Source: Theristus sp. LFF4_11 (lineage: Eukaryota > Nematoda > Chromadorea > Monhysterida > Xyalidae). From it: 64,000 nt of DNA. The DNA lies in assembly GCA_030248135.1 (NCBI GenBank), contig JASANC010003385.1, positions 1 to 64,000 on the forward strand. The letters run 5' to 3'. Position 1 is the first letter of the stretch. Each line of letters opens with the position of its first letter. Below, in pieces: positions 1-64,000 of the stretch. The position numbers and the translations under genes are program-made. Under the pieces are notes generated by a model. The model was not told where the DNA came from, ran no database searches, and saw only the letters and a program-made list of their open reading frames with translations.

Positions 1-684
1 CCCCCCCCCAAACCAAGTCGACACCCCCCCCCCCACCCGGGCAAACCCCCCCCCCCCCAAATTTTGGTCAAAATACTCTCCTCCCCTTCAAATTTAGGGG
101 CCAGACCCCCCCCCTCCCAGATTTCGACCTTCCAAACCCCTCCCCCCACAAATCCTGACCGTCTGACCACCCCCCCTTTGATTTTTTTGACTTTCGAAGG
201 AGACATTTTCTCTTGAATTACTCCCGTATTACCCCCATTAAAACCCCCCCCCACCATTAATCCCCCTCCACCAAAAATAAACCCCCCAAATTAACCCCCC
301 CGACCCAGTTTTCCGAATAATCCCCCCCCACAAATAATCCCCCATGGGGGTTATTTTATTGGAGACCAGTTTGAAATACATCAACCCAGCGAATTCAGTG
401 GCTGGTCTCGCAGTGAAAATGGATGAAATTGTGCTACCAAAGGCCCCCAAAATGGGTGGAGTTAATAGTATCATTACAAAAGGCCGTTATAAAAGGAAAT
501 TTCTATGTATAAGTTTCTATGACTTTCTTGCCTGACATGCAATGTATTTTTGCCATTTTTCAACAAACCCCACCCCTAGAATTTTTTTGTAAATAACCCC
601 CCCCCACCAATAATCCCCCCCCCCCCCCCCCACCAATAAACCCCACCCCCTGGAACTTTGCGAGCTTTGATCAGTCGATGCGGA
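1..684. repeat. C-rich low-complexity region with a degenerate C-rich transposon copy
   Basis: Long runs of C (up to about 15) alternate with short A/T-rich words. From about 219 to 655 the sequence resembles the cleaner element at 45428-45885: both have a CCGTATTACC-like edge, C runs, a central CCCCCATGGGGG palindrome, and a shared unique core (for example AGCGAATTCAGTGGCTG at about 389). No gene is seen here. The C runs mean G-runs on the minus strand that could form quadruplexes; that is inference. Confidence 0.6.
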
Positions 685-692
685 GGCGTGGC

Positions 693-1860
693 TAGGGTTA
701 GGGGAAAAAAAATCCGGATTTTTTTTAAACTAAAAAAAAAATTAAAAAAAAAAATTTTTTTTACAAGTTAGGTTTGTTCGAAGCGTCTCGTCGAGCTGAG
801 TTCATCTAGACTATTTTCAGAACGATCCGGAATACTATAAGAGCGAAAATCGTGTTTTATTGAAATTATGTCCATTTCATAGAGGGAAAGTTGCATTTTC
901 AACAGTAAAACAGGACAATTTTCGACGTGTACTTGAATATTGAACCGTTCTTAGTTGTTCCTCTTTAGAAAATTACCAAAATTTGACTGTGTTCAAAAAT
1001 TCCTGTTTGCTGTAGCTAAGTCGGCAACCCCTGTCGACCCGGTCGCCCCCCCCCCCCCAATTGAAAAAAGGAACCATGCAACAGCTGGATAAAGTTGTCC
1101 TTGGTTAAAACAAAGCACAAACAATAAAAAACAAAATAGAAAAACAGTAACAATTTACCGATCAACACACCAGACACACACAAGACACTTACTTTCAGGT
1201 TCAACCAGCTATGCTATCTGCCACATGGCGAGAGCCCACTCTTCAAATCATCGTATCGAAAACACGTACCATGATTTCGCGATCACGTTGCGGGCAACTG
1301 ACAGACGCAAGTTTAACACGTTAGTTTAGCTCAGCACGCAAGTTTTAACATGTGGCCATGTTATCGGGTATCTGAAAAACGGTCGTGTGATGTGGTATTA
1401 ACCAACATCTCCGCTCCAATTGTTTAACAATATATCGCACAACTCCATTGTAGACCTGTAACATACGCCAATCAACAAAATATCATGTTCATCTCATGGC
1501 CTACCACCGACTGAAAAAACATGTTCTAAGTTGCAAGAAAACGATTTCTGAAACGATATTTCAATTCAGTTAAGTCATTTCAACGCTAAAAATTGACTCT
1601 AGAAGTCATCCAAATCGAAAAACATGGAGTACGTCGGTCAAAATTACCAAATAATGACATGTACCTAAGCACACAAAAAAGTTGGGAAGAAAATTTGGTT
1701 TGAACTTTCAAAAAATTATGCCATAAATCGAATTTTCAGAGCAAAGTAGAAGAAAAATTTTTCAATTTTTTTTTTAAATTTGAAAAAAAAAATCCAAATT
1801 TACAAAAAAACCAAAAAAAAAAATAAAAAAAAAATTTTTTTTTCAAAGCCCCTAACCCTA
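693..1860. mobile_element. Non-autonomous hAT-like element A (outer level of nest)
   Basis: The ends are inverted (TAGGGTTAGGGG at 693 and CCCCTAACCCTA ending at 1860), with A/T homopolymer tracts just inside. The 8-bp target duplication GGCGTGGC lies at 685-692; its second copy is split, GG at 1861-1862 and CGTGGC at 3081-3086, because element B later inserted at that boundary. No ORF resembling a transposase is present, so it would depend on a transposase in trans. Assignment to hAT rests on the 8-bp duplication alone. Confidence 0.7.
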
Positions 1861-1862
1861 GG

Positions 1863-3072
1863 CATAGTTGTTCTAGGGGGGGGGCCTGGGGGGGGCGGCC
1901 CCCCCAAAAATTTTTCGAATCTATCTCTATCAGAAAGGTTTTTTCGGCTCAGCTATTATCTATCTAAAAAAATTTTCAGCCAGCTATCTATCTGAAAATT
2001 TCTGTCTTCGAAGATATGAAATGAGTCAATTTTTGACCAAAATTGACCATTTTTGCTCGAAATTCTTAAAAATTTCGCTAATTTTAGTTAAAATATGCGT
2101 TTATACTAGGGTTGTTAAAAAAAACAAAAATCGTCATTTTTGTTTTTTTTAAAAAAAAAAAATTTTTTTTTTAAAAAAAAAATTTCAAAAATCAAAGTTG
2201 TGCTAAATCAATCAGGGAGTCCGAAGAACCACATATGATATGCAAGCGCCTCCCGAATGACTCCCGTATGGCGGAACTTTGCAGATTTTGTTTTGGTGAC
2301 CTCAATTACCCCTTTTCCAAACCGTCACCATGCCTCTTCTTGTGTTTTGACCTCCAAAACGTCACTAATTGTCCCCAGCTAAGCTAATGCTAAAGTGAAG
2401 ACAAACATACCGCCTTGAAATTCGATCAATTCTTCTGATGGTGTCGCGACGACACGACACGAAGCAGCAACCAGACAACGTAGCGCTTGCAAACGGAGCA
2501 GCGAGCACAATCGGACGCTCTGCGAGGCGAATCGTCACCTTATCTGCATCGGAAATGGTAGGCTAAGCTTTGGGACGCTCAAAAACTTCATCGCAGATGT
2601 TGTCGAAGCCTAAAATCAGTCGGTAAAACGGCCCAAAATCGACTGCTAAAGGTTTTACGAGGTATAATCAAAGAAAATTTTTGTTGAACTTTCGAAAAAT
2701 TGTGCCAAAATTGAGGTTTTCAGAGCATATTAGAGGAAAATTTTTCGAATTTTTAAAAAAAAAAAAAAATCGGCATTTTTGTTTTTTTTTTAATCACTTT
2801 TTTTTAAAAAAAAAATTTTCATTTTTGTTTAACAACCCTAGTTTATACTTGCTTTTTAGCATGTTTTAAGCATTATTTAGCTGTTTTTATAGCTTTTAAG
2901 CGTTTTAGCTATCTATCTATCTGATTTCAAAATTTTGACCGGCCCCCCCCCCCAAAGTCACATGGCCCCCCCCGCGGCCCCCCCAAAATTTTCCAGCTAT
3001 CTATCTATCTGGAAAATTTGCTCCAGCTATCATATCGGCCCCCCCCAAACCCCCGGCTCTGGAACAACTATG
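1863..3072. mobile_element. Non-autonomous hAT-like element B (inserted at the end of A, host of C)
   Basis: Short inverted ends CATAGTTGTTC and GAACAACTATG are flanked by the exact 8-bp duplication ACCCTAGG at 1855-1862 and 3073-3080. The subterminal parts hold CTATCTATCT repeats and C/G runs. The interior is interrupted by element C at 2107-2840. A second, truncated right end of this family lies at about 55538-55637. No coding capacity is visible. Confidence 0.75.
2107..2840. mobile_element. Non-autonomous hAT-like MITE C, copy 1 (734 bp)
   Basis: Ends are TAGGGTTGTTAAA and TTTAACAACCCTA (allowing one base), and the flanking 8-bp duplication GTTTATAC is exact (2099-2106, 2841-2848). The interior matches, in reverse orientation, the copy at 4876-5614 along its whole length, and a truncated copy at 55849-56095. 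No transposase ORF was seen. It sits inside element B and is therefore the youngest of the three nested insertions. Confidence 0.88.
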
Positions 3073-3410
3073 ACCCTAGGCGTGGCGCGCAGTCCCTCAA
3101 ACAATTTTTTGATCATATTTTTGATTTATTTGTTGTATTTTTATTTCATTCCTTGTGATTGTGAAGTTGCGGTCGAGTCGAGTGAGTCGACTGATTATAA
3201 AACATGCAAACAAGCGAGGTCTAGTAAAAAATCAAAAATTGTAATTTCAAACTTGTTTTCAGAGAGAGAGAGACAGTAAAATCGACCAACGACAACATAC
3301 AGAAACAACACCAGAAAAAAATAACCGATAAATAAGTTAGCGTCGATACACACAAAAATAAAAAGAAGAACGACAAGAATAACAAGTGACAACCATCGCG
3401 AAACGACGAA

Positions 3411-6400
3411 ATGTCGGGCGAGTCGTCGAACCTGTGGCGTGAGTGCGTGCAGTGGTTGATTCGCTGCGAGGTGCTCGATGGGACGCATCGCGTGAACACG
3501 CCGCACGCGGACATCATCGACTTCGTGCAGATACTGCGCGACGGTGTGCTGCTCTGTAAGCTCGCCGATCGACTGAAACGCGGATGCATTGATTTCCGCG
3601 AGATCAGCACCTGTCCGCAGTCGTCGCAGGTGCGCGCTTCGGTGGCGTCGTTATTGCGGTCCATCTGGCACAACTAGCTGATTGGTTGGGTGGACAATGA
3701 CGCAGCTCCTACACAGTGTCCACACCCGACCGAAACTGTTCGGTCGGCCAAATTGCGTCACAGCCTATCCCGCCCGGGCCATGAACAACAACAGCTGATT
3801 GGTTGGCTTTGGCTGTGCACACGCGCAACCAACAACCAACCTGTACCAACTGTGTACAGTACAACCAACCTATCAGCCTGTTGTATGGAACTATAGATTA
3901 GCCAGATGGGCTGTAGTTGCTTTGTTGGTTTGGCTTTGGCAGGCGAGGATTTTCGCATTCTGTATGTCGATTGATGACCAATGAACGCGGAACGACAAAC
4001 GCGAAAAAACTTCGATTCAAATGCCTGTTCATACTGGCGAATGCTGGACGTACGTCAAAGGCACATCTCCATGAACTGTAGCATGCAATAAGACGCGACC
4101 TGTCGTGCCGTGCCGTCCATACTTGCGTCTGTATGAACGGTAGTATGCTGAAACACAAGACGTGACGTGCCGTATACGCATACGTCAGTGTGAACGGGCC
4201 TCACACAAGTATTTCACAGCGACACAATTTGTCGGAAATTTGGCTATTTTGTCCAAAAAGCGCCCGAGTTCGCTCGCAACGTTCACCAGTTGCAGTTTCG
4301 CTTCTCTGTTCTCTTCTTCCAGTTTCTCTGTCTGAAGAACATCTGTCACTTTTTGGGCGCCTGCCAACAAACGTTCCGCGTGCCGCAACGCGAGCTGTTC
4401 GAGGCCTGGGAGCTGTACAAAGCGGCCAACTTCGCCAAAGTCTTGCAGACGCTGTCGAAACTGTCGCTATCGGCGGTCGCTCGCGATACTGGCATCATGT
4501 GCGCTTTTTGAATGGCCACTCTTCAGAGAATGCATTTCATTTTCGTTTTATTATGTTGCGATCAGCTGACCTGATAAGCAATCAGTTCCGTTTTGGTTTT
4601 TGATTTTTGTTCAATTGGCACTTGTTTTTTCAGCGGTTTCCCACAAGCAGCAATCAGTGACGCGCGCGAGGGCGCCAGTGCCGAATATTACAACGATGAA
4701 ATCTATCGAAATTTAGCCGAAGAGGCTGAGTAAGTTGATCTTGGGGCGTTACTATTGCTGCTTGGCTGCCTGCAAATCGCGTGTGCTGTGCGGATTGACC
4801 GAACTAGTGTGCAGCGGCCGATCAGCTTTGTTCCGGACGTAGCTTCTTTCACTGCAGCTTGCTTGTGATCTGGACTAGGGTTGTTAAACAAAAATGAAAT
4901 TTTTTTTTTTTAAAAAAAAGTGATTAAAAAAAAAACAAAAATGCCGATTTTTTTTTTTAAAAAAAAAAATTCGAAAAATTTTCCTCTAATATGCTCTGAA
5001 AACCTCAATTTTGGCAAAATTTTTCGAAAGTTCAACAAAAATTTTCTTTGATTATACCTCGTAAAACCTTTAGCAGTCGATTTTGGACCGTTTTACCGAC
5101 TGATTTTACGCTTCGACAACATCTGCGATGAAGTTTTTGAGCGTCCCAAAGCTTAGCCTACCATTTCCGATGCAGATAAGGTGACGATTCACCTCGCAAA
5201 GCGTCCGGTTGTGCTCGCTGCTCCGTTTGCAAGCGCTACGTTGTCTGGTTGCTGCTTCGTGTCGTGTCGTCGCGACACCATCAGAAGAATTGATCGAATT
5301 TCAAGGCGGTATGTTTGTCTTCACTTTAGCATTAGTTTAGCTGGGGACAATTAGTGACGTTTTAGAGGTCAAAACACAAGAAGAGGCATGGTGACGGTTT
5401 GGAAAAGGGGTAATTGAGGTCACCAAAACAAAATCTGCAAAGTTCCGTCATATGGGAGTCATTCGGGAGGCGCTTGCATATCATATGTGGTTCTTCGGAC
5501 TCCCTGATTGATTTAGCACAACTTTGATTTTTGAAATTTTTTTTTTTAAAAAAAAAATTTTTTTTTTTTAAAAAAAAACAAAAATGACGATTTTTGTTTT
5601 TTTTAACAACCCTAATCTGGACTCCATGTTCTTTCGTGAACTACTTTGAATTTCAAGCCTCATTTCTGCGGCTGTTTGCGCAGTCCACAACAGAACCGGT
5701 CTTTTCTGCTGATTCACTTTCGTGCAGCAAATCAGAAGCGCGCCTTTAATAAAAAAACAAGTCGACTCACTCAGAATGCTTGTTTCCAGACGTAAAGAGC
5801 TGACTGATGAGATCTACTCGCGCCACGACACGTCCTGTTACGATGAAGACATTGAATCTGGCAAAATTTATGACGAAATCGTGCATCGTAGTCGACAGTA
5901 TGGCTTGCAGGCAGTGCCCCTGTCGCCCTCAGTGGCCTCAACGGGCGCCTTGCCTCGTCCACCTCAGGCAGCCATACCAAGGACTCCATTGCAACGGCCG
6001 GAGAGACTCGATGAAAGGGACCCCTTGGTGGTGAGTCAAAAGAAAATGGTTACTCACAAATGTTTTGAGTCTGGACTGAATGCACCTGTGGGGTATGCTG
6101 ATTCCTGATTGGTAGGTAATTGATAACGGTGCACAGCCAAGGAGCAAGCTGCTTTTGACAACCTCATTGAATGCAGAAATTTCGTAAACGGTGAAGCAAA
6201 AGTTAGACGTTTCATGTTATTGCGACGCACAGGGCTATTGTATAATTCAATCGTATATTGTATATTGTAAGAGTACAATCGCAATCGTTCACCAATGAAA
6301 ACCGTCAGAAACAATGTGAACTCACCAAGCAACGGCACGTGCCTGTGTGCAGGATTTCGTGCCGAGTGACAAGCGCGGCCACTGCATCAAGGAGCTCGTC

Positions 6401-9400
6401 GACACCGAGTCGAACTACGTTGACGCGCTGAACATGCTGCTCAGCAAGTTCTACTCGCCCTTGCACGGCGTCCTGTCGCCGGACGATCACCAGATTGTGT
6501 TCATGAATCTACAGGTCTGTCCGTTCGCACGTTTCACTTGTTCCGTTTTTGTTTTTTTGTTCTTTTTGCATTTTTTTTGTTCAGTTCGTTCAGCTTCATG
6601 TCGCTCTTTCCGTCATCATCGTCGTGCACGGTTTCAAAGGTGCACAGACCCGAGTGGTGCAAAGAATTAATAGACCGCGACCCCAACTGGGATCTGTCGG
6701 GAGAAAGCATTGTTCTGTTTACAAACGCAGTTGTTGTTGTTTGTTGCCCCCTTTTTTATCCTTACCCAACGCCCTTGGGGAAAGACAGTGTCGCAATTTT
6801 TTATTGTCCACCACATGGGCTGCGACGTTGGAAGGAGTTTTCCTGCTATAGAAGTGGGCGTTGGGCAAGCTGCGCTGGTATGCATGGGCGCGATGTCATT
6901 AAGTTCCTCGCCATCATTAAGTTTACAAACGCAGCACGAAATGCAGTGAAATGGAGGCGCAGATTGTTTTGCACCGTGACGTTTTTGCAAGGTCTCGTGT
7001 TGCAGGAACTCGCGCAAGTGCACACGGCGTTCTACTCGGAGTTGCGCGTGTCCGTGCGTGCGATGCTGCGTCTGGTGCCGCCCGCTGCCGTGCCGCTGTC
7101 GCCGTCCGCCCTGCCAACCAGGCGAGTCGGCGATGTGTTCTTGAGGTTGGTCGTTTTGATTTTGATGTCGATTTTTTTTGAATTTTTCAATGATTTTTTT
7201 TGCTAGTGCAGCCAATTGTGTGTTTTGCATTCGTAGATTGCAACGGAGAAATTCGTTGATTGGTCGCCGTAAGCAGTTTTTTTGTCACCGTAATGAGCGT
7301 GCGACATATGTTGTCATTGTTTTTGATTTTTGGTCTTGTTTTAAATTTTAGTTTTTTTTTGTTCTCCAGGTGGAAATCAAAATTTGTCGCCTATTCCAAC
7401 TACTGCTCGCACTTGCCGCAGTCACAGACACGACTTGATAGACTCTGGGCGGAGAGCACCAGTGTACGACAGAAAATTCTGGTTGGCAGTGTCTTTTTTA
7501 CGAGTTTTTGCTGAAATGTCATTAAAACGTAAAAAGTTGAAATTTAATTGAAAATGAAAAGTAAAAAAAAAATTCGAGATGAAAATTGCAACACAACAAA
7601 TGTGTGGTTTGTATCTATAAGCGTTTCAAATTTCATGGCTTTACATGCAACTAGTCGGCTCGGCCGTACTAGCCATTTACTTTTGTTGTGTTTTTTGGGA
7701 CACCCGGTATATTTCGTTGCAAAAACCTTCACAGGAATGCCAGCAAGCGGCCGCGTCCGCCAACAACAATCGGCAGTTTCGCCTGCAGGACCTGCTGTCC
7801 GTGCCGATGCAGCGAATATTGAAATATCATTTGCTCTTAAAGGTTGAACGAACGTTTGAGCTTTCTTTTCGTATTTTACATGATGACCTTCTTTTTTGAT
7901 CGTCTTCTTTCAAACTTCACTTGTCACTTATCAGTTACACTTTTTGTTCAAGTTGGCCTCTCAGCGTTTCACAGCAACAAAACGCTTGCATTTCAGCAAC
8001 TAGTGAAAGCGACACCGCCCGATGACGAGGAGTTGACGGCGCTCGAAAACGCTCTGGATGCAATGCTGGTCCGTTTTTGTTTTGTATTTGGCTTTTGTTT
8101 TGTGAATACATTTGCAATCGAAACGTAAATCATTGATTATAGACAGCTGGCTGGGTGCTCTTGAATTGAGCCCACTGATTGGTCAACCAGCTCGATGCGC
8201 TCAATCAGCAAGCTAGATTCGAATGCCACGGCGCACACATCGCGTGTTTGTTTTGCAGTTCGAGTGCAGTTATTTATGAAATCAATTTCCAGGACATTTC
8301 GTGCTACATAAACGAAGTAAAGAGGGACTGTGAGACGTTAGCTACGATCAAAGACGTTCAAGACAGCATACACGATTTGCAGATGGTTTGTTGTGCTTTT
8401 TCGTGCTCCTTTTGTGGAGTTTTTTTGTTGAGCTCGGTGTTGGTGCATTCATTGGTATGCCCTGCCAGCCAGCATAGTTGCAGATTTAATCTGCGTTTTC
8501 AATTAAAACTTTTGTTTATAAAAACAAAAATAAAAACAAATTAATTTGTTTTTATACGTTTTTGTTTTGCAATCTGGTGCATTTTCAGCCAAAGGGCACC
8601 GAATTGAAAGATTATGGCCGATTGCAAAAGGACGGCGAACTGCGGTTGCTGTCGCATACGGACAAAAGCGGCAAATGGAAGCTGAGGTGAGTGGTGCACT
8701 TTACTCGGTGAGTTTTGTGTGAGCATGATCGCATGAATGCTTGCTTTACATTTGCAATCAGGGAGCTGATTTTGGGTTTCATTATTCGATGAAATACATA
8801 TTTGAGGTTTCGCCAGCTAGACAGACAGCATCCCGTGGCTTCATTAGCGGTTTTCTTTTGCAGAGTTTTCTATCAATTTACACACGAAATTTACACGGTG
8901 CCTTAGTGATTAAAGAAGAGCAACTTTTGTTGTCCACCAAAATTGTGCAAGCCCATTGTTTGCTGCAGATACATGTTTGTGTTCGACCGTGTGCTGCTGA
9001 TCTGCAAATGCCAAAAGAACAACGTCTACAGTTTCAAGTATGCCGTCTCACTGCTGCAGTACGCGTTGAAGGACTCGTACGAGCTCGACAACAACAATAA
9101 ATCGTCATTCTTGATGAAATCATCGCAAAAGGTTGCACTATTTAAATCTTTGTTTTTTTTGGTTTTTTGCGTTTTTTTTGTTTTTATCCAACTGGCTTGG
9201 TACGATACAAAACAATCTGAATGTGAGAGACAGTGAGTGTGACCTGAAGAAGCAAGTTTTTCGAGTCAGATTTTTAAAAAAATCTATTCTAAATGTCTTT
9301 TCCGTCTTCCAATAACATTACCAGTTGGTGTGGTGGTAAATGATGCGGTGCCCCGGCATTGCAACGAAACGTGGCCACTCCGTATTGATGGTCGTGATTT

Positions 9401-12400
9401 TGTGTGATGTTTTTTTTGCAGCCGAGCGCGTTCACCTGGTACCTAATCCACGAGCAACACTCAAACGTGCTCCAAATGCAAGTGAAATCGGAGGAACAGA
9501 AAGTCGCGTGGGTGTCGGCGATCCAGGCGGCCTTGTGAGAGCACTCTGCCTGTTTCTTGGTTTTTGTTCATGTTGCTCGTGCAGTTCAGTTCTCGGCTGC
9601 TCTATTATGCATCCGTGGTGCTTGGTTGACTGGATGATTTCCACTCCGAAAACTGAATCCATACCGTTCAGCTGCATATCTGCAGCGAACAAATTGAACG
9701 AATGTGAACATAACGTTCTGCTTTGGCGCAACATTTTCGTCTTTTTGAGCGAACATCAAACTTGCGTTTCTCTGGCAATTTGCAGCGACAACATTCACCC
9801 GATGGCGTTCGCCAGCTCGCAGCACGACTTTCAGTTTCACTCGTTCGTCGACGCGACAGAGTGCGGCTGCTGCGCGCATCTGCTGCGTGGCCTGTTCTTT
9901 CAGGGATACAAATGCCAGCGTTGGTCGCCTGTTTCGCTGCCGGGTTTTCGGGGGCGGTTTTCTGCGACTTTCTCGTGTTAATTGCCAACTGTGCTCACCG
10001 AAATAGTTGATGCACGTGCTTGTGGGCGGACAACAATTCTCAACATTGAAAACTGTCACTTGATGTGCAGCGGCTGCCTTGGAATGCCGTGCACGTTTGT
10101 TCACGCGTGTTTTCGATGTTCCTTTGTCACAAACACACACACAGACATTCGAGCAATGCAATATTTGAGTCGACTGGAGCAGCGCACGTTTGCTGGTGTC
10201 GTTTGTTTGTGACTGGGCGCGCATGCGGCCAAGTGCGCTGTCTTCAGACAAAGACTATTAAAGCAAGCAATCAACAAACTATTCCTATTTGCAATTTGGC
10301 AAACGTTCTCAGCGCCCAGCGGGTATCAAACAAGAAAACAGGATAGTCACGTGAACTGGCACGAAGTGTGTGCTGCATTGATTCACAGGATGCCAACTGT
10401 CCGTTCACCACGACTGCATCCGAGAGGCTGGCGCGTGCGACACGACCAAGCGCGTTCAATCGATGCCTTCCGTTTCACGAACGCGCAGCTTCAACACGCC
10501 AACAACAGGTGAAACATGGAGAATTGTGTGGTCGGATTCTCAGATTTTCGACAAATTAATGTTTTTTTGCCGTTCTGAAGGTGCGGTCTGTTAGTGTTAT
10601 CGTATGAGTGGTGGTGGATTCAAATGCTACACCGATTGATTTGTGTGTGGAGGACGCAAGCAAGATGAAATCTGTGTATCAGTGTGGTGTGAGTTTGAGA
10701 AACTGCGCTGTCGTTTGACTAGCCACTAGCACTATAGCTGATGACGTCATCGCTGTCTGACTCTGACCGGCTCCAATAAAGCGCCTATACTTGCAGCGAG
10801 TGCACGCCGTCTTCGGGCGGTGCAAGGTTTCCTCGGCAACAATGGCGGGCCAGACATGCTGTGCTTCAATGCGAATGACTTGATTGAAATCATTTCCACC
10901 CATACGAGTGTGGACGGGTGGTACAGGGTGAGTAGCTGAATTGATTGATTGATTGATTTCATTGCACACATTCGGCTGAATTGGTTGGTTGCAAACAGCT
11001 GATTGGTTGATCTATCCATCAGCTAATTAGCGTTTCTTGAGCGGTTCACGCTAGTTGACATTTGAATTTAATTTTGTCGATTCGCAGGGGCGCGTCATCG
11101 AAGGCAGCAGCGCTGGACGCACGGGCCTGTTCCCGGCGAACTGTGTCTCGATGGTCGGTGATGCTTTGATGCTGATCACGATTGGAGACGCATCGGATTT
11201 TTATGTGTCACGCACAGTCGATGTTTGCAAGTCCATCCATTAAACACAAACACACTGGCGAACATGCAACATTTTCACTTGAAAAACCACGAACGCGCAA
11301 AACCTTCGGAATGCCCACACGACTGCAGCGATTGTTTCAAAGCATACCGCATTTTACAGCTGTCACCATCCGGCTCGATCGACACCACCCGATCGGGCGG
11401 CAGTTCGTGCAGACGGGCGGAGTCGCTGCGACAATGGACACCACAAACGGCGAACACAGCGAACGTCGCCGATCACAACAACATGCCGCAGCAACATCAA
11501 CACTCGAGGAACTCGAGTTTTATATCGAATCGATCTAGTGGCGGCATCGGACTGCCTGGTTCGGTGTTGTCAGCTTCACTTCATTCGTGTGTCTGTTGTT
11601 TGTTGATAATCAAACGTTCAAATGGACATTGTCTGGAAGAGCACATTATGGCCGTTGTGGAAGACGAACCGAGTAAAAGTGCAGGTGCAGGTTGCAAATG
11701 CAACCAGCTGATTGGATTTGTTGTGTCTAAATGATTCTTAACGGTCGATCGATCAATGGCGCCTTTCACCATATTGGTGCTATAATGGTGGGATTGGGTT
11801 TTTGGTAGCGGAGCACTGAGCAGTGTGAAACTGTTGGCGGTGGCGTATTTTCATTTCACGATTTCAATTGAAATGAGCGCAGTTCATTAATCTTATGTTG
11901 TTTGCAGAAATGCCTGTCGCTGGCTACATCAACCTCGAGGACCTCACCGGCTTCGACTGGTTCATGGGCGCCATTGGGCGTGAAGACGCCGAGGCTGCGC
12001 TGATTGGTCGGTTTGAATTCATCGGTGCACTCGTTTCGCTTGTTGTCAATTGGTTGCTGGTCTTACTGTGCAAGACCGCGCACTTTTTCTTCAATTTGTT
12101 GAGTATGAATTCACCGAAACACACTGGCAGGCACCTGCGATAATGCATTGCGCGCGTGGCAACGTTTGCCTGCCAGTGTGTTTGTTTGTTATTGTGTGCA
12201 CACGGTGTCGGTAGTGCTCATGTGGTTGCACTCTTGCACTCACGGTTACGCGTATATGAGATGTATAAAAAATACACTCAAAAATTTCCAGATACACCTA
12301 AAATTTTGCTGCCAGGCGTATGTTAGGACGTTATTCGCTCATACACTAGAATTTTGCAGCTAGGTGGATGTATGTATACACCTTAGTTTTGTTCACTAAG

Positions 12401-14223
12401 AAACTGGGATGGATTTTCTTTGCTGGCTCTGGCACTCGGTATGACTTGGCTTGTGAATAGCGTCTTGCATTTCGTTTTTCGATCGCACAAAGTTTATTTC
12501 CAAGGCAAGTGGCAGCCTTTTTCAGGCTTACCAAACGGCACATATCTAGTCAGATTCAGCGCGAAACAACAGAGATACGCAATCAGCCTGAGGTGAGCAT
12601 ATTTGAAGTGATCGTTTTCTGAAGTTTGTACATTTGAACATTTACAAGTTTCCAACTGTGATAAGTTTTGGGATTTCGCTTTTTTTCAGCTTCAACAAAG
12701 AGGTGAAACACGTGAAAATCGAAGTTGCTGAAGACCACCGCTTCTATCTCGACCAATCGCAATATTTCAACAGCATCACCGTGAGTTGTGAAAAATTTAT
12801 ATCTAGATAGTTATTCAAACATTGTTGCAAATTCGATACACTGTTTTTGCTCAATTCGAATTTTGATCCCCATAAAGCTTGTTTCTTGCGACCGTGTGGT
12901 TCCTTCAACATCGGTCTAGTTGCATAAACACAAACAATCGCACTGCAATATACGATGCTGCTCACGCAATGTTGTGGCGTGTGTGTATGTGTTTGATTAT
13001 GATTGTGATTGGGCTTGTGCAACATGAACACATTAAAATGCACAATCTTCCCGTCTTCGCCATTTTGGGTTTTGGTTGCTTGCGTTTTTGTTGGATTCAA
13101 ATGAGTTTACCTCAAATCACTTTTGTGATTTTTCCAGGAACTGATCACTTATTACACAACACACAATTTGCACGAAAGCTTCAACGCTTTGGACACAACT
13201 TTGAGGGCGCCTTTGGTTTCGCACATCCTTTGTGACGCGGTAAGTTTTCAGAAATTTTTTAAGTTTATTACAAAACGGAAAACTTTTAAAAAACTTGTTT
13301 TTCTGAAAAATGCAGTGCAGTTCGAGCTGTTTAATCTGAAAAAAAAACAATCGAATATTCTCAGCTGAATTCCTGTGGCCTGTAAGTCTTGAATTTCGCA
13401 CACAAATTTACTGGCTGATAAAACTATGAAAATCGAAAGGCAGCCACGAAGCCAGCTGCTTTTCACGTGTTTTAATGTGTTTCTATCTGAACATGCACAC
13501 AGAACGGGCAGTTTGCCGGCGGCATTATCAAGCACAAAACAGCTGCTGTTTTGCTGGCGTGTTGCTTTTCAGTGATTCATGATTTGCGGATACTGCATGG
13601 GCGTGCGCTCGTGAAAAGAGGGAATAATTTGACTGAGTGCTTTTCTGACCGCAGATAAACGAGTGAACCCGAGAAAATTTCGGCGAAAATTCAATTATAA
13701 AATGTTGAGTGACGTTTGTTCAGATTGTTGAGCATGACTACGAAGGGACGGACGCGAATTTGCTGTCGCTGGTCAGAGGCCAGCGTTTGATGGTGCTGAG
13801 CAAGCAGGGCGCCGACAAGGGCTGGTGGAAGGGAAAGGTGTTCGGCCAGCCAAAGGTGCCGGCAGTTCTTGTTTCAGTTATTTAGAAGTTGTTGGTATTT
13901 TGTGGTTTAGTAAATCTGGAATTAAGCAACAATTGCTGAACAAGCACCAGCATTCATGAAGCAGTATTTGCGCAGCTGTGTTTTCACATTTGTTTCTCAT
14001 CATCATGAATGCCGCTTAAAACGCGCCAACGCCACTGATCAATCACAGCATCAATAATCAGCAGTAGTAGTTGCGTAGCAAAGTTGCGTGGCTGCTGCTT
14101 CGACTGATATTTTTTCTTGAAACTCAGATCGGCTATTTCCCATTGTCATACGTGAGAGAGCTGCCGTCGGCCAACCAATCAGCTGACGATTCGCCGTCGT
14201 CAACAGAAAAAGAGTTTATCTGA
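3411..14223 (+). CDS. vav: Vav-family Rho/Rac guanine nucleotide exchange factor (24 exons, about 1,009 aa)
   Basis: Vav proteins couple tyrosine-kinase signalling at the membrane to GDP/GTP exchange on Rho/Rac GTPases. Exons read by phase: 3411-3629, 4323-4498, 4634-4729, 5790-6030, 6353-6514, 7006-7145, 7370-7481, 7735-7842, 7997-8068, 8293-8385, 8589-8686, 8969-9131, 9422-9534, 9786-9919, 10389-10508, 10797-10927, 11088-11153, 11360-11558, 11908-12006, 12526-12592, 12690-12780, 13138-13239, 13724-13855, 14128-14223. They total 3,030 nt, in frame. Domain order is the full Vav set: calponin homology (exons 1-2), acidic Tyr-containing segment (DEIYRNL, DEIYSR, GKIYDE in exons 3-4), DH (5-10), PH (11-13), C1 zinc finger with its Cys/His ladder (14-15), SH3 (16-17), SH2 with YLVRF arginine (19-21), C-terminal SH3 (23-24). 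Linker exon 18 is Ser/Gln/Asn-rich. The acidic tyrosines are the expected phosphorylation switch. The start is the first ATG after a short upstream region with purine-rich repeats. Confidence 0.95.
4876..5614. mobile_element. Non-autonomous hAT-like MITE C, copy 2, in vav intron 3
   Basis: A 739-bp near-complete reverse-orientation copy of 2107-2840, with TAGGGTTGTTAAA and TTTAACAACCCTA ends and an exact 8-bp duplication ATCTGGAC (4868-4875, 5615-5622). It lies wholly inside the intron between vav exons 3 and 4, so the reading frame is untouched. With copy 1 it forms a pair of inverted repeats about 2 kb apart spanning vav exons 1-3. Confidence 0.9.
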
Positions 14224-15234
14224 AGTTTTCTTTTCATTTTAAGTGCTTTGAAAAACTGTAATAAGTTTTCTGCCGTTTGTGTAAATTGGTAAAATATAAT
14301 ATTTTCCGTGAATGTCATGTTTTTTTTCATATTTCTCTTTCTTGAAAGCCAGTCAGACATACAGAGGTGACGGCAAATGGACTGATTTATTGAGACTGAC
14401 TGTAATCTTTACTACCCAAAAATTTTCTGCGTGTATTTGTTTGGTAGCTTGGGATGATGTGGTTGAAGTTGTATATTGTAATTATTTGGCAGTTGGCATT
14501 AAATCGGTTCGATCTTGATTCTCGTTTTGTTTTAGTTATCATGCGGATGCGCGAGCGAGCGCCAGCGAGCGGACAGCGCATCACGCATTATATGGCTGAA
14601 TATTCCCTCGCGCGCTTTTTTCAAATTTGCTCGCTGCGTCCAGCGAGCATAGTATAAGCCACAAACTTGGTTCTGTGCACACGAAACGAACACCCAAAGT
14701 TGTGCTTGGAGCCGCGAAAAAAATTTTATCCGACTATTTTTCATACGCTGTAGACACGAAAAACCTATTCTGAAAATTATGTTACTTATTTTCCTTGGTA
14801 TTTTTTTTTTTTCTGGTATGTAATCAACATGTGTTCGCCCTTTCAATTTTTACCTGCGACACTTTCGCAGTCGAACAAAAATGTTCCCTGGGGTAATTCC
14901 ACCCGGAGATTTTGAAAATTGGGTTAATTTTTTACCCAGACCCTGTTTTTGGGTAAAAATCGGGCATTTTTAAAAGTTCGGAGGGTTTTCACCTGGTTTT
15001 AAGTGTTCGCCCTTTCAATTTTTAGCTGGGACACTTTCACAGTTGAACAAAATTTTTTCCTAGGGTAATTTCATCCGTAGATTCTGAAAATTTAGTTTAT
15101 TTTTTTGCCCGGGCATTTTTTGGGGTCAAAATTGTGCATTTTTTAAAGTTGGTAGCATTTTGACTGGGTATCAGTTTTTCACTCTTACAAATTTTGTCTG
15201 AGCTACGAAAAATAGGAGAAATGTTTAGTCCGTA
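14224..15234. other. Intergenic region downstream of vav
   Basis: No gene is supported here. From about 14830 to 15180 a segment starting GTGTTCGCCCTTTCAATTTTTA occurs twice, about 172 bp apart and diverged, and then grades into the satellite array that follows. Around 14545-14650 there is a run of GCGAGC-type words. Confidence 0.5.
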
Positions 15235-17764
15235 GGAATTCAATGCGCTGATCACGGATTTTGGGTTAGTTTTCTTACGTGAGCAACTCTAGATGCCGAA
15301 TCGTGACGATATCGGGCGAATCGGCCGTGGAAATCGGCGAAATCGGTCCACGAACGAAAAACAAGAAAAGGGTGTTTTCCAGGGTAATTCAATGCGCCGA
15401 TCACGAATTTTAAGTTAGTTTTCTTACGTGAGCAACTCTAGATGCTGAATCGTGACGATTTCGGGCGAATCGGCCGTGGAAATCGGCGAAATCGGTCCAG
15501 GAACGAAAAACAAGAAAAAAGTGTTTTCCAGGGTAATTCAATGCGCTGATCACGAATTTTGGGTTAGTTTTCTTACGTGAGCAACTCTAGATGCTGAATC
15601 GTGACGATTTCGGGCGAATCGGCCGTGGAAGTTGGCGAAATCGGTCCAGGAACGAAAAACAAGAAAAGGGTGTTTTCTAGGGTAATTCAATCCGCTGATC
15701 ACGGATTTTGGGTTAGTTTTCTTACGTGAGCAACTCTAGATGCCGAATCGTGACGATATTGGGCGAATCGGCCGTGGAAATCGGCGAAATCGGTCCACGA
15801 ACGAAAAACAAGAAAAGAGTGTTTTCCAGGGTAATTCAATGCGCCGATCACGAATTTTAAGTTAGTTTTCTTACGTGAGCAACTCTAGATGCTGAATCGT
15901 GACGATTTCGGGCGAATCGGCCGTGGAAATCGGCGAAATCGGTCCAGGAACGAAAAACAAGAAAAAAGTGTTTTCCAGGGTAATTCAATGCGCTGATCAC
16001 GAATTTTGGGTTAGTTTTCTTACGTGAGCAACTCTAGATGCTGAATCGTGACGATTTCGGGCGAATCGGCCGTGGAAGTTGGCGAAATCGGTCCAGGAAC
16101 GAAAAACAAGAAAAGGAAAGGGTGTTTTCTAGGGTAATTCAATCCGCTGATCACGGATTTTGGGTTAGTTTTCTTACGTGAGCAACTCTAGATGCCGAAT
16201 CGTGACGATATTGGGCGAATCGGCCGTGGAAATCGGCGAAATCGGTCCACGAACGAAAAACAAGAAAAGAGTGTTTTCCAGGGTAATTCAATGCGCCGAT
16301 CACGAATTTTAAGTTAGTTTTCTTACGTGAGCAACTCTAGATGCTGAATCGTGACGATTTCGGGCGAATCGGCCGTGGAAGTTGGCGAAATCGGTCCAGG
16401 AACGAAAAACAAGAAAAGTGTGTTTTCTAGGGTAATTCAATCCGCTGATCACAAATTTTGGGTTAGTTTTCTTACGTGAGCAATTCTAGATGCTGAATCG
16501 TGACGATTTCGGGCGAGTCGGCCGTGGAAATTGGCGAAATCGGTCCAGGAACGAAAAACAAGAAAAGGGTGTTTTCCAGGGTAATTCAATGCGCTGATCA
16601 CGAATTTTGGGTTAGTTTTCTTACGTGAACAACTCTAGATGCTGAATCGTGACGATTTCGGGCGAATCGGCCGTTGAAGTTGGCGAAATCGGTCCAGGAA
16701 CTAAAAACAAGAAAAGGGTGTTTTCCAGGGTAATTCAATGCGCTGATCACGAATTTTGGGTTAGTTTTTTTATGTGAGCAACTGTAGATGTTGAATCGTG
16801 ACGATTTCGGGCGAATCGGCCGTGGAAGTTGGCGAAATCGGTCCAGGAACGAAAAACAAGAAAAGGTTGTTTCCCTGGGTAATTCAATGCGCTGATCACG
16901 AATTTTGCTTAGTTTTTTTTATGTGAGCAACTCTAGATGCTGAATCGTGACGATTTCGGGCGAATCGGCCGTGGAAGTTGGCGAAATCGGTCCAGAAACG
17001 AAAAACAAGAAAAGGTTGTTTTCCAGGGTATCTCAATGCGCTGATCACGAATTTTAGGTTAGTTTTCTTATGTGAGCAACTCTAGATGCTGAATCGTGAC
17101 GATTTCGTGCGAATCGGCCGTGGAAGCTGGCGAAATCGGTCCAGAAGCAAAAAAAAAACATCCCACAAGAAAAGGGTGTTTTCCAGAGTAATTCAATGCA
17201 CTGATCCCGGATTTTGGGTTAGTTTTTTATGTGAGCAACTCTAGATACTGAATCGTGACGATTTCGGGCGAATCGGCCGTGGAAGTTGGCGAAATCGGTC
17301 CAGAAACGAAAAAGAAGAAAAGGGTGTTTTCCAGGGTAATTCAATGCGCTGATCACGAATTTTGGGTTAGTTTTCTTACGTGAGCAACTCTAGATGCTGA
17401 ATCGTGACGATTTCGGGCGAATCGGCCGTGGAAGTTGGCGAAATCGGTCCAGGAACGAAAAACAAGAAAAGGGTGTTTTCCAGGGTAATTCAATGCGCTG
17501 ATCACGAATTTTGGGTTAGTTTTCTTACGTGAGCGACTCTAGATGCTGAATCGTGACGATTTCGGGCGAATCGGCCGTGGAAGTTGGCGAAATCGGTCTA
17601 GAAACGAGAAACAAGAAAAGGTTGTTTTCCAGGGTAATTCAATGCGCTGATCACGAATTTTGGGTTAGTTTTTTTATGTGAACAACTCTGGATGCTGAAT
17701 CGTGACGATTTCGGGCGAATCGGCCGTTGAAGTTGGCGAAATCGGTCTAGAAACGAAAAACAAG
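15235..17764. repeat. Satellite/minisatellite array, about 149-bp unit, about 17 copies
   Basis: Each unit contains GGTAATTCAATGCGCTGATC, a GTTAGTTTTCTTACGTGAGC block, GAATCGTGACGATTTCGGGC, and a GAAAAACAAGAAAAG tail. GTAATTCA recurs at 15384, 15533, 15682, 15831, 15980 and so on, giving a 149-bp step. Between about 15235 and 16430 three unit variants (GCGCCGATC..AAG, GCGCTGATC..GGG, CCGCTGATC..GGATTTT) follow each other in a repeated order, a higher-order period of about 447-455 bp. Later units are more diverged. The giant retroelement cuts the array at CAAG (17761-17764); the array resumes at 43717. Confidence 0.93.
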
Positions 17765-19153
17765 TGTCACAACGCGGCCACGCAGAAATGAGCGACTTTC
17801 CTTAGTACAGTGCGGTGATCAAGTGCTCTATACAGAAAATTTGCAAAACTACGATGACCTACGCGTTGATTTTCTCAAATGCCCTAGGGTTGCGCGCGCG
17901 TTTCCTAGTTACGCTCCACCAAAGGATGGATCTGAGCGGAGTCATAATGGCCTGGATTTCCTAATTTAAATCTTATGTGGCAACACTAAGTTGCCTGGTG
18001 GGTTCCCTACATGCACATTTAGACAGTTGGTCAAACATGTGGACAGCGCGAGGGTGTCACATTTTTAAGGCGCAAATGGGAGAGAAAGAGAGTGGAGTTT
18101 TTAGTGGACTGTCGTCGTCCAACTAACCTGTTTAATTCACGGTATTTATCGTTGGACCGAAGTCCACAGTCAACTGTTGATGTTGTTGGTGTTGTTTTTT
18201 TTTCTTTTAACTTCCACAAAACTTCTTTGCCACACTTTATTTAAGACAAAATCCAATGGCTCAGTAGACTAACTAAAAGTAGAAAAATTTCAAATTATAT
18301 AGCATGCGATTTTTCATAAAAAATGAAGGTCCCGCCCCCAAAATGTTCTGATTGGTTTCAAAAAGTGGTTTTTCGGATACTGATTGGATGGCGGATTTTA
18401 GTTTTTCTAGTTTACAAAAACTAACATAAAAAGAGGTTTTGTTTTACTGAAAGTTGTTCCGAAGTTTATCAAAACAAACATTAATCATCCCCCCATGTTT
18501 GGTTTTCATTTTTCTCCGGACTTTACAGCAGCGATTTCTAACAACTGATAGGCATGCACAAGCACAACCATTCACCCGAAATTACTAAAGTGTAACGAAA
18601 AATAGCGCAAAAACAAGTAAAGTTAACTAAAGTGACCAGTAAAAATGGGTTACACCCAAATATCGTGCACATGCAAGAAAGTTTTTCTTTACTTTCAAAA
18701 AGAAAACAATTTATAAAGCCAGAAAATGTTTTCTAATCAGTTATTTTGCATCTCCGAAAAATATTCTCGAACAATTACCCTATTTATCAATTTTTTTGTG
18801 TAAACATTCCCGGACATAAAGTTAGCAATACCGTATACCAGCAAGGCCAAAAATTAGAAATTTCATGAAAGTTACCATAACCTGGTTAAATTTTCAGATA
18901 ATTACTTTTGTTTGTTTTTTTTTAAAGCTTTACTAAATTTATGAAGTGAAAAAAAACTAAATTGATTTTTCGCCTGACAAAATAATTTGTTTTAAATGGA
19001 ATATAATGTCCCCATCACCAAGTAGATTTTTGTTTGTGTGTTATCAAGTGTTGTAGTGTTGGTCACGCATTAGTTCCTTTCGATTGTGTTTAGTTGCAGT
19101 TTGTAGTTTGTAGATGCACTTGCAGGTTGAGTCACCAAAATTATTTTGTCACA
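17765..19153 (-). repeat. 3' LTR of the giant element (left copy)
   Basis: 1,389 bp, starting TGTCACAACG and ending TTTTGTCACA on the + strand. It aligns without rearrangement to 42328-43716. The only differences I see are single-base length changes, such as one extra T near 17871-17876 here and one fewer A in the run near 18950. It contains a 62-codon ORF (18031-18219) present in both LTRs, which I do not regard as a gene. Confidence 0.95.
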
Positions 19154-19165
19154 CCTCCCCCTCTC
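19154..19165 (-). other. Polypurine tract (plus-strand primer) of the giant element
   Basis: On the minus strand the bases directly before the 3' LTR read GAGAGGGGGAGG. This uninterrupted purine run abutting the TG of the LTR is the expected RNase H-resistant primer for plus-strand DNA synthesis. Confidence 0.88.
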
Positions 19166-19937
19166 AAAGAATGGATGGCGTCCCCGACATCAGCGGTGCA
19201 AAGTTGGTGGTTCCACAACGTGGAGACAATCAGCAAATCGGTCACGTAAGCGCCATGATATGAGTGAAGCCATTGTTAATGTCCCAGGTGACGGGTTTTG
19301 AAGCATTAGAAGTCACGGCAAATGAGTAGGACACGCCTCAGAAGACAGTTCTGCACGCATTCATCGGATGTACGGAGCAGTTGTGTAGGGGGTGTGCAAG
19401 TGCAGATGATCCACTAGATACGGATAGCTCTTATTGGCTTTTTGTTGTTGTCCGTCAAAAGACCGGTTTTTGAAACACACAAACCGAATTCGGTATCATC
19501 AGCAGAATCAGCAGCATGAAGGAATCATGGATTATCACGGCCCCCATCACCAAATACCCGTGATCACAGAGGTATAAATGAAGCTGTTACAAAACACCAT
19601 GCAGTACTAAGCGTAAAATCGCATGCTTTTAATAGAAGAGATCTTTGTGAAATCGCTGCTGTATGATTATATAGGCTCGCATACCACGAGGGTTCCCCAT
19701 AATTGGTAAAAAGACACATAAAAATGAGAAAAAGGAGAAAAAAGGAAAAGAAGAGAAAATAATAAAAAAAAATAAAATAAAATAAAATAAAATAGTTAAA
19801 AGAACCAATAACAGAACACAAAGGAAAATAAAACAGAGAGCTGAGTCTTAAGATTCCCAAAAGACAAATGAGTGGGGTTCTTTTTTTCTTCTTAAAAAAA
19901 AACGTAAAATATCAGAGCTCGTTCAAAGGAAGATTGA

Positions 19938-22900
19938 CTATTCTATTATTGGAAAATTTCGCTTAGCTTGTGGTCGTTCACGCAGTTGATATCGATGCAT
20001 ACCACCGCGTGGCCTCACTTGCTCAATTTCTTCAGACTCCGCTTCAGAGACTGTGTCAACACCATTGGTGTGGCTTTGACTTGTTTCATCATCAGTTTCA
20101 TGTTCATCTTCTGCTTCAATAGCAGTTTCACTTGAACTGTCACTGTTTGCCTGAGTCTCATCATCAGCTGGTATTGTCTGTTTCTCTTTATTTTGAACGA
20201 TCACCTGATCTAGCCAATCTTCATTTGACGAGTCTGAGCTTGGTATATCTTCGGGGACGGGTTCAAAATCAGGGACAAAAGGTGAGGAAAAAGGTTTCAA
20301 CCTATTGAAATGAACCGTTTGGAGTTTCATACCTTTCACTCCCTCCTTCTGAATGACATAATTTGGGGCCTTTACCTTAATTACTTCATAAGGTCCAGAA
20401 AACTTGGGTTGAAACTTCTTGCTTAATCCAGTTGGGATTTTCTCTACTTTTAAAAGAACACGATCTCCTAATTTAAAAGGCTTACCATGTTTCTTGCGAT
20501 CATAGACGGCTTTTTGTTTGTTCTTGGCTGCATCAATATGTTTATGAGCAAGCTGCCAGGCACTTTGCAGGCGAAATTTTAGTTCGGTGACCCAGTCAAC
20601 TTGATCTACATAACGTCTATCTGGAGTGTTATAAACTAAATCTAAAGGAAGTTTTGGAGATCGTCCATATAGACAATAGAAAGGTGAATATTTGCTGGAG
20701 GATTGGATGGATACCCTGATGGAAAGTAAACAGATTGGTAACAGTTGATCCCAATCGTCGCCGGCATAATTTGTATAGTTCCTCATCATACGGCAAACTA
20801 TTCCGTTTAGTGATTCACATTGACCATTACTTTGGGGATGATAAGCGGTGGTTAATTGGTGTTTTAGTCCTAAAATTTTTGTTACTTCTTTCACTAGATT
20901 TGAAACAAAGTTTCGACCGTTATCAGAAATAATTTTTTTAGGAACTCCATGTCGGCAGATAATTTCATTCACAAAAATTCTAGCAAAAGTTTGCGTAGTT
21001 TGATCCGGAATAGCAAAACATTCGGGATATTTTGTTAAATAATCTATAACACTTAATATACAGGTGTTTCCTTGTTCGGTGAGGGGTAAATTGGTGATTA
21101 AATCTACTCCTATGACATCAAACGCACCTTCAACCGGAATTGGAACTAACGGAGCTCTCGGGTTTTGTGTATTTCGTTTGAATTGTTGACATTTGGGACA
21201 ACCTTTGACATAAGCATTTACATGTTGTCTCATATTCGGCCAATAAAATCTTTCTTGAATTTTCTGAAAGGTCCTTAACTGTCCTGTGTGTCCGCCTCCA
21301 CAAATTGAATCATGATATGATTCTAGTACTCTTTTTATCAATGTCTTAGGAATGGCAGTTCTGGACGGTTGTCCCCTTGGAGAAAATACTAGAATACCGT
21401 CTTTTAATTGAAATTGAGGCAAAATCTTCTTTAGTTTTTCATCGGAGGTCCTTCTGCCATTTTTCAAAGCTTTTACTATTGCACCAAAATAGGAATCGTT
21501 GTCTTGACTTTTTACTAATTCAGAAAAAAGTTGTGAGTCATCCTCAGCATGTTGTTCTTGAATTACAAAAATTTTATTGTTGACATTAGCTAGTAAATCA
21601 GGTTCCGCCGGGTTGTCAGGACTAATCTGCATACCAAAGTTATCATCTGCGTCTGCATCCTTGTTGTCAATTGGTAGTCTAGATAATGCGTCCGCATTAG
21701 CATGCACTCGACCAGGTTTGTACTGTATGTCCATGTATCCATCAAATTGTCGAAGACTTTCTGTCCACCGAAACATAGGACCGGTCAGGTTGGTGAGTTG
21801 CATGATATATTTTAGTGGCCGGTGGTCCGTAATGACTGTAAATTTGTGACCCAGCAAATATGGACGGAAATGTGTTACGCAGAAATATAGACCATATGCT
21901 TCCCTTTGTGTTGTACTCCATCGCTGTTGGCTGGGCGATAATTGTTTAGATACATAAGAAAGAACCTTTTGTTTGCCATTTTCGTCTTCTTGTTGCAAAA
22001 TTCCACCTATCCCAACTTGACTAGCATCTATATACAAATAAAATGGTTTTGAGAAATCCGGGTAGCTTAAAGTCACATTCTCAATTAGACGGTGTTTCAA
22101 AATTTCAAAAGCTTTTTCTTGTTCTGGACCCCAAAGAAAAGGTTCGTTCTTTCTTAATAAACGAGTTAGTGGTTCTGCGACCGTACCAAAATCCTTAATG
22201 AACTCCCTATAAAACTGTATTAGACCAATGAACCTACGTACCTCCTTTTGAGTTGTGGGTGCTGGAAAATTTTTCACAGAATCAAATTTTGCCGGATCGG
22301 GTCTAATTCCATCTTTGCCTATAATGTGCCCTAAAAATTTTAGTTCCTGCTGGCAAAAAGTTGACTTTTTGGGATGTAATTTTAGATTAAACTTTCGCAG
22401 GCGTTGAAAAACTTTTTCAATATGCATCAGGTGTGATTCAAAGTTGGGTGAATAAATTAGTACATCATCAATATACACCAGGGCAGAACCAGCGCAATCG
22501 TTCAATACTGTATTCATCAACCTTTGAAAACTACTAGGAGCATTTCGAATACCGAACGGCATACAAACCCAGTCGTAACTTCCAAACTCACAACCAAATG
22601 CTAACTTATGTACATCCTCCTCTTTAACTTTCACTTGGTAGTACCCAGACTTTAAATCCAAAGCAGTAAAGTACTTTGCAGAACCTAACGAATGTATGAT
22701 TGTATCCAACCGTGGTAGTGGGTATAAGTCGGGGACTGTGACAGCATTTAACCCTCTAAAATCCGTGCAAATTCTTAAGGATCCGTCAGGTTTTGTGACA
22801 ACCACTAATGGTGCTCGATATGGACTGACCGATGGTCGAATGAGGCCCATTTTTAACAATTCTTCTAACTGATCCTTAACAACGTGCTTATGCACTTCCG

Positions 22901-25900
22901 GCAGTCTGTACATGGGCCTGACTACAGGGGCTGAATCTGCAGTTGGTATTGAATGTTCATAGATGTCACAATGCCCTAGTATTCCATCTTGTAACACAAA
23001 CACGTCGGCATATTGTACCAATAATGCCTTTAGTTGTTCTAATTCTGGAGGACTACAAGCAGTATTTGAGAGGTCCACCAGCCCTAAAATTTCGTGATTG
23101 CAATTATTTGTTGCTGTGAAAATTCCGCATGTGGGTTGCTGTCTACTATCCTGACTATTATCATCTTCAGTGGTGACTTTACAGAACTGCTCGCCAAATC
23201 CTAGGCAAAGTCCAGCTTTTAATGAAATGGGTTCTAGTGTTGGATTAGCAATTCGAATTGGTAAAACAGTTTGAGAGGAAGTGAATAAAGTTTTGGCACA
23301 TAATACCCCGTGTTGTTTCGGCAGAGAATCACGCTGTTCCAAAATCAAATCTGGTCTTTGTCTACTTCCGCCGACTCGACACATCACCAACATTTCACAG
23401 CGCGGGGGGACAGTGACATCATTCAACACTTGAACTTCCCAAGCTTGTTTTCCGTCGGGTTTCTCATCTGAGTTAAATGGAATTTGTTTTCCTGCAATAC
23501 TCATATATTGTTTCTCAAAATCGAGGGTCATTCTTCTGAAGATCTTGAGTACGTTATTCCCCAGCAGAACATCAAAAGGGGCTTCATCTAAAACCAGGAA
23601 TTCATGAGTGTGAGTTTCATTCCCAATTGAAATTTGTGCCACTGTACTCCCCACAAATGCTAAAGAATTGTTGGTAATGCCAGATGCCGTTTGTTGAGTT
23701 GGCTTAACTGGTTCATGAGGAATGGTTTCCAGATACTTTTTGTCTACCACTGAAGTGAATGAACCCGTATCAATTAAGGCTAATGCCGAAAATCCGTTAA
23801 AATAAACTAGAGTGGTAACCATCACATTCTGTCCACCGGTGCTTTCCGATTCAGTGCCTTCATGGATCATTGCAATCAATTGTGTAGTAGTTTTCAATTT
23901 TGGAATGGTTGGCGGAAATTTTTGAGGGGCTACGGCTGTCATACTTGTTGATGACTGGCTACTAGTAGCTATTTCTTCTGGCCGCGGTCGCGGCGGAATT
24001 TCTGGCCGTTCATTTCCACGCGGAAAAGTCTGACTTCCCCTATTAAGTGAGACAAATTCCAAGTCATCCGTGGTCAATGCTCGGCCCCTTCTAAACCGTA
24101 CCTTGGTGTGATCTGGCACACTAGTGGATGAACGTCTGAACCACCTTCTCCATCTGAAGTTCATGTCGGTCATCTCTTTCAGCCATTTCCAAAATTTTGC
24201 CAGAAGATCCGGAACCGAAAATAAGAAAGCTCTTCTATGGTTTCCAGGGCAGCAATGAGCCACTATTATATGCAAATAAACGTAAATAGCGGCGATAAAC
24301 AAAAATAGCTGTTTAAAATCTAATACCAAGCCATGCATAAACCCTAAAGTACCTTTTGCAACTACTTGACTAATAATTTGGTTAGCTGCGATGGAAGGGT
24401 TAGACATATCGCGTGCCCCAAGTGCTTTAAGTATTTCATTTTGCTTGAACAAAGAACCTGACACATCATTGAGGGAAATGTGGTTATTTAACACGGACAA
24501 ATTATAAATGACGATTTCTTTCCAAATAATTGGATTAGCATCCCAAAGCAATTCAGTTAGATTATAATGCAAAATATCAAGTGCCATTGGTTCTTCTAAT
24601 AGGTTCAGGATGCCAGTTTTAGCGTCATAATTGTAATAATTGTCGTGTAAATAAACTGGCAGCTCTTGAACTAAGGTACAGTCCACAGGTAACGTTTGAG
24701 TGTGGATAATGTTAGTTTTACTATCTAAATATGCTCGAAAATGCGAACCATTCAAATTTACTTGAATGGGTATCTGAGTTGTGCAAGTATTGTTCATTGG
24801 CAATATCACATACTGTTCAGTGGATAGAGTTTTACAAGGGAAAACGTCAACAATAGAGCCACCACTAGTGGCAAAGATGTCCGACCGATTCAAAACAGCC
24901 CTAAGTGCAAGAGTTGGTTCCGCAAGAATTTGAGCCTTCAATATTTCGATCATAGTTTGCATACTCATGCAGGCTTGAAGCATGGCTGTTTGAAAAGAAT
25001 GGTGAATGTTCATGTGTAGGTCAAAATATAAAGCATTCAATTGGGCCGCTAGTTGGTCGGACATCACCACTCCACCCTGTTCTTTCAATTCGTCCGGATC
25101 AAATCCTAGTCCTCCGGCAGGTGCCTCATCTAAGTTATGCCATACATTCCCGTTTACTTTTCGAGCCCCACGGGTGTTGTGGGTGATGGCTAATTTGGAT
25201 GCCGAATGAAGGGACGGGAGATTGACATTAGACTCCTGGAACCGGTCTGAGGGTTGAGATGTTTCAGTTGAACGGATTAAAGTTGAAGTTTGTGGAATGG
25301 GTTTCTGGGTGTGTTTTTCAGTGACTGTGGATGTTATAGTTTGCGTTGTTGTCACCTTAGTTGAGGGTATGGTTGAAGTTGTGGTTGTACTAGTAATTAT
25401 AGGGGTCGTGGTGGTAGTAGAGGAAGTCATTGGGTAGTTAGTGGTGTGGCCAGTTGTTGAAATGGTGGCTACTGGCAATTCCTGTGTAAGTATGTTTGGC
25501 TTTTCTTTTAAAGAAAAAGGTGTTAATGTGTCAAATTTTCGCGTGCTGGTTGTTTGTCCTGCCACTACGAAGTCTTGGTAGAGTAATATGTTTCCGTCTT
25601 GTTTTAATTGTCGCGTCTGTCGCACTCGGTCGGGACTTATATAAGGTCTATACGCAATGCCTTGAGGTGATATCCAAAGAGGTTTTCCATCACAAGCTAA
25701 TACTTTATTTTTGTCATCTAGAGTTAGGCCAAGCATGAGGTCATCGCTAAGCCAGTTTTTTGAGTAAATTGTCCCGTTCATTACTTTGTAGTCAATGTAT
25801 GTACAATTGGTCTTTGGTTCTACGTTCCATAACATATAACTGTTATCTCTCAGACTACATGAAGCTGCGTAATAATTACAATGACGCACACTACCCGCAC

Positions 25901-26456
25901 TACTTTCAAAGCTTCCTCCATGCCGTTTGTATACTTTGGCGGTATAAAGAAAGAAATTATCTGCCGTATTTTCAATCCATTTTCCACAGCAGTCCCATGG
26001 CCAGCCACTAGGCCATTTCACGTCCACTTTATTTACTGTTTGATACACCTCACCTTTTTGTATCAAATCTCCCAGGGTGGTGGTCTTCCAGTGTACGGCG
26101 CTCTGACACTCGTGACCTTCTACAGGCAGCACAGTGTCAAATTCTTCTTTCTGGTGATCTACACCAGCAAAGCCAGTGTGAGTCTTTATTGTTTTGCGAA
26201 TCTTTTTGCAAACCCAAGCGACAGATTGATATTGAATGTAGTTTCTTCGAAACAAGTGCAAGGGATAAGGCACAGGTGTTTCAAAATGTGCACCACTACC
26301 TCGGGGAACATGTATGTTACACTGAACACCGGTGGGTATAGCAAATGAAGCCCTTGCATTTTTGGACTGACATAGCATAGGAGCGGAGTTACGTAACCAA
26401 TAAGCACTTACGGGCACCGCATGAACCAGAGCGACAATTCCCAGGAAAAGCAGCAT
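19938..26456 (-). CDS. Envelope-like glycoprotein fused to Pol (PR-RT-RNase H-IN), 2,172 aa
   Basis: One uninterrupted ORF. Residues 1-20 are a hydrophobic signal peptide. Residues to about 705 form a Cys-containing, N-glycosylation-rich ectodomain with a Thr/Ser-rich stretch near 330-400. A hydrophobic membrane segment lies near 712-735. Then come an aspartic protease (LIDTGS, about 890), reverse transcriptase (YIDDVL, about 1326), RNase H (YIDAS, about 1475), and integrase with an HHCC zinc-binding region (about 1712-1760) and D,D,E residues (about 1780, 1845, 1880), ending in an acidic tail. The usual order places env after pol; here it is first and in the same frame. Predicted topology puts the glycoprotein outside or in the lumen and Pol on the cytosolic side. 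A splice acceptor (TTTCAG, exon from 26464) lies 8 bases before the ATG, so a spliced mRNA is likely. The glycoprotein family was not recognised. Confidence 0.93.
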   Translation of the reverse strand: MLLFLGIVALVHAVPVSAYWLRNSAPMLCQSKNARASFAIPTGVQCNIHVPRGSGAHFETPVPYPLHLFRRNYIQYQSVAWVCKKIRKTIKTHTGFAGVDHQKEEFDTVLPVEGHECQSAVHWKTTTLGDLIQKGEVYQTVNKVDVKWPSGWPWDCCGKWIENTADNFFLYTAKVYKRHGGSFESSAGSVRHCNYYAASCSLRDNSYMLWNVEPKTNCTYIDYKVMNGTIYSKNWLSDDLMLGLTLDDKNKVLACDGKPLWISPQGIAYRPYISPDRVRQTRQLKQDGNILLYQDFVVAGQTTSTRKFDTLTPFSLKEKPNILTQELPVATISTTGHTTNYPMTSSTTTTTPIITSTTTTSTIPSTKVTTTQTITSTVTEKHTQKPIPQTSTLIRSTETSQPSDRFQESNVNLPSLHSASKLAITHNTRGARKVNGNVWHNLDEAPAGGLGFDPDELKEQGGVVMSDQLAAQLNALYFDLHMNIHHSFQTAMLQACMSMQTMIEILKAQILAEPTLALRAVLNRSDIFATSGGSIVDVFPCKTLSTEQYVILPMNNTCTTQIPIQVNLNGSHFRAYLDSKTNIIHTQTLPVDCTLVQELPVYLHDNYYNYDAKTGILNLLEEPMALDILHYNLTELLWDANPIIWKEIVIYNLSVLNNHISLNDVSGSLFKQNEILKALGARDMSNPSIAANQIISQVVAKGTLGFMHGLVLDFKQLFLFIAAIYVYLHIIVAHCCPGNHRRAFLFSVPDLLAKFWKWLKEMTDMNFRWRRWFRRSSTSVPDHTKVRFRRGRALTTDDLEFVSLNRGSQTFPRGNERPEIPPRPRPEEIATSSQSSTSMTAVAPQKFPPTIPKLKTTTQLIAMIHEGTESESTGGQNVMVTTLVYFNGFSALALIDTGSFTSVVDKKYLETIPHEPVKPTQQTASGITNNSLAFVGSTVAQISIGNETHTHEFLVLDEAPFDVLLGNNVLKIFRRMTLDFEKQYMSIAGKQIPFNSDEKPDGKQAWEVQVLNDVTVPPRCEMLVMCRVGGSRQRPDLILEQRDSLPKQHGVLCAKTLFTSSQTVLPIRIANPTLEPISLKAGLCLGFGEQFCKVTTEDDNSQDSRQQPTCGIFTATNNCNHEILGLVDLSNTACSPPELEQLKALLVQYADVFVLQDGILGHCDIYEHSIPTADSAPVVRPMYRLPEVHKHVVKDQLEELLKMGLIRPSVSPYRAPLVVVTKPDGSLRICTDFRGLNAVTVPDLYPLPRLDTIIHSLGSAKYFTALDLKSGYYQVKVKEEDVHKLAFGCEFGSYDWVCMPFGIRNAPSSFQRLMNTVLNDCAGSALVYIDDVLIYSPNFESHLMHIEKVFQRLRKFNLKLHPKKSTFCQQELKFLGHIIGKDGIRPDPAKFDSVKNFPAPTTQKEVRRFIGLIQFYREFIKDFGTVAEPLTRLLRKNEPFLWGPEQEKAFEILKHRLIENVTLSYPDFSKPFYLYIDASQVGIGGILQQEDENGKQKVLSYVSKQLSPSQQRWSTTQREAYGLYFCVTHFRPYLLGHKFTVITDHRPLKYIMQLTNLTGPMFRWTESLRQFDGYMDIQYKPGRVHANADALSRLPIDNKDADADDNFGMQISPDNPAEPDLLANVNNKIFVIQEQHAEDDSQLFSELVKSQDNDSYFGAIVKALKNGRRTSDEKLKKILPQFQLKDGILVFSPRGQPSRTAIPKTLIKRVLESYHDSICGGGHTGQLRTFQKIQERFYWPNMRQHVNAYVKGCPKCQQFKRNTQNPRAPLVPIPVEGAFDVIGVDLITNLPLTEQGNTCILSVIDYLTKYPECFAIPDQTTQTFARIFVNEIICRHGVPKKIISDNGRNFVSNLVKEVTKILGLKHQLTTAYHPQSNGQCESLNGIVCRMMRNYTNYAGDDWDQLLPICLLSIRVSIQSSSKYSPFYCLYGRSPKLPLDLVYNTPDRRYVDQVDWVTELKFRLQSAWQLAHKHIDAAKNKQKAVYDRKKHGKPFKLGDRVLLKVEKIPTGLSKKFQPKFSGPYEVIKVKAPNYVIQKEGVKGMKLQTVHFNRLKPFSSPFVPDFEPVPEDIPSSDSSNEDWLDQVIVQNKEKQTIPADDETQANSDSSSETAIEAEDEHETDDETSQSHTNGVDTVSEAESEEIEQVRPRGGMHRYQLRERPQAKRNFPIIE

Positions 26457-26562
26457 TCCGAATCCTGAAACGAATTAGGTTTTTACCATTAACTAAAATT
26501 TGTTTTATTGGTTAAACCTTCTTCTTCACACAAAAAAATGGGAAAACAGATAACAAATCACG

Positions 26563-28317
26563 TTACATAAATCGAAGTCCACATGTACAATAATTGTTGC
26601 AAAAATGATCTGCATTGTATTGTATAACCGGTTTATTTCTCCCATTGTCCAGGTAAACATGTTTATGATGAGTTCCCTCCTTTTTTAATAAGTGTAGTAC
26701 AACTACATTACCCTTGTGATTTAGTAACGATGTACACTCCATTTTAACATGGCCCCTTTTTGGATATTGGTAACCCTTCTTTCTCTTCAATATTTTGACT
26801 GAAAATCCGGTCAGCAACTCATCAACGCTTTCCTTAAAGTTGTTCTCAGAGAAAATTTCGTCCGGGCCCTGGTGTAGATATACATTAACTACTGGAAGGT
26901 TGGAGCGTTCTAAAATAATTTTAATGACACTTTCTAAACCCTTCATGACCAAGGCTAGTCCCTCTCCAGCTCTACGATGTGCGATGGCAAACCGACTTCC
27001 GTATAAAGTGTGATACGGCTCCCAGATGACGTTATTCAGCTCCGGCGCTGCTTCAACAGCACAAGTCAAAATTGTCAACAGGGCTGTTTCTATCCAAGTG
27101 ATTTCAAATGCTTCACTTAAAGCGTCCTCATATTTCGTTGTCGGATTCCGGGTTGTTTGATGGCCAACCAGCGTCAAAGTTTTCAAATGTTGTAATTTAT
27201 GACGTACCATCATGCATTGGTCTACAAGCCTATTCATCGATAAAAGGCGCCGAGGGGGATCCGTTGGTAGAATTTTTCGCTCAGGGACTCCTATTTTTAG
27301 AGAATGCACTTCAACTCCGTCGGTTAAGTTCTCAAGCCTCCTCAGATTCTCGTCAACTTGGCTTGTCCCATTAATAATGACATGGACTATTCGAATGTCA
27401 AAGGGCACTGGAGGAATGTTTTCGTAGAGTTGAGGAATATGGAGTTCTTTTGCCGTAAGATCCCGATTTAAGTTGTTCATTTGCAAGTCACCCCCTATCG
27501 ATAAGTCCAGTGTAATTTCTCGCAATTTATTCGACCGCCCCCAATTGGGGCTTGAACGTAACCACTTTTTATAAGGTTCTAATGGTTGTGGAACGAAGCG
27601 AGCTACGGGGTGGACAGTCACCAAGGACAATTTTGTGATATTACTTAACACAAACGGGGCGTATGGATATGGTAGAAATGGTAGACGTTGATGTTCAGAG
27701 TCGGGTCTCAGCTCTGGTGACCGTTGTTTACCGATATCCACTAACAATTTGAAGGGTAGGGAACGAGGCGACGTTCTATCTAAGGAACCCATCTGGTTTG
27801 CAAAACGGCGACCGTCAGACAACCAATCAAAATCAGTACCCCTTTCTCTCTGTAACTCATAAGAAAAATGATCAACTATGATACTTTTATATTTTAAAAT
27901 AGCGAGTAGTGAATCTAAATGCATTGGAAGGATAATGTCGACTTCAGCCTCCCCAAACATTCTAATTTCAATACATAGCTCTCTAATTTTATAGCATTTG
28001 TATAAGTAATGCTCCAGATCGTCATAGAACCATTGGCTGGTCCGTTGATCGGTTGTGGCTATCCTTGGTGGCAGGTCGTCCATTTCAACTAGTGACTCAT
28101 GATTTTTACTGCAAGCTGTCCTAGTGTTCTTGTAAAAAGAGATATTCAGATGATCTTTTGACCAAGGAAGACAAGAAGAGCCTCTGATGGCCAACGCAAA
28201 CTGGTGACACAGACTGGCCAGTTGTTGTCGTTGTCGAGTGCTATCGATGAACTGGAATATGTGTGCCCACAGTTCGACGGGTAGCTGGTTGCCGAAATTG
28301 GAGTTCGGTTCGTTCAC
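26563..28317 (-). CDS. F-box protein carried by the giant element (about 584 aa)
   Basis: The N terminus has an F-box-like segment (LPVELWAHIFQFID, about residues 12-45) of the type that binds Skp1 in SCF ubiquitin ligases. The remaining 530 residues have leucine-rich, irregular helical character as in invertebrate F-box proteins with unclassified substrate-binding regions. The frame opens at a GTG right after a CGTCGTCAG acceptor-like site rather than at an ATG, so a short upstream coding exon is probable. It ends about 100 bp before the env-pol ATG. A role in degrading host proteins is inference. No introns are seen within the ORF. Confidence 0.75.
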   Translation of the reverse strand: MNEPNSNFGNQLPVELWAHIFQFIDSTRQRQQLASLCHQFALAIRGSSCLPWSKDHLNISFYKNTRTACSKNHESLVEMDDLPPRIATTDQRTSQWFYDDLEHYLYKCYKIRELCIEIRMFGEAEVDIILPMHLDSLLAILKYKSIIVDHFSYELQRERGTDFDWLSDGRRFANQMGSLDRTSPRSLPFKLLVDIGKQRSPELRPDSEHQRLPFLPYPYAPFVLSNITKLSLVTVHPVARFVPQPLEPYKKWLRSSPNWGRSNKLREITLDLSIGGDLQMNNLNRDLTAKELHIPQLYENIPPVPFDIRIVHVIINGTSQVDENLRRLENLTDGVEVHSLKIGVPERKILPTDPPRRLLSMNRLVDQCMMVRHKLQHLKTLTLVGHQTTRNPTTKYEDALSEAFEITWIETALLTILTCAVEAAPELNNVIWEPYHTLYGSRFAIAHRRAGEGLALVMKGLESVIKIILERSNLPVVNVYLHQGPDEIFSENNFKESVDELLTGFSVKILKRKKGYQYPKRGHVKMECTSLLNHKGNVVVLHLLKKEGTHHKHVYLDNGRNKPVIQYNADHFCNNYCTCGLRFM

Positions 28318-28836
28318 TGACGACGCGAAATGGTGGCATTCTAAAAATGAATTACTGCATCTGTTTTAATAATATTTGCTTGCACTATACGTATTGCGTT
28401 TTTTTTTCATGGAAAAGTAGCATCAAGGAACAAAATAAACTAAACAGTTTCCCTGCTTTCCGTAGTAATCAACAATAAAAGATCTATTGCTTATCAAAAT
28501 ACACATGCTCGGATTTGAACCACCACCAGTCTCATGCAAGCCACATGCTCTAACCGTCACACTATCGCACTCAAGCATTATGCAAACCACATTGTACGGT
28601 TTAGTAATACTGACGTGTAACAATCCATTGCTGGTAACACAGGGTAAACCACAGGACAAGAAGGATCATACGTGTAGTGTTCATAACACACAGATTCTGC
28701 GTTGGACCATATCCATTGGTCCACTTGTACCACGTACTATATGTCTATTGGTGTTTCGCAACTTATAAAAACTTATTTTATACACTTTGGTGTCATTTTT
28801 TTGTTCTTTCGTTGGCCTAGTTACTTGCTGTGGAGA
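28318..28836. other. Divergent spacer between F-box gene and antisense gene, with tRNA-like pol III boxes
   Basis: The F-box gene leaves this interval on the minus strand and the membrane-protein gene on the plus strand. On the minus strand about 28495-28570 reads like a tRNA-derived sequence: an A-box-like TAGTGTGACGGTTAGAGC followed by a near-consensus B box GGTTCAAATCC. The anticodon and T arms do not fold well, so a functional tRNA is unlikely; a SINE fragment or pol III promoter is possible. Confidence 0.4.
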
Positions 28837-31013
28837 ATGGTGTGGTTTTGGTTATTGTTGTTGGTCCAGGTGGTTCACACAAGATCTGTGTGTGAACTGT
28901 GCCGTTGTGATTATATGACCGCCTGGTGTGACTCATTTCCGCCTTCACCCTATACTCGGCCTGCCCCCCAAATCCGGTCTTTGGTGCTCCTGTCAGGAGT
29001 GGTCAGTTGTCCGGACATTCGGTCGGCGCGTCGGTGGTTTCCTCGGGTTCGTCGTATCCGGTGTACCAAGTTGGCAGTTGAGGTTGGTCTTTAACCATTG
29101 TTCTTTTCATTAATTCAGATATAGCTTCTCTTTCAGAGGTTAATAGTAAAACTTTTTGGCTCCGAAACATTGGTCACTTCTGAAAAAATGAAAAAAATTG
29201 TGGATATCACGTTTACGGCATGGCCGATTAAACAGGGCAGCTCTTTCTCAGGATTCAAGGAGCGCGCGAATTTTGAATGAAAAAGAAAAAAGATGTTTAG
29301 AAACCAATCTGCATGCCTTATTTGACACGTTTTTGAAAACCAATGGATTTCCCGCACTGGTCTGTGCATTCTTTCTCCATTGCACACATGATTGGGAATT
29401 AAGTAGGCATTTTTGAAAAATACAACTCCTAGTTTGCGACTGATCCCGCCTTGATGGACTGCCTCATTTATTCGACCATACTGTACCATCCCTGCTCCTG
29501 GTTTCTCCAACACATGAGTACGTAGTATAACCTTTTCGTTGAATTACTCTGTTTCTACGTTTTACTTCAGGCCACATCCTTGAGAACAACTTTGCCGACA
29601 ACCGGGTTGTCCACTTCCATATCGTCGTTACCGCTGACTGTGTCGTCAACGCGGTCGTTCACCCGTCCGATGTCCCATTTGATTGGCACGGGATCTGTTC
29701 ACACACGTCCGGTCTTTTCTCCCGCTGTCGTCAAATCAACTATGACGGTGAATTTGAGGAGCTCATTCCTATTTTTCAAATGTTGAGGTTGTTCTTCTTG
29801 TGAGAACAAAAAAGAAGAGCACAGAGGCGGTGGTCATAAACACTTGGTAGCATTTTGGAGATGGTTCGAAAATTTTAGATGCCAAAAATTATAGTACTGT
29901 GTGATAAACAAAAATTATAGTACTGTGTGATAAACAAAAATTATAGTACTGTGTGATAAACATGGGTTGATCACTGTCACTAATTTTCTCCGGCAAGTCC
30001 CTTATCTGAACATCTACGCATGCAACATATGAAGGTGAAAACATAGACTTTCTTTTCAAATCAATTCAAATCCGCCTGCTGTCTACACAAACCTGACACA
30101 TCAGGTTCTTCATTTTCGAACAGCTCCTAAGGTGGCGTGTGGTTGGTTTTTTTTTTAAATTTTTATGAATGTTTCAATTGCAGTCTGTGTTCCGTACAAC
30201 ACTTTCTCGTCGAATTATCTATACTCCTACTTCCGTGTATCGGACAACCCGCTGGTCCACTCCAATCGCTCGCCTCGGTTCGTGGTCGACGCTTTCCACA
30301 TTACTGACTAACTTAGCCACTTCAGCATCCGGGTCAACAACGCGCTGGTGGTGGTCACCACGTATTAGACCTCAATTTTCCACGGTATATTTCCCTTATA
30401 TCTATCTTTTCTACCTATTTTGTACTTGATTCCCAACGATCCAAAAAAAAAAATCCGTGCAGAATGTTACGTTTGGGTTGCTCATGGGTTTCTTGCGGTC
30501 TTCTGGTTTTTTAAAAGAATAACATTCCAAAAGAAAGAGTGCAACATGATAGTTAGGAACAGCTGGAAAATTTACACGTAGTTGCCAGTTTATTTTATTC
30601 AGTTTCCGCCGTCGTCAGCTTCGGTTTCTGGGCGTGTTAAAACGGTTTCAGTGTCGTATGGTAGCATTACGACGGTCGAGTCTCCGTCTTTTCGGCCAGT
30701 TACAAAGACGAAGATGGCCTCTATGCCCAATTCTACTTTGCTTACCGAGAATTCGACTGCCAATTTCAGTTTGTGGCATACCGTGCTACTAGTGTTTGTG
30801 GTGTCATTATTATTGATTTCTTCATTGTTGGCGGTGATTTTTACATTGTGCCTTGGGAGGAAGAACTTCCGATTCCGCTACAACATTAAGAAAGCTCTGG
30901 CGCAAAACGTTGGTGAAAGTCATGTGGTTCTGTTGAATGAAACAGTGGCATTGAGTCCTGAAGTTTACAATGATACGACATTTTTGCCATTGGCCAATTC
31001 TACTCTGCTGTGA
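28837..31013 (+). CDS. Antisense intron-containing type I membrane protein gene inside the retroelement (about 344 aa)
   Basis: Four exons join with all introns in phase 0: 28837-29082 (82 codons), 29571-29747 (59), 30184-30384 (67), 30603-31013 (136 plus stop). Donors are GTTGGT, GTGAAT and GTATAT; acceptors are TACTTCAG, CAATTGCAG and TTATTCAG. The product has a signal peptide (about 1-16), a short Cys-bearing N-terminal region, a long Ser/Thr-rich stalk encoded by exons 2-4, a hydrophobic membrane span (VLLVFVVSLLLISSLLAVIF, about residue 260), a basic stop-transfer and a roughly 60-residue cytoplasmic tail. The family is not recognised; it could be a captured host receptor or mucin-like protein, or a second surface glycoprotein. 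It is the only gene on the plus strand of the element. Confidence 0.7.
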
Positions 31014-31546
31014 TCCTAAAGCTTCGTTTTGTTCGTGATTTTCGTTGTTTTCTACGGTTCTGTTTGATGTGTGCTCGTTTTACCTTGTGTGTTTCCCTTT
31101 TCTGTGTCTTTTTCTATGTGCCTCGTCTAAACAATTTTGGTACCACACGACGACGCCGAATTACTTAGATGAATTGTGAAACATTATGAAACCACACAAA
31201 TCTCAGAAAGAAACCGGGAAAGAACTTCACTTCTATTAAGCACAATAACGAGTTAATCTAGAACGTGAGCTGTACTGAGTCAACAAAATTTGGACCAAAA
31301 AAAACCCTGTAGCTAAGGAGATGGAAAAATTGGAATCGCCAAAATGAGAGTGATCAATCAGTATTATAAAATTCAGAAAGCAGATAGTCCAAGGATAGGG
31401 CACCAGGGTATGAGTTCGCTAAGTACAACCGCAAACAGTAAACTTTCACCATAAAAAAATATTCCGAAGTGAGACTAAAACGACAGAACGGAAAGAAAAC
31501 GGTCCTAAATGAATAAAGTACAGGTATCAATATTGTGCATTCATTC

Positions 31547-31771
31547 AAACGTGTCCGGACTAACGTGACGTCATTTTATTTAAAAAAAACGCCCGTTTGT
31601 CAAAGTACAGACACTAAAATTTCAGTTTGGTGTGACTGATTCGACATTCACCATTTATTTACGGGAAGAAATCGGCTAAACGGATAGTCTGGTTTGCTGT
31701 GAACGACAAGCGCATGTTTTGTGGCACATGACGCCATTTTAGTGGGACACGTTTAAAAAAATAGGCCATAC
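31547..31771. repeat. Dispersed 225-bp repeat D, copy 1, inside the giant element
   Basis: Closely matches 47080-47300 throughout, including AACGCCCGTTTGTCAAAGTA and GAACGNCAAGCGCATGTTT. It starts AAACGTGTCC and has GGACACGTTT near the other end, a possible short inverted terminus. The same family occurs in host DNA next to nibrin, so the retroelement and this genome share a mobile repeat. No ORF is seen. Confidence 0.8.
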
Positions 31772-31963
31772 TAACAAATCCAAATCCACGAACAGTACAT
31801 TCGTCGAAAAGACCGGAATTCAAATGTGTGTTGTAAAATAAGTAGAAACCATTCTAATAGTGTAAATCTCAAAAAATGAATTAGTGAAAATTAGCGAGTC
31901 ACCAAAGGCCAAAATAATCAAAGAAAAATGAACAACAAATTCGTACGATCAAACGTTACTTTT

Positions 31964-34447
31964 TCACCTTTTCAAAACGAGTGAACTATACTCATAATTA
32001 CTTATATCTATGACCTGATTAATGAACCAAGGCTCTATCCAAAAGTCAGCCTTTACCAAATAATTTTTGACTAATTTTGAAAACTTTTTACAACCATGAT
32101 TGGACAAATGATACTGATTTTTCTCAAAATTCTTTCTATCCAAAAATAATTTACTAACTTTAACTAACTGCACCTCCGAGTGCGAATTAACAAAGCGTTC
32201 TAGTGCATCGTTATAAATTTCGATTGATGAGGCATTTCGTATTTTATGGGGCAAAATGTCACTAATAAAAATTTTTTTATCCGACCGAAAACTGTTGCTT
32301 AACAAAAGTACTCCAGCGAGAAAATTTTTAACTATGTTTCGTTCTGCATCCATTTCGGCCATAGTTAATTTCTGTAAATCACGAGTGCCGACATAAATAA
32401 AGATACGCTCTATCGTGGGGACAGGATACACTAAACCTAAACCCGTCAGTATTTTTTTAAAATTACCCTTGGGAAAACTCAGTACAAAAATTCCAGGAAT
32501 TTTGATATTACTGATTATAGAATCGCCTACAATTGCAAATTTCGGAGTTTCATCATGTTGGAATTCAGTTCTAATTTGAGTGAGCAATTTTCCCATGACA
32601 TTTTGCCCGGGAAACTTCATTCCAGGTTTGTACCGCTTCTCAATTATCCCCGTGCCCCAATACATATTCCAGGTACCCTCAGCCAGTACCTTGTTGTCAG
32701 TTTCTAAAAGTTTCTTTTTGAGTTCATGATTGAGACCAAACTTTTGATAAAGCAGAAGCATCATGATTCGTCGTTTTATCTTCCCCCATTGATATTGTCG
32801 ATCCGGGTCCCATTTTTTTACTCCCATTTGAGCCGTGTGTTTCGCTGCATATGGACAACTAAGGGCAGCAATTTTACGTGCCGTTTCATCATCTTGGTGA
32901 AATTTGGCCTTAACAAATTGGTAGGCGTGCTCCACAGAACAGAAATATCGTCCTTCAACTTGAATTGGAATCCCAGCCAATTTCCACATATTGCTCAGAA
33001 ATTGATGTTCCCGTGCGCCTTTCCCACAGAAGAAGATAGGCCAAGCTGAAAGGGATTTCAGTATAATTCACTCATTTTTTTACCACTAAAAATGTTTCTC
33101 GAAATGCACCAAAAATACGAGTTTGGACACCACATCCTGAAAACTACACACAAAAATGAATAAACGCACTGAAAAAAACTATTTCACTGTCAAAACAATG
33201 TTCCACTGCATACCACCAAATAGTTTTACTGCTAGTAAAATGAACCACAGGTAATTTCGCATTAACAAAAGTAATAATGTTCATCCAATCAAAGGTTATG
33301 AGTACCCAAAAATTATTTTCTTCCTTTTCCAAGTCTTCACTCTTTTAGCGTTCCTCTGGCATTTTCAAAAGCTCACGTACTTGTCCAAAAAATGACTGCA
33401 TCTCATTCTCGTAATTTTTCAGGCCGTTTAGGTTAACCACTCCGCCAGCTCGGGCGTCAACTTGCTCAAAAATCTCATCCACGTCCTCCATATGGCCAGA
33501 AAATATCGGAGAGGAAATGAGAAACCGTCCCTCTACAGGGAATGGGCGCTTGGTCATTTCAATCCACATTTTCTCGTTCGGGCCGAGTCGGTTCCAATCC
33601 TCTATATCTTGGTTGATATTTTCCAAATCATACCAGGCCCATCGGCATGGTTCCTTGAGCCCGGCTCGACTACAGTATGCGGGCAGCGGTGGAAAAGCCT
33701 TGGCGAGCTTGACCAAGGAACGTTTACTGATCCAGTTCCGGATCACTTCCTTCTTCTGCTTACTCAGCGGGAATCTGGCGTGAAGCTCCACAATTCCTAA
33801 AATTCGCTCCCTCAACCATTCCCAATCAGCCTTGGTGTTGTATTCCGTGAGGCCACATCGCGCAATCAAGTACCGAAAATTTTCTGGGTTGAATTTCTGT
33901 CCTAAGTATACCAAAGAATAAAATACAATTGTTTGACGTTCCCGTTTGGCACACGGATGTGAAAAAAATTCTTTCAACCGGTTCAACCATTGACTCTCAC
34001 AGTTGTCCAGTTCCTTGTCCCAACTGTCCAATCTCTCTCCTTCATTATTATCGACGTTGAACAGCGCCCGACAGACGCTGTCGAGATGCTTCTGGGTGGA
34101 ATACTGTTGCTCCCAATCGTCCGGTGTTGGATCGAGGTCTTTCAGCCGGGCGAACGGGGGTTCAACAAGCTTCGCTGGCACGACAACAGTCTCGAAAAAT
34201 GTTGCACGCATTTTATTTGCTTCGGCCACCAATTCGTCAACCAAAGGGTGAACGGCCTTCACCAACGGCTTCCGGGAAGACCAATTTGCAATGTTTCTTG
34301 CGGCCCTGAACTGCATATTGCTGGGCAGCTCTGAATGCAGTGTTCGTGTCACTTCACCATTAGCGTTTAGCTTACCAACGGCCAACAGGACTGAGTCAAC
34401 AAACGGAACTTCCTTCTCAGCTTTTGTGAGCGTTCGGATGATCTCAC
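31964..34447 (-). CDS. Two-exon gene: unknown N-terminal domain + NADAR + SGNH/GDSL-like hydrolase (at least 715 aa)
   Basis: Exons 34447-33377 and 33045-31964 join in phase (1 base + 2 bases) across a CGTGAGC donor and TTTCAG acceptor. The second exon completes a NADAR/YbiA-type domain: FFCGKGAREHQFLSN, then VEGRYFCSVEHAYQFVKAKF and the conserved AEGTWNMYWGTGI. NADAR proteins act on N-glycosidic bonds of ADP-ribose or nucleotide derivatives. It is followed by an SGNH-like fold: GDSI serine block near residue 530, GTRD block, and a C-terminal YHLSNHG histidine block near 667. The first exon (about 356 residues, Trp-rich, helical) is unrecognised. The frame begins at a CACAG acceptor with one base owed, so at least one upstream exon is missing from this model. 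Confidence 0.8.
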
Positions 34448-34810
34448 CTGTGGAAGATTTGGAAACGTTAAAACTAAATTATTTAACAACACCATCCGTC
34501 TTTACTAAAAATTCTAGTTGATAAAAAGAAGGGATAAAAATTAGAGCATGGCAAAAATAACAGTCCGCACAAACTCTTAACCAAAACAATCGAACAATTC
34601 CATACACCACAACACTACAAAATCAAAGGTTACTGCCAACTATTCCAAGTTATAACCGAGCGACTTGTATTCAACCACTCAAAACTCACCGCCCAGTAAA
34701 CTTCACCAGCCATTCCGAACTGTAATTTCATATTCTCCTTTTTTTCGAAAAGAATTTTTTTTTTTTCACATCGAAGAAATGGTCATTTATTTTTTTGTTT
34801 CTTTTTCTTT

Positions 34811-37800
34811 TTACAGTTGCTTCTGTAGCTGTGTGAAATCTACCAAGTGGTTCTTGTGGAAAGTGACAAATTCCCTCCACAAGCCTGATGTTTCAACGAG
34901 ACAATCAAAGTCGCCAATGAACACAAGGGCCTCTTTGGCCCGGCTTGTAGCAACATTGAGTCGTGCATCATTAGCTAAAAATCCAACACTTTTTCGAGCA
35001 ACACTTCCGGCCCGCGTAGTGAGCACTAGGATTACAGGGGCTTGTTTGCCCTGGAAAGCATCACTGGTGCTTACTCGCACATTAGATAACCACTTATGCT
35101 TGTGAGCGAGGGCGCTTTTCAGTAACGGGATCTGTCCCTTATACAAACAGAGTACCACAATGTCTTCGAACATAAGATCTGCCTTGGTGATGAGCATGGT
35201 CAAGATCTCAGCGGCTGCCTGAGCTTCCACAAGATTGCCCAGCGATCCTCGTTCGTCCCTCATAGACTCGCTCGACAATTTGATCAACGCGACCTGTTCG
35301 TTCGGTATTGGCCACGGGAACTGCACCGACTTTGCTGAATTCCGTGCGTATTGCAGACGATTGTTATACCATTTTTCACTGTTAAATTTGGTATGACAAC
35401 TAGGATGGCGGTACACAATGGCGAGTTGTACCATGTGAGCGTATCGCCGTTTCTGCGTGATTCTGTCCAAACTGCCTGCGCCTGCTCGCGCCATGCAGGC
35501 GGCCTGGAACACGTCTGTAGCTCTGCCAGCGACGAAGGGGCCCATTTGGGCGTGATCACCCACAAAAGTTATTGTGGTACTGTTGGCGTCTACGACCTGA
35601 TCTACGACCATCGCTAAGTCCTTCTCGGAGACTTTGGACGCTTCGTCGATGATGACTGTGTTGAAACGTTCGTGCCGTAGCTGATGACGACGTAGATTGT
35701 CAATTGTTGATAACGTGACATCTGCGGATGAAATCAACAAGTCTGCTAGTCGTTTCGTTGCTTCTGCTAGTAGTTGTCTATACGTCGTTATTAGCGCAAT
35801 TTGTTCACGGCTGATGTTGTCGAATGGTACATTCGAAACCTGCAGTAACCGTTCGACCTCGCTTGACTCAATTAGTTTCGTCAAATCCTCATTGGTGATG
35901 CCGAGACGCTGTTGTATCCGTTGATAGCGCTGCTCACCCTGCGGTCTCCGGCTGTCCTCGACGAGACGACTGACCCAAGACGTTACGGAATGAGGGTCTT
36001 CGGTTGTCCTGGCGTTTAAGGCGCGTTTCGCTTCGACCCGAACGACGATGACGCCTTCTTGGTACAATGCATACTCGTTCAAGTAGTCGCTAACACAATC
36101 TATAGAGACATTGGTCGTTCCAGTGACCAATGTCTTGCGCTGCAATATTTCAGTGATTACAATTTTTAAACTGTAAGGTTGTATTTCTAATTTCCTTTTC
36201 TTTCCAGCCTGTATGTATACAAAATAGACTAAGATGGTTCTTTGACTGAAATTCTTTGCTTTTCTGTATTATTGAAATTAGAGAGTTGAAGATTTCTTGT
36301 TTTACAACACTTTCACGTTCTGGTCAATTTTTATCGAAAATTAGCAGTTTTTGATTGAAACAAAAGACGTAAGGGCCAACCTGGGATGGCGCTCTCATTC
36401 GACAGTCCACAGAGCGGCGCGCTAGGATGACTACTGCCTTTGACAGCGTCGAAGTCTTCCCGACCCCAAAGGATCCCCAAACTGTTCGCACAGCTGTCTC
36501 GATGTTTCCTTGGTGGACTATGACCTCAATCATTTCCTTTTGTTCCTCATTGAGGTCATCATAATTTAGTCCCTCCAGATAGTATTCGGGTACTTTTTGC
36601 ATCTGTACAATCGGGTAGGGATCTTGTAAGCCATATAACGTACGCACAAGCTGGCCCAACGGCGTCTGCTTGCGGATCTTTTTACCTACTCGTGCGAATC
36701 CTCGGCGCAATTCGTCTTTTGCGTAGAGGTAGCTTAATTCTGCTTTGGTTAGCAGATACGACACAGTCTTATCCGCAAATCTTTGGTGATATAAACTGCC
36801 GGTTTGATCAGGCGTGAATCTGAGGGTGATTCGTATCCGCTGCTCGTCAATCCGAATCACCTCCCTGATGGGCACCACCAGGCGCGTCTCTGAGGATGGT
36901 GCATCAGCTACATCGCCGTTGACCTCCACCTTGTCAAGTGTGGCCACATCTGCTGGGGAGGGAGCCTCTCCCTCACACACGACCGCACAGCGGAGTTCAA
37001 CTCGTCCGGCATGCCAGCGCCAATCAGCTTCGCTCGCGTTCAATTCTAACGGCCCCCACTTGACTTCCTCGTTGTCGGGCAGCTGTTGTTGCACGACTTG
37101 TTCTTCCTTCATAAATTTTCGTCCCTGACTTATAAAATATAAGCGCCGCATGGCCGAGTGAAAACCCTCCATGTTGCCGTTATCAATCGTGGCGTCCCTC
37201 TGCTGATGTAGTATCTGCACCTCATAATAGTCCGCCCATGCCGGTAATATTTTGTAGGCCTGGGCCACACTCTCCTCTATTGCAGATATCTCTTCTTCAT
37301 ACACCGCCGGATTCTCGCCAGCTGCCTCGGCTTCGTCCCGATCAGCAATAGCTCTTTCTTTGGCTGCTTCGGCATCACGAACATCGGCAAACAGTTGGTC
37401 GATCAACCATTTCCCGTAGGCGGCGTCCCCATGTTCGAGGTGCGTCCGCTGTTCTTGCCAATCAAACTTCAGCCAATTTTGAACATCAGGCCGATCAGAT
37501 CTGGCTACACGCGGCATCCAGAGTTCGACGCGATCCTCCGGATCTCGCTCAAACATCAAATCTCTCCTCGGCACTCCATACTCTACATAACCGCGTGTTT
37601 CGCTGGGACCGCGGTTCCGGGTCATTTTGGACATCACCCAATGGGCTACCTAAAATGAAACAACCATCAGGGTCTCCATCTTCACTGAACCTCCCCATCC
37701 GTATATTGTTTTATCTTGTTTCTTTCTCAGTGTTTCTTTGATCAACTCCGGCTGTTTCTTTCCTTTCCTTTTCCCTTCAAAACAGGATATGGAGTCTCAG

Positions 37801-38780
37801 CAAAGGAAGAGACCACTGATAAGCATTGTACGTATAAGTATCAACAACTTCTTCTATGTCTGTTGTTTTCTTGTAGATAACTCTCTTTTCTTATGCAATT
37901 AAGAAAAAATGACTAGATTTGCCAACCTCCAAACCACGATGGTTGGTGACAGCTCGCAAATTAACGTCCGTATGAACTCCGGCATACTCCGTGTGTTCGT
38001 GAAGAAGATGCGCGAATAGGTCACTGTTCACTGGCTTGATGAGGGTACGACCCCGAATCAACACTTCTCCGTCTCGTCCGCCAGATGGTTCTTTCGACGA
38101 TGTCACGAAACCCAGAACCCTTTTGTTCGTTTCCGCCGGGTAGATCATCACTCTTCCCTGAGGGTTAGTGCTTTGACCCACCACAGCGAGGCTCGGTTGG
38201 AACTGATTGTTATCGACAGATCGGATTTTAACAATCAGGTGAGCGCGCAACGGACCAGTCGTCAGCCCGATGTGTCGTTCCGGATTGTTCCGAATGTCGA
38301 AGGGTATCGTGTTATCGAACCAGATCTTTACGCGGTCGAGTCGGACCTGGAATCGGTCCGTACTGGTGGTCAATCCGGGGTACTGACGTATCATTTCGCT
38401 GATTCGATAGTCCAACCATGGACATTCCTCGTCGGTTGGCCGAACGATAATCGCGTCATTGTAGCTGGCGACAACAACCGAATGGGACAATTCCAAGGGG
38501 ACGTCGCCCAACCGATAGATGCGCGGCCAGCCTTGGTCGTTCGTGACCATTTCAGCCAAAACTACGGATTCGTTCGCAAAATACCCGGGTGTAATGTCCT
38601 GTGGGATTTTGAAGATGCAGTCATGACACCATTGCCATCTCCGCGAGTCCCACTTCATGGGAAAGAGCCCGTAGGCATCGCGTTGCTTCATTCGACGAAA
38701 TTCACGAGTGCCTTTCCTGGTTCGCAAGTAAACCAACGACTCCGTCCAGATCTCGTCGTTGGTTCTGGCTGCCACTTCCA
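34811..38780 (-). CDS. Spliced UPF1-like superfamily 1 helicase gene of the giant element (at least 1,149 aa)
   Basis: Three exons, 38780-37927, 37649-36381 and 36139-34811, join in phase 0 with GTTGGC donors and TTTTAG/TTGCAG acceptors. Helicase motifs appear in order: Walker A GSFGVGKTST (about 677, just before the second intron), TGTTN motif Ia, DEAS motif II (about 870), GDHAQ motif III (about 900), and RLNVATSRAKEALVFIGD motif VI (about 1097). This is the UPF1-like SF1 pattern of 5'-3' RNA/DNA helicases. The first 600 residues include a charged coiled segment and are unrecognised. The first exon starts at a CTCCTCCAG acceptor owing one base, so an upstream exon exists, perhaps in or near gag. 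A helicase is not part of standard LTR elements; help with copying a very long genome, or evasion of RNA decay, are inferences. Confidence 0.88.
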
Positions 38781-38923
38781 CTGGAGGAGATGAATGAATT
38801 CAGAGTTGACAAACACAGGGAAATAGATTTGCTTGAGAATGAGTGTTTTGGTCTCTCTTTTGGTGTTTATGAATACATTCCAGATCCCCTCTTTTTCTCT
38901 TTCCTTTCTTAAAAAAAATCCTT

Positions 38924-40474
38924 TCAAGGTTGAAGGCTCAACCGTTCAGATAGTTTACTTATTTGTAACTGTTGTTGTTGAATTTCTCTCCGTTGGTCAC
39001 TACATAAGCCATACATCAGACTTTCATGTTCATGGCACTTTTTATTCACACATCCACCTACTCCAAGCACACTTGCATCCACACCACTTTTGGAAAGGTT
39101 GGGCGTAAACTTACTGGCTTCATTGCCACTACTCGCTACCGATGAGCCTGCCACAGTGGCGTTCGATTCGACAGACGCCGAGGCCGTACCCGCTGTTGGC
39201 TGGGTTACTGACGCTGAGGGCGCATTTGTTGATATCGCGCCGATCACGTTGGCGTCCGTGACAAGGTCCGAGGGTTGAACCTCTCCTGGGCGAACGACGC
39301 AGACCTGTCCGCCATTTCTCTGGCCACGGCCTCGACCTCTGCTTGCTGATGACGTTCCCGACATCCCGTTACTAAAAGTGAAATTGGGAGTTTGCTCAAC
39401 ATTCCCATTCACATCCGTCCACCTAGACGAATAGTTCGGCCATGTTGGCGCCGCATAACCACCACTCCTGTTCATTTCATTCCCGTAAGGTGTGTATCGT
39501 GGACGATATGACGTTTGTCTTCCCCAATTTTGTTGGTTTCCCCACCTATTATTATTGTTGTTCCATTGATTTCCACGAAATTGATTTGAAGCATTCCGAT
39601 TAGGCATTGCGTTGCGGTTTGGATTGTGATTATTTCTTGCTTGGCTTGGTCTATAAGCTGCCGGAAAAGCATAAAACGGATTGCCTAATGGGCTACTATT
39701 TGAAAGGTTCATAGTTTTGCGGTTTTCATTAGTGTTTTCATTCAAATCTGGCAGCCCTTCAACAGGCTCATTGGGACGTGGCAAGCCGCGGGTTCTAAAA
39801 GTACTGAATATGCCTTGAGAACTTGGAAAATAGCCTTTAGCTGCATACAAGTTATGTTCAATCCTCAGAGCTTGGTTGACAGCCGCCTCATAAGTTGTTG
39901 GTCTTTGACTAAACCCCATGTGGTAGCGGATACTAGGTCGTAGGCCATCACAGAAATGATCCAATAGATAAACTGTTTTTAAGTCTTGCGTACTTGCGCT
40001 GTCGGATGGCTCACCCAGCGTACTTTGATAGAAAAGAGTACGAAGGGCTCGTGCGTACTCCAACACATTTTCATCCTTGCCTTGCTTTCTTGCCTTGAAC
40101 TCAGAAGCCGCTAGCTGTCTTTGTTCAGGGCTTTCAAGTTTATCCTTCAATGTGGCCACAAGCAAATCGTAATTCGCTTGTGTCTCAGCATCTAATTGTT
40201 CATAAACTTCCCTGGCGTTTTCTACCAGAAGGGCTGGTAGTACCGCTAGGCAATCAGCTTCATTGTACTGCATTGCTTTTGCAAACAAAACAAAGTTATT
40301 GTACCAACTGGTAAACGATTGTCCGATGGTGGCCGCAAATGAGGGGCATTTCAACGGCAAACCATGACGGGACGTGTTACCTGAACTCCCTTGACGGTCA
40401 CTAAGTTCTTTAACTTTATTCTCGGCGAGTCTCAGCCTCTCGAGTACTTGTGCAATAGTGGGTTCCTCAGCCAT
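38924..40474 (-). CDS. gag: Gag-like protein (516 aa)
   Basis: First long ORF after the 5' leader, with an ATG in good context (AACCATGG). Residues 1-30 are helical. About 45-230 resemble a Ty3/gypsy-type capsid (FTSWYNNFVLFAKAM, then charged helices, YLLDHFCDGLRPSIRYHM). About 270-380 are Asn/Arg/Gln-rich as in nucleic-acid-binding Gag regions. The end is a short coiled coil. No classical CX2CX4HX4C knuckle is present; there is only a C/H cluster (CVNKKCHEHES, about 475). It ends about 140 bp before the first helicase exon in a different frame. Confidence 0.88.
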   Translation of the reverse strand: MAEEPTIAQVLERLRLAENKVKELSDRQGSSGNTSRHGLPLKCPSFAATIGQSFTSWYNNFVLFAKAMQYNEADCLAVLPALLVENAREVYEQLDAETQANYDLLVATLKDKLESPEQRQLAASEFKARKQGKDENVLEYARALRTLFYQSTLGEPSDSASTQDLKTVYLLDHFCDGLRPSIRYHMGFSQRPTTYEAAVNQALRIEHNLYAAKGYFPSSQGIFSTFRTRGLPRPNEPVEGLPDLNENTNENRKTMNLSNSSPLGNPFYAFPAAYRPSQARNNHNPNRNAMPNRNASNQFRGNQWNNNNNRWGNQQNWGRQTSYRPRYTPYGNEMNRSGGYAAPTWPNYSSRWTDVNGNVEQTPNFTFSNGMSGTSSASRGRGRGQRNGGQVCVVRPGEVQPSDLVTDANVIGAISTNAPSASVTQPTAGTASASVESNATVAGSSVASSGNEASKFTPNLSKSGVDASVLGVGGCVNKKCHEHESLMYGLCSDQRREIQQQQLQISKLSERLSLQP

Positions 40475-42307
40475 GGTTCTTTACGTTCTTACTTTTCCAG
40501 AAAGAAAACAAAACAGTTTCGAGAAGCTCTTAAAAAGAGATTTCCAACCAAAGCACTAGATCTTCCGAAATCGTCAACAAACTAAAATTCAAATAATAAC
40601 TTTAGTTTGGACACCCTGGGGGGATAGACTTGGATTACCAAAAAAAAAATCTTAAAACTTCTTTTTGTTACCGTCGATAAACTGACGTCTCCACAATCCT
40701 CTGAAAAGGAATTCCCAGAGGTTGGTCTCGAAGTTTGAGTCTGAGTCTGAGTCTGAGTCTCTGCGTTCACAACTTATTGACATGGTCTATACTACTTTTG
40801 AGAGTTTTCACCCTCGTCCTTTTTGTCCCTTTTTTTTGAGATTCTTGGTTGCTTGGCCATGGCAATAGCGATTGAAATTCACCGCTAACTCACAAGAAAA
40901 AGAAGCAAAACAAGCAAAACAAGCAAAAGAATAATAAAAGAAAATATTAACGACAGCCCTCTCTTTTATCTCTCTCTCTCTCTCTTCCTAGGCGTGCTTA
41001 AAGAACAAAGGAGTAGGGCATTAGGCAATAAGCCGAAGACGACATACTTTAAATGATTCTTTTTGAAATGTACAACTGGATTTCACACAACGCACTTTTA
41101 TTCACACACAAACTCCCTTCACTGTTTTGGATAACAAACTATTCTTCATCATACTTTTTCTCAGTTTAGTAACGAAACCAACCTGATTAGACACATAAAC
41201 AAGACTACACACACACTGCAGCTGATACCGAAAGATCTACATATAACAAAATCACAAGCGCTTCACTGTATCAAACCATCTTATTCACTGTTAACTTTAA
41301 CACAATAAAATAATGCAGCGTACTTGGGCGCTTCAGGAATATCATCCACAGACCAGGTTTTAAAATTCCGCAAAAGTTTCAATCCTACAAGCCCCTGCGA
41401 AAGCACAAAACAGATTAGAGAAAAACGCAAGTCCCATCGCGCGCTTGACAAAGAAGTTTCTTTCACCCGTTTTACGTCAAACTGGCATGAATGGATCTTT
41501 CAACACACACGCGCACAGATGCATAAAGAAAATAAACTGCTCCAGCCGAAACTTCAGCAACGAACCTCCACAGCACTTATTTGAGCACCGAACTATGTGG
41601 AATGTTTCAAAATAAGTGAGTTTCCGATTGAGTGCCTACATCTCAGTGGTCAGCAGAGAAAAACATGCTTTAAATTTTGAGCAAGCTCCTCAAAGAAAAT
41701 AACCACGACTCTCAAATCTAACGACACTGGGCCCCCTAAGAAAAACTTAAACCAAATGACTTTCTTTCCTCAGGCTCCATCAAGCTAGAACAAATCAAAA
41801 TTCAACTCGAGCTCGTATCACCAACCTGTCTTTCACTGGCTCTGCAAATTCACTGTCTCGGCCGGCTATAATCAATATCGATTTCAATTCAGGAAATTAT
41901 CTTAATGCATTTCACCTTGAATTCGCAAATCTCCAAACATAAATCACAGTAACGACTCAATATGAGCAAACAAACAGTACTGTTTCACTTTCCTCTCAAG
42001 GCCAATTTAATGTGCGAACTTCTAAACTTCTTCTCAAAGTCATCGGAGCCAGCAAATCAAAATATTTCTTTTCTTTTTCTTTATTCATCAATTCATAATA
42101 TTCAGCGCTTATTTTCAAATTCAACAATGCGCAATTAGCAGAGCAATCCTCAAGTTTCAATCCTATTAAACACTGCAGTTCCTCTCAAACATAAACAAAC
42201 AAAAACAAAATGAAATGTCGTTGGACAAGCTGCAGACTTGCCAACCTGATACTAATCTGGTAAAACCAGTAGCATCATTAGGCTTAACGCAACACACAAA
42301 ACCAAGA
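40475..42307 (-). other. Long 5' leader of the giant element
   Basis: About 1.8 kb between the primer-binding site and gag with only short ORFs. It holds a CTCT microsatellite (about 40970-40985) and a TGAGTC/TCTGAG tandem (about 40735-40760). I see no gene. Packaging and splice-donor signals would be expected here but cannot be pinned down. Confidence 0.6.
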
Positions 42308-42327
42308 GGACCAATGTGGGGGCGCCA
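42308..42327 (-). other. Primer-binding site of the giant element
   Basis: Directly after the 5' LTR, the minus strand reads TGGCGCCCCCACATTGGTCC with no spacer. TGG at the LTR junction pairs with the CCA end of a tRNA, and TGGCGCC is a common PBS start. The matching tRNA cannot be named from this window. Confidence 0.82.
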
Positions 42328-43716
42328 TGTCACAACGCGGCCACGCAGAAATGAGCGACTTTCCTTAGTACAGTGCGGTGATCAAGTGCTCTATACAGAA
42401 AATTTGCAAAACTACGATGACCTACGCGTTGATTTCTCAAATGCCCTAGGGTTGCGCGCGCGTTTCCTAGTTACGCTCCACCAAAGGATGGATCTGAGCG
42501 GAGTCATAATGGCCTGGATTTCCTAATTTAAATCTTATGTGGCAACACTAAGTTGCCTGGTGGGTTCCCTACATGCACATTTAGACAGTTGGTCAAACAT
42601 GTGGACAGCGCGAGGGTGTCACATTTTTAAGGCGCAAATGGGAGAGAAAGAGAGTGGAGTTTTTAGTGGACTGTCGTCGTCCAACTAACCTGTTTAATTC
42701 ACGGTATTTATCGTTGGACCGAAGTCCACAGTCAACTGTTGATGTTGTTGGTGTTGTTTTTTTTTCTTTTAACTTCCACAAAACTTCTTTGCCACACTTT
42801 ATTTAAGACAAAATCCAATGGCTCAGTAGACTAACTAAAAGTAGAAAAATTTCAAATTATATAGCATGCGATTTTTCATAAAAAATGAAGGTCCCGCCCC
42901 CAAAATGTTCTGATTGGTTTCAAAAAGTGGTTTTTCGGATACTGATTGGATGGCGGATTTTAGTTTTTCTAGTTTACAAAAACTAACATAAAAAGAGGTT
43001 TTGTTTTACTGAAAGTTGTTCCGAAGTTTATCAAAACAAACATTAATCATCCCCCCATGTTTGGTTTTCATTTTTCTCCGGACTTTACAGCAGCGATTTC
43101 TAACAACTGATAGGCATGCACAAGCACAACCATTCACCCGAAATTACTAAAGTGTAACGAAAAATAGCGCAAAAACAAGTAAAGTTAACTAAAGTGACCA
43201 GTAAAAATGGGTTACACCCAAATATCGTGCACATGCAAGAAAGTTTTTCTTTACTTTCAAAAAGAAAACAATTTATAAAGCCAGAAAATGTTTTCTAATC
43301 AGTTATTTTGCATCTCCGAAAAATATTCTCGAACAATTACCCTATTTATCAATTTTTTTGTGTAAACATTCCCGGACATAAAGTTAGCAATACCGTATAC
43401 CAGCAAGGCCAAAAATTAGAAATTTCATGAAAGTTACCATAACCTGGTTAAATTTTCAGATAATTACTTTTGTTTGTTTTTTTTTAAAGCTTTACTAAAT
43501 TTATGAAGTGAAAAAAAAACTAAATTGATTTTTCGCCTGACAAAATAATTTGTTTTAAATGGAATATAATGTCCCCATCACCAAGTAGATTTTTGTTTGT
43601 GTGTTATCAAGTGTTGTAGTGTTGGTCACGCATTAGTTCCTTTCGATTGTGTTTAGTTGCAGTTTGTAGTTTGTAGATGCACTTGCAGGTTGAGTCACCA
43701 AAATTATTTTGTCACA
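42328..43716 (-). repeat. 5' LTR of the giant element (right copy)
   Basis: 1,389 bp, near-identical to 17765-19153, followed by the CAAG target duplication at 43717-43720 and then by satellite sequence. In the element's orientation it begins TGTGACAAAATAATTTTGG and ends GCGTTGTGACA, so the same heptamer TGTGACA forms both ends. It should carry the promoter for the genomic RNA; I cannot assign a TATA box with confidence. Confidence 0.95.
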
Positions 43717-43880
43717 CAAGAAAAGGTTGTTTTCCAGAGTAATTCAATGCACTGATCCCGGATTTTGGGTTGGCTTTTTTGTGAGCAACTCTGGATGCTG
43801 AATCGTAACGATTTCGAGCGAATCGGCCGTAGAAATAGCATAGGCGAAATCGGCCCAAAAAACGAAAAATGAAAACTCTG
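43717..43880. repeat. Remainder of the 149-bp satellite, split off by the retroelement
   Basis: Resumes with CAAGAAAAGGTTGTTTTCCAG, exactly where the left half stops after ..AAAACAAG, and carries one diverged unit (CAATGCACTGATCCCGGATT, GAATCGTAACGATTTCGAGC). Sequence similarity fades by about 43880, so the insertion is near the array's edge. Confidence 0.9.
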
Positions 43881-43962
43881 AGGTATCCGGGGTTTAGAAG
43901 AATGTGTGACCAACGAGATGTGAATTTGGTTCGACCTTCGGGACTTATTTAAAAGTCAGAAT

Positions 43963-45041
43963 ATTATCTAAAAATGCGGGAGACGCATATAAAAGGAGGA
44001 ATATGGCTTTGTCTAAGCAGTGAGAGACTTGGCTCGACAACTCTTTTCAAGTCTCTGATGTGGTACACACGGATACAAGTACATAAGAGCCATATTTTTG
44101 CGCCGTTTATTCACTATTTCGGTTGCACATGTATAATCTTTTCGTACGAAGGAGGCTTAGTAATGTTGAATGATGTGTGGAAAAGCCGCACACTGAAAAA
44201 ATGTTTCGCGCCAGAGCGTAGTTCGAATATGAATTGAAATAAATTTTGTTTAGTGAAAAAACATTCTGACTGGTTTTTTCTCAATTTCTTGCACGAATCT
44301 GTCGTCAGAATACGTTAAGTTTTTGCTCATTTAAAATTGCCGCGCAGCCATGAAACATTTTCTCTATCTGTGCGTGCAAACGCATATTGGGTCACGATTA
44401 ATAAGAAAGATAATACTTTGTAGACAATTAAAACTTTTGCGGTATTTCGGGCATTTAGCGACCACTAAAACCACTAAAATAACGATCAGACTTCAGATCG
44501 CTGATACTGGTTTGCCCAGGACAAAGTGTATCGCAGAGGCATTGGGGAACGCAAGGTCTCCTTCTGTGGCAAAGGCAAGGACTCACGGGACAGACAGTTT
44601 ATCCTGCCACTAGAGTTTGGTAAAAAGGCTGAAAATCAACGGAAGATAACACCTTTTTGTCACTGATCCTGGTGTGTACACAGCGATGCGTACGTTAGCT
44701 ACGATAAAACCACATGAAACAATGTTTTGCAGTCTCTGATTTTTCTGTTTTTGCACAGAATTTACAGATTCTTGATTTACAGAAGTTCTGCACAGAATTT
44801 GCACAGAATTTCGCACATGATGTGATTTCGGACTAAACTGGAAAGGACAGTTAAAAAATGATTTTAAAACTTTTTTACACTTTTCAGTAAAACAAACGCG
44901 GCGCAAAAATATAGCTTTTATGTACTTGTATCCGTGTGTACCACATCAGAGACTTGAAAAGAGTTGTCGAGCCAAGTCTCTCACTGCTTAGACAAAGCCA
45001 TATTCCTCCTTTTATATGCGTCTCCCGCATTTTTAGATAAT
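43963..45041. mobile_element. Inverted-repeat element with about 140-bp terminal arms
   Basis: The left arm, from ATTATCTAAAAATGCGGGAG at 43963 to about 44110, is repeated in reverse from about 44905 to 45041. The arms are nearly perfect and include GGAGGAATATGGCTTTGTC and CTGATGTGGTACACACGG. The roughly 800-bp centre encodes no convincing transposase. A related internal piece (CGAAGGAGGC..AATGTTGAATGA) lies at about 46880-47060. Long arms and no transposase suggest a foldback or non-autonomous DNA element. No clear target duplication could be fixed. Confidence 0.75.
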
Positions 45042-45427
45042 TATGATAGTGTTAATGTTTGGAATGTTGATTGCTTCCCCCATTCGAAAGTGGTTTTGCT
45101 CGTATTTTTTTACTTGTCACTTACTGGTGCTGCGCACTCTATTTTTGTCAATCTGGTGACTAATGAATTGAAAATTCATGTGTTGATAGCTGCGGTTTGT
45201 GAAATTTTTTATTGAATTTCAAACTTTCAATTTCAAACTATCTTATACAAATTTTGCAGTTTTTGTTCGCGACGATTTGTGTGTTTGGGCAGTTTTTGAA
45301 TTATCATGATGTTTAGCCTTATCATTACAGTATTTCAATGGAATTTCAGCAAACTGAGATTTTTCAATTCGGATTTGTTTCTGTTTTGAATGGGTGCAAA
45401 ATTATTGTTCCTTCTTTTGCAAGCAAC

Positions 45428-45885
45428 TACCGTATTACCTCTATTAAACCCCCCCCCCCCCCAAAATTAACCCCCCCCCCAAATAAACCCCCACCCCCTC
45501 GACAAGTTTCCAAATAATCCCCCCCCCCAAAAATAAACCCCCATGGGGGTTTATTAGAAACCTGTTTGAAACACATACCTAGCGAATTCAGTGGCTGAAT
45601 GCAGTGACATTGGTGAAATTGTGCTACCAAAGGCCCCAAAGGGATGAGTTGGCGGTAATTTCATTACAAAAGGCTGTTACCAAAGGAAATCTCTGTGAAA
45701 AGTAGAAGTTTCTGCGACTTCCTTCCTGCCATGGAAGGTATTTTTGCCATTTTGCCCACCCCTAAAATGGTTTCCAAATAAACCCCCCCCCCAAAAATAA
45801 TCCCCCCCCCCAAAAATAAACCCCCACCCCCAGAAGTCGCTGAAGAAATAAACCCCCATGGGGGTTTAATAGAGGTAATACGGTA
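45428..45885. mobile_element. C-rich MITE with 22-bp terminal inverted repeats
   Basis: Starts TACCGTATTACCTCTATTAAAC and ends with the exact reverse complement. Inside are C runs broken by AATAA words, two CCCCCATGGGGG palindromes, and a unique core shared with 344-560. A degenerate relative occupies about 219-655. No ORF is credible: the Gly-rich frames are C-run artefacts. Confidence 0.8.
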
Positions 45886-47079
45886 GTCTTCCTTGTGTGA
45901 AAACTCAGTTGCCAAAGCGGTTGCTTTTAAAAACACTCGTACTGTGCGTGCGTTCATGTATTAGCGTCACGTCACTCAACTGCACGGAGTATGGTCACTG
46001 CCGTATTGGGTCTCAACAAATTCTAACTTACTACAATCGTTGACCATTCTTTGACGATCAGGTTCGTGAACAGTAAGATCGTGTTGTAAGTGGTTAGTGT
46101 GACGTACCCTAAAACGACTGAAGCCTTTCCGCTGTGTGACAAAAGATGTTTTCACATGTGATTTTTACGTTGATAAACAATCATTTTTTGAATAGCAATG
46201 CAACTTTTCAGAGCACTGAAGAGATTTATCAAAGAACAATTTTTCTGTAATGCCATACAGTTAAGTTACAGTTTTTTGCTTCTCATAGAGAGATCATATT
46301 ATTCTGTCCTGATAAACTCAATCGACGTTTTTTTCTGCTTTTTCTGCTTTTTTTATTTTTGGCTTCTGATGACGCTGTGTGCTGCTGTGAGAACAAATTT
46401 GTTTTTCAAAGAATGTCACAGATTCTATTATTTTTATTGTTTATTGAGTAGTTTCCTTTGCAGTGGGTGGTTCTAGACGCCTTGGTTTTGTTTGGTTTGT
46501 TGTTTATCCGTTTTCAACCAATATGATAACAAAATCGTGTCGTTTTGCAAATTGTGATACACAAAAGAAACCGCAATAAGATGACAACATAATTGCTGAA
46601 GTTCGGATTCGTTCTTTATTCTTTTAAATTCGTTCAATGAAACGAATTGATGAAGGTGAACATATTTTTATCATTTCGTGATCTGAAAGTTGTTATGGTC
46701 AGAAATCCGTGGTTTGCATTGAAGAGGCAACAGAACCGTGGCAGAAGGCAACAGGCTCACTTGCTGCAAACCACAAAGCTGTTTTAAAACCATGTTTCAA
46801 CTGGAGAACATTGGTCCAGATCAGTCGGGTCAGTTTGGTTTTATCCGTTTTTAGATTTGCTTTTGGATAAGACTTATCTTTTCGTGCGAAGGAGGCGGGA
46901 TAATGTTGAATGACGTGTAGAAAAGCCGCACAGCTGAAAATTGTCCGATCGTCGTCCCGAATTTTATTTCGAAAAAAAAACGTTTCTGATTAGTTTTGTT
47001 TTTGATGTTCTTGCACATATCTATTTCTGTACGGGCAAACGAATATTACAATACGTTAGATAATATTGTGGATTTACTG
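45886..47079. other. Intergenic region with a transposon fragment
   Basis: No gene is supported. About 46880-47060 is a diverged copy of the internal part (44130-44330) of the inverted-repeat element at 43963-45041. The rest is AT-rich and unique in this window. Confidence 0.5.
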
Positions 47080-47300
47080 AAACGTGTCCGGATTAAAATG
47101 ACGTCATTTGCTTTAAAAACGCCCGTTTGTCAAAGTACAGGCACTAAAATGTCAGTTTGGTGTGACTGATTCTACATTTACCATTTGTTTACAAGAAGAA
47201 ACCGGCTAAACGGAAAGTCTGGCTTGCTGTGAACGGCAAGCGCATGTTTGGCAGCACATGACGTCATTTCAGTGGGACACGTTAAAAAAATTGGTCATAC
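47080..47300. repeat. Dispersed repeat D, copy 2, just upstream of nibrin
   Basis: About 221 bp matching 31547-31771 inside the giant element. Starts AAACGTGTCC and carries GGACACGTT near the end. It lies 170 bp before the nibrin ATG and may contribute to its promoter region; that is inference. Confidence 0.8.
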
Positions 47301-47470
47301 ATGAATCGTGGGGCGCATGGCAGCGCAGTCCCACAATATTGTATCTGATATTAAAGAAAGAAATGCTCAAACGCCATATCAATTTATGGTCAAGGCCAAC
47401 CAACCAGCCCACACTACACGCAGGCTGAACTGAGAACTGACCAAATATAATACATACGGATAGGTTACCT

Positions 47471-50400
47471 ATGGCTTGTGAGAAATGCCTGCCGCTGTTC
47501 ACGGCTGCACTCGGTGAGAACTGCGATGGAGCGACCGTCGTGTGTTGCGCAATGATTGGTTTGATTATAATCTGTCGTTATCAGCTCATCTCAGCATTGC
47601 TCAGTAATAATATTGCACTGGTGTCGTGTCGTTTGCTCTGTTGTCCTGTTGCCCTGACCAAAAGTGCAGTGTCATTTCAGTGGCGCATTACTGCACCGAG
47701 CATTTTGTGCTAGTAAACACTTGCATACGACTGCACCTGTTACCTCTCTTGATATTCAGCATCGATCGTTGCCGAATTGTCGGAGAAGACGCGCGAAGTG
47801 AGCATTGGCCGGCAACCAGCATGCACGGTGCGGGTGGACGTGCGCAAAGTGACCGTCAGTCGAATGCACTGTGTGCTGCGGCTGCAACACGAGCGACATC
47901 GAACGGTACCTCGTTTTCTTGGTGGAAAAACCGTGTTCCATCACGCTGATTGCGTTTGCATTTTGCTGCTTGGTGCAAAATCAGCTGAACAATTGGTTCG
48001 CAGAAATCAGGTGTTTGTTTGTCGGAAACTACCTAGTTTCTGCTGTTTACTAGATGCGGCAGTGCAAGAATGTGTGGCGCTGGCCCTGTCGCTCAAGAAC
48101 TTTCAATAGTCGTGTCAAGTATAGGAAACTATTATTTTCAATTCGTGCATTCATTCACGTAACCAGAAAAAAATGTAATAGGTTTCGGTTTGTGTGGCCG
48201 TCTATAATACAAGGGTTCAACTTTTTTTAGAATTCAATTCTCACAGGGTTTCTTTGTCGAAATCACCAACTGCAGCAAGTTTGGCACGTGGGTGAACAAT
48301 GTCAAAATGGAACCAGACACCACACGACGACTAGCGCCAGGTCGGAATTTGCTGTAAAAACGCATCTGTTTTTGTGGAAGTATTTTTATTAAGGTTTAAG
48401 TCGTTATATTTAATTTTAATATTTTGGTGAAACCGAATCGGAGCACGCCACGTATATTTTGTACTGAGTCTCTCACTCTCTCGAGTCTCGGCATGGTCTC
48501 ATTGGAGCATTCATGATTGTTAACTATACTTTCTCTAAGTAGTGATGGAAAGAATAAGAGTGATATCGAATGATTGAACATATGAGCACAAATATCGTTG
48601 CTAGAACTACCGCACTCCGTTTTCACCACGTTTTGCATTGTAATTTTTTTACCATTACTGTATAAAGGGGCATTCATGAAGCAGTATGTGGCACTGTTAA
48701 AACGTCGATATGCGTCACTAAAAATACGTCTTCATGAACGCCGCTGAAGCGTTCTTGCAAAATCCCGACATCCAGGCGACGTCATCTCGTCCAGTGAGCA
48801 GAATGGTTCACCCGAGTTTTCATATCGACTGAAATCAGTGAAAACGACACCGAAGTCGAATGCGTCCACCGTAGCGCGGACGAACACAGCCGCAGACGGC
48901 GAGCAATCACGAGAGGCGGCCGCTGTGTCGTTGGATTCCGTTCGCCACGTGGTGTCGCCGGTGTTCAACAACACGAGCATGCTGGACATGTTTGGCGGAG
49001 AAACAGAGCACGCCAATTCGCCGCGGCAGCAACGCACGCAGAGGTCGCTGGAATCACGTTGAAATTTTTACAAGATCTTTATGATTGAGCGGCATTTTGA
49101 ATTTGAGCGATTATAAATTGCGTGCTGTGTTATGTCCAGCAGCTCGGCGTCAATTGAAAACTTTCTTGACTGACTCCTGATGCAGCCTGCTCGCAATGAG
49201 TGAATGTTTTTTTCTCAGAGCCTCCAATGATGACGAGCAGGTGTCGTCGCCCACGTTCGCACCGGCACCACCAACTTTGATCGTTCAAAATCAACCGGCG
49301 CAAACGGCAGCAAGCGCCAGCAATCGGTGAGAGGTATTATCGTGATTTGGTGTGCCGATAACGCTAAAAGTTAGGCACAGAAACCTCCTCGTTGGTCGTT
49401 GCCCTGTGTCCTCGAAAAATGGAAATTGTCGTTTTGTCACTGAACATGCGCTTCTATCATTGGTGACGTGTTTTAGTGGTGTACCTTTGTGTAGCCACAC
49501 ACGTGTTTTGTGAGGCTTATGGTCAAATAAGAGAAACACACTGTCCACATTTCAGCCAGTCACAATTCCGTGCACCCGCACCGACCTCGCAAACGAAGCC
49601 GCCGACGACGACGACGAAGACGTTGTTTGGCGTGAAAAAAGAGAATGCCACGAGACCGAGTGGTGCGAACGACGCCAGCATCGCTCTGTTTCCGTTGTTC
49701 GGAGCCAGTCAAGAGCAGCAGAACAAGAAGAGACGCGCTGGTGGTGCGGCACAAACTGACGACGGACAATCTGGCCGAAACCACGCTACCGATTTGATCT
49801 GCGCACGAGAAAATGAACGAAAGGAAGGCGAAACCAGTGAGGAGACTCCGACAATATCCGTGAAACGTTTACGTCTCGGCGATTTGGACGACAGCTCTCT
49901 GTCACTAGTGGCAGACGGTGGAAACACGGCCAACATCAGTGATGTCAGTCAATCGGTGCCTCGGCAAGCGCAAACAAAATCACGCTCGTCGAACAATGCG
50001 AGAAAGCAACCACGACCACCGAAACGCTCGACCGAAGAGCAACACCAGTCGGCTCGTCGTCATCATCATCGCATTGCGGCCTCGCCACCAGCAAGTCCAC
50101 TCGATGGTTCTATCGTTCCGGATTCGCTGGCCGCCGCGACGCAGCAGACGCAGAGAACGACGAACTCTGGTGATGTGCGCAGTGCAGCCGGCGCAGCTGG
50201 ACGACCAGTGAAGAGGGCCCGTGTCGCCTCGACGGCTGCTGCTGCGGCCGGTGAATCCAATCGGCCGCCACGTACAAAACGGACGCGCGTGGCGACGCAT
50301 GGACGGGGTGAGTGAATATGGAGTTTTGTGTACTACGTGCTGATTGGCTGCGTTTGAATTGGACTTGAATTGGTCCAGCTTGATGCAGCCAATCAATGTG

Positions 50401-51565
50401 CATTCATTATTACATTCACTCAGTTATATTTATTATTGGTGCTACAGTCTAACTCAATAGCATATCCAACTAGCTGATTGGTTGGTGGTCTCGTGATGCA
50501 TGGATTCCAAGAGCAGACTCCGGCGAACTCAGAAAATCATACACCGAATGCATGCATCAACCACTCAGCTAATTAGGTATGTTATTGAGTTAGACTGTAG
50601 AAACAGAATTCTACCGTTCAGTGAGTTCGGTTGTGCCCAATCAGAGAGTCCCATTGAAACGCAGCCAATCAGCGAATCCGTTCACAATAGTTTGCAACTT
50701 TCGTTTACGTTTGCATTACGGTCTGTCACATATTCTCATGTTTACAGTGTGTTTTCAGCCGCAAAGGTGACGAGCCCATTTAGCGCTTTTGATCGGCTGG
50801 CATCCGTCGAATCGCGGTGCAGTCAAGTGACCACCAATCAACTGATTGAGCAGCTGTCTGGCGAACAGTTGAAACAAATCGTGCGTCGCGCACGGCGCTA
50901 CTCTTGGTGTTGTGATGATACAGCGCTGATTGGTCGCGGATGCAGCAGTATTTTTCTGAACACCACGCCCATCGGAAATCACAAAAAAAAACCACCAAAA
51001 TCTCTCCAGACAAGACAGCATTTCACAAGCACCTTATTCCCCCACCGCATTCGATCCTGAGGTCCTTTGAAGTGGAAAATGAGCAGTTTTCATTTCTTGG
51101 ACGACTCTCTGAACGGCAACCAGCCGCGGCTACGGTCTTGACACGAAGTTTGAAATGATGTTTTTGTTTCAGCGATCCTGTCGCGCGTTCGTGTCTCTTG
51201 TTTGTGATCGATCGAAAACGATGAACGAAGTTGCTGGAGCGCAGCAGACTGGCGGCGTGAAGAACTTCAAGCGATTCCGAAAGGTTGCCCGCAGCTGTCA
51301 TCTTGTTGCGTTCACCGTCACGATTCGCAACCGGCGCGCTGATTGGCTGCAGCAGTAGCATGCGCTACGCTCCTTTGACCAATCAACGCAACATCCGGTT
51401 GAAATGCGACCAATCAGCGTTTTGCCTTTTGTTTCGTTTTTCCAGGCAGCACAAGGTTGTCATCAATTCGCAAACCACATGCCAACTGTGATCGGAACTG
51501 AGCAAATGATTGATCGTATGGCGCTCAGCGATCAGGACCCGCTGTCCACGGGGTCACCGCTTTGA
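47471..51565 (+). CDS. nbn: Nibrin/NBS1-like DNA double-strand-break protein without visible BRCT repeats
   Basis: Nibrin is the FHA-bearing subunit of the Mre11-Rad50-Nbs1 complex. Exons joined by phase: 47471-47513, 47760-47905, 48247-48340, 48776-49043, 49219-49326, 49556-50307, 50759 to about 50895-50910, an uncertain exon within about 50940-51136, 51173-51283, 51446-51565. The FHA domain spans exons 1-4 (SIGRQPACTV, VSRMHCVL, SKFGTWVNN, GDVI..FSYRLKSV). Exons 5-7 encode a basic, Ser/Gln/Pro-rich region with nuclear-localisation-like PVKRARVA and PRTKRTRVA. The Mre11-binding signature is clear at the end: VKNFKRFRK, then MPTVIGTEQMIDRMAL, matching the nibrin C-terminal pattern. No tandem BRCT can be placed: exon 4 runs from FHA directly into low-complexity sequence, and the flanking introns are short. 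The C-terminal ATM-binding acidic/aromatic tail is also not evident. Confidence 0.87.
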
Positions 51566-52335
51566 CTTTGTTCAAGTTGTTTTTGCATTGTTGTTGTCAC
51601 ACTTTTAACGGATTTTCTCCGGTGTCTTGGATTTTTGTTTGTTTTGTTAGTTTTAATGGGGTAGAAAGTAATTTGTGCATTTTGATTAATTTGTGTAAAT
51701 GTTGGATTTGAGTTTTCATTATAGTTTCAGTAGTAAAGAAGGAGTACCCTGAATGCTCTATCTCCTTATGCTTTAACGGAGCAAAAGATGGATAGAAAAG
51801 TGCAAGAATCCCATATGACCTGAAGCACCAAAAGCACCCGATATGCCAGTTAACGCCAAAAACAGCTGCAAAATATCTAGATATTTGAATCGCTGTGTCG
51901 TGTGAACACGAAGAATGTAAAATGTTTTGACTATAAAACATGCTCTTGCTGGCTTGTTCTTATCGTGCAGACACTTTTGCTTAAACGACTGTTTTTCGGT
52001 TCTGTTTGCTGCATGAATAAACCGTTATGTGTTAAATAAACGATATAATAAAACCAAGCTATTCTGCGTATCAAATACATGGCATCCTATCATTTGTTCT
52101 TCCCATCATTGTTGTCGAATATTCATTCCGTCATTTCGTCGTTTTTAAACTACGACTGAAAGTGGTCAACAGTAGTAGAGCGGAGAAACAGTAGTGTAAC
52201 CGGCAGCTGAGTTGTGCAACGCTAGTATAGCCAATCGGTGAGCAAAACAAACGTACTTTAGTACATTGAAAGGTGACACAATCGATTGTAACTAATACGG
52301 TACTGAGAACACAGTATCAAACAAAGTCACCAATC
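51566..52335. other. Intergenic region with half of a long inverted repeat pair
   Basis: About 51715-51870 (AGTAGTAAAGAAGGAGTACC, CTGAATGCTC, GCACCAAAAGCACC) matches the reverse complement of about 60155-60310. AATAAA at about 52016 and 52036 could serve a transcript end. No gene is supported. Confidence 0.5.
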
Positions 52336-54292
52336 ATGAGTTCAGGTACGTTCCGTCGAAAAGTAGGCCCACGTCGAGCGACGCTGAAAAGGCAACTCGC
52401 GGAAATTCCGAAATACGATTCGCTGTTCGATGCATGAAAAACACCAGCAGAGATTGTGCAACAGCTGCGTGACACAGTATACACCATCAACTTGCACTGC
52501 AAGTCGTTGGCGAAATCCATTCACGCGATTCGGGAAATTCGGTATTCCTACGAATTATCCGCGTGATCGCTTGATAGAAGTTTCCTGAAGACTTCTGCGA
52601 AGAAGTTCGTCAGGATTTCATAAGACCACAATCGATTGAAAAAGCCGTTCTAATCGTTCTATTTCGTACAGAAATTGCACCGTCTGCGATTTTTCTAACA
52701 ACAGTAAGCGATCTTTTTTTCTTTTGAACATTTTGTCTCAGTTGCCAGTGTGTCTTCTATCCTCTCATGCCGGTCTCCTTTGAAGACCATAACTCAGCCG
52801 TACATAGTCTGGAGGAAGAAAAACCCACAGAGGAAATTGATCCGGAAGTGGGCATAGAGTTCCAAGAAGACGTACGTGCAACTGCAGGAGAATGCAGTAA
52901 TTTGGTAAACATTCGTAAGAGTCGGGAAATAGGACAAATGCAACGCGAAGATAAAGGTCTAAAGCGGCTATTTGATTACCTAGAACAAGGTACACTTAGC
53001 GGTAATGACAAAGTAGATAAGATTACCATTCTAGAACAACACTCATATGACATTTTAGATGGATGGAAAAAGAAGCAAAGTAGCCGAAATAATCACAGCA
53101 TGTCATGATCACATAATGGCCGGACATTTCGCGGCAGCAAAAACTGCGAAAATTCGCGAACGATTCTTTTGGCCGCGTATGTACCGAGAAATCAGTGATT
53201 ATTGCGCCAAATGCGCAACATGCAATCAGAGGAAAGGCGCCAATAATAACATACGCCCTCCTCTACATCTAATGCCAAGCACAGGCATGCCATGGGACCG
53301 ATTATGCATCGACGTGATCGGCCCTTTGCCCCTAACCGTCAATGGAAATCGGTACATACTGATTTGTATTGACGCGTTGACTCGCTTTCCGATAGCAGAG
53401 CCATTGATGGATGTATCAGCAGCAACAACATCTAAAATAAGTGTACAACGAGTGTTTTGCGTTCATGGAACGGCGAGACAAATCCCGACTGATTTGGGTA
53501 CAAACTTCTGCGCCGAAATCACTCAAGAAACTTTCGCCTGTGCAACACACAACATTTAACCACTATGCCATATCAACAAAGTTCTAATGGTATGGCTGAA
53601 CGAGCCAACAAAAGTTTGATACAAGCGCTAGGTATGTTCTATAATGCGCAGCGCGTCAATTGGGACAAAAAGTTGCCATACATACTGTTTGCGATGCGAT
53701 CGATGCCCCATGATGGCACCTCAAAAAGCCCGTTCTTCTTGCTGTATGGAAGAGAGCCCACCTTACCAATCGAAACTGCTCTCAACTTTACACCCAGCGC
53801 CTACCAAGTTGATTTAGATTCTTACTCATTTCAAATGAAAAGCCACATGAGTGAGGCATGGTCCTTTGCAAGACGATTTTGGACCCAAGCACAAATGGTG
53901 ATGAAAAACCAGTACGATCGAAAAACTAAGGCGCTGGATGTAAAGGAGGGTGAGTATGTATACATCAAAAATATGCAATCCACCCAGGGAGGCGGACCAA
54001 CAGCAAAACAACAAAAGTTTCTAGTAAAATACGATGGTCCGTACATTGTAACTAACGTAAAGAACCAAATATCACTGTGAAGTTGAGTGATGGTAGTATG
54101 AAAACTGTCCATGGTCAAAAGGTGAAACGGGCACCAAGTAATCGTGGCAAGGAGATCTTGGAAAAAGTAGAAGAAAGCACGGACAAACCAACACACACCT
54201 ATAATTTAAGGCCACGAACCAACGCAACCGGCGGTGAACACCGCTACGAGCCGCGACAAGGAACCGCGTGGAAAGGAAATGTAAAAGGATAA
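52336..54292 (+). pseudogene. Decayed LTR retrotransposon: gag fragment and broken integrase
   Basis: 52336-52560 encodes a Gag-like N-terminal piece with an in-frame stop at about 52435. Protease, RT and RNase H are absent. Sequence from about 52765 enters the end of Pol; 53059-53559 holds the integrase HHCC zinc finger (about 53107-53227, ending CAKCATC) and two catalytic aspartates (CIDVIGP, PTDLGTN). A frame break near 53560 separates it from the segment with SSNGMAERAN (catalytic Glu) in 53565-54080, and a second break precedes the basic C-terminal region 54077-54292. It is an inactive internal-deletion derivative. LTR-like arms flank it at about 52540-52630 and 55070-55160. Confidence 0.82.
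52540..52630 (+). repeat. LTR-like segment of the decayed retrotransposon, copy 1
   Basis: CCTACGAATTATCCGCGTGA followed by TGATAGAAGTTTCCTGAAGA and ATTTCATAAGA, repeated in direct orientation at about 55073-55155. The position of copy 1 inside the gag-to-pol gap suggests rearrangement after insertion. Confidence 0.55.
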
Positions 54293-54680
54293 GAAGAATA
54301 AAAACAAAGACAACTAAACATACATGTAGAAGAGAGTGACGATTAGGCCATAAAAACTATCAACAAAAATTTTTTTAAAGAACATTGTTATTGAACCGTT
54401 TATATTGTTTTTTTGTGTGTGCAATATATTTCGTGCTTTTCGTGAAATATGAAAAATTTCGTGCCTTTTGAAACATACTATTTCGTAATTCCAAAATATT
54501 TCGTGATTCCAAAACATTTGGTGATTCCAAAATATTTCGTAATTTGATGATTTTATGATGATTGGTTAGACGCTCAGCGTTGCATCTGTTACGGCACACC
54601 GCCGTTGCCACCATGGACACACCCACACAGCTATTGCATTTTGTTACACCATCATTGTGCAATCAACCCTATATAAGTTC

Positions 54681-54762
54681 TTTCATTCATTGATTCATTC
54701 ATTCATTCATTCATTCATTCATTCATTCATTCATTCATTCATTCATTCATTTATTCATTCAT
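54681..54762. repeat. (ATTC)n microsatellite
   Basis: About 20 tandem copies of ATTC with two interruptions (TGATTC near 54691 and TTTATTC near 54750). Confidence 0.95.
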
Positions 54763-55072
54763 CCGATCCAATAAACAGTTCATATTCAACCGTTGCGTCG
54801 TGGGATCTTATTCCGAAACACACATCAGTCGCACCCTTATTCCGAAACACGCATCAGTCGCACCTGTTCGTATGGTTATAGGTAACCATAACGTTACACA
54901 TCGAACTCTGTGCAACATCCACATCCGAGAACTCGATTGGGTCAATCTAGCATAAAAGGGGGATGTAAGGAAGCCAGATAACTGACGTAAGCAAATAATT
55001 CGTAATCCTACGAATTATTTGAATGCAGACAAAATACAGACAATACAGACAATTGACGTAAGCGCATAATTA

Positions 55073-55260
55073 GTATTTTTACGAATTATCCGCGTGATCA
55101 CGTGATAGAAGTTTCCTGAAGACTTCTACGAAGAAATTCTTCAGGGTTTCATAAGAAATCCTTTGTAAGCGCATTCTTATTGTCTAGACAAGCGATGTCA
55201 GAGGTCGCTCCAGAACAGTATAAAAAGGCGGCACTGGCTGCACCTAGCATCATATCTTAT
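55073..55260 (+). repeat. LTR-like segment, copy 2, with TATA-like box
   Basis: Repeats the 52540-52630 block (GATAGAAGTTTCCTGAAGAC, TTTCATAAGAAATC). Further on AGTATAAAAAGGCGGCACTG at about 55218 looks like a TATA box in the U3/R region. Taken with copy 1 it marks the right edge of the decayed retrotransposon. Confidence 0.5.
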
Positions 55261-55310
55261 ATATTATTTTATATTCTACTTGTATGTAATACTTATGGCA
55301 AATGTACTTT

Positions 55311-55497
55311 TGCGGCCCAAGAAATTGCGGCCCAAGAGATTGCGGCCTGGACGATTGCGGCCAAAACATAGCGGCCTGAAGGATTACGGCCTGGACGATT
55401 GCGGCCGAAGCATAGCGGCCTGGACGATAGCGGCCTGGACGATAGCGGCCTGGACTATTGCGGCCTGGGACGATTGCGGCCTGGAACGATTGCGACC
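55311..55497 (+). repeat. Minisatellite of about 18-bp GCGGCCTGGACGATT units
   Basis: About ten imperfect units built on GCGGCCTGGACGAT. The period is a multiple of three, so open frames run through it by chance (repeats of L-R-P-G-R and S-G-L-D-D); I do not call a gene. Confidence 0.85.
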
Positions 55498-55537
55498 CAC
55501 AAAGTTTTCATGCTTTGTCGCCTTTCCAGGTCAATTT

Positions 55538-55637
55538 CTATCTATCTAAGAAATTTCTGCAGCTATCTATCTAGAAAATTTGCTCCAGCCATCTATATCG
55601 CCCCCATCCAACACCCCTGCTCTGGAACAACAATGGT
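55538..55637. mobile_element. Truncated right end of hAT-like element B
   Basis: CTATCTATCT, GAAAATTTGCTCCAGC and CTGCTCTGGAACAACAATG match 2996-3072 of element B. Only the terminal part remains. Confidence 0.65.
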
Positions 55638-55848
55638 TTAAGCCATCGTCGTCGTCGTGTCTGCTGCGTTTGCGTCGAATCGATCGTTGATACTTGCGCC
55701 AATACTTGCGCCGCTGTTAGCAATAGAATAAATTGAATTGAATGGAAATTGAATTGAAATGAATTGTTGTTGTTTTTTGTCCGAATCCCTATGTTTGAAA
55801 ATACAAAATTTTGGAGGTTTGATTTGAAACAAATGCTGGGCGTGTGAT

Positions 55849-56095
55849 TAGGGTTGTTAAACAAAAATCGAAATTTTTTTAAGTGATTAAGAAATGCCGA
55901 TCAAAAAATTTGAAATTTTTTTCTTTAATATGCTCTGAAAACCTTAATTTTGGCACAATTTTTCGAATGTTCAACAAAAATTTTCTTTGATATTACCTCG
56001 CAAAACTGTCAGCAGTCGATTTTGGACCGTTTTACCGACCGATTTTAGGCTTCGACAAGTTCGGCGATGAAGTTTTTGAGCGTCCCACAGCTTGG
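55849..56095. mobile_element. MITE C, copy 3, truncated
   Basis: Begins TAGGGTTGTTAAAC and follows the 4876-5614 copy through the GCAGTCGATTTTGGACCG and GATGAAGTTTTTGAGCGTCC blocks with several short deletions. It stops near 56095, where other sequence takes over. The second terminus is missing. Confidence 0.8.
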
Positions 56096-56199
56096 CACTC
56101 ATCGAGCAGCAAACACAGCAGAGCAGCACTGCGTGCACTTCAACAACACAGCAGTCGCCTGATTGCACTGCGCCTCCAGCCAAGAGCGCCCGCAATTGT

Positions 56200-56460
56200 T
56201 TAAACTTTTCTTTGTTATGTATCTATAATTACCAATAACTAGTTTATAATCGTTTTTAAATTGCCCTACCATTTGTAGATAATAATCGTAATTATTCTAT
56301 TGTGTAAAGTAATTACACTTCCGTTTTGTTTTGTATAAATGTTTGTCGTAGCGAACGTTGTTTTTAGTTTTGTGTTCGTGTAATAAATAAAAAGAAAGAA
56401 AGGTGCTCGACTCGATTCGTTTCGCTACACGCACGCGTAACAGAAGATTGGCGCCGAGGA
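56200..56460 (+). repeat. Fragment of another LTR retroelement: LTR end plus primer-binding site
   Basis: An AATAAATAAAAAG polyadenylation-like region (about 56382) is followed by an LTR-like end ..GCGTAACA and, six bases on, TGGCGCCGAGGAATC at about 56448, a typical PBS sequence. No coding part follows because the solo LTR at 56465 interrupts it. Confidence 0.45.
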
Positions 56461-56464
56461 ATCA

Positions 56465-57909
56465 TGTGACAAAATAATTTGTGGGTGACTCAACCTCAAC
56501 TGCAACTACAAACTACAAACTGCAACAACACACAATCGAAAGGAACTAGATGCGTGACCAACACTACTACACTTGATAACACACTAACTAAAATCTACTT
56601 AGTGATGGGGGCATTATATTCCATTTAAACAAATTATTTTATCAGACGAAAAATCAATTTAGTTTTTCTCACTTCGCTAATTTAATAAAGCTTTTAAAAA
56701 CAAAAGTAATGATCTAAAAATTTAACCAGGTTATGGTAACTCTAATATTCACGAAATTTCTATTTTTTTCGACCTTGCTAGTATACGGTATTTCTAACTT
56801 CATGCCCGGGAATGTTTACACAAGAAAGTGACAAATGGGGTAATTGTTCGAGAATGTTTTTCGGAGATGCAAACTAACTGATTAGAAAAACATTTTCTGG
56901 GTTTGTAAATTGTTTTCTTTTTGAAAGTAAAGAAAAACTCTTGCATGTGCACGATGTCTGGGTGTAACCCATTTTTGCCGTTTCATTTCATTTTACCCAT
57001 GTAACCCATTTCATTTTACTTAACTTTACTTGTTTTCGCGCTATTTTTAGTTACGCTTTAGTAATTTCGGATGAATGCTTGTGCTTGTGCAGGCCTATCA
57101 GTTGTTAGAAATCGCTGCTGTAAATTCCAGAGAAAACTGAAAAACAAACATGTTTATGTTTGTACAAACAAACATGTACAAACAAACAAACAGATGATTA
57201 ATGTTTATTTTGATAAACTTCGGGACAATTTTCAGTAAAACGAGAACTCTTTTTATGTTGTTTTTTGTAAACTAGAAAAACTAAAATTTGTCATCCAATC
57301 AGTTTCCGTAAAACTACTTTTTGAAACCAATCAGAACACTTTTGGGGTGAGACCTTATTTTTTTATAAAAAATCGCATGCTATATAATTTGAAATTTTTC
57401 TACTTTTAGTCAGTCTGTGTGAGCCATTGGATCAAACTTAAAATAAAGTGTGGGAAATATTCCTGGTGGAAGTTCAACAAAAACATCATCAACAAAGTGA
57501 CTGTAAACCTCGGTCCAACGAAATACCGTGAAACTAAAAGGTTAGTTGGGCAATGACAGTCCTCGCTATAGACTCCACTCTCTCTCTCCCACTTGCGCCC
57601 AAAAATGCGAACACCCTCGCGCTGTCCATATGTCTGCAGAACAGCTGTCCGAGCTCGCATGTAGGGAACCAACCATGCAACTTATTAGTGTTGCCACATA
57701 AGTTTTTGATCAGGAAATCCTTTAGGCCACCATGACTCCGCTCAGATCCATCCTTTGGTGGAGCGAACAAGGAAACGCACACGCAACCCTAGGGCATTTT
57801 GGAAATCAACGCATAGGCCATCGTAGTTTTGTGAGTTTTCTGTGTAGAGCGCTTGATCACCGTACTATATAAGGAAAGCCGCTTACTCCTGCGTGCCCGC
57901 GTTGTGACA
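56465..57909 (+). repeat. Solo LTR related to the giant retroelement
   Basis: A 1,445-bp sequence beginning TGTGACAAAATAATTTG and ending GCGTTGTGACA. It is clearly homologous to the giant element's LTR in the opposite orientation but with many substitutions and indels. It is bounded by a 4-bp duplication ATCA (56461-56464, 57910-57913). No internal region adjoins it, so it is the product of LTR-LTR recombination of a second, older family member. Confidence 0.88.
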
Positions 57910-58209
57910 ATCAGTTTTGCGCCTGAGCAGCCTCAACACGTTTGTTACGGTTTTTTTCAATGCTGAAATAAAAAGTAAATCAAAAAACAAGTGAGTTATT
58001 ACAGATGATTGAGCGTGTCTTTGAGGCAAGAGCTCAGGTTCCTGAGTCGCCGCTTTCGGACGGAACTCCCAGTTTCGTAATTGCCGGCAGCAACGATACC
58101 GTGATGGATATGCCGCCGTATCTTTCATTCTTTCATCATTTGTAATCTGTATTTTTTGAATACTGAATAAGAACTTTTTAGAATAAGAACGGCCGGCGAT
58201 CTGCGGCGG

Positions 58210-59364
58210 ATGAATAAACAGCTAGTGGCGGAGCTGTTGAAATACCAGGCAAACATCCTTCAACAGGTAACTAAAAACAGCTTTTATATTCTGAATGCAA
58301 AAAAGAATCCAAAGGTTTTCAGCAGTCAAATGAGGTGGCCGTGTTGTACACGCGGTCATGCAACATGCTTGCATCGTTGCATGATCGCGTGTCGCCACTG
58401 TGCGGCCCACTTTTCCCAGCAATGCCCCGCGGTGTTATCAAAAAAACCCACGGGTTTGCGCCTGCATGGTGCGGAGCCGGCGGCTCTGGGATTACGGGTA
58501 AAGTTTGCGATTTTCTGTCTTATTTATCCAACGATTACAGAAGCGGGTAGGCGGGTTGACCACTTATGATCGGCTCGCATATGGCGTACCGCAAGTAACG
58601 ACGCGCGTATGGTGTCCCGCTATTGATGGCCCGCTCATGAACTGTCCGCAAATGATGACCCGTTTATGAACTGTTCGCTTTTGAACGGTCCGTTACCACA
58701 AAAATTTTTTCAGCGACTGCCTCGTTCTTCTCAGTGATGTGGACTCAGAGGCACCTTGTATGAGGCTGTTCCGGTTGAACGTAGGTTTTTTTAATTCACA
58801 AAAGTGTTTTTTTTAAATAACAAATGAAAAATAACGCTTTTTTAGACCGCTGCGTGCTGCGGTGAGCGTTTTGACAACGTCGCCCAAGGAATTGAGCTAA
58901 GGGCCGCCTACCGTAAAAAATACCACAACGACGACGACCTGATCGTTTTCAACTATCTGCTGGCTGACGTAAGAGAAACTTCGCATGAATGCATCTGTTA
59001 TTATGCTTAATTTTGCATAAACGATTTTATTTTAGGGGAACTTTTGTGAAAAGAAATTCGCTGACCGCGCGCAGTTCAGCAAGCATAACAAGCGGGCGCA
59101 TTATGCACCGAAACAGATTTGTTTAATCTGCGGCTTTGTGACGATGGTCGATAAACCAAACACTGAACGCCCACCCCTTCTTATGACCCGTAAGTGAAAT
59201 TCTCGTCTCCATCAGGTGATAGAAGCAAATGTTCCCACAGCTACTTATTGGCTAGAAAATGCCTCCACAAACAATTTTCCCGAGACATTTTTACTTACGA
59301 GTTGTTGTTTGCAGAAAAGCCGCTGCCCGCCACCAGAAGACCGCGGACCATCAAAACAAGATAA
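58210..59364 (+). CDS. Uncharacterised small Cys/His-rich (zinc-finger-like) protein, about 198 aa
   Basis: Six exons join in frame from the ATG at 58210: 58210-58266, 58323-58468, 58714-58780, 58846-58968, 59036-59189, 59315-59364 (597 nt). The first part is helical (NKQLVAELLKYQANILQQ). The second half has possible metal-binding clusters: CCGERF..KKYH, FCEKKF..FSKHNKRAH and ICLICGF; only the middle one approaches a C2H2 pattern and one expected Cys is missing. The C terminus is basic (TRRPRTIKTR), suggesting nucleic-acid binding or nuclear location. A 46-codon ATG ORF at 58004-58144 could be an upstream exon but its phase does not match. The family is unknown. Confidence 0.55.
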
Positions 59365-60929
59365 AGATTATTGAGCAATATGTAAAATAAAACAAAATCC
59401 TGAAAGCCTGACAATATCTGGTCGACAGCGAACGAAACACCGTGCGATGGCAAGCAAACGATGATTGTGGTTCGGTGGCGGCCAAACTTCCGCGGCAGAT
59501 GGAAATTCCAACAAGCTGATTGATTGACGCAGGCATTCTGTTTGTGTGTATTGTTTTTTCATCTTTTCTTGTGTTGTGAACACTCGGGTTGTCACCAACG
59601 TTTGATCTTCGTTACAGCTAAATCAATCCTACAACAATTGTTATCTGAATAAAAAAGCCGACTGCTGATACTCACTGCTGATGAATTACTTTTCGTTCCG
59701 GGACACCGCGGCAAATACATCAACGGCTAGTGTAGAGCACATCAACATTTTCAGCATGCTGATTTGCCAAAAATAAACACCGACCAGAATAATCTGGTTT
59801 GCAATCATCAGTGTCATGATCGAGTTCAGCGGCCTCCTTGAACGCACGCCGACGTTCCAATCTGATGTGTCGCATCTGAATCATAACGAGTAACGATGGT
59901 CGAATTCGACCAGAACGCCCTTCGCAGCGTCGAAGCAGCGCCAACAAATAAAAACGCCGGCCAGCTGAAAAACACAAACATATTCGTGTCGTGCTCGTGC
60001 TTTGCTCTTCTGAATGTTTTCACGAACATTCAATGGACTTTGAGACCAGCTATTGCGCATCAGATTGACCATCCCCTTAGATAAGCCGTTTGGCTTCCAA
60101 CCCAAATTACGAAAAAATGGGAGCAGAGAACAGAACGGAGAACACAGTTTCTAATTCCAGTAATTTGCAGTTGGTTTTGGCGTTAACTGGCTTTGGGTGC
60201 TCCTGGTGCTTTAGGTCCCATGGGATTCATGCTGCTTTTTTAACCTTTGCTCCGTTAAAGCATTAGGAGATGGAGCATTCAGGGTACTCCTTACTATTAC
60301 TTTCTTTCGGCAGTAGTATTACAGCCTGTTATTATTGTGCCTGAGCCTGAAGTTGTCGCTTGATGGCATCTCCGTTTTTTGGCTTGAACTAAAATTCTCA
60401 CGGTACTGGTACATAAATAAATGCTGATCACCAAACAGTTCTTTTTTATTCAAGCTCAAATCTACTAAATCTTTTACTTTTTCATCGTGAAGCGTTTTTT
60501 TATTCAAAATTCAAGAAATAACCAAAACCTAAATGCACTATGCATAAACTGTGGGGCGCAAGGCAGCAGTAAAAAAGACATGCTAAAAATAGAAATTATT
60601 TATCATGAATTGGAAGCAAGTAGTCAGACTTGTTTGACGATGGAACAAACAAAGAAAGCTGGGCAATATCATCTCGGCCACTGGTTGCGGTAAAGACATC
60701 GCCTGACGACCGTACATTTCATACATCGGTCACCCATACATCATGCTTGATTTCAAGTTTTATGATCGTATGTGTTTTGCTGGTGTGCCTGTACATAAGA
60801 CTGTGCAGTCATCACCAGACATCACGATCTTCAGAAAAAGGACTTTAGCTTATGTGATAATTTCATTGCATGAAAAGGTGGGTGTGCTGCGCTAATAGTA
60901 GTAACACAACAAATCATCCATGTGTAACA
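59365..60929. other. Intergenic region
   Basis: No supported gene. About 60155-60310 is the partner of the inverted repeat at 51715-51870 (GGTTTTGGCGTTAACTGGC, GGAGCATTCAGGGTACTCC). Short ORFs here show no protein-like composition. Confidence 0.5.
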
Positions 60930-63843
60930 TCAATAGCGTTCAACAATTGCTTGCGCCCTAAACGGCGCAAGTTGTGCGTCTTGTTGATCAGTCGAGCCGG
61001 TTTGAATGTTCTGTCGTCCGTGCTGCGTTGTTGTTGTTCTCACACTAATGTTATTGTTGTTTGCTCGTCGGTGATCATCAGTATTCGCAATCAGCGATTT
61101 TGATTCGTCCAACATTTCGATGCAGCTATTCACTGGTGATGTTTGAGACAGTTGTTGTTCGTAGTTTGCGTGACGAGTATTGTTACCAGCACTGTACGTG
61201 ATCTTAGGATAGTTTTCGAATATTGTTGAGTTGGTGTTGTTGCTGTTTGCAACATGATTTCGGACGATGGTGCTGTCGGCTGCCATGATGGCATTGCCTG
61301 TATTTGTAGCGTTTGAGTCGCGCTGAAGGTGGAGCGGAGGCGGAGTGCGCTGTGTCGCAGGCTTGCGACAGGGCGGCGGTGCCGTCGCTGTTGGTGTTGT
61401 GCTTTTCTCGTCGTCTATTGTGAGCGGCTGGATTTTCGATGATGTTGATGCTGACGGCCGATGATGATGGCTGGTGGAAGACTGATGTTGTGGCAGTAGA
61501 TGCTGTTGTTGTTGTTGATCCTGGTGACGCGCGTTCATCAGCAGCGTCTGCTCGCGGCGTCTTCGACTGCTGCTGCTGCTGTTGCTGATGCTCAGATCCG
61601 ACTTCGTCATAGACACCTGTGGCACGGTCAACTGCGTCCCGCCGGTCGTCGTTGGCGGACTCGAGCGAAACGTCGGAACCGAAGTCGTCGTCGTCGGTGG
61701 CACCTGACGTTTTAGGCCGGTGATGTTCGGCAGGCGAAAGTCGAACGGAATACGCTTGCGCGCGCGCATCTGAACGAATTGGGCTGAGAGTGCATTTCCT
61801 AGCGGTAGATTGGATTCTTGTACAATGTAGAATACACGCACAGTCTATAACCAACAACGTTCACCACTGACCCCGTGCATCGGCGGCATCGGTTTCATCA
61901 AGGACGCAGGCGGTGGCGACGGTGCCCGCTGAATGCGCCATTCGCACGCCACTGAGTCGCTCGTCCTCTGCTCCATTGGCGTCTCGGTGGCGTTTGCCTG
62001 CCGGTGAACGTCTGCAAGCAAAACTCTTAGCTGTTCCTCACTGTTTCTGGTCATTTTTGGACAGTATAATTTGGCACATTTGTACCAATGGGCAAAATTC
62101 AACCGCTCAATACCGGCGGTTCGGAGTTCGGTTGTGACCTTTATAACATGTTTTACCACTGCTCCACTCCGTTTTATTATGGGAATTTATTTTTTTTACT
62201 TGTTGAAGTGACCAAATTGATATCCTGTTTACACACACTTTTTTAAATCTTCGCTCTACTTTTTAACTACATTTCTAACCGATAAGTTCGCTGGCAGCCG
62301 TTTCGTGGTTCATCTCCGTTGCCTTCAGTGGCATTTCGTGCATCTTGCCAATTTTTGGGGCTCTCTGACGATGGCGACGTGCACTGTTGTTGTTGTTGTT
62401 GTTGTTGTTTGTCGGCTGACTCAGAATCGGATGGATCTTTTTCATTGGTGGTGGCGGCGATGATTTCGCTGGACGCTGCTGTGCAAATCGTCGTTGCGTC
62501 GTGATTGTGTTCAGATCGTGGTCGAGGTTGACGACGTGCTCGCTGTCCATCTCCTCCTCCACCACCACCTCGTCCTGGTCGCCGATCGCCGCCTGTGTTC
62601 AAAGTGATCAATTATGTTAGTGGTCAGCGTTGATTGTCTGCACATTGAGAGAAAAGCAGAGCTGAGTGAGACAAATAGTCCGCAAGAAGAGTCATCACAC
62701 ATGTTTTTGCGCTTTTGATTCGGTTGTTGACAGTTTCGCGGACTTTTTTCAATATGGTGTTTCCTTTGTTCGGACTTTTATTGCTGCTTGTGTCATCATT
62801 TGCCTGGACGCACACGAAATGGCAGGCTTGGTGTGATTTGTTTTTCCTTTATAAAAAGTAACCAATTAGCGTTTGAATTCAACCAGTGAACTTCGAACAG
62901 ACAAGCAAAATTTTTAAGAAAAGTTTACTGCTTTTCAACGACTGCATGACAATCATCAATCATCACTCAATGTTGTCACCCTCGTGGCCTGGTGGTAGCG
63001 CAGCGCGTTAGACTCTTGTCTGTGCGTTCGGGGGATCGAGCCCCCCCCCTCGAAGGGTGTATGGGCACTTGGTGACAGAAAACACAATGGTCGCCTTACT
63101 CGACGGCATCGCCAAAAATCGTTCGTTTGTTCATTTTTACCTCTAGGTCTTGCTCGATCATGAGTTCGTTGTCGCTGCTGTGGTGGTGCACGAGGTGATG
63201 GTGTGCCTGATACTGATTGCTGTTGTTGTTCGTGGTCGCCATCGTTAGGCCGTACTTCCGAGTGTTGCGCGCGCGACATATGTGATACCACCTGAAAATT
63301 CGCGAAAATACGTTGCTATGTTTCATTGCATGTGTGTAGTTTTCAAAAAAGTTCGCAAAACACGTCGTCGATTGGTCGACCTGTCTAAAGCTGCTACAGC
63401 CAATCAGAATGTCAGATTTGTGTCAGAAAAAAAATTGTTTCCTGAACCTGATCAGTGCATACGTGTAGCAATACATGCAAAATTTCTGTTAACATGTAAA
63501 CGTTAGCCAATCAAAATCAATCAGTGGCTTATTCTGTTACCAGTTAAACCCGCCCAACAAAGAAAACTGTCCATGCAAAAAATCATACAAAAATTTTAAA
63601 TTAAAAAACGAAAAAAGGCGCGACAACTGCATGCATACGACTCATGCACCACCGCAAATGTGATTCATGCAAGCGTACATACTGCACGAGCAGCGACAGC
63701 AGCACGATCGCCAGCAGCGAGTAGACGCCCCACATCAGCTGGACGCCCGTGTGGTTCAGTTTGTCCAAGTGTTCACGCAGTGCGTGCGTGTCCAGGTTGA
63801 TACGATTCAGCATATGCCAGAGGCTACGCGTTGTTGTCGGCAT
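60930..63843 (-). CDS. Uncharacterised single-pass membrane protein with long low-complexity tail (5 exons, about 534 aa)
   Basis: Exons on the minus strand: 63843-63683, 63291-63141, 62592-62280, 62011-61872, 61769-60930; all phases agree and the total is 1,605 nt. Residues 1-35 are a hydrophilic helix with no signal peptide. About 36-56 form a membrane span (WGVYSLLAIVLLSLLV) followed by WYHICRARNTRKYG, a basic juxtamembrane stretch. The rest (about 470 residues) is His/Gln/Asn/Ser/Thr/Pro-rich, with poly-Asn and poly-Gln runs and several Pro-rich patches that could bind SH3 or WW domains. By the positive-inside rule the tail is probably cytoplasmic. I do not recognise the family. Confidence 0.72.
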
Positions 63844-64000
63844 CGTCGCGCAATGGTTCGAGGCGTGTTAGCTTTTCGGTTAAGGAAGGTTCCAGTAGTC
63901 CCGGCGTGGATGAAAACACAAACAAAAGTGCGTGATTCTGGATTGTGTGAAAGTGTGCACTGAAAACGTTCGCGAAAATATTTTTCTCTCAGTGACTTTG

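What the first reader, a model, noticed from the sequence alone, without database searches (positions are those of the whole stretch)
17765..43716. A structurally complete 26-kb LTR retroelement with a virus-like cargo set
Near-identical 1,389-bp LTRs, TSD CAAG, PBS and PPT prove a single recent insertion. Between them lie gag, a UPF1-like helicase, a NADAR-SGNH protein, an F-box protein, an antisense membrane protein and an env-pol ORF. Giant LTR elements are known (plant Ogre, planarian Burro), but I know of none with this gene set. It may be a new lineage of endogenous virus-like element.
Basis: partly seen in the sequence, partly recalled or inferred. Interest (0 to 1): 0.96.

Follow-up and report, generated by a model that had tools for sequence, protein, structure and literature searches.

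The report
Giant retroelement with spliced cargo genes
A young 26-kb virus-like LTR retroelement in an unnamed eukaryote's genome carries, between gag and a fused env-pol gene, extra genes including a UPF1-like RNA helicase and a NADAR-domain protein, most of which it likely makes by splicing them to one shared start exon in or near gag; relics elsewhere in the genome keep pieces of the helicase and of two other cargo frames, so this is probably a lasting virus-like design and not a one-off accident.

Summary
A 25,952-bp element (17765-43716, minus strand) has LTRs with 0 substitutions over 1,389 bp, a CAAG duplication whose empty site is visible in the satellite it struck, a PBS and a PPT. 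Gag comes first, then a UPF1-like helicase, an unknown ORF, a NADAR protein with a weak SGNH-like tail, an antisense membrane-protein exon, a weakly F-box-like protein, and one 2,172-aa ORF with env fused ahead of PR-RT-RH-IN. New here: five of seven tested downstream frames open at a single splice acceptor in the same phase (control: 23 such sites near 1,214 stop codons), and gag and its leader hold matching donors. NADAR and F-box homology starts before their first ATG. So one upstream exon, probably in gag, likely supplies the start codon. Relics elsewhere carry cargo: helicase inside a sister-LTR element, more helicase, ORF4, ORF7. A cargo-free gag element also exists. Env before pol is not unique (Burro; two ORFs found here). 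The RT is an isolated long branch. Verdict: a new variant of giant env-bearing Ty3-type elements. Splicing and function are predicted, not shown.

The parts
17761..17764 (.). target-site duplication CAAG, left
   Evidence: unbroken site seen in other 149-bp array copies
43717..43720 (.). target-site duplication CAAG, right
17765..19153 (-). 3' LTR (TG...CA), 1,389 bp
   Evidence: 0 substitutions against the 5' LTR
42328..43716 (-). 5' LTR
19154..19165 (-). polypurine tract GAGAGGGGGAGG next to the 3' LTR
   Evidence: similar LTR end plus tract in C2025 and C1329
42316..42327 (-). primer binding site TGGCGCCCCCAC
   Evidence: its first 10 bases recur next to LTR starts in C2694, C1329, C3240, C426, C3417
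38924..40474 (-). gag, 516 aa, Retrotrans_gag
40374..40388 (-). predicted splice donor CAG|GTAACA, first intron base 40380, phase 1 after gag codon 31; rival phase-1 donors with an open ATG at 41915 (ATG 41940, leader) and 39114 (late gag)
   Evidence: consensus score only, untested
37927..38780 (-). helicase gene, predicted exon with phase-1 acceptor at 38780; no Pfam domain
36381..37649 (-). helicase exon with Walker A GSFGVGKT
34811..36139 (-). helicase exon with motifs TNVSID, DEAS, GDHAQ, DAFQG, RLNVATSR; UPF1-like
   Evidence: junction 36381/36139 is uninterrupted in the C2025 relative
33345..34447 (-). ORF4, no known domain, phase-1 acceptor at 34447; decayed relative in C2329
31964..33045 (-). 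NADAR protein with weak SGNH-like tail, phase-1 acceptor at 33045
30582..31013 (+). antisense open frame with one strong transmembrane segment
   Evidence: no Pfam match above cut-off
26563..28340 (-). F-box-like protein (weak), phase-1 acceptor at 28340
19938..26464 (-). env-pol single ORF (2,172 aa from ATG 26456): signal-like start, fusion-glycoprotein region 481-613, TM near 706-724, PR 884-971, RT 1221-1379, RNase H 1467-1571, IN 1702-1874; phase-1 acceptor at 26464

Best explanation
This is a recently inserted giant Ty3-type LTR retroelement that likely works like a complex retrovirus: one upstream exon, most likely the first 31 codons of gag, would supply the start codon and is predicted to be spliced in the same reading phase to each of several downstream genes, while the unspliced RNA would serve as genome and gag message. 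Shown: the insertion, the LTR, PBS and PPT structure, the open frames, env fused ahead of pol in one ORF, the shared acceptor phase, the intronless counterpart of one helicase junction, and relics of cargo genes at other loci. Inferred: the splicing itself and which donor is used; that Env would carry Pol into particles as its cytoplasmic tail and be cut by the element's protease; that the UPF1-like helicase would protect or remodel the intron-rich, stop-rich genomic RNA; that NADAR (ADP-ribose chemistry) and the F-box-like protein (ubiquitin ligase adaptor) would counter host defence.
For: Structure. Frames and domains. Of 7 downstream frames tested, 5 (helicase exon 1, ORF4, NADAR, F-box, env-pol) have exactly one acceptor-like site within 32 nt of the frame's start, all phase 1; one (ORF6) has a phase-0 and a phase-1 site, one (ORF5) none. 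Control: 23 phase-1 sites near 1,214 post-stop positions of the same strand from the 5' LTR to the PPT; 177 of 1,214 had any site. Of 7 donors scoring 7 or more between the 5' LTR and the end of gag, 3 follow an open ATG in phase 1: gag codon 31, leader 41915, late gag 39114. NADAR's profile match grows from positions 29-162 to 1-162 (79.4 to 86.7 bits) when read from before its first ATG, and the F-box-like stretch lies wholly before its first ATG, residue 86: both need an upstream start. The helicase intron at 36380-36140 is missing in C2025, where the same residues run on in one frame. Cargo elsewhere: helicase in a C2025 element with sister LTRs and the same PPT edge, C1646/C523, ORF4 in C2329, ORF7 beside gag in C2402. 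Helicase copies are 51% identical over 507 codons, dN 0.44, with no finite dS. Precedent for the strategy: Cer1 makes CERV from spliced mRNA and needs it to export unspliced RNA (PMC10309623, abstract, section 6 and passages).
Against: No transcript data. The 32-nt window and pyrimidine threshold of the acceptor count were set after seeing the sites. The donor is not fixed: 42689 (LTR), 40492 and 41915 (leader) score higher than 40380. At the place of 40380 the GT is absent in all 5 gag relatives aligned (C1329, C426, C381, C3417, C3240); 3 of the 5 (C381, C3417, C3240) have a strong early-gag donor at another place, in phase 0, and C1329 and C426 have only weak ones. Env would start with about 33 extra residues before its signal-like segment unless its own ATG is used. 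No second copy with the whole set was found. C2402's ORF7 piece holds a stop and lies before gag, not after it. C2694, a 99% LTR sister, diverges 243 nt into the leader. The helicase block has higher GC3 (0.52-0.58) than gag/env/pol (0.31-0.41), which hints at separate arrival. The roles of helicase, NADAR and F-box are guesses from family names.
Confidence: 0.64

Rival explanations
1. An ordinary env-bearing Ty3-type element caught host genes once or a few times; the cargo is passenger DNA with leftover host introns and no role in the element's cycle.
For: NADAR and F-box matched only the window in the assembly; a young cargo-free relative exists (C1329: gag, env and pol remnants); helicase-block GC3 differs from gag/pol; sense introns inside the helicase.
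Against: Long open frames for the cargo genes, five opening at a single phase-1 acceptor; helicase constrained between copies and found in a sister-LTR element; ORF4 and ORF7 relics elsewhere.
Confidence: 0.2
2. It belongs to the Burro lineage of giant planarian elements.
For: Similar size, env in frame ahead of pol, env with mononegavirus-type fusion homology, accessory domains tied to ubiquitin in both (PMC6431247 section 7).
Against: Gag is a separate ORF with the cargo between gag and env-pol, whereas Burro has one giant polyprotein; none of Burro's named extra domains (BIR, MATH, BCL2, ankyrin, dUTPase) was matched at E 0.01 in the ten frames scanned. No Burro sequence was at hand for an RT tree.
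Confidence: 0.2
3. Assembly chimera or nested insertions: the interior is not one transposed unit.
For: Contig-level assembly with split haplotypes (C1358/C2923 look like alleles); a roughly 240-bp host repeat sits at 31531-31771; C2694's interior differs after 243 nt.
Against: TSD with visible empty site, matching LTRs, PBS and PPT, no N, one shared acceptor phase across the block, the same LTR/PPT edge and helicase together at C2025.
Confidence: 0.06

Closest known systems
Burro giant LTR retrotransposons (planarians; PMC6431247 section 7 read)
   Same: total over 30 kb with LTRs, gypsy-like, env in frame upstream of pol, mononegavirus-type fusion homology, extra regulatory domains
   Different: one polyprotein of about 4,900 aa in Burro; here gag separate, cargo as separate spliced-looking genes between gag and env-pol; other domains
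P0007 and P0021, unnamed ORFs from sequence databases
   Same: env with homology to this env in the same place before PR, E 3.8e-15 and 3.2e-10 in a set of 122 proteins
   Different: gag-like start in the same ORF (judged by eye; no Pfam gag listed), no cargo seen in the ORF; RT not reliably its sister
Cer1 of C. elegans (PMC10309623, abstract, section 6 and passages read)
   Same: genomic RNA keeps splice signals; accessory protein from spliced mRNA that shares peptides with gag
   Different: no helicase, NADAR or env-pol fusion in what was read; no stop between gag and pol
Bdelloid rotifer LTR elements with GDSL/SGNH ORF3 (PMC5408684, passages read) and Ectocarpus Gypsy elements with NADAR (PMC12477816, passages read)
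   Same: single cargo domains of the same names in LTR elements; rotifer ORF3s said to be expressed from spliced messages
   Different: in the passages read, one or two extra domains in an ORF3 or at the N-terminus of Pol; no block between gag and env-pol
Avian leukosis viruses (recalled, no call)
   Same: env message borrows the gag start codon through a donor inside gag
   Different: one env gene after pol, not five frames

Membership tests
Ty3/gypsy-type LTR elements (Metaviridae) | LTRs, PBS, PPT, short TSD | tested here: met
Ty3/gypsy-type LTR elements (Metaviridae) | pol order PR-RT-RNase H-IN | tested here: met
Ty3/gypsy-type LTR elements (Metaviridae) | RT inside the Ty3 tree | tested here: inconclusive
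   no labelled reference set was used; database matches share the PR-RT-RH-IN domain set, the Ty3 label is recalled; long branch
Env-bearing errantivirus/gypsy type | env as separate gene after pol | tested here: not met
   env is fused ahead of PR in one ORF
Burro | env in frame upstream of pol | tested here: met
Burro | single gag-env-pol polyprotein | tested here: not met
   gag 38924-40474 separate from env-pol 19938-26456
Burro | RT clade with Burro | not tested
   no Burro sequence at hand
gag-env-pol ORF clade of P0007/P0021 | homologous env before PR | tested here: met
gag-env-pol ORF clade of P0007/P0021 | RT monophyly | tested here: inconclusive
   AU test does not reject (p 0.753, 4 of 107 rows); the 39-row careful tree has 0% of 200 bootstraps with one group; P0065, one of the four rows, shows no env in its ORF
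UPF1-type SF1 helicase | Walker A, DEAS, GDHxQ, DxFQG, RxNxAxSR motifs | tested here: met
   (motif set recalled)
NADAR | full-length domain above cut-off | tested here: met
   86.7 bits against 35.1, positions 1-162/163
SGNH hydrolase | GDS, GxND, DxxH blocks | tested here: not met
   GDS and HLS present, GxND is GTRD; E 0.06; block definitions recalled
F-box protein | F-box above Pfam cut-off | tested here: not met
   17.3 bits against 24.3

The most novel reading that the evidence does not exclude
A new lineage of complex endogenous retrovirus-like elements: a single gag leader exon starts every other sense protein by same-phase splicing, Pol rides into the particle as the cytoplasmic tail of Env, and the element brings its own UPF1-type helicase to protect its intron-rich genomic RNA from decay, plus NADAR and F-box-like factors against host defence.
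Probability: 0.3. Interest if true: 0.88.

Novelty: new variant of a known kind. Interest (0 to 1): 0.78.

Why it matters
Of the giant LTR elements in the review read (PMC6431247), Ogre owes much of its size to long LTRs and Burro to one swollen polyprotein. This one looks like a small viral genome with separate cargo genes placed between gag and env-pol under one predicted splicing scheme. If RNA confirms it, complex-retrovirus gene expression has arisen in a Ty3-type element, with a helicase tied by name to RNA surveillance. The Env-Pol fusion gives a testable packaging route other than Gag-Pol.

Tried and rejected
Nested insertion or chimera: rejected as main reading. Host identity: not found. 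The SL1 family search gave nothing, but no control genome rang either; Rfam on the window and eight loci gave 0 matches at the gathering threshold; no tRNA in the window, so the PBS tRNA is unnamed. Viral contigs: 2 scans, no relatives. F-box protein: no homologue at E 0.001 among 7,993 scored candidates. Structure models of NADAR-SGNH and ORF4 without alignment were useless (mean pLDDT 37.0 and 37.6), so no fold search was run. RT tree: the first 119-row tree put the window RT in an 11-row set with long-branched rows; the next two runs disagree. I dropped 12 of 119 rows (long, odd or near-copies) for and used 39 of 119. Three of the 121 database proteins (P0001, P0009, P0103) did not enter the RT set. 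Literature: eight searches listed no element with this gene set; the listings are capped and only open-licence papers are held. Pol and env copies in the own genome could not be counted: those searches did not complete.
Full report
WHAT IS THERE. The element runs on the minus strand from 43716 (5' end) to 17765. Its LTRs (17765-19153, 42328-43716) are identical over 1,389 aligned bases apart from two 1-nt homopolymer indels. It lies in a 149-bp tandem array (15237-17764) that continues at 43717. The break point AAAAACAAG|element|CAAGAAAAGG can be read unbroken in other array copies, so CAAG is a true 4-bp duplication. PBS (TGGCGCCCCCAC) and PPT (GAGAGGGGGAGG) abut the LTRs. Of the 10 further LTR loci inspected (L004-L013), L005, L006, L007 and L008 show matching 4-bp flanks (GAAC, ATCA, ATTA, ATTA; the last two look like alleles), the pair L009/L013 reads as one LTR with GCAG on both sides, L004 is a 5' LTR with PBS, and L010-L012 are partial. 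One of the solo LTRs is in this window (56465-57909, minus-strand match to the query, 81%).

GENES. Order 5' to 3': gag; helicase in three open frames; ORF4; NADAR protein; a 3.6-kb stretch without a long sense frame but with an antisense frame bearing one strong transmembrane segment (30582-31013); F-box-like protein; env-pol. Env-pol is a single ORF: signal-like start, fusion-glycoprotein region (PF24664, E 8e-6, 24.5 bits against a cut-off of 27), a hydrophobic segment near 706-724, then PR, RT, RNase H, IN. PR IDTGS, RT YIDDV and an integrase D-(35)-E (1845) are present. No CCHC knuckle was found in gag by pattern. The helicase's best solved relatives are UPF1 (Regulator of nonsense transcripts 1, E 4e-20) and NAM7.

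SPLICING SIGNATURE. In one search I listed acceptor-like sites at the start of each open frame. Five frames (helicase exon 1 38780, ORF4 34447, NADAR 33045, F-box 28340, env-pol 26464) have exactly one such site within 32 nt, each in phase 1. ORF6 has a phase-0 site and a phase-1 site, ORF5 none (its junction lies further in). As a yardstick, 1,214 post-stop positions on the same strand from the 5' LTR to the PPT hold 23 phase-1 sites, and 177 have any site; window and threshold were set after the sites were seen. Of 7 donors scoring 7 or more between the 5' LTR and the end of gag, 3 follow an open ATG in phase 1: CAG|GTAACA at 40380 after gag codon 31, 41915 after an 8-codon leader frame, and 39114 late in gag; the two best scorers, 42689 in the LTR and 40492, follow no open ATG. 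I favour 40380, which uses the gag start codon. Two frames need such a start. The NADAR profile gains its first 28 positions and 7.3 bits when read from before the first ATG. The F-box-like region ends before the first in-frame Met, residue 86. The first in-frame Met of ORF7, ORF4 and NADAR is at residues 30, 44 and 19 after the acceptor, but at 3 in env-pol, so env may use its own ATG. Against this, the GT of 40380 is missing at that place in all five gag relatives aligned. C381, C3417 and C3240 have a strong early-gag donor elsewhere, in phase 0; C1329 and C426 have only weak ones.

INTRONS IN THE HELICASE. ORF7, ORF6 and ORF5 join in phase 0 over predicted introns 37926-37650 and 36380-36140. 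The second is borne out by C2025, where residues matching ...RMRAPSQ and RKTLV... run on in one frame (...RMRTPHQLKTLV...). C2025 in turn breaks its frame upstream of the Walker A motif, where the window has no break, so introns (or breaks) differ between copies.

OTHER COPIES. C2025 65.8-69.4 kb carries 728-bp direct repeats (92%) that match the C1329 LTR at 72-76%, the same LTR end and PPT, a PBS-like GGGGGCGC, and helicase residues 48-65% identical to the window's: a decayed sister element with helicase cargo. Over 507 codons aa identity is 51%, dN 0.44, and the method gave no finite dS, as at saturation. C1646 and C523 (94.8% alike over 1.8 kb, so probably alleles) hold a decayed C-terminal helicase. 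ORF4 has one decayed relative (C2329, 43-50%). C2402 has an ORF7-like piece (32% over 63 residues, E 1e-7, one stop) 45 nt before a gag piece, so not in the window's order. C1329 is a small relative with 99.83% identical LTR parts (588 bp seen), gag 61% identical, remnants of env and of the end of pol, and no cargo match at E 1e-3. Gag search: 39 matches, of which 12 rows, the window included, have E below 1e-15. NADAR and F-box: 1 match each, the window itself. C2694 has a 99% LTR with PBS and 243 leader bases, then 2 kb unlike the window up to the contig start. Searches with env and pol in the own genome did not complete, so copy number of the core genes is unknown.

RELATIVES ELSEWHERE. Env search: 1 hit among 7,979 scored candidates, P0001 (E 9.5e-4), an env-protease ORF. 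Pol search: 1,160 hits, 120 listed; among the listed ones P0007 and P0021 carry a gag-like start, an env homologous to this one, and pol in one ORF. RT trees: 119 rows, window in an 11-row set with P0083, P0076 and eight others, several long-branched. 107 rows with a mixture model: holding window, P0007, P0021 and P0065 together gave a higher likelihood than the free search, AU p 0.753. 39 rows, careful: window pairs with P0076 of Caenorhabditis japonica, a long branch, support 95/83, and no bootstrap tree unites the four. P0065's ORF begins in the protease region, so it should not have been counted as env-bearing. I take the RT position as unresolved.

HOW IT PROBABLY WORKS (inferred). Pol II transcription from the 5' LTR gives one RNA. 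Unspliced it is the genome and gag message. Spliced from gag (or the leader) it gives env-pol and the cargo messages. Env-Pol would be a type I membrane protein with pol in the cytosol, released by its own protease; this would bring Pol into particles without a Gag-Pol fusion. An RNA full of introns and early stops is a natural target of nuclear retention and nonsense-mediated decay. Cer1 solves the export problem with its spliced CERV protein (PMC10309623). A resident UPF1-like helicase is a candidate for the same need here, but no result here tests this. NADAR and F-box-like proteins would act on ADP-ribose marks and ubiquitination.

COMPARISON. Burro (PMC6431247, section 7 read) shares great size, env in frame before pol and accessory domains, but as one polyprotein. 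[quoted passage not shown] GDSL/SGNH ORFs occur in rotifer LTR elements, where ORF3s are said to be expressed from spliced messages (PMC5408684, passages). No paper listed in eight searches described this set, as far as titles, abstracts and the passages read show. Hence: new variant of a known kind, not a categorically new one, and not yet a proven lineage.

Noticed in passing
15237-17764 and 43717 onward: 149-bp tandem array (16.9 copies) that the element interrupts; the same array occurs in C523 and C1646, each a few kb from a decayed helicase relic.
   Followed up: partly
56465-57909: Solo LTR of the same family in opposite orientation to the element's LTRs, 81% identical, flanked by ATCA on both sides.
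   Followed up: yes
31531-31771: About 240-bp interspersed repeat inside the element, also at 47064-47302 and in C523 and C2025 (87-90%): a short host repeat carried by or inserted into the element.
   Followed up: partly
53059-54080: Relic of another retroelement integrase on the plus strand outside the element.
   Followed up: no
2137-2769 and 4950-5582: 633-bp inverted repeat, 97% complementary, with a related copy at 55904-56096: a foldback or MITE-like element.
   Followed up: no
L027 (C2694) 1-2005: A second young copy's leader turns after 243 nt into 2 kb of 51.5% GC sequence unlike the window, cut by the contig end: possibly a copy with a different interior.
   Followed up: partly
28400-30500, plus strand: Further antisense open frames (such as 28687-29094 and 29543-29803) that may be upstream exons of the antisense membrane protein; searched apart, no Pfam match.
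   Followed up: partly
L039, L040, L042, L045: Several gag copies 80-87% identical to this gag stop being alike near residue 246 (263 in L040), as if the capsid part were conserved with a different tail, or kept as a separate gene.
   Followed up: no
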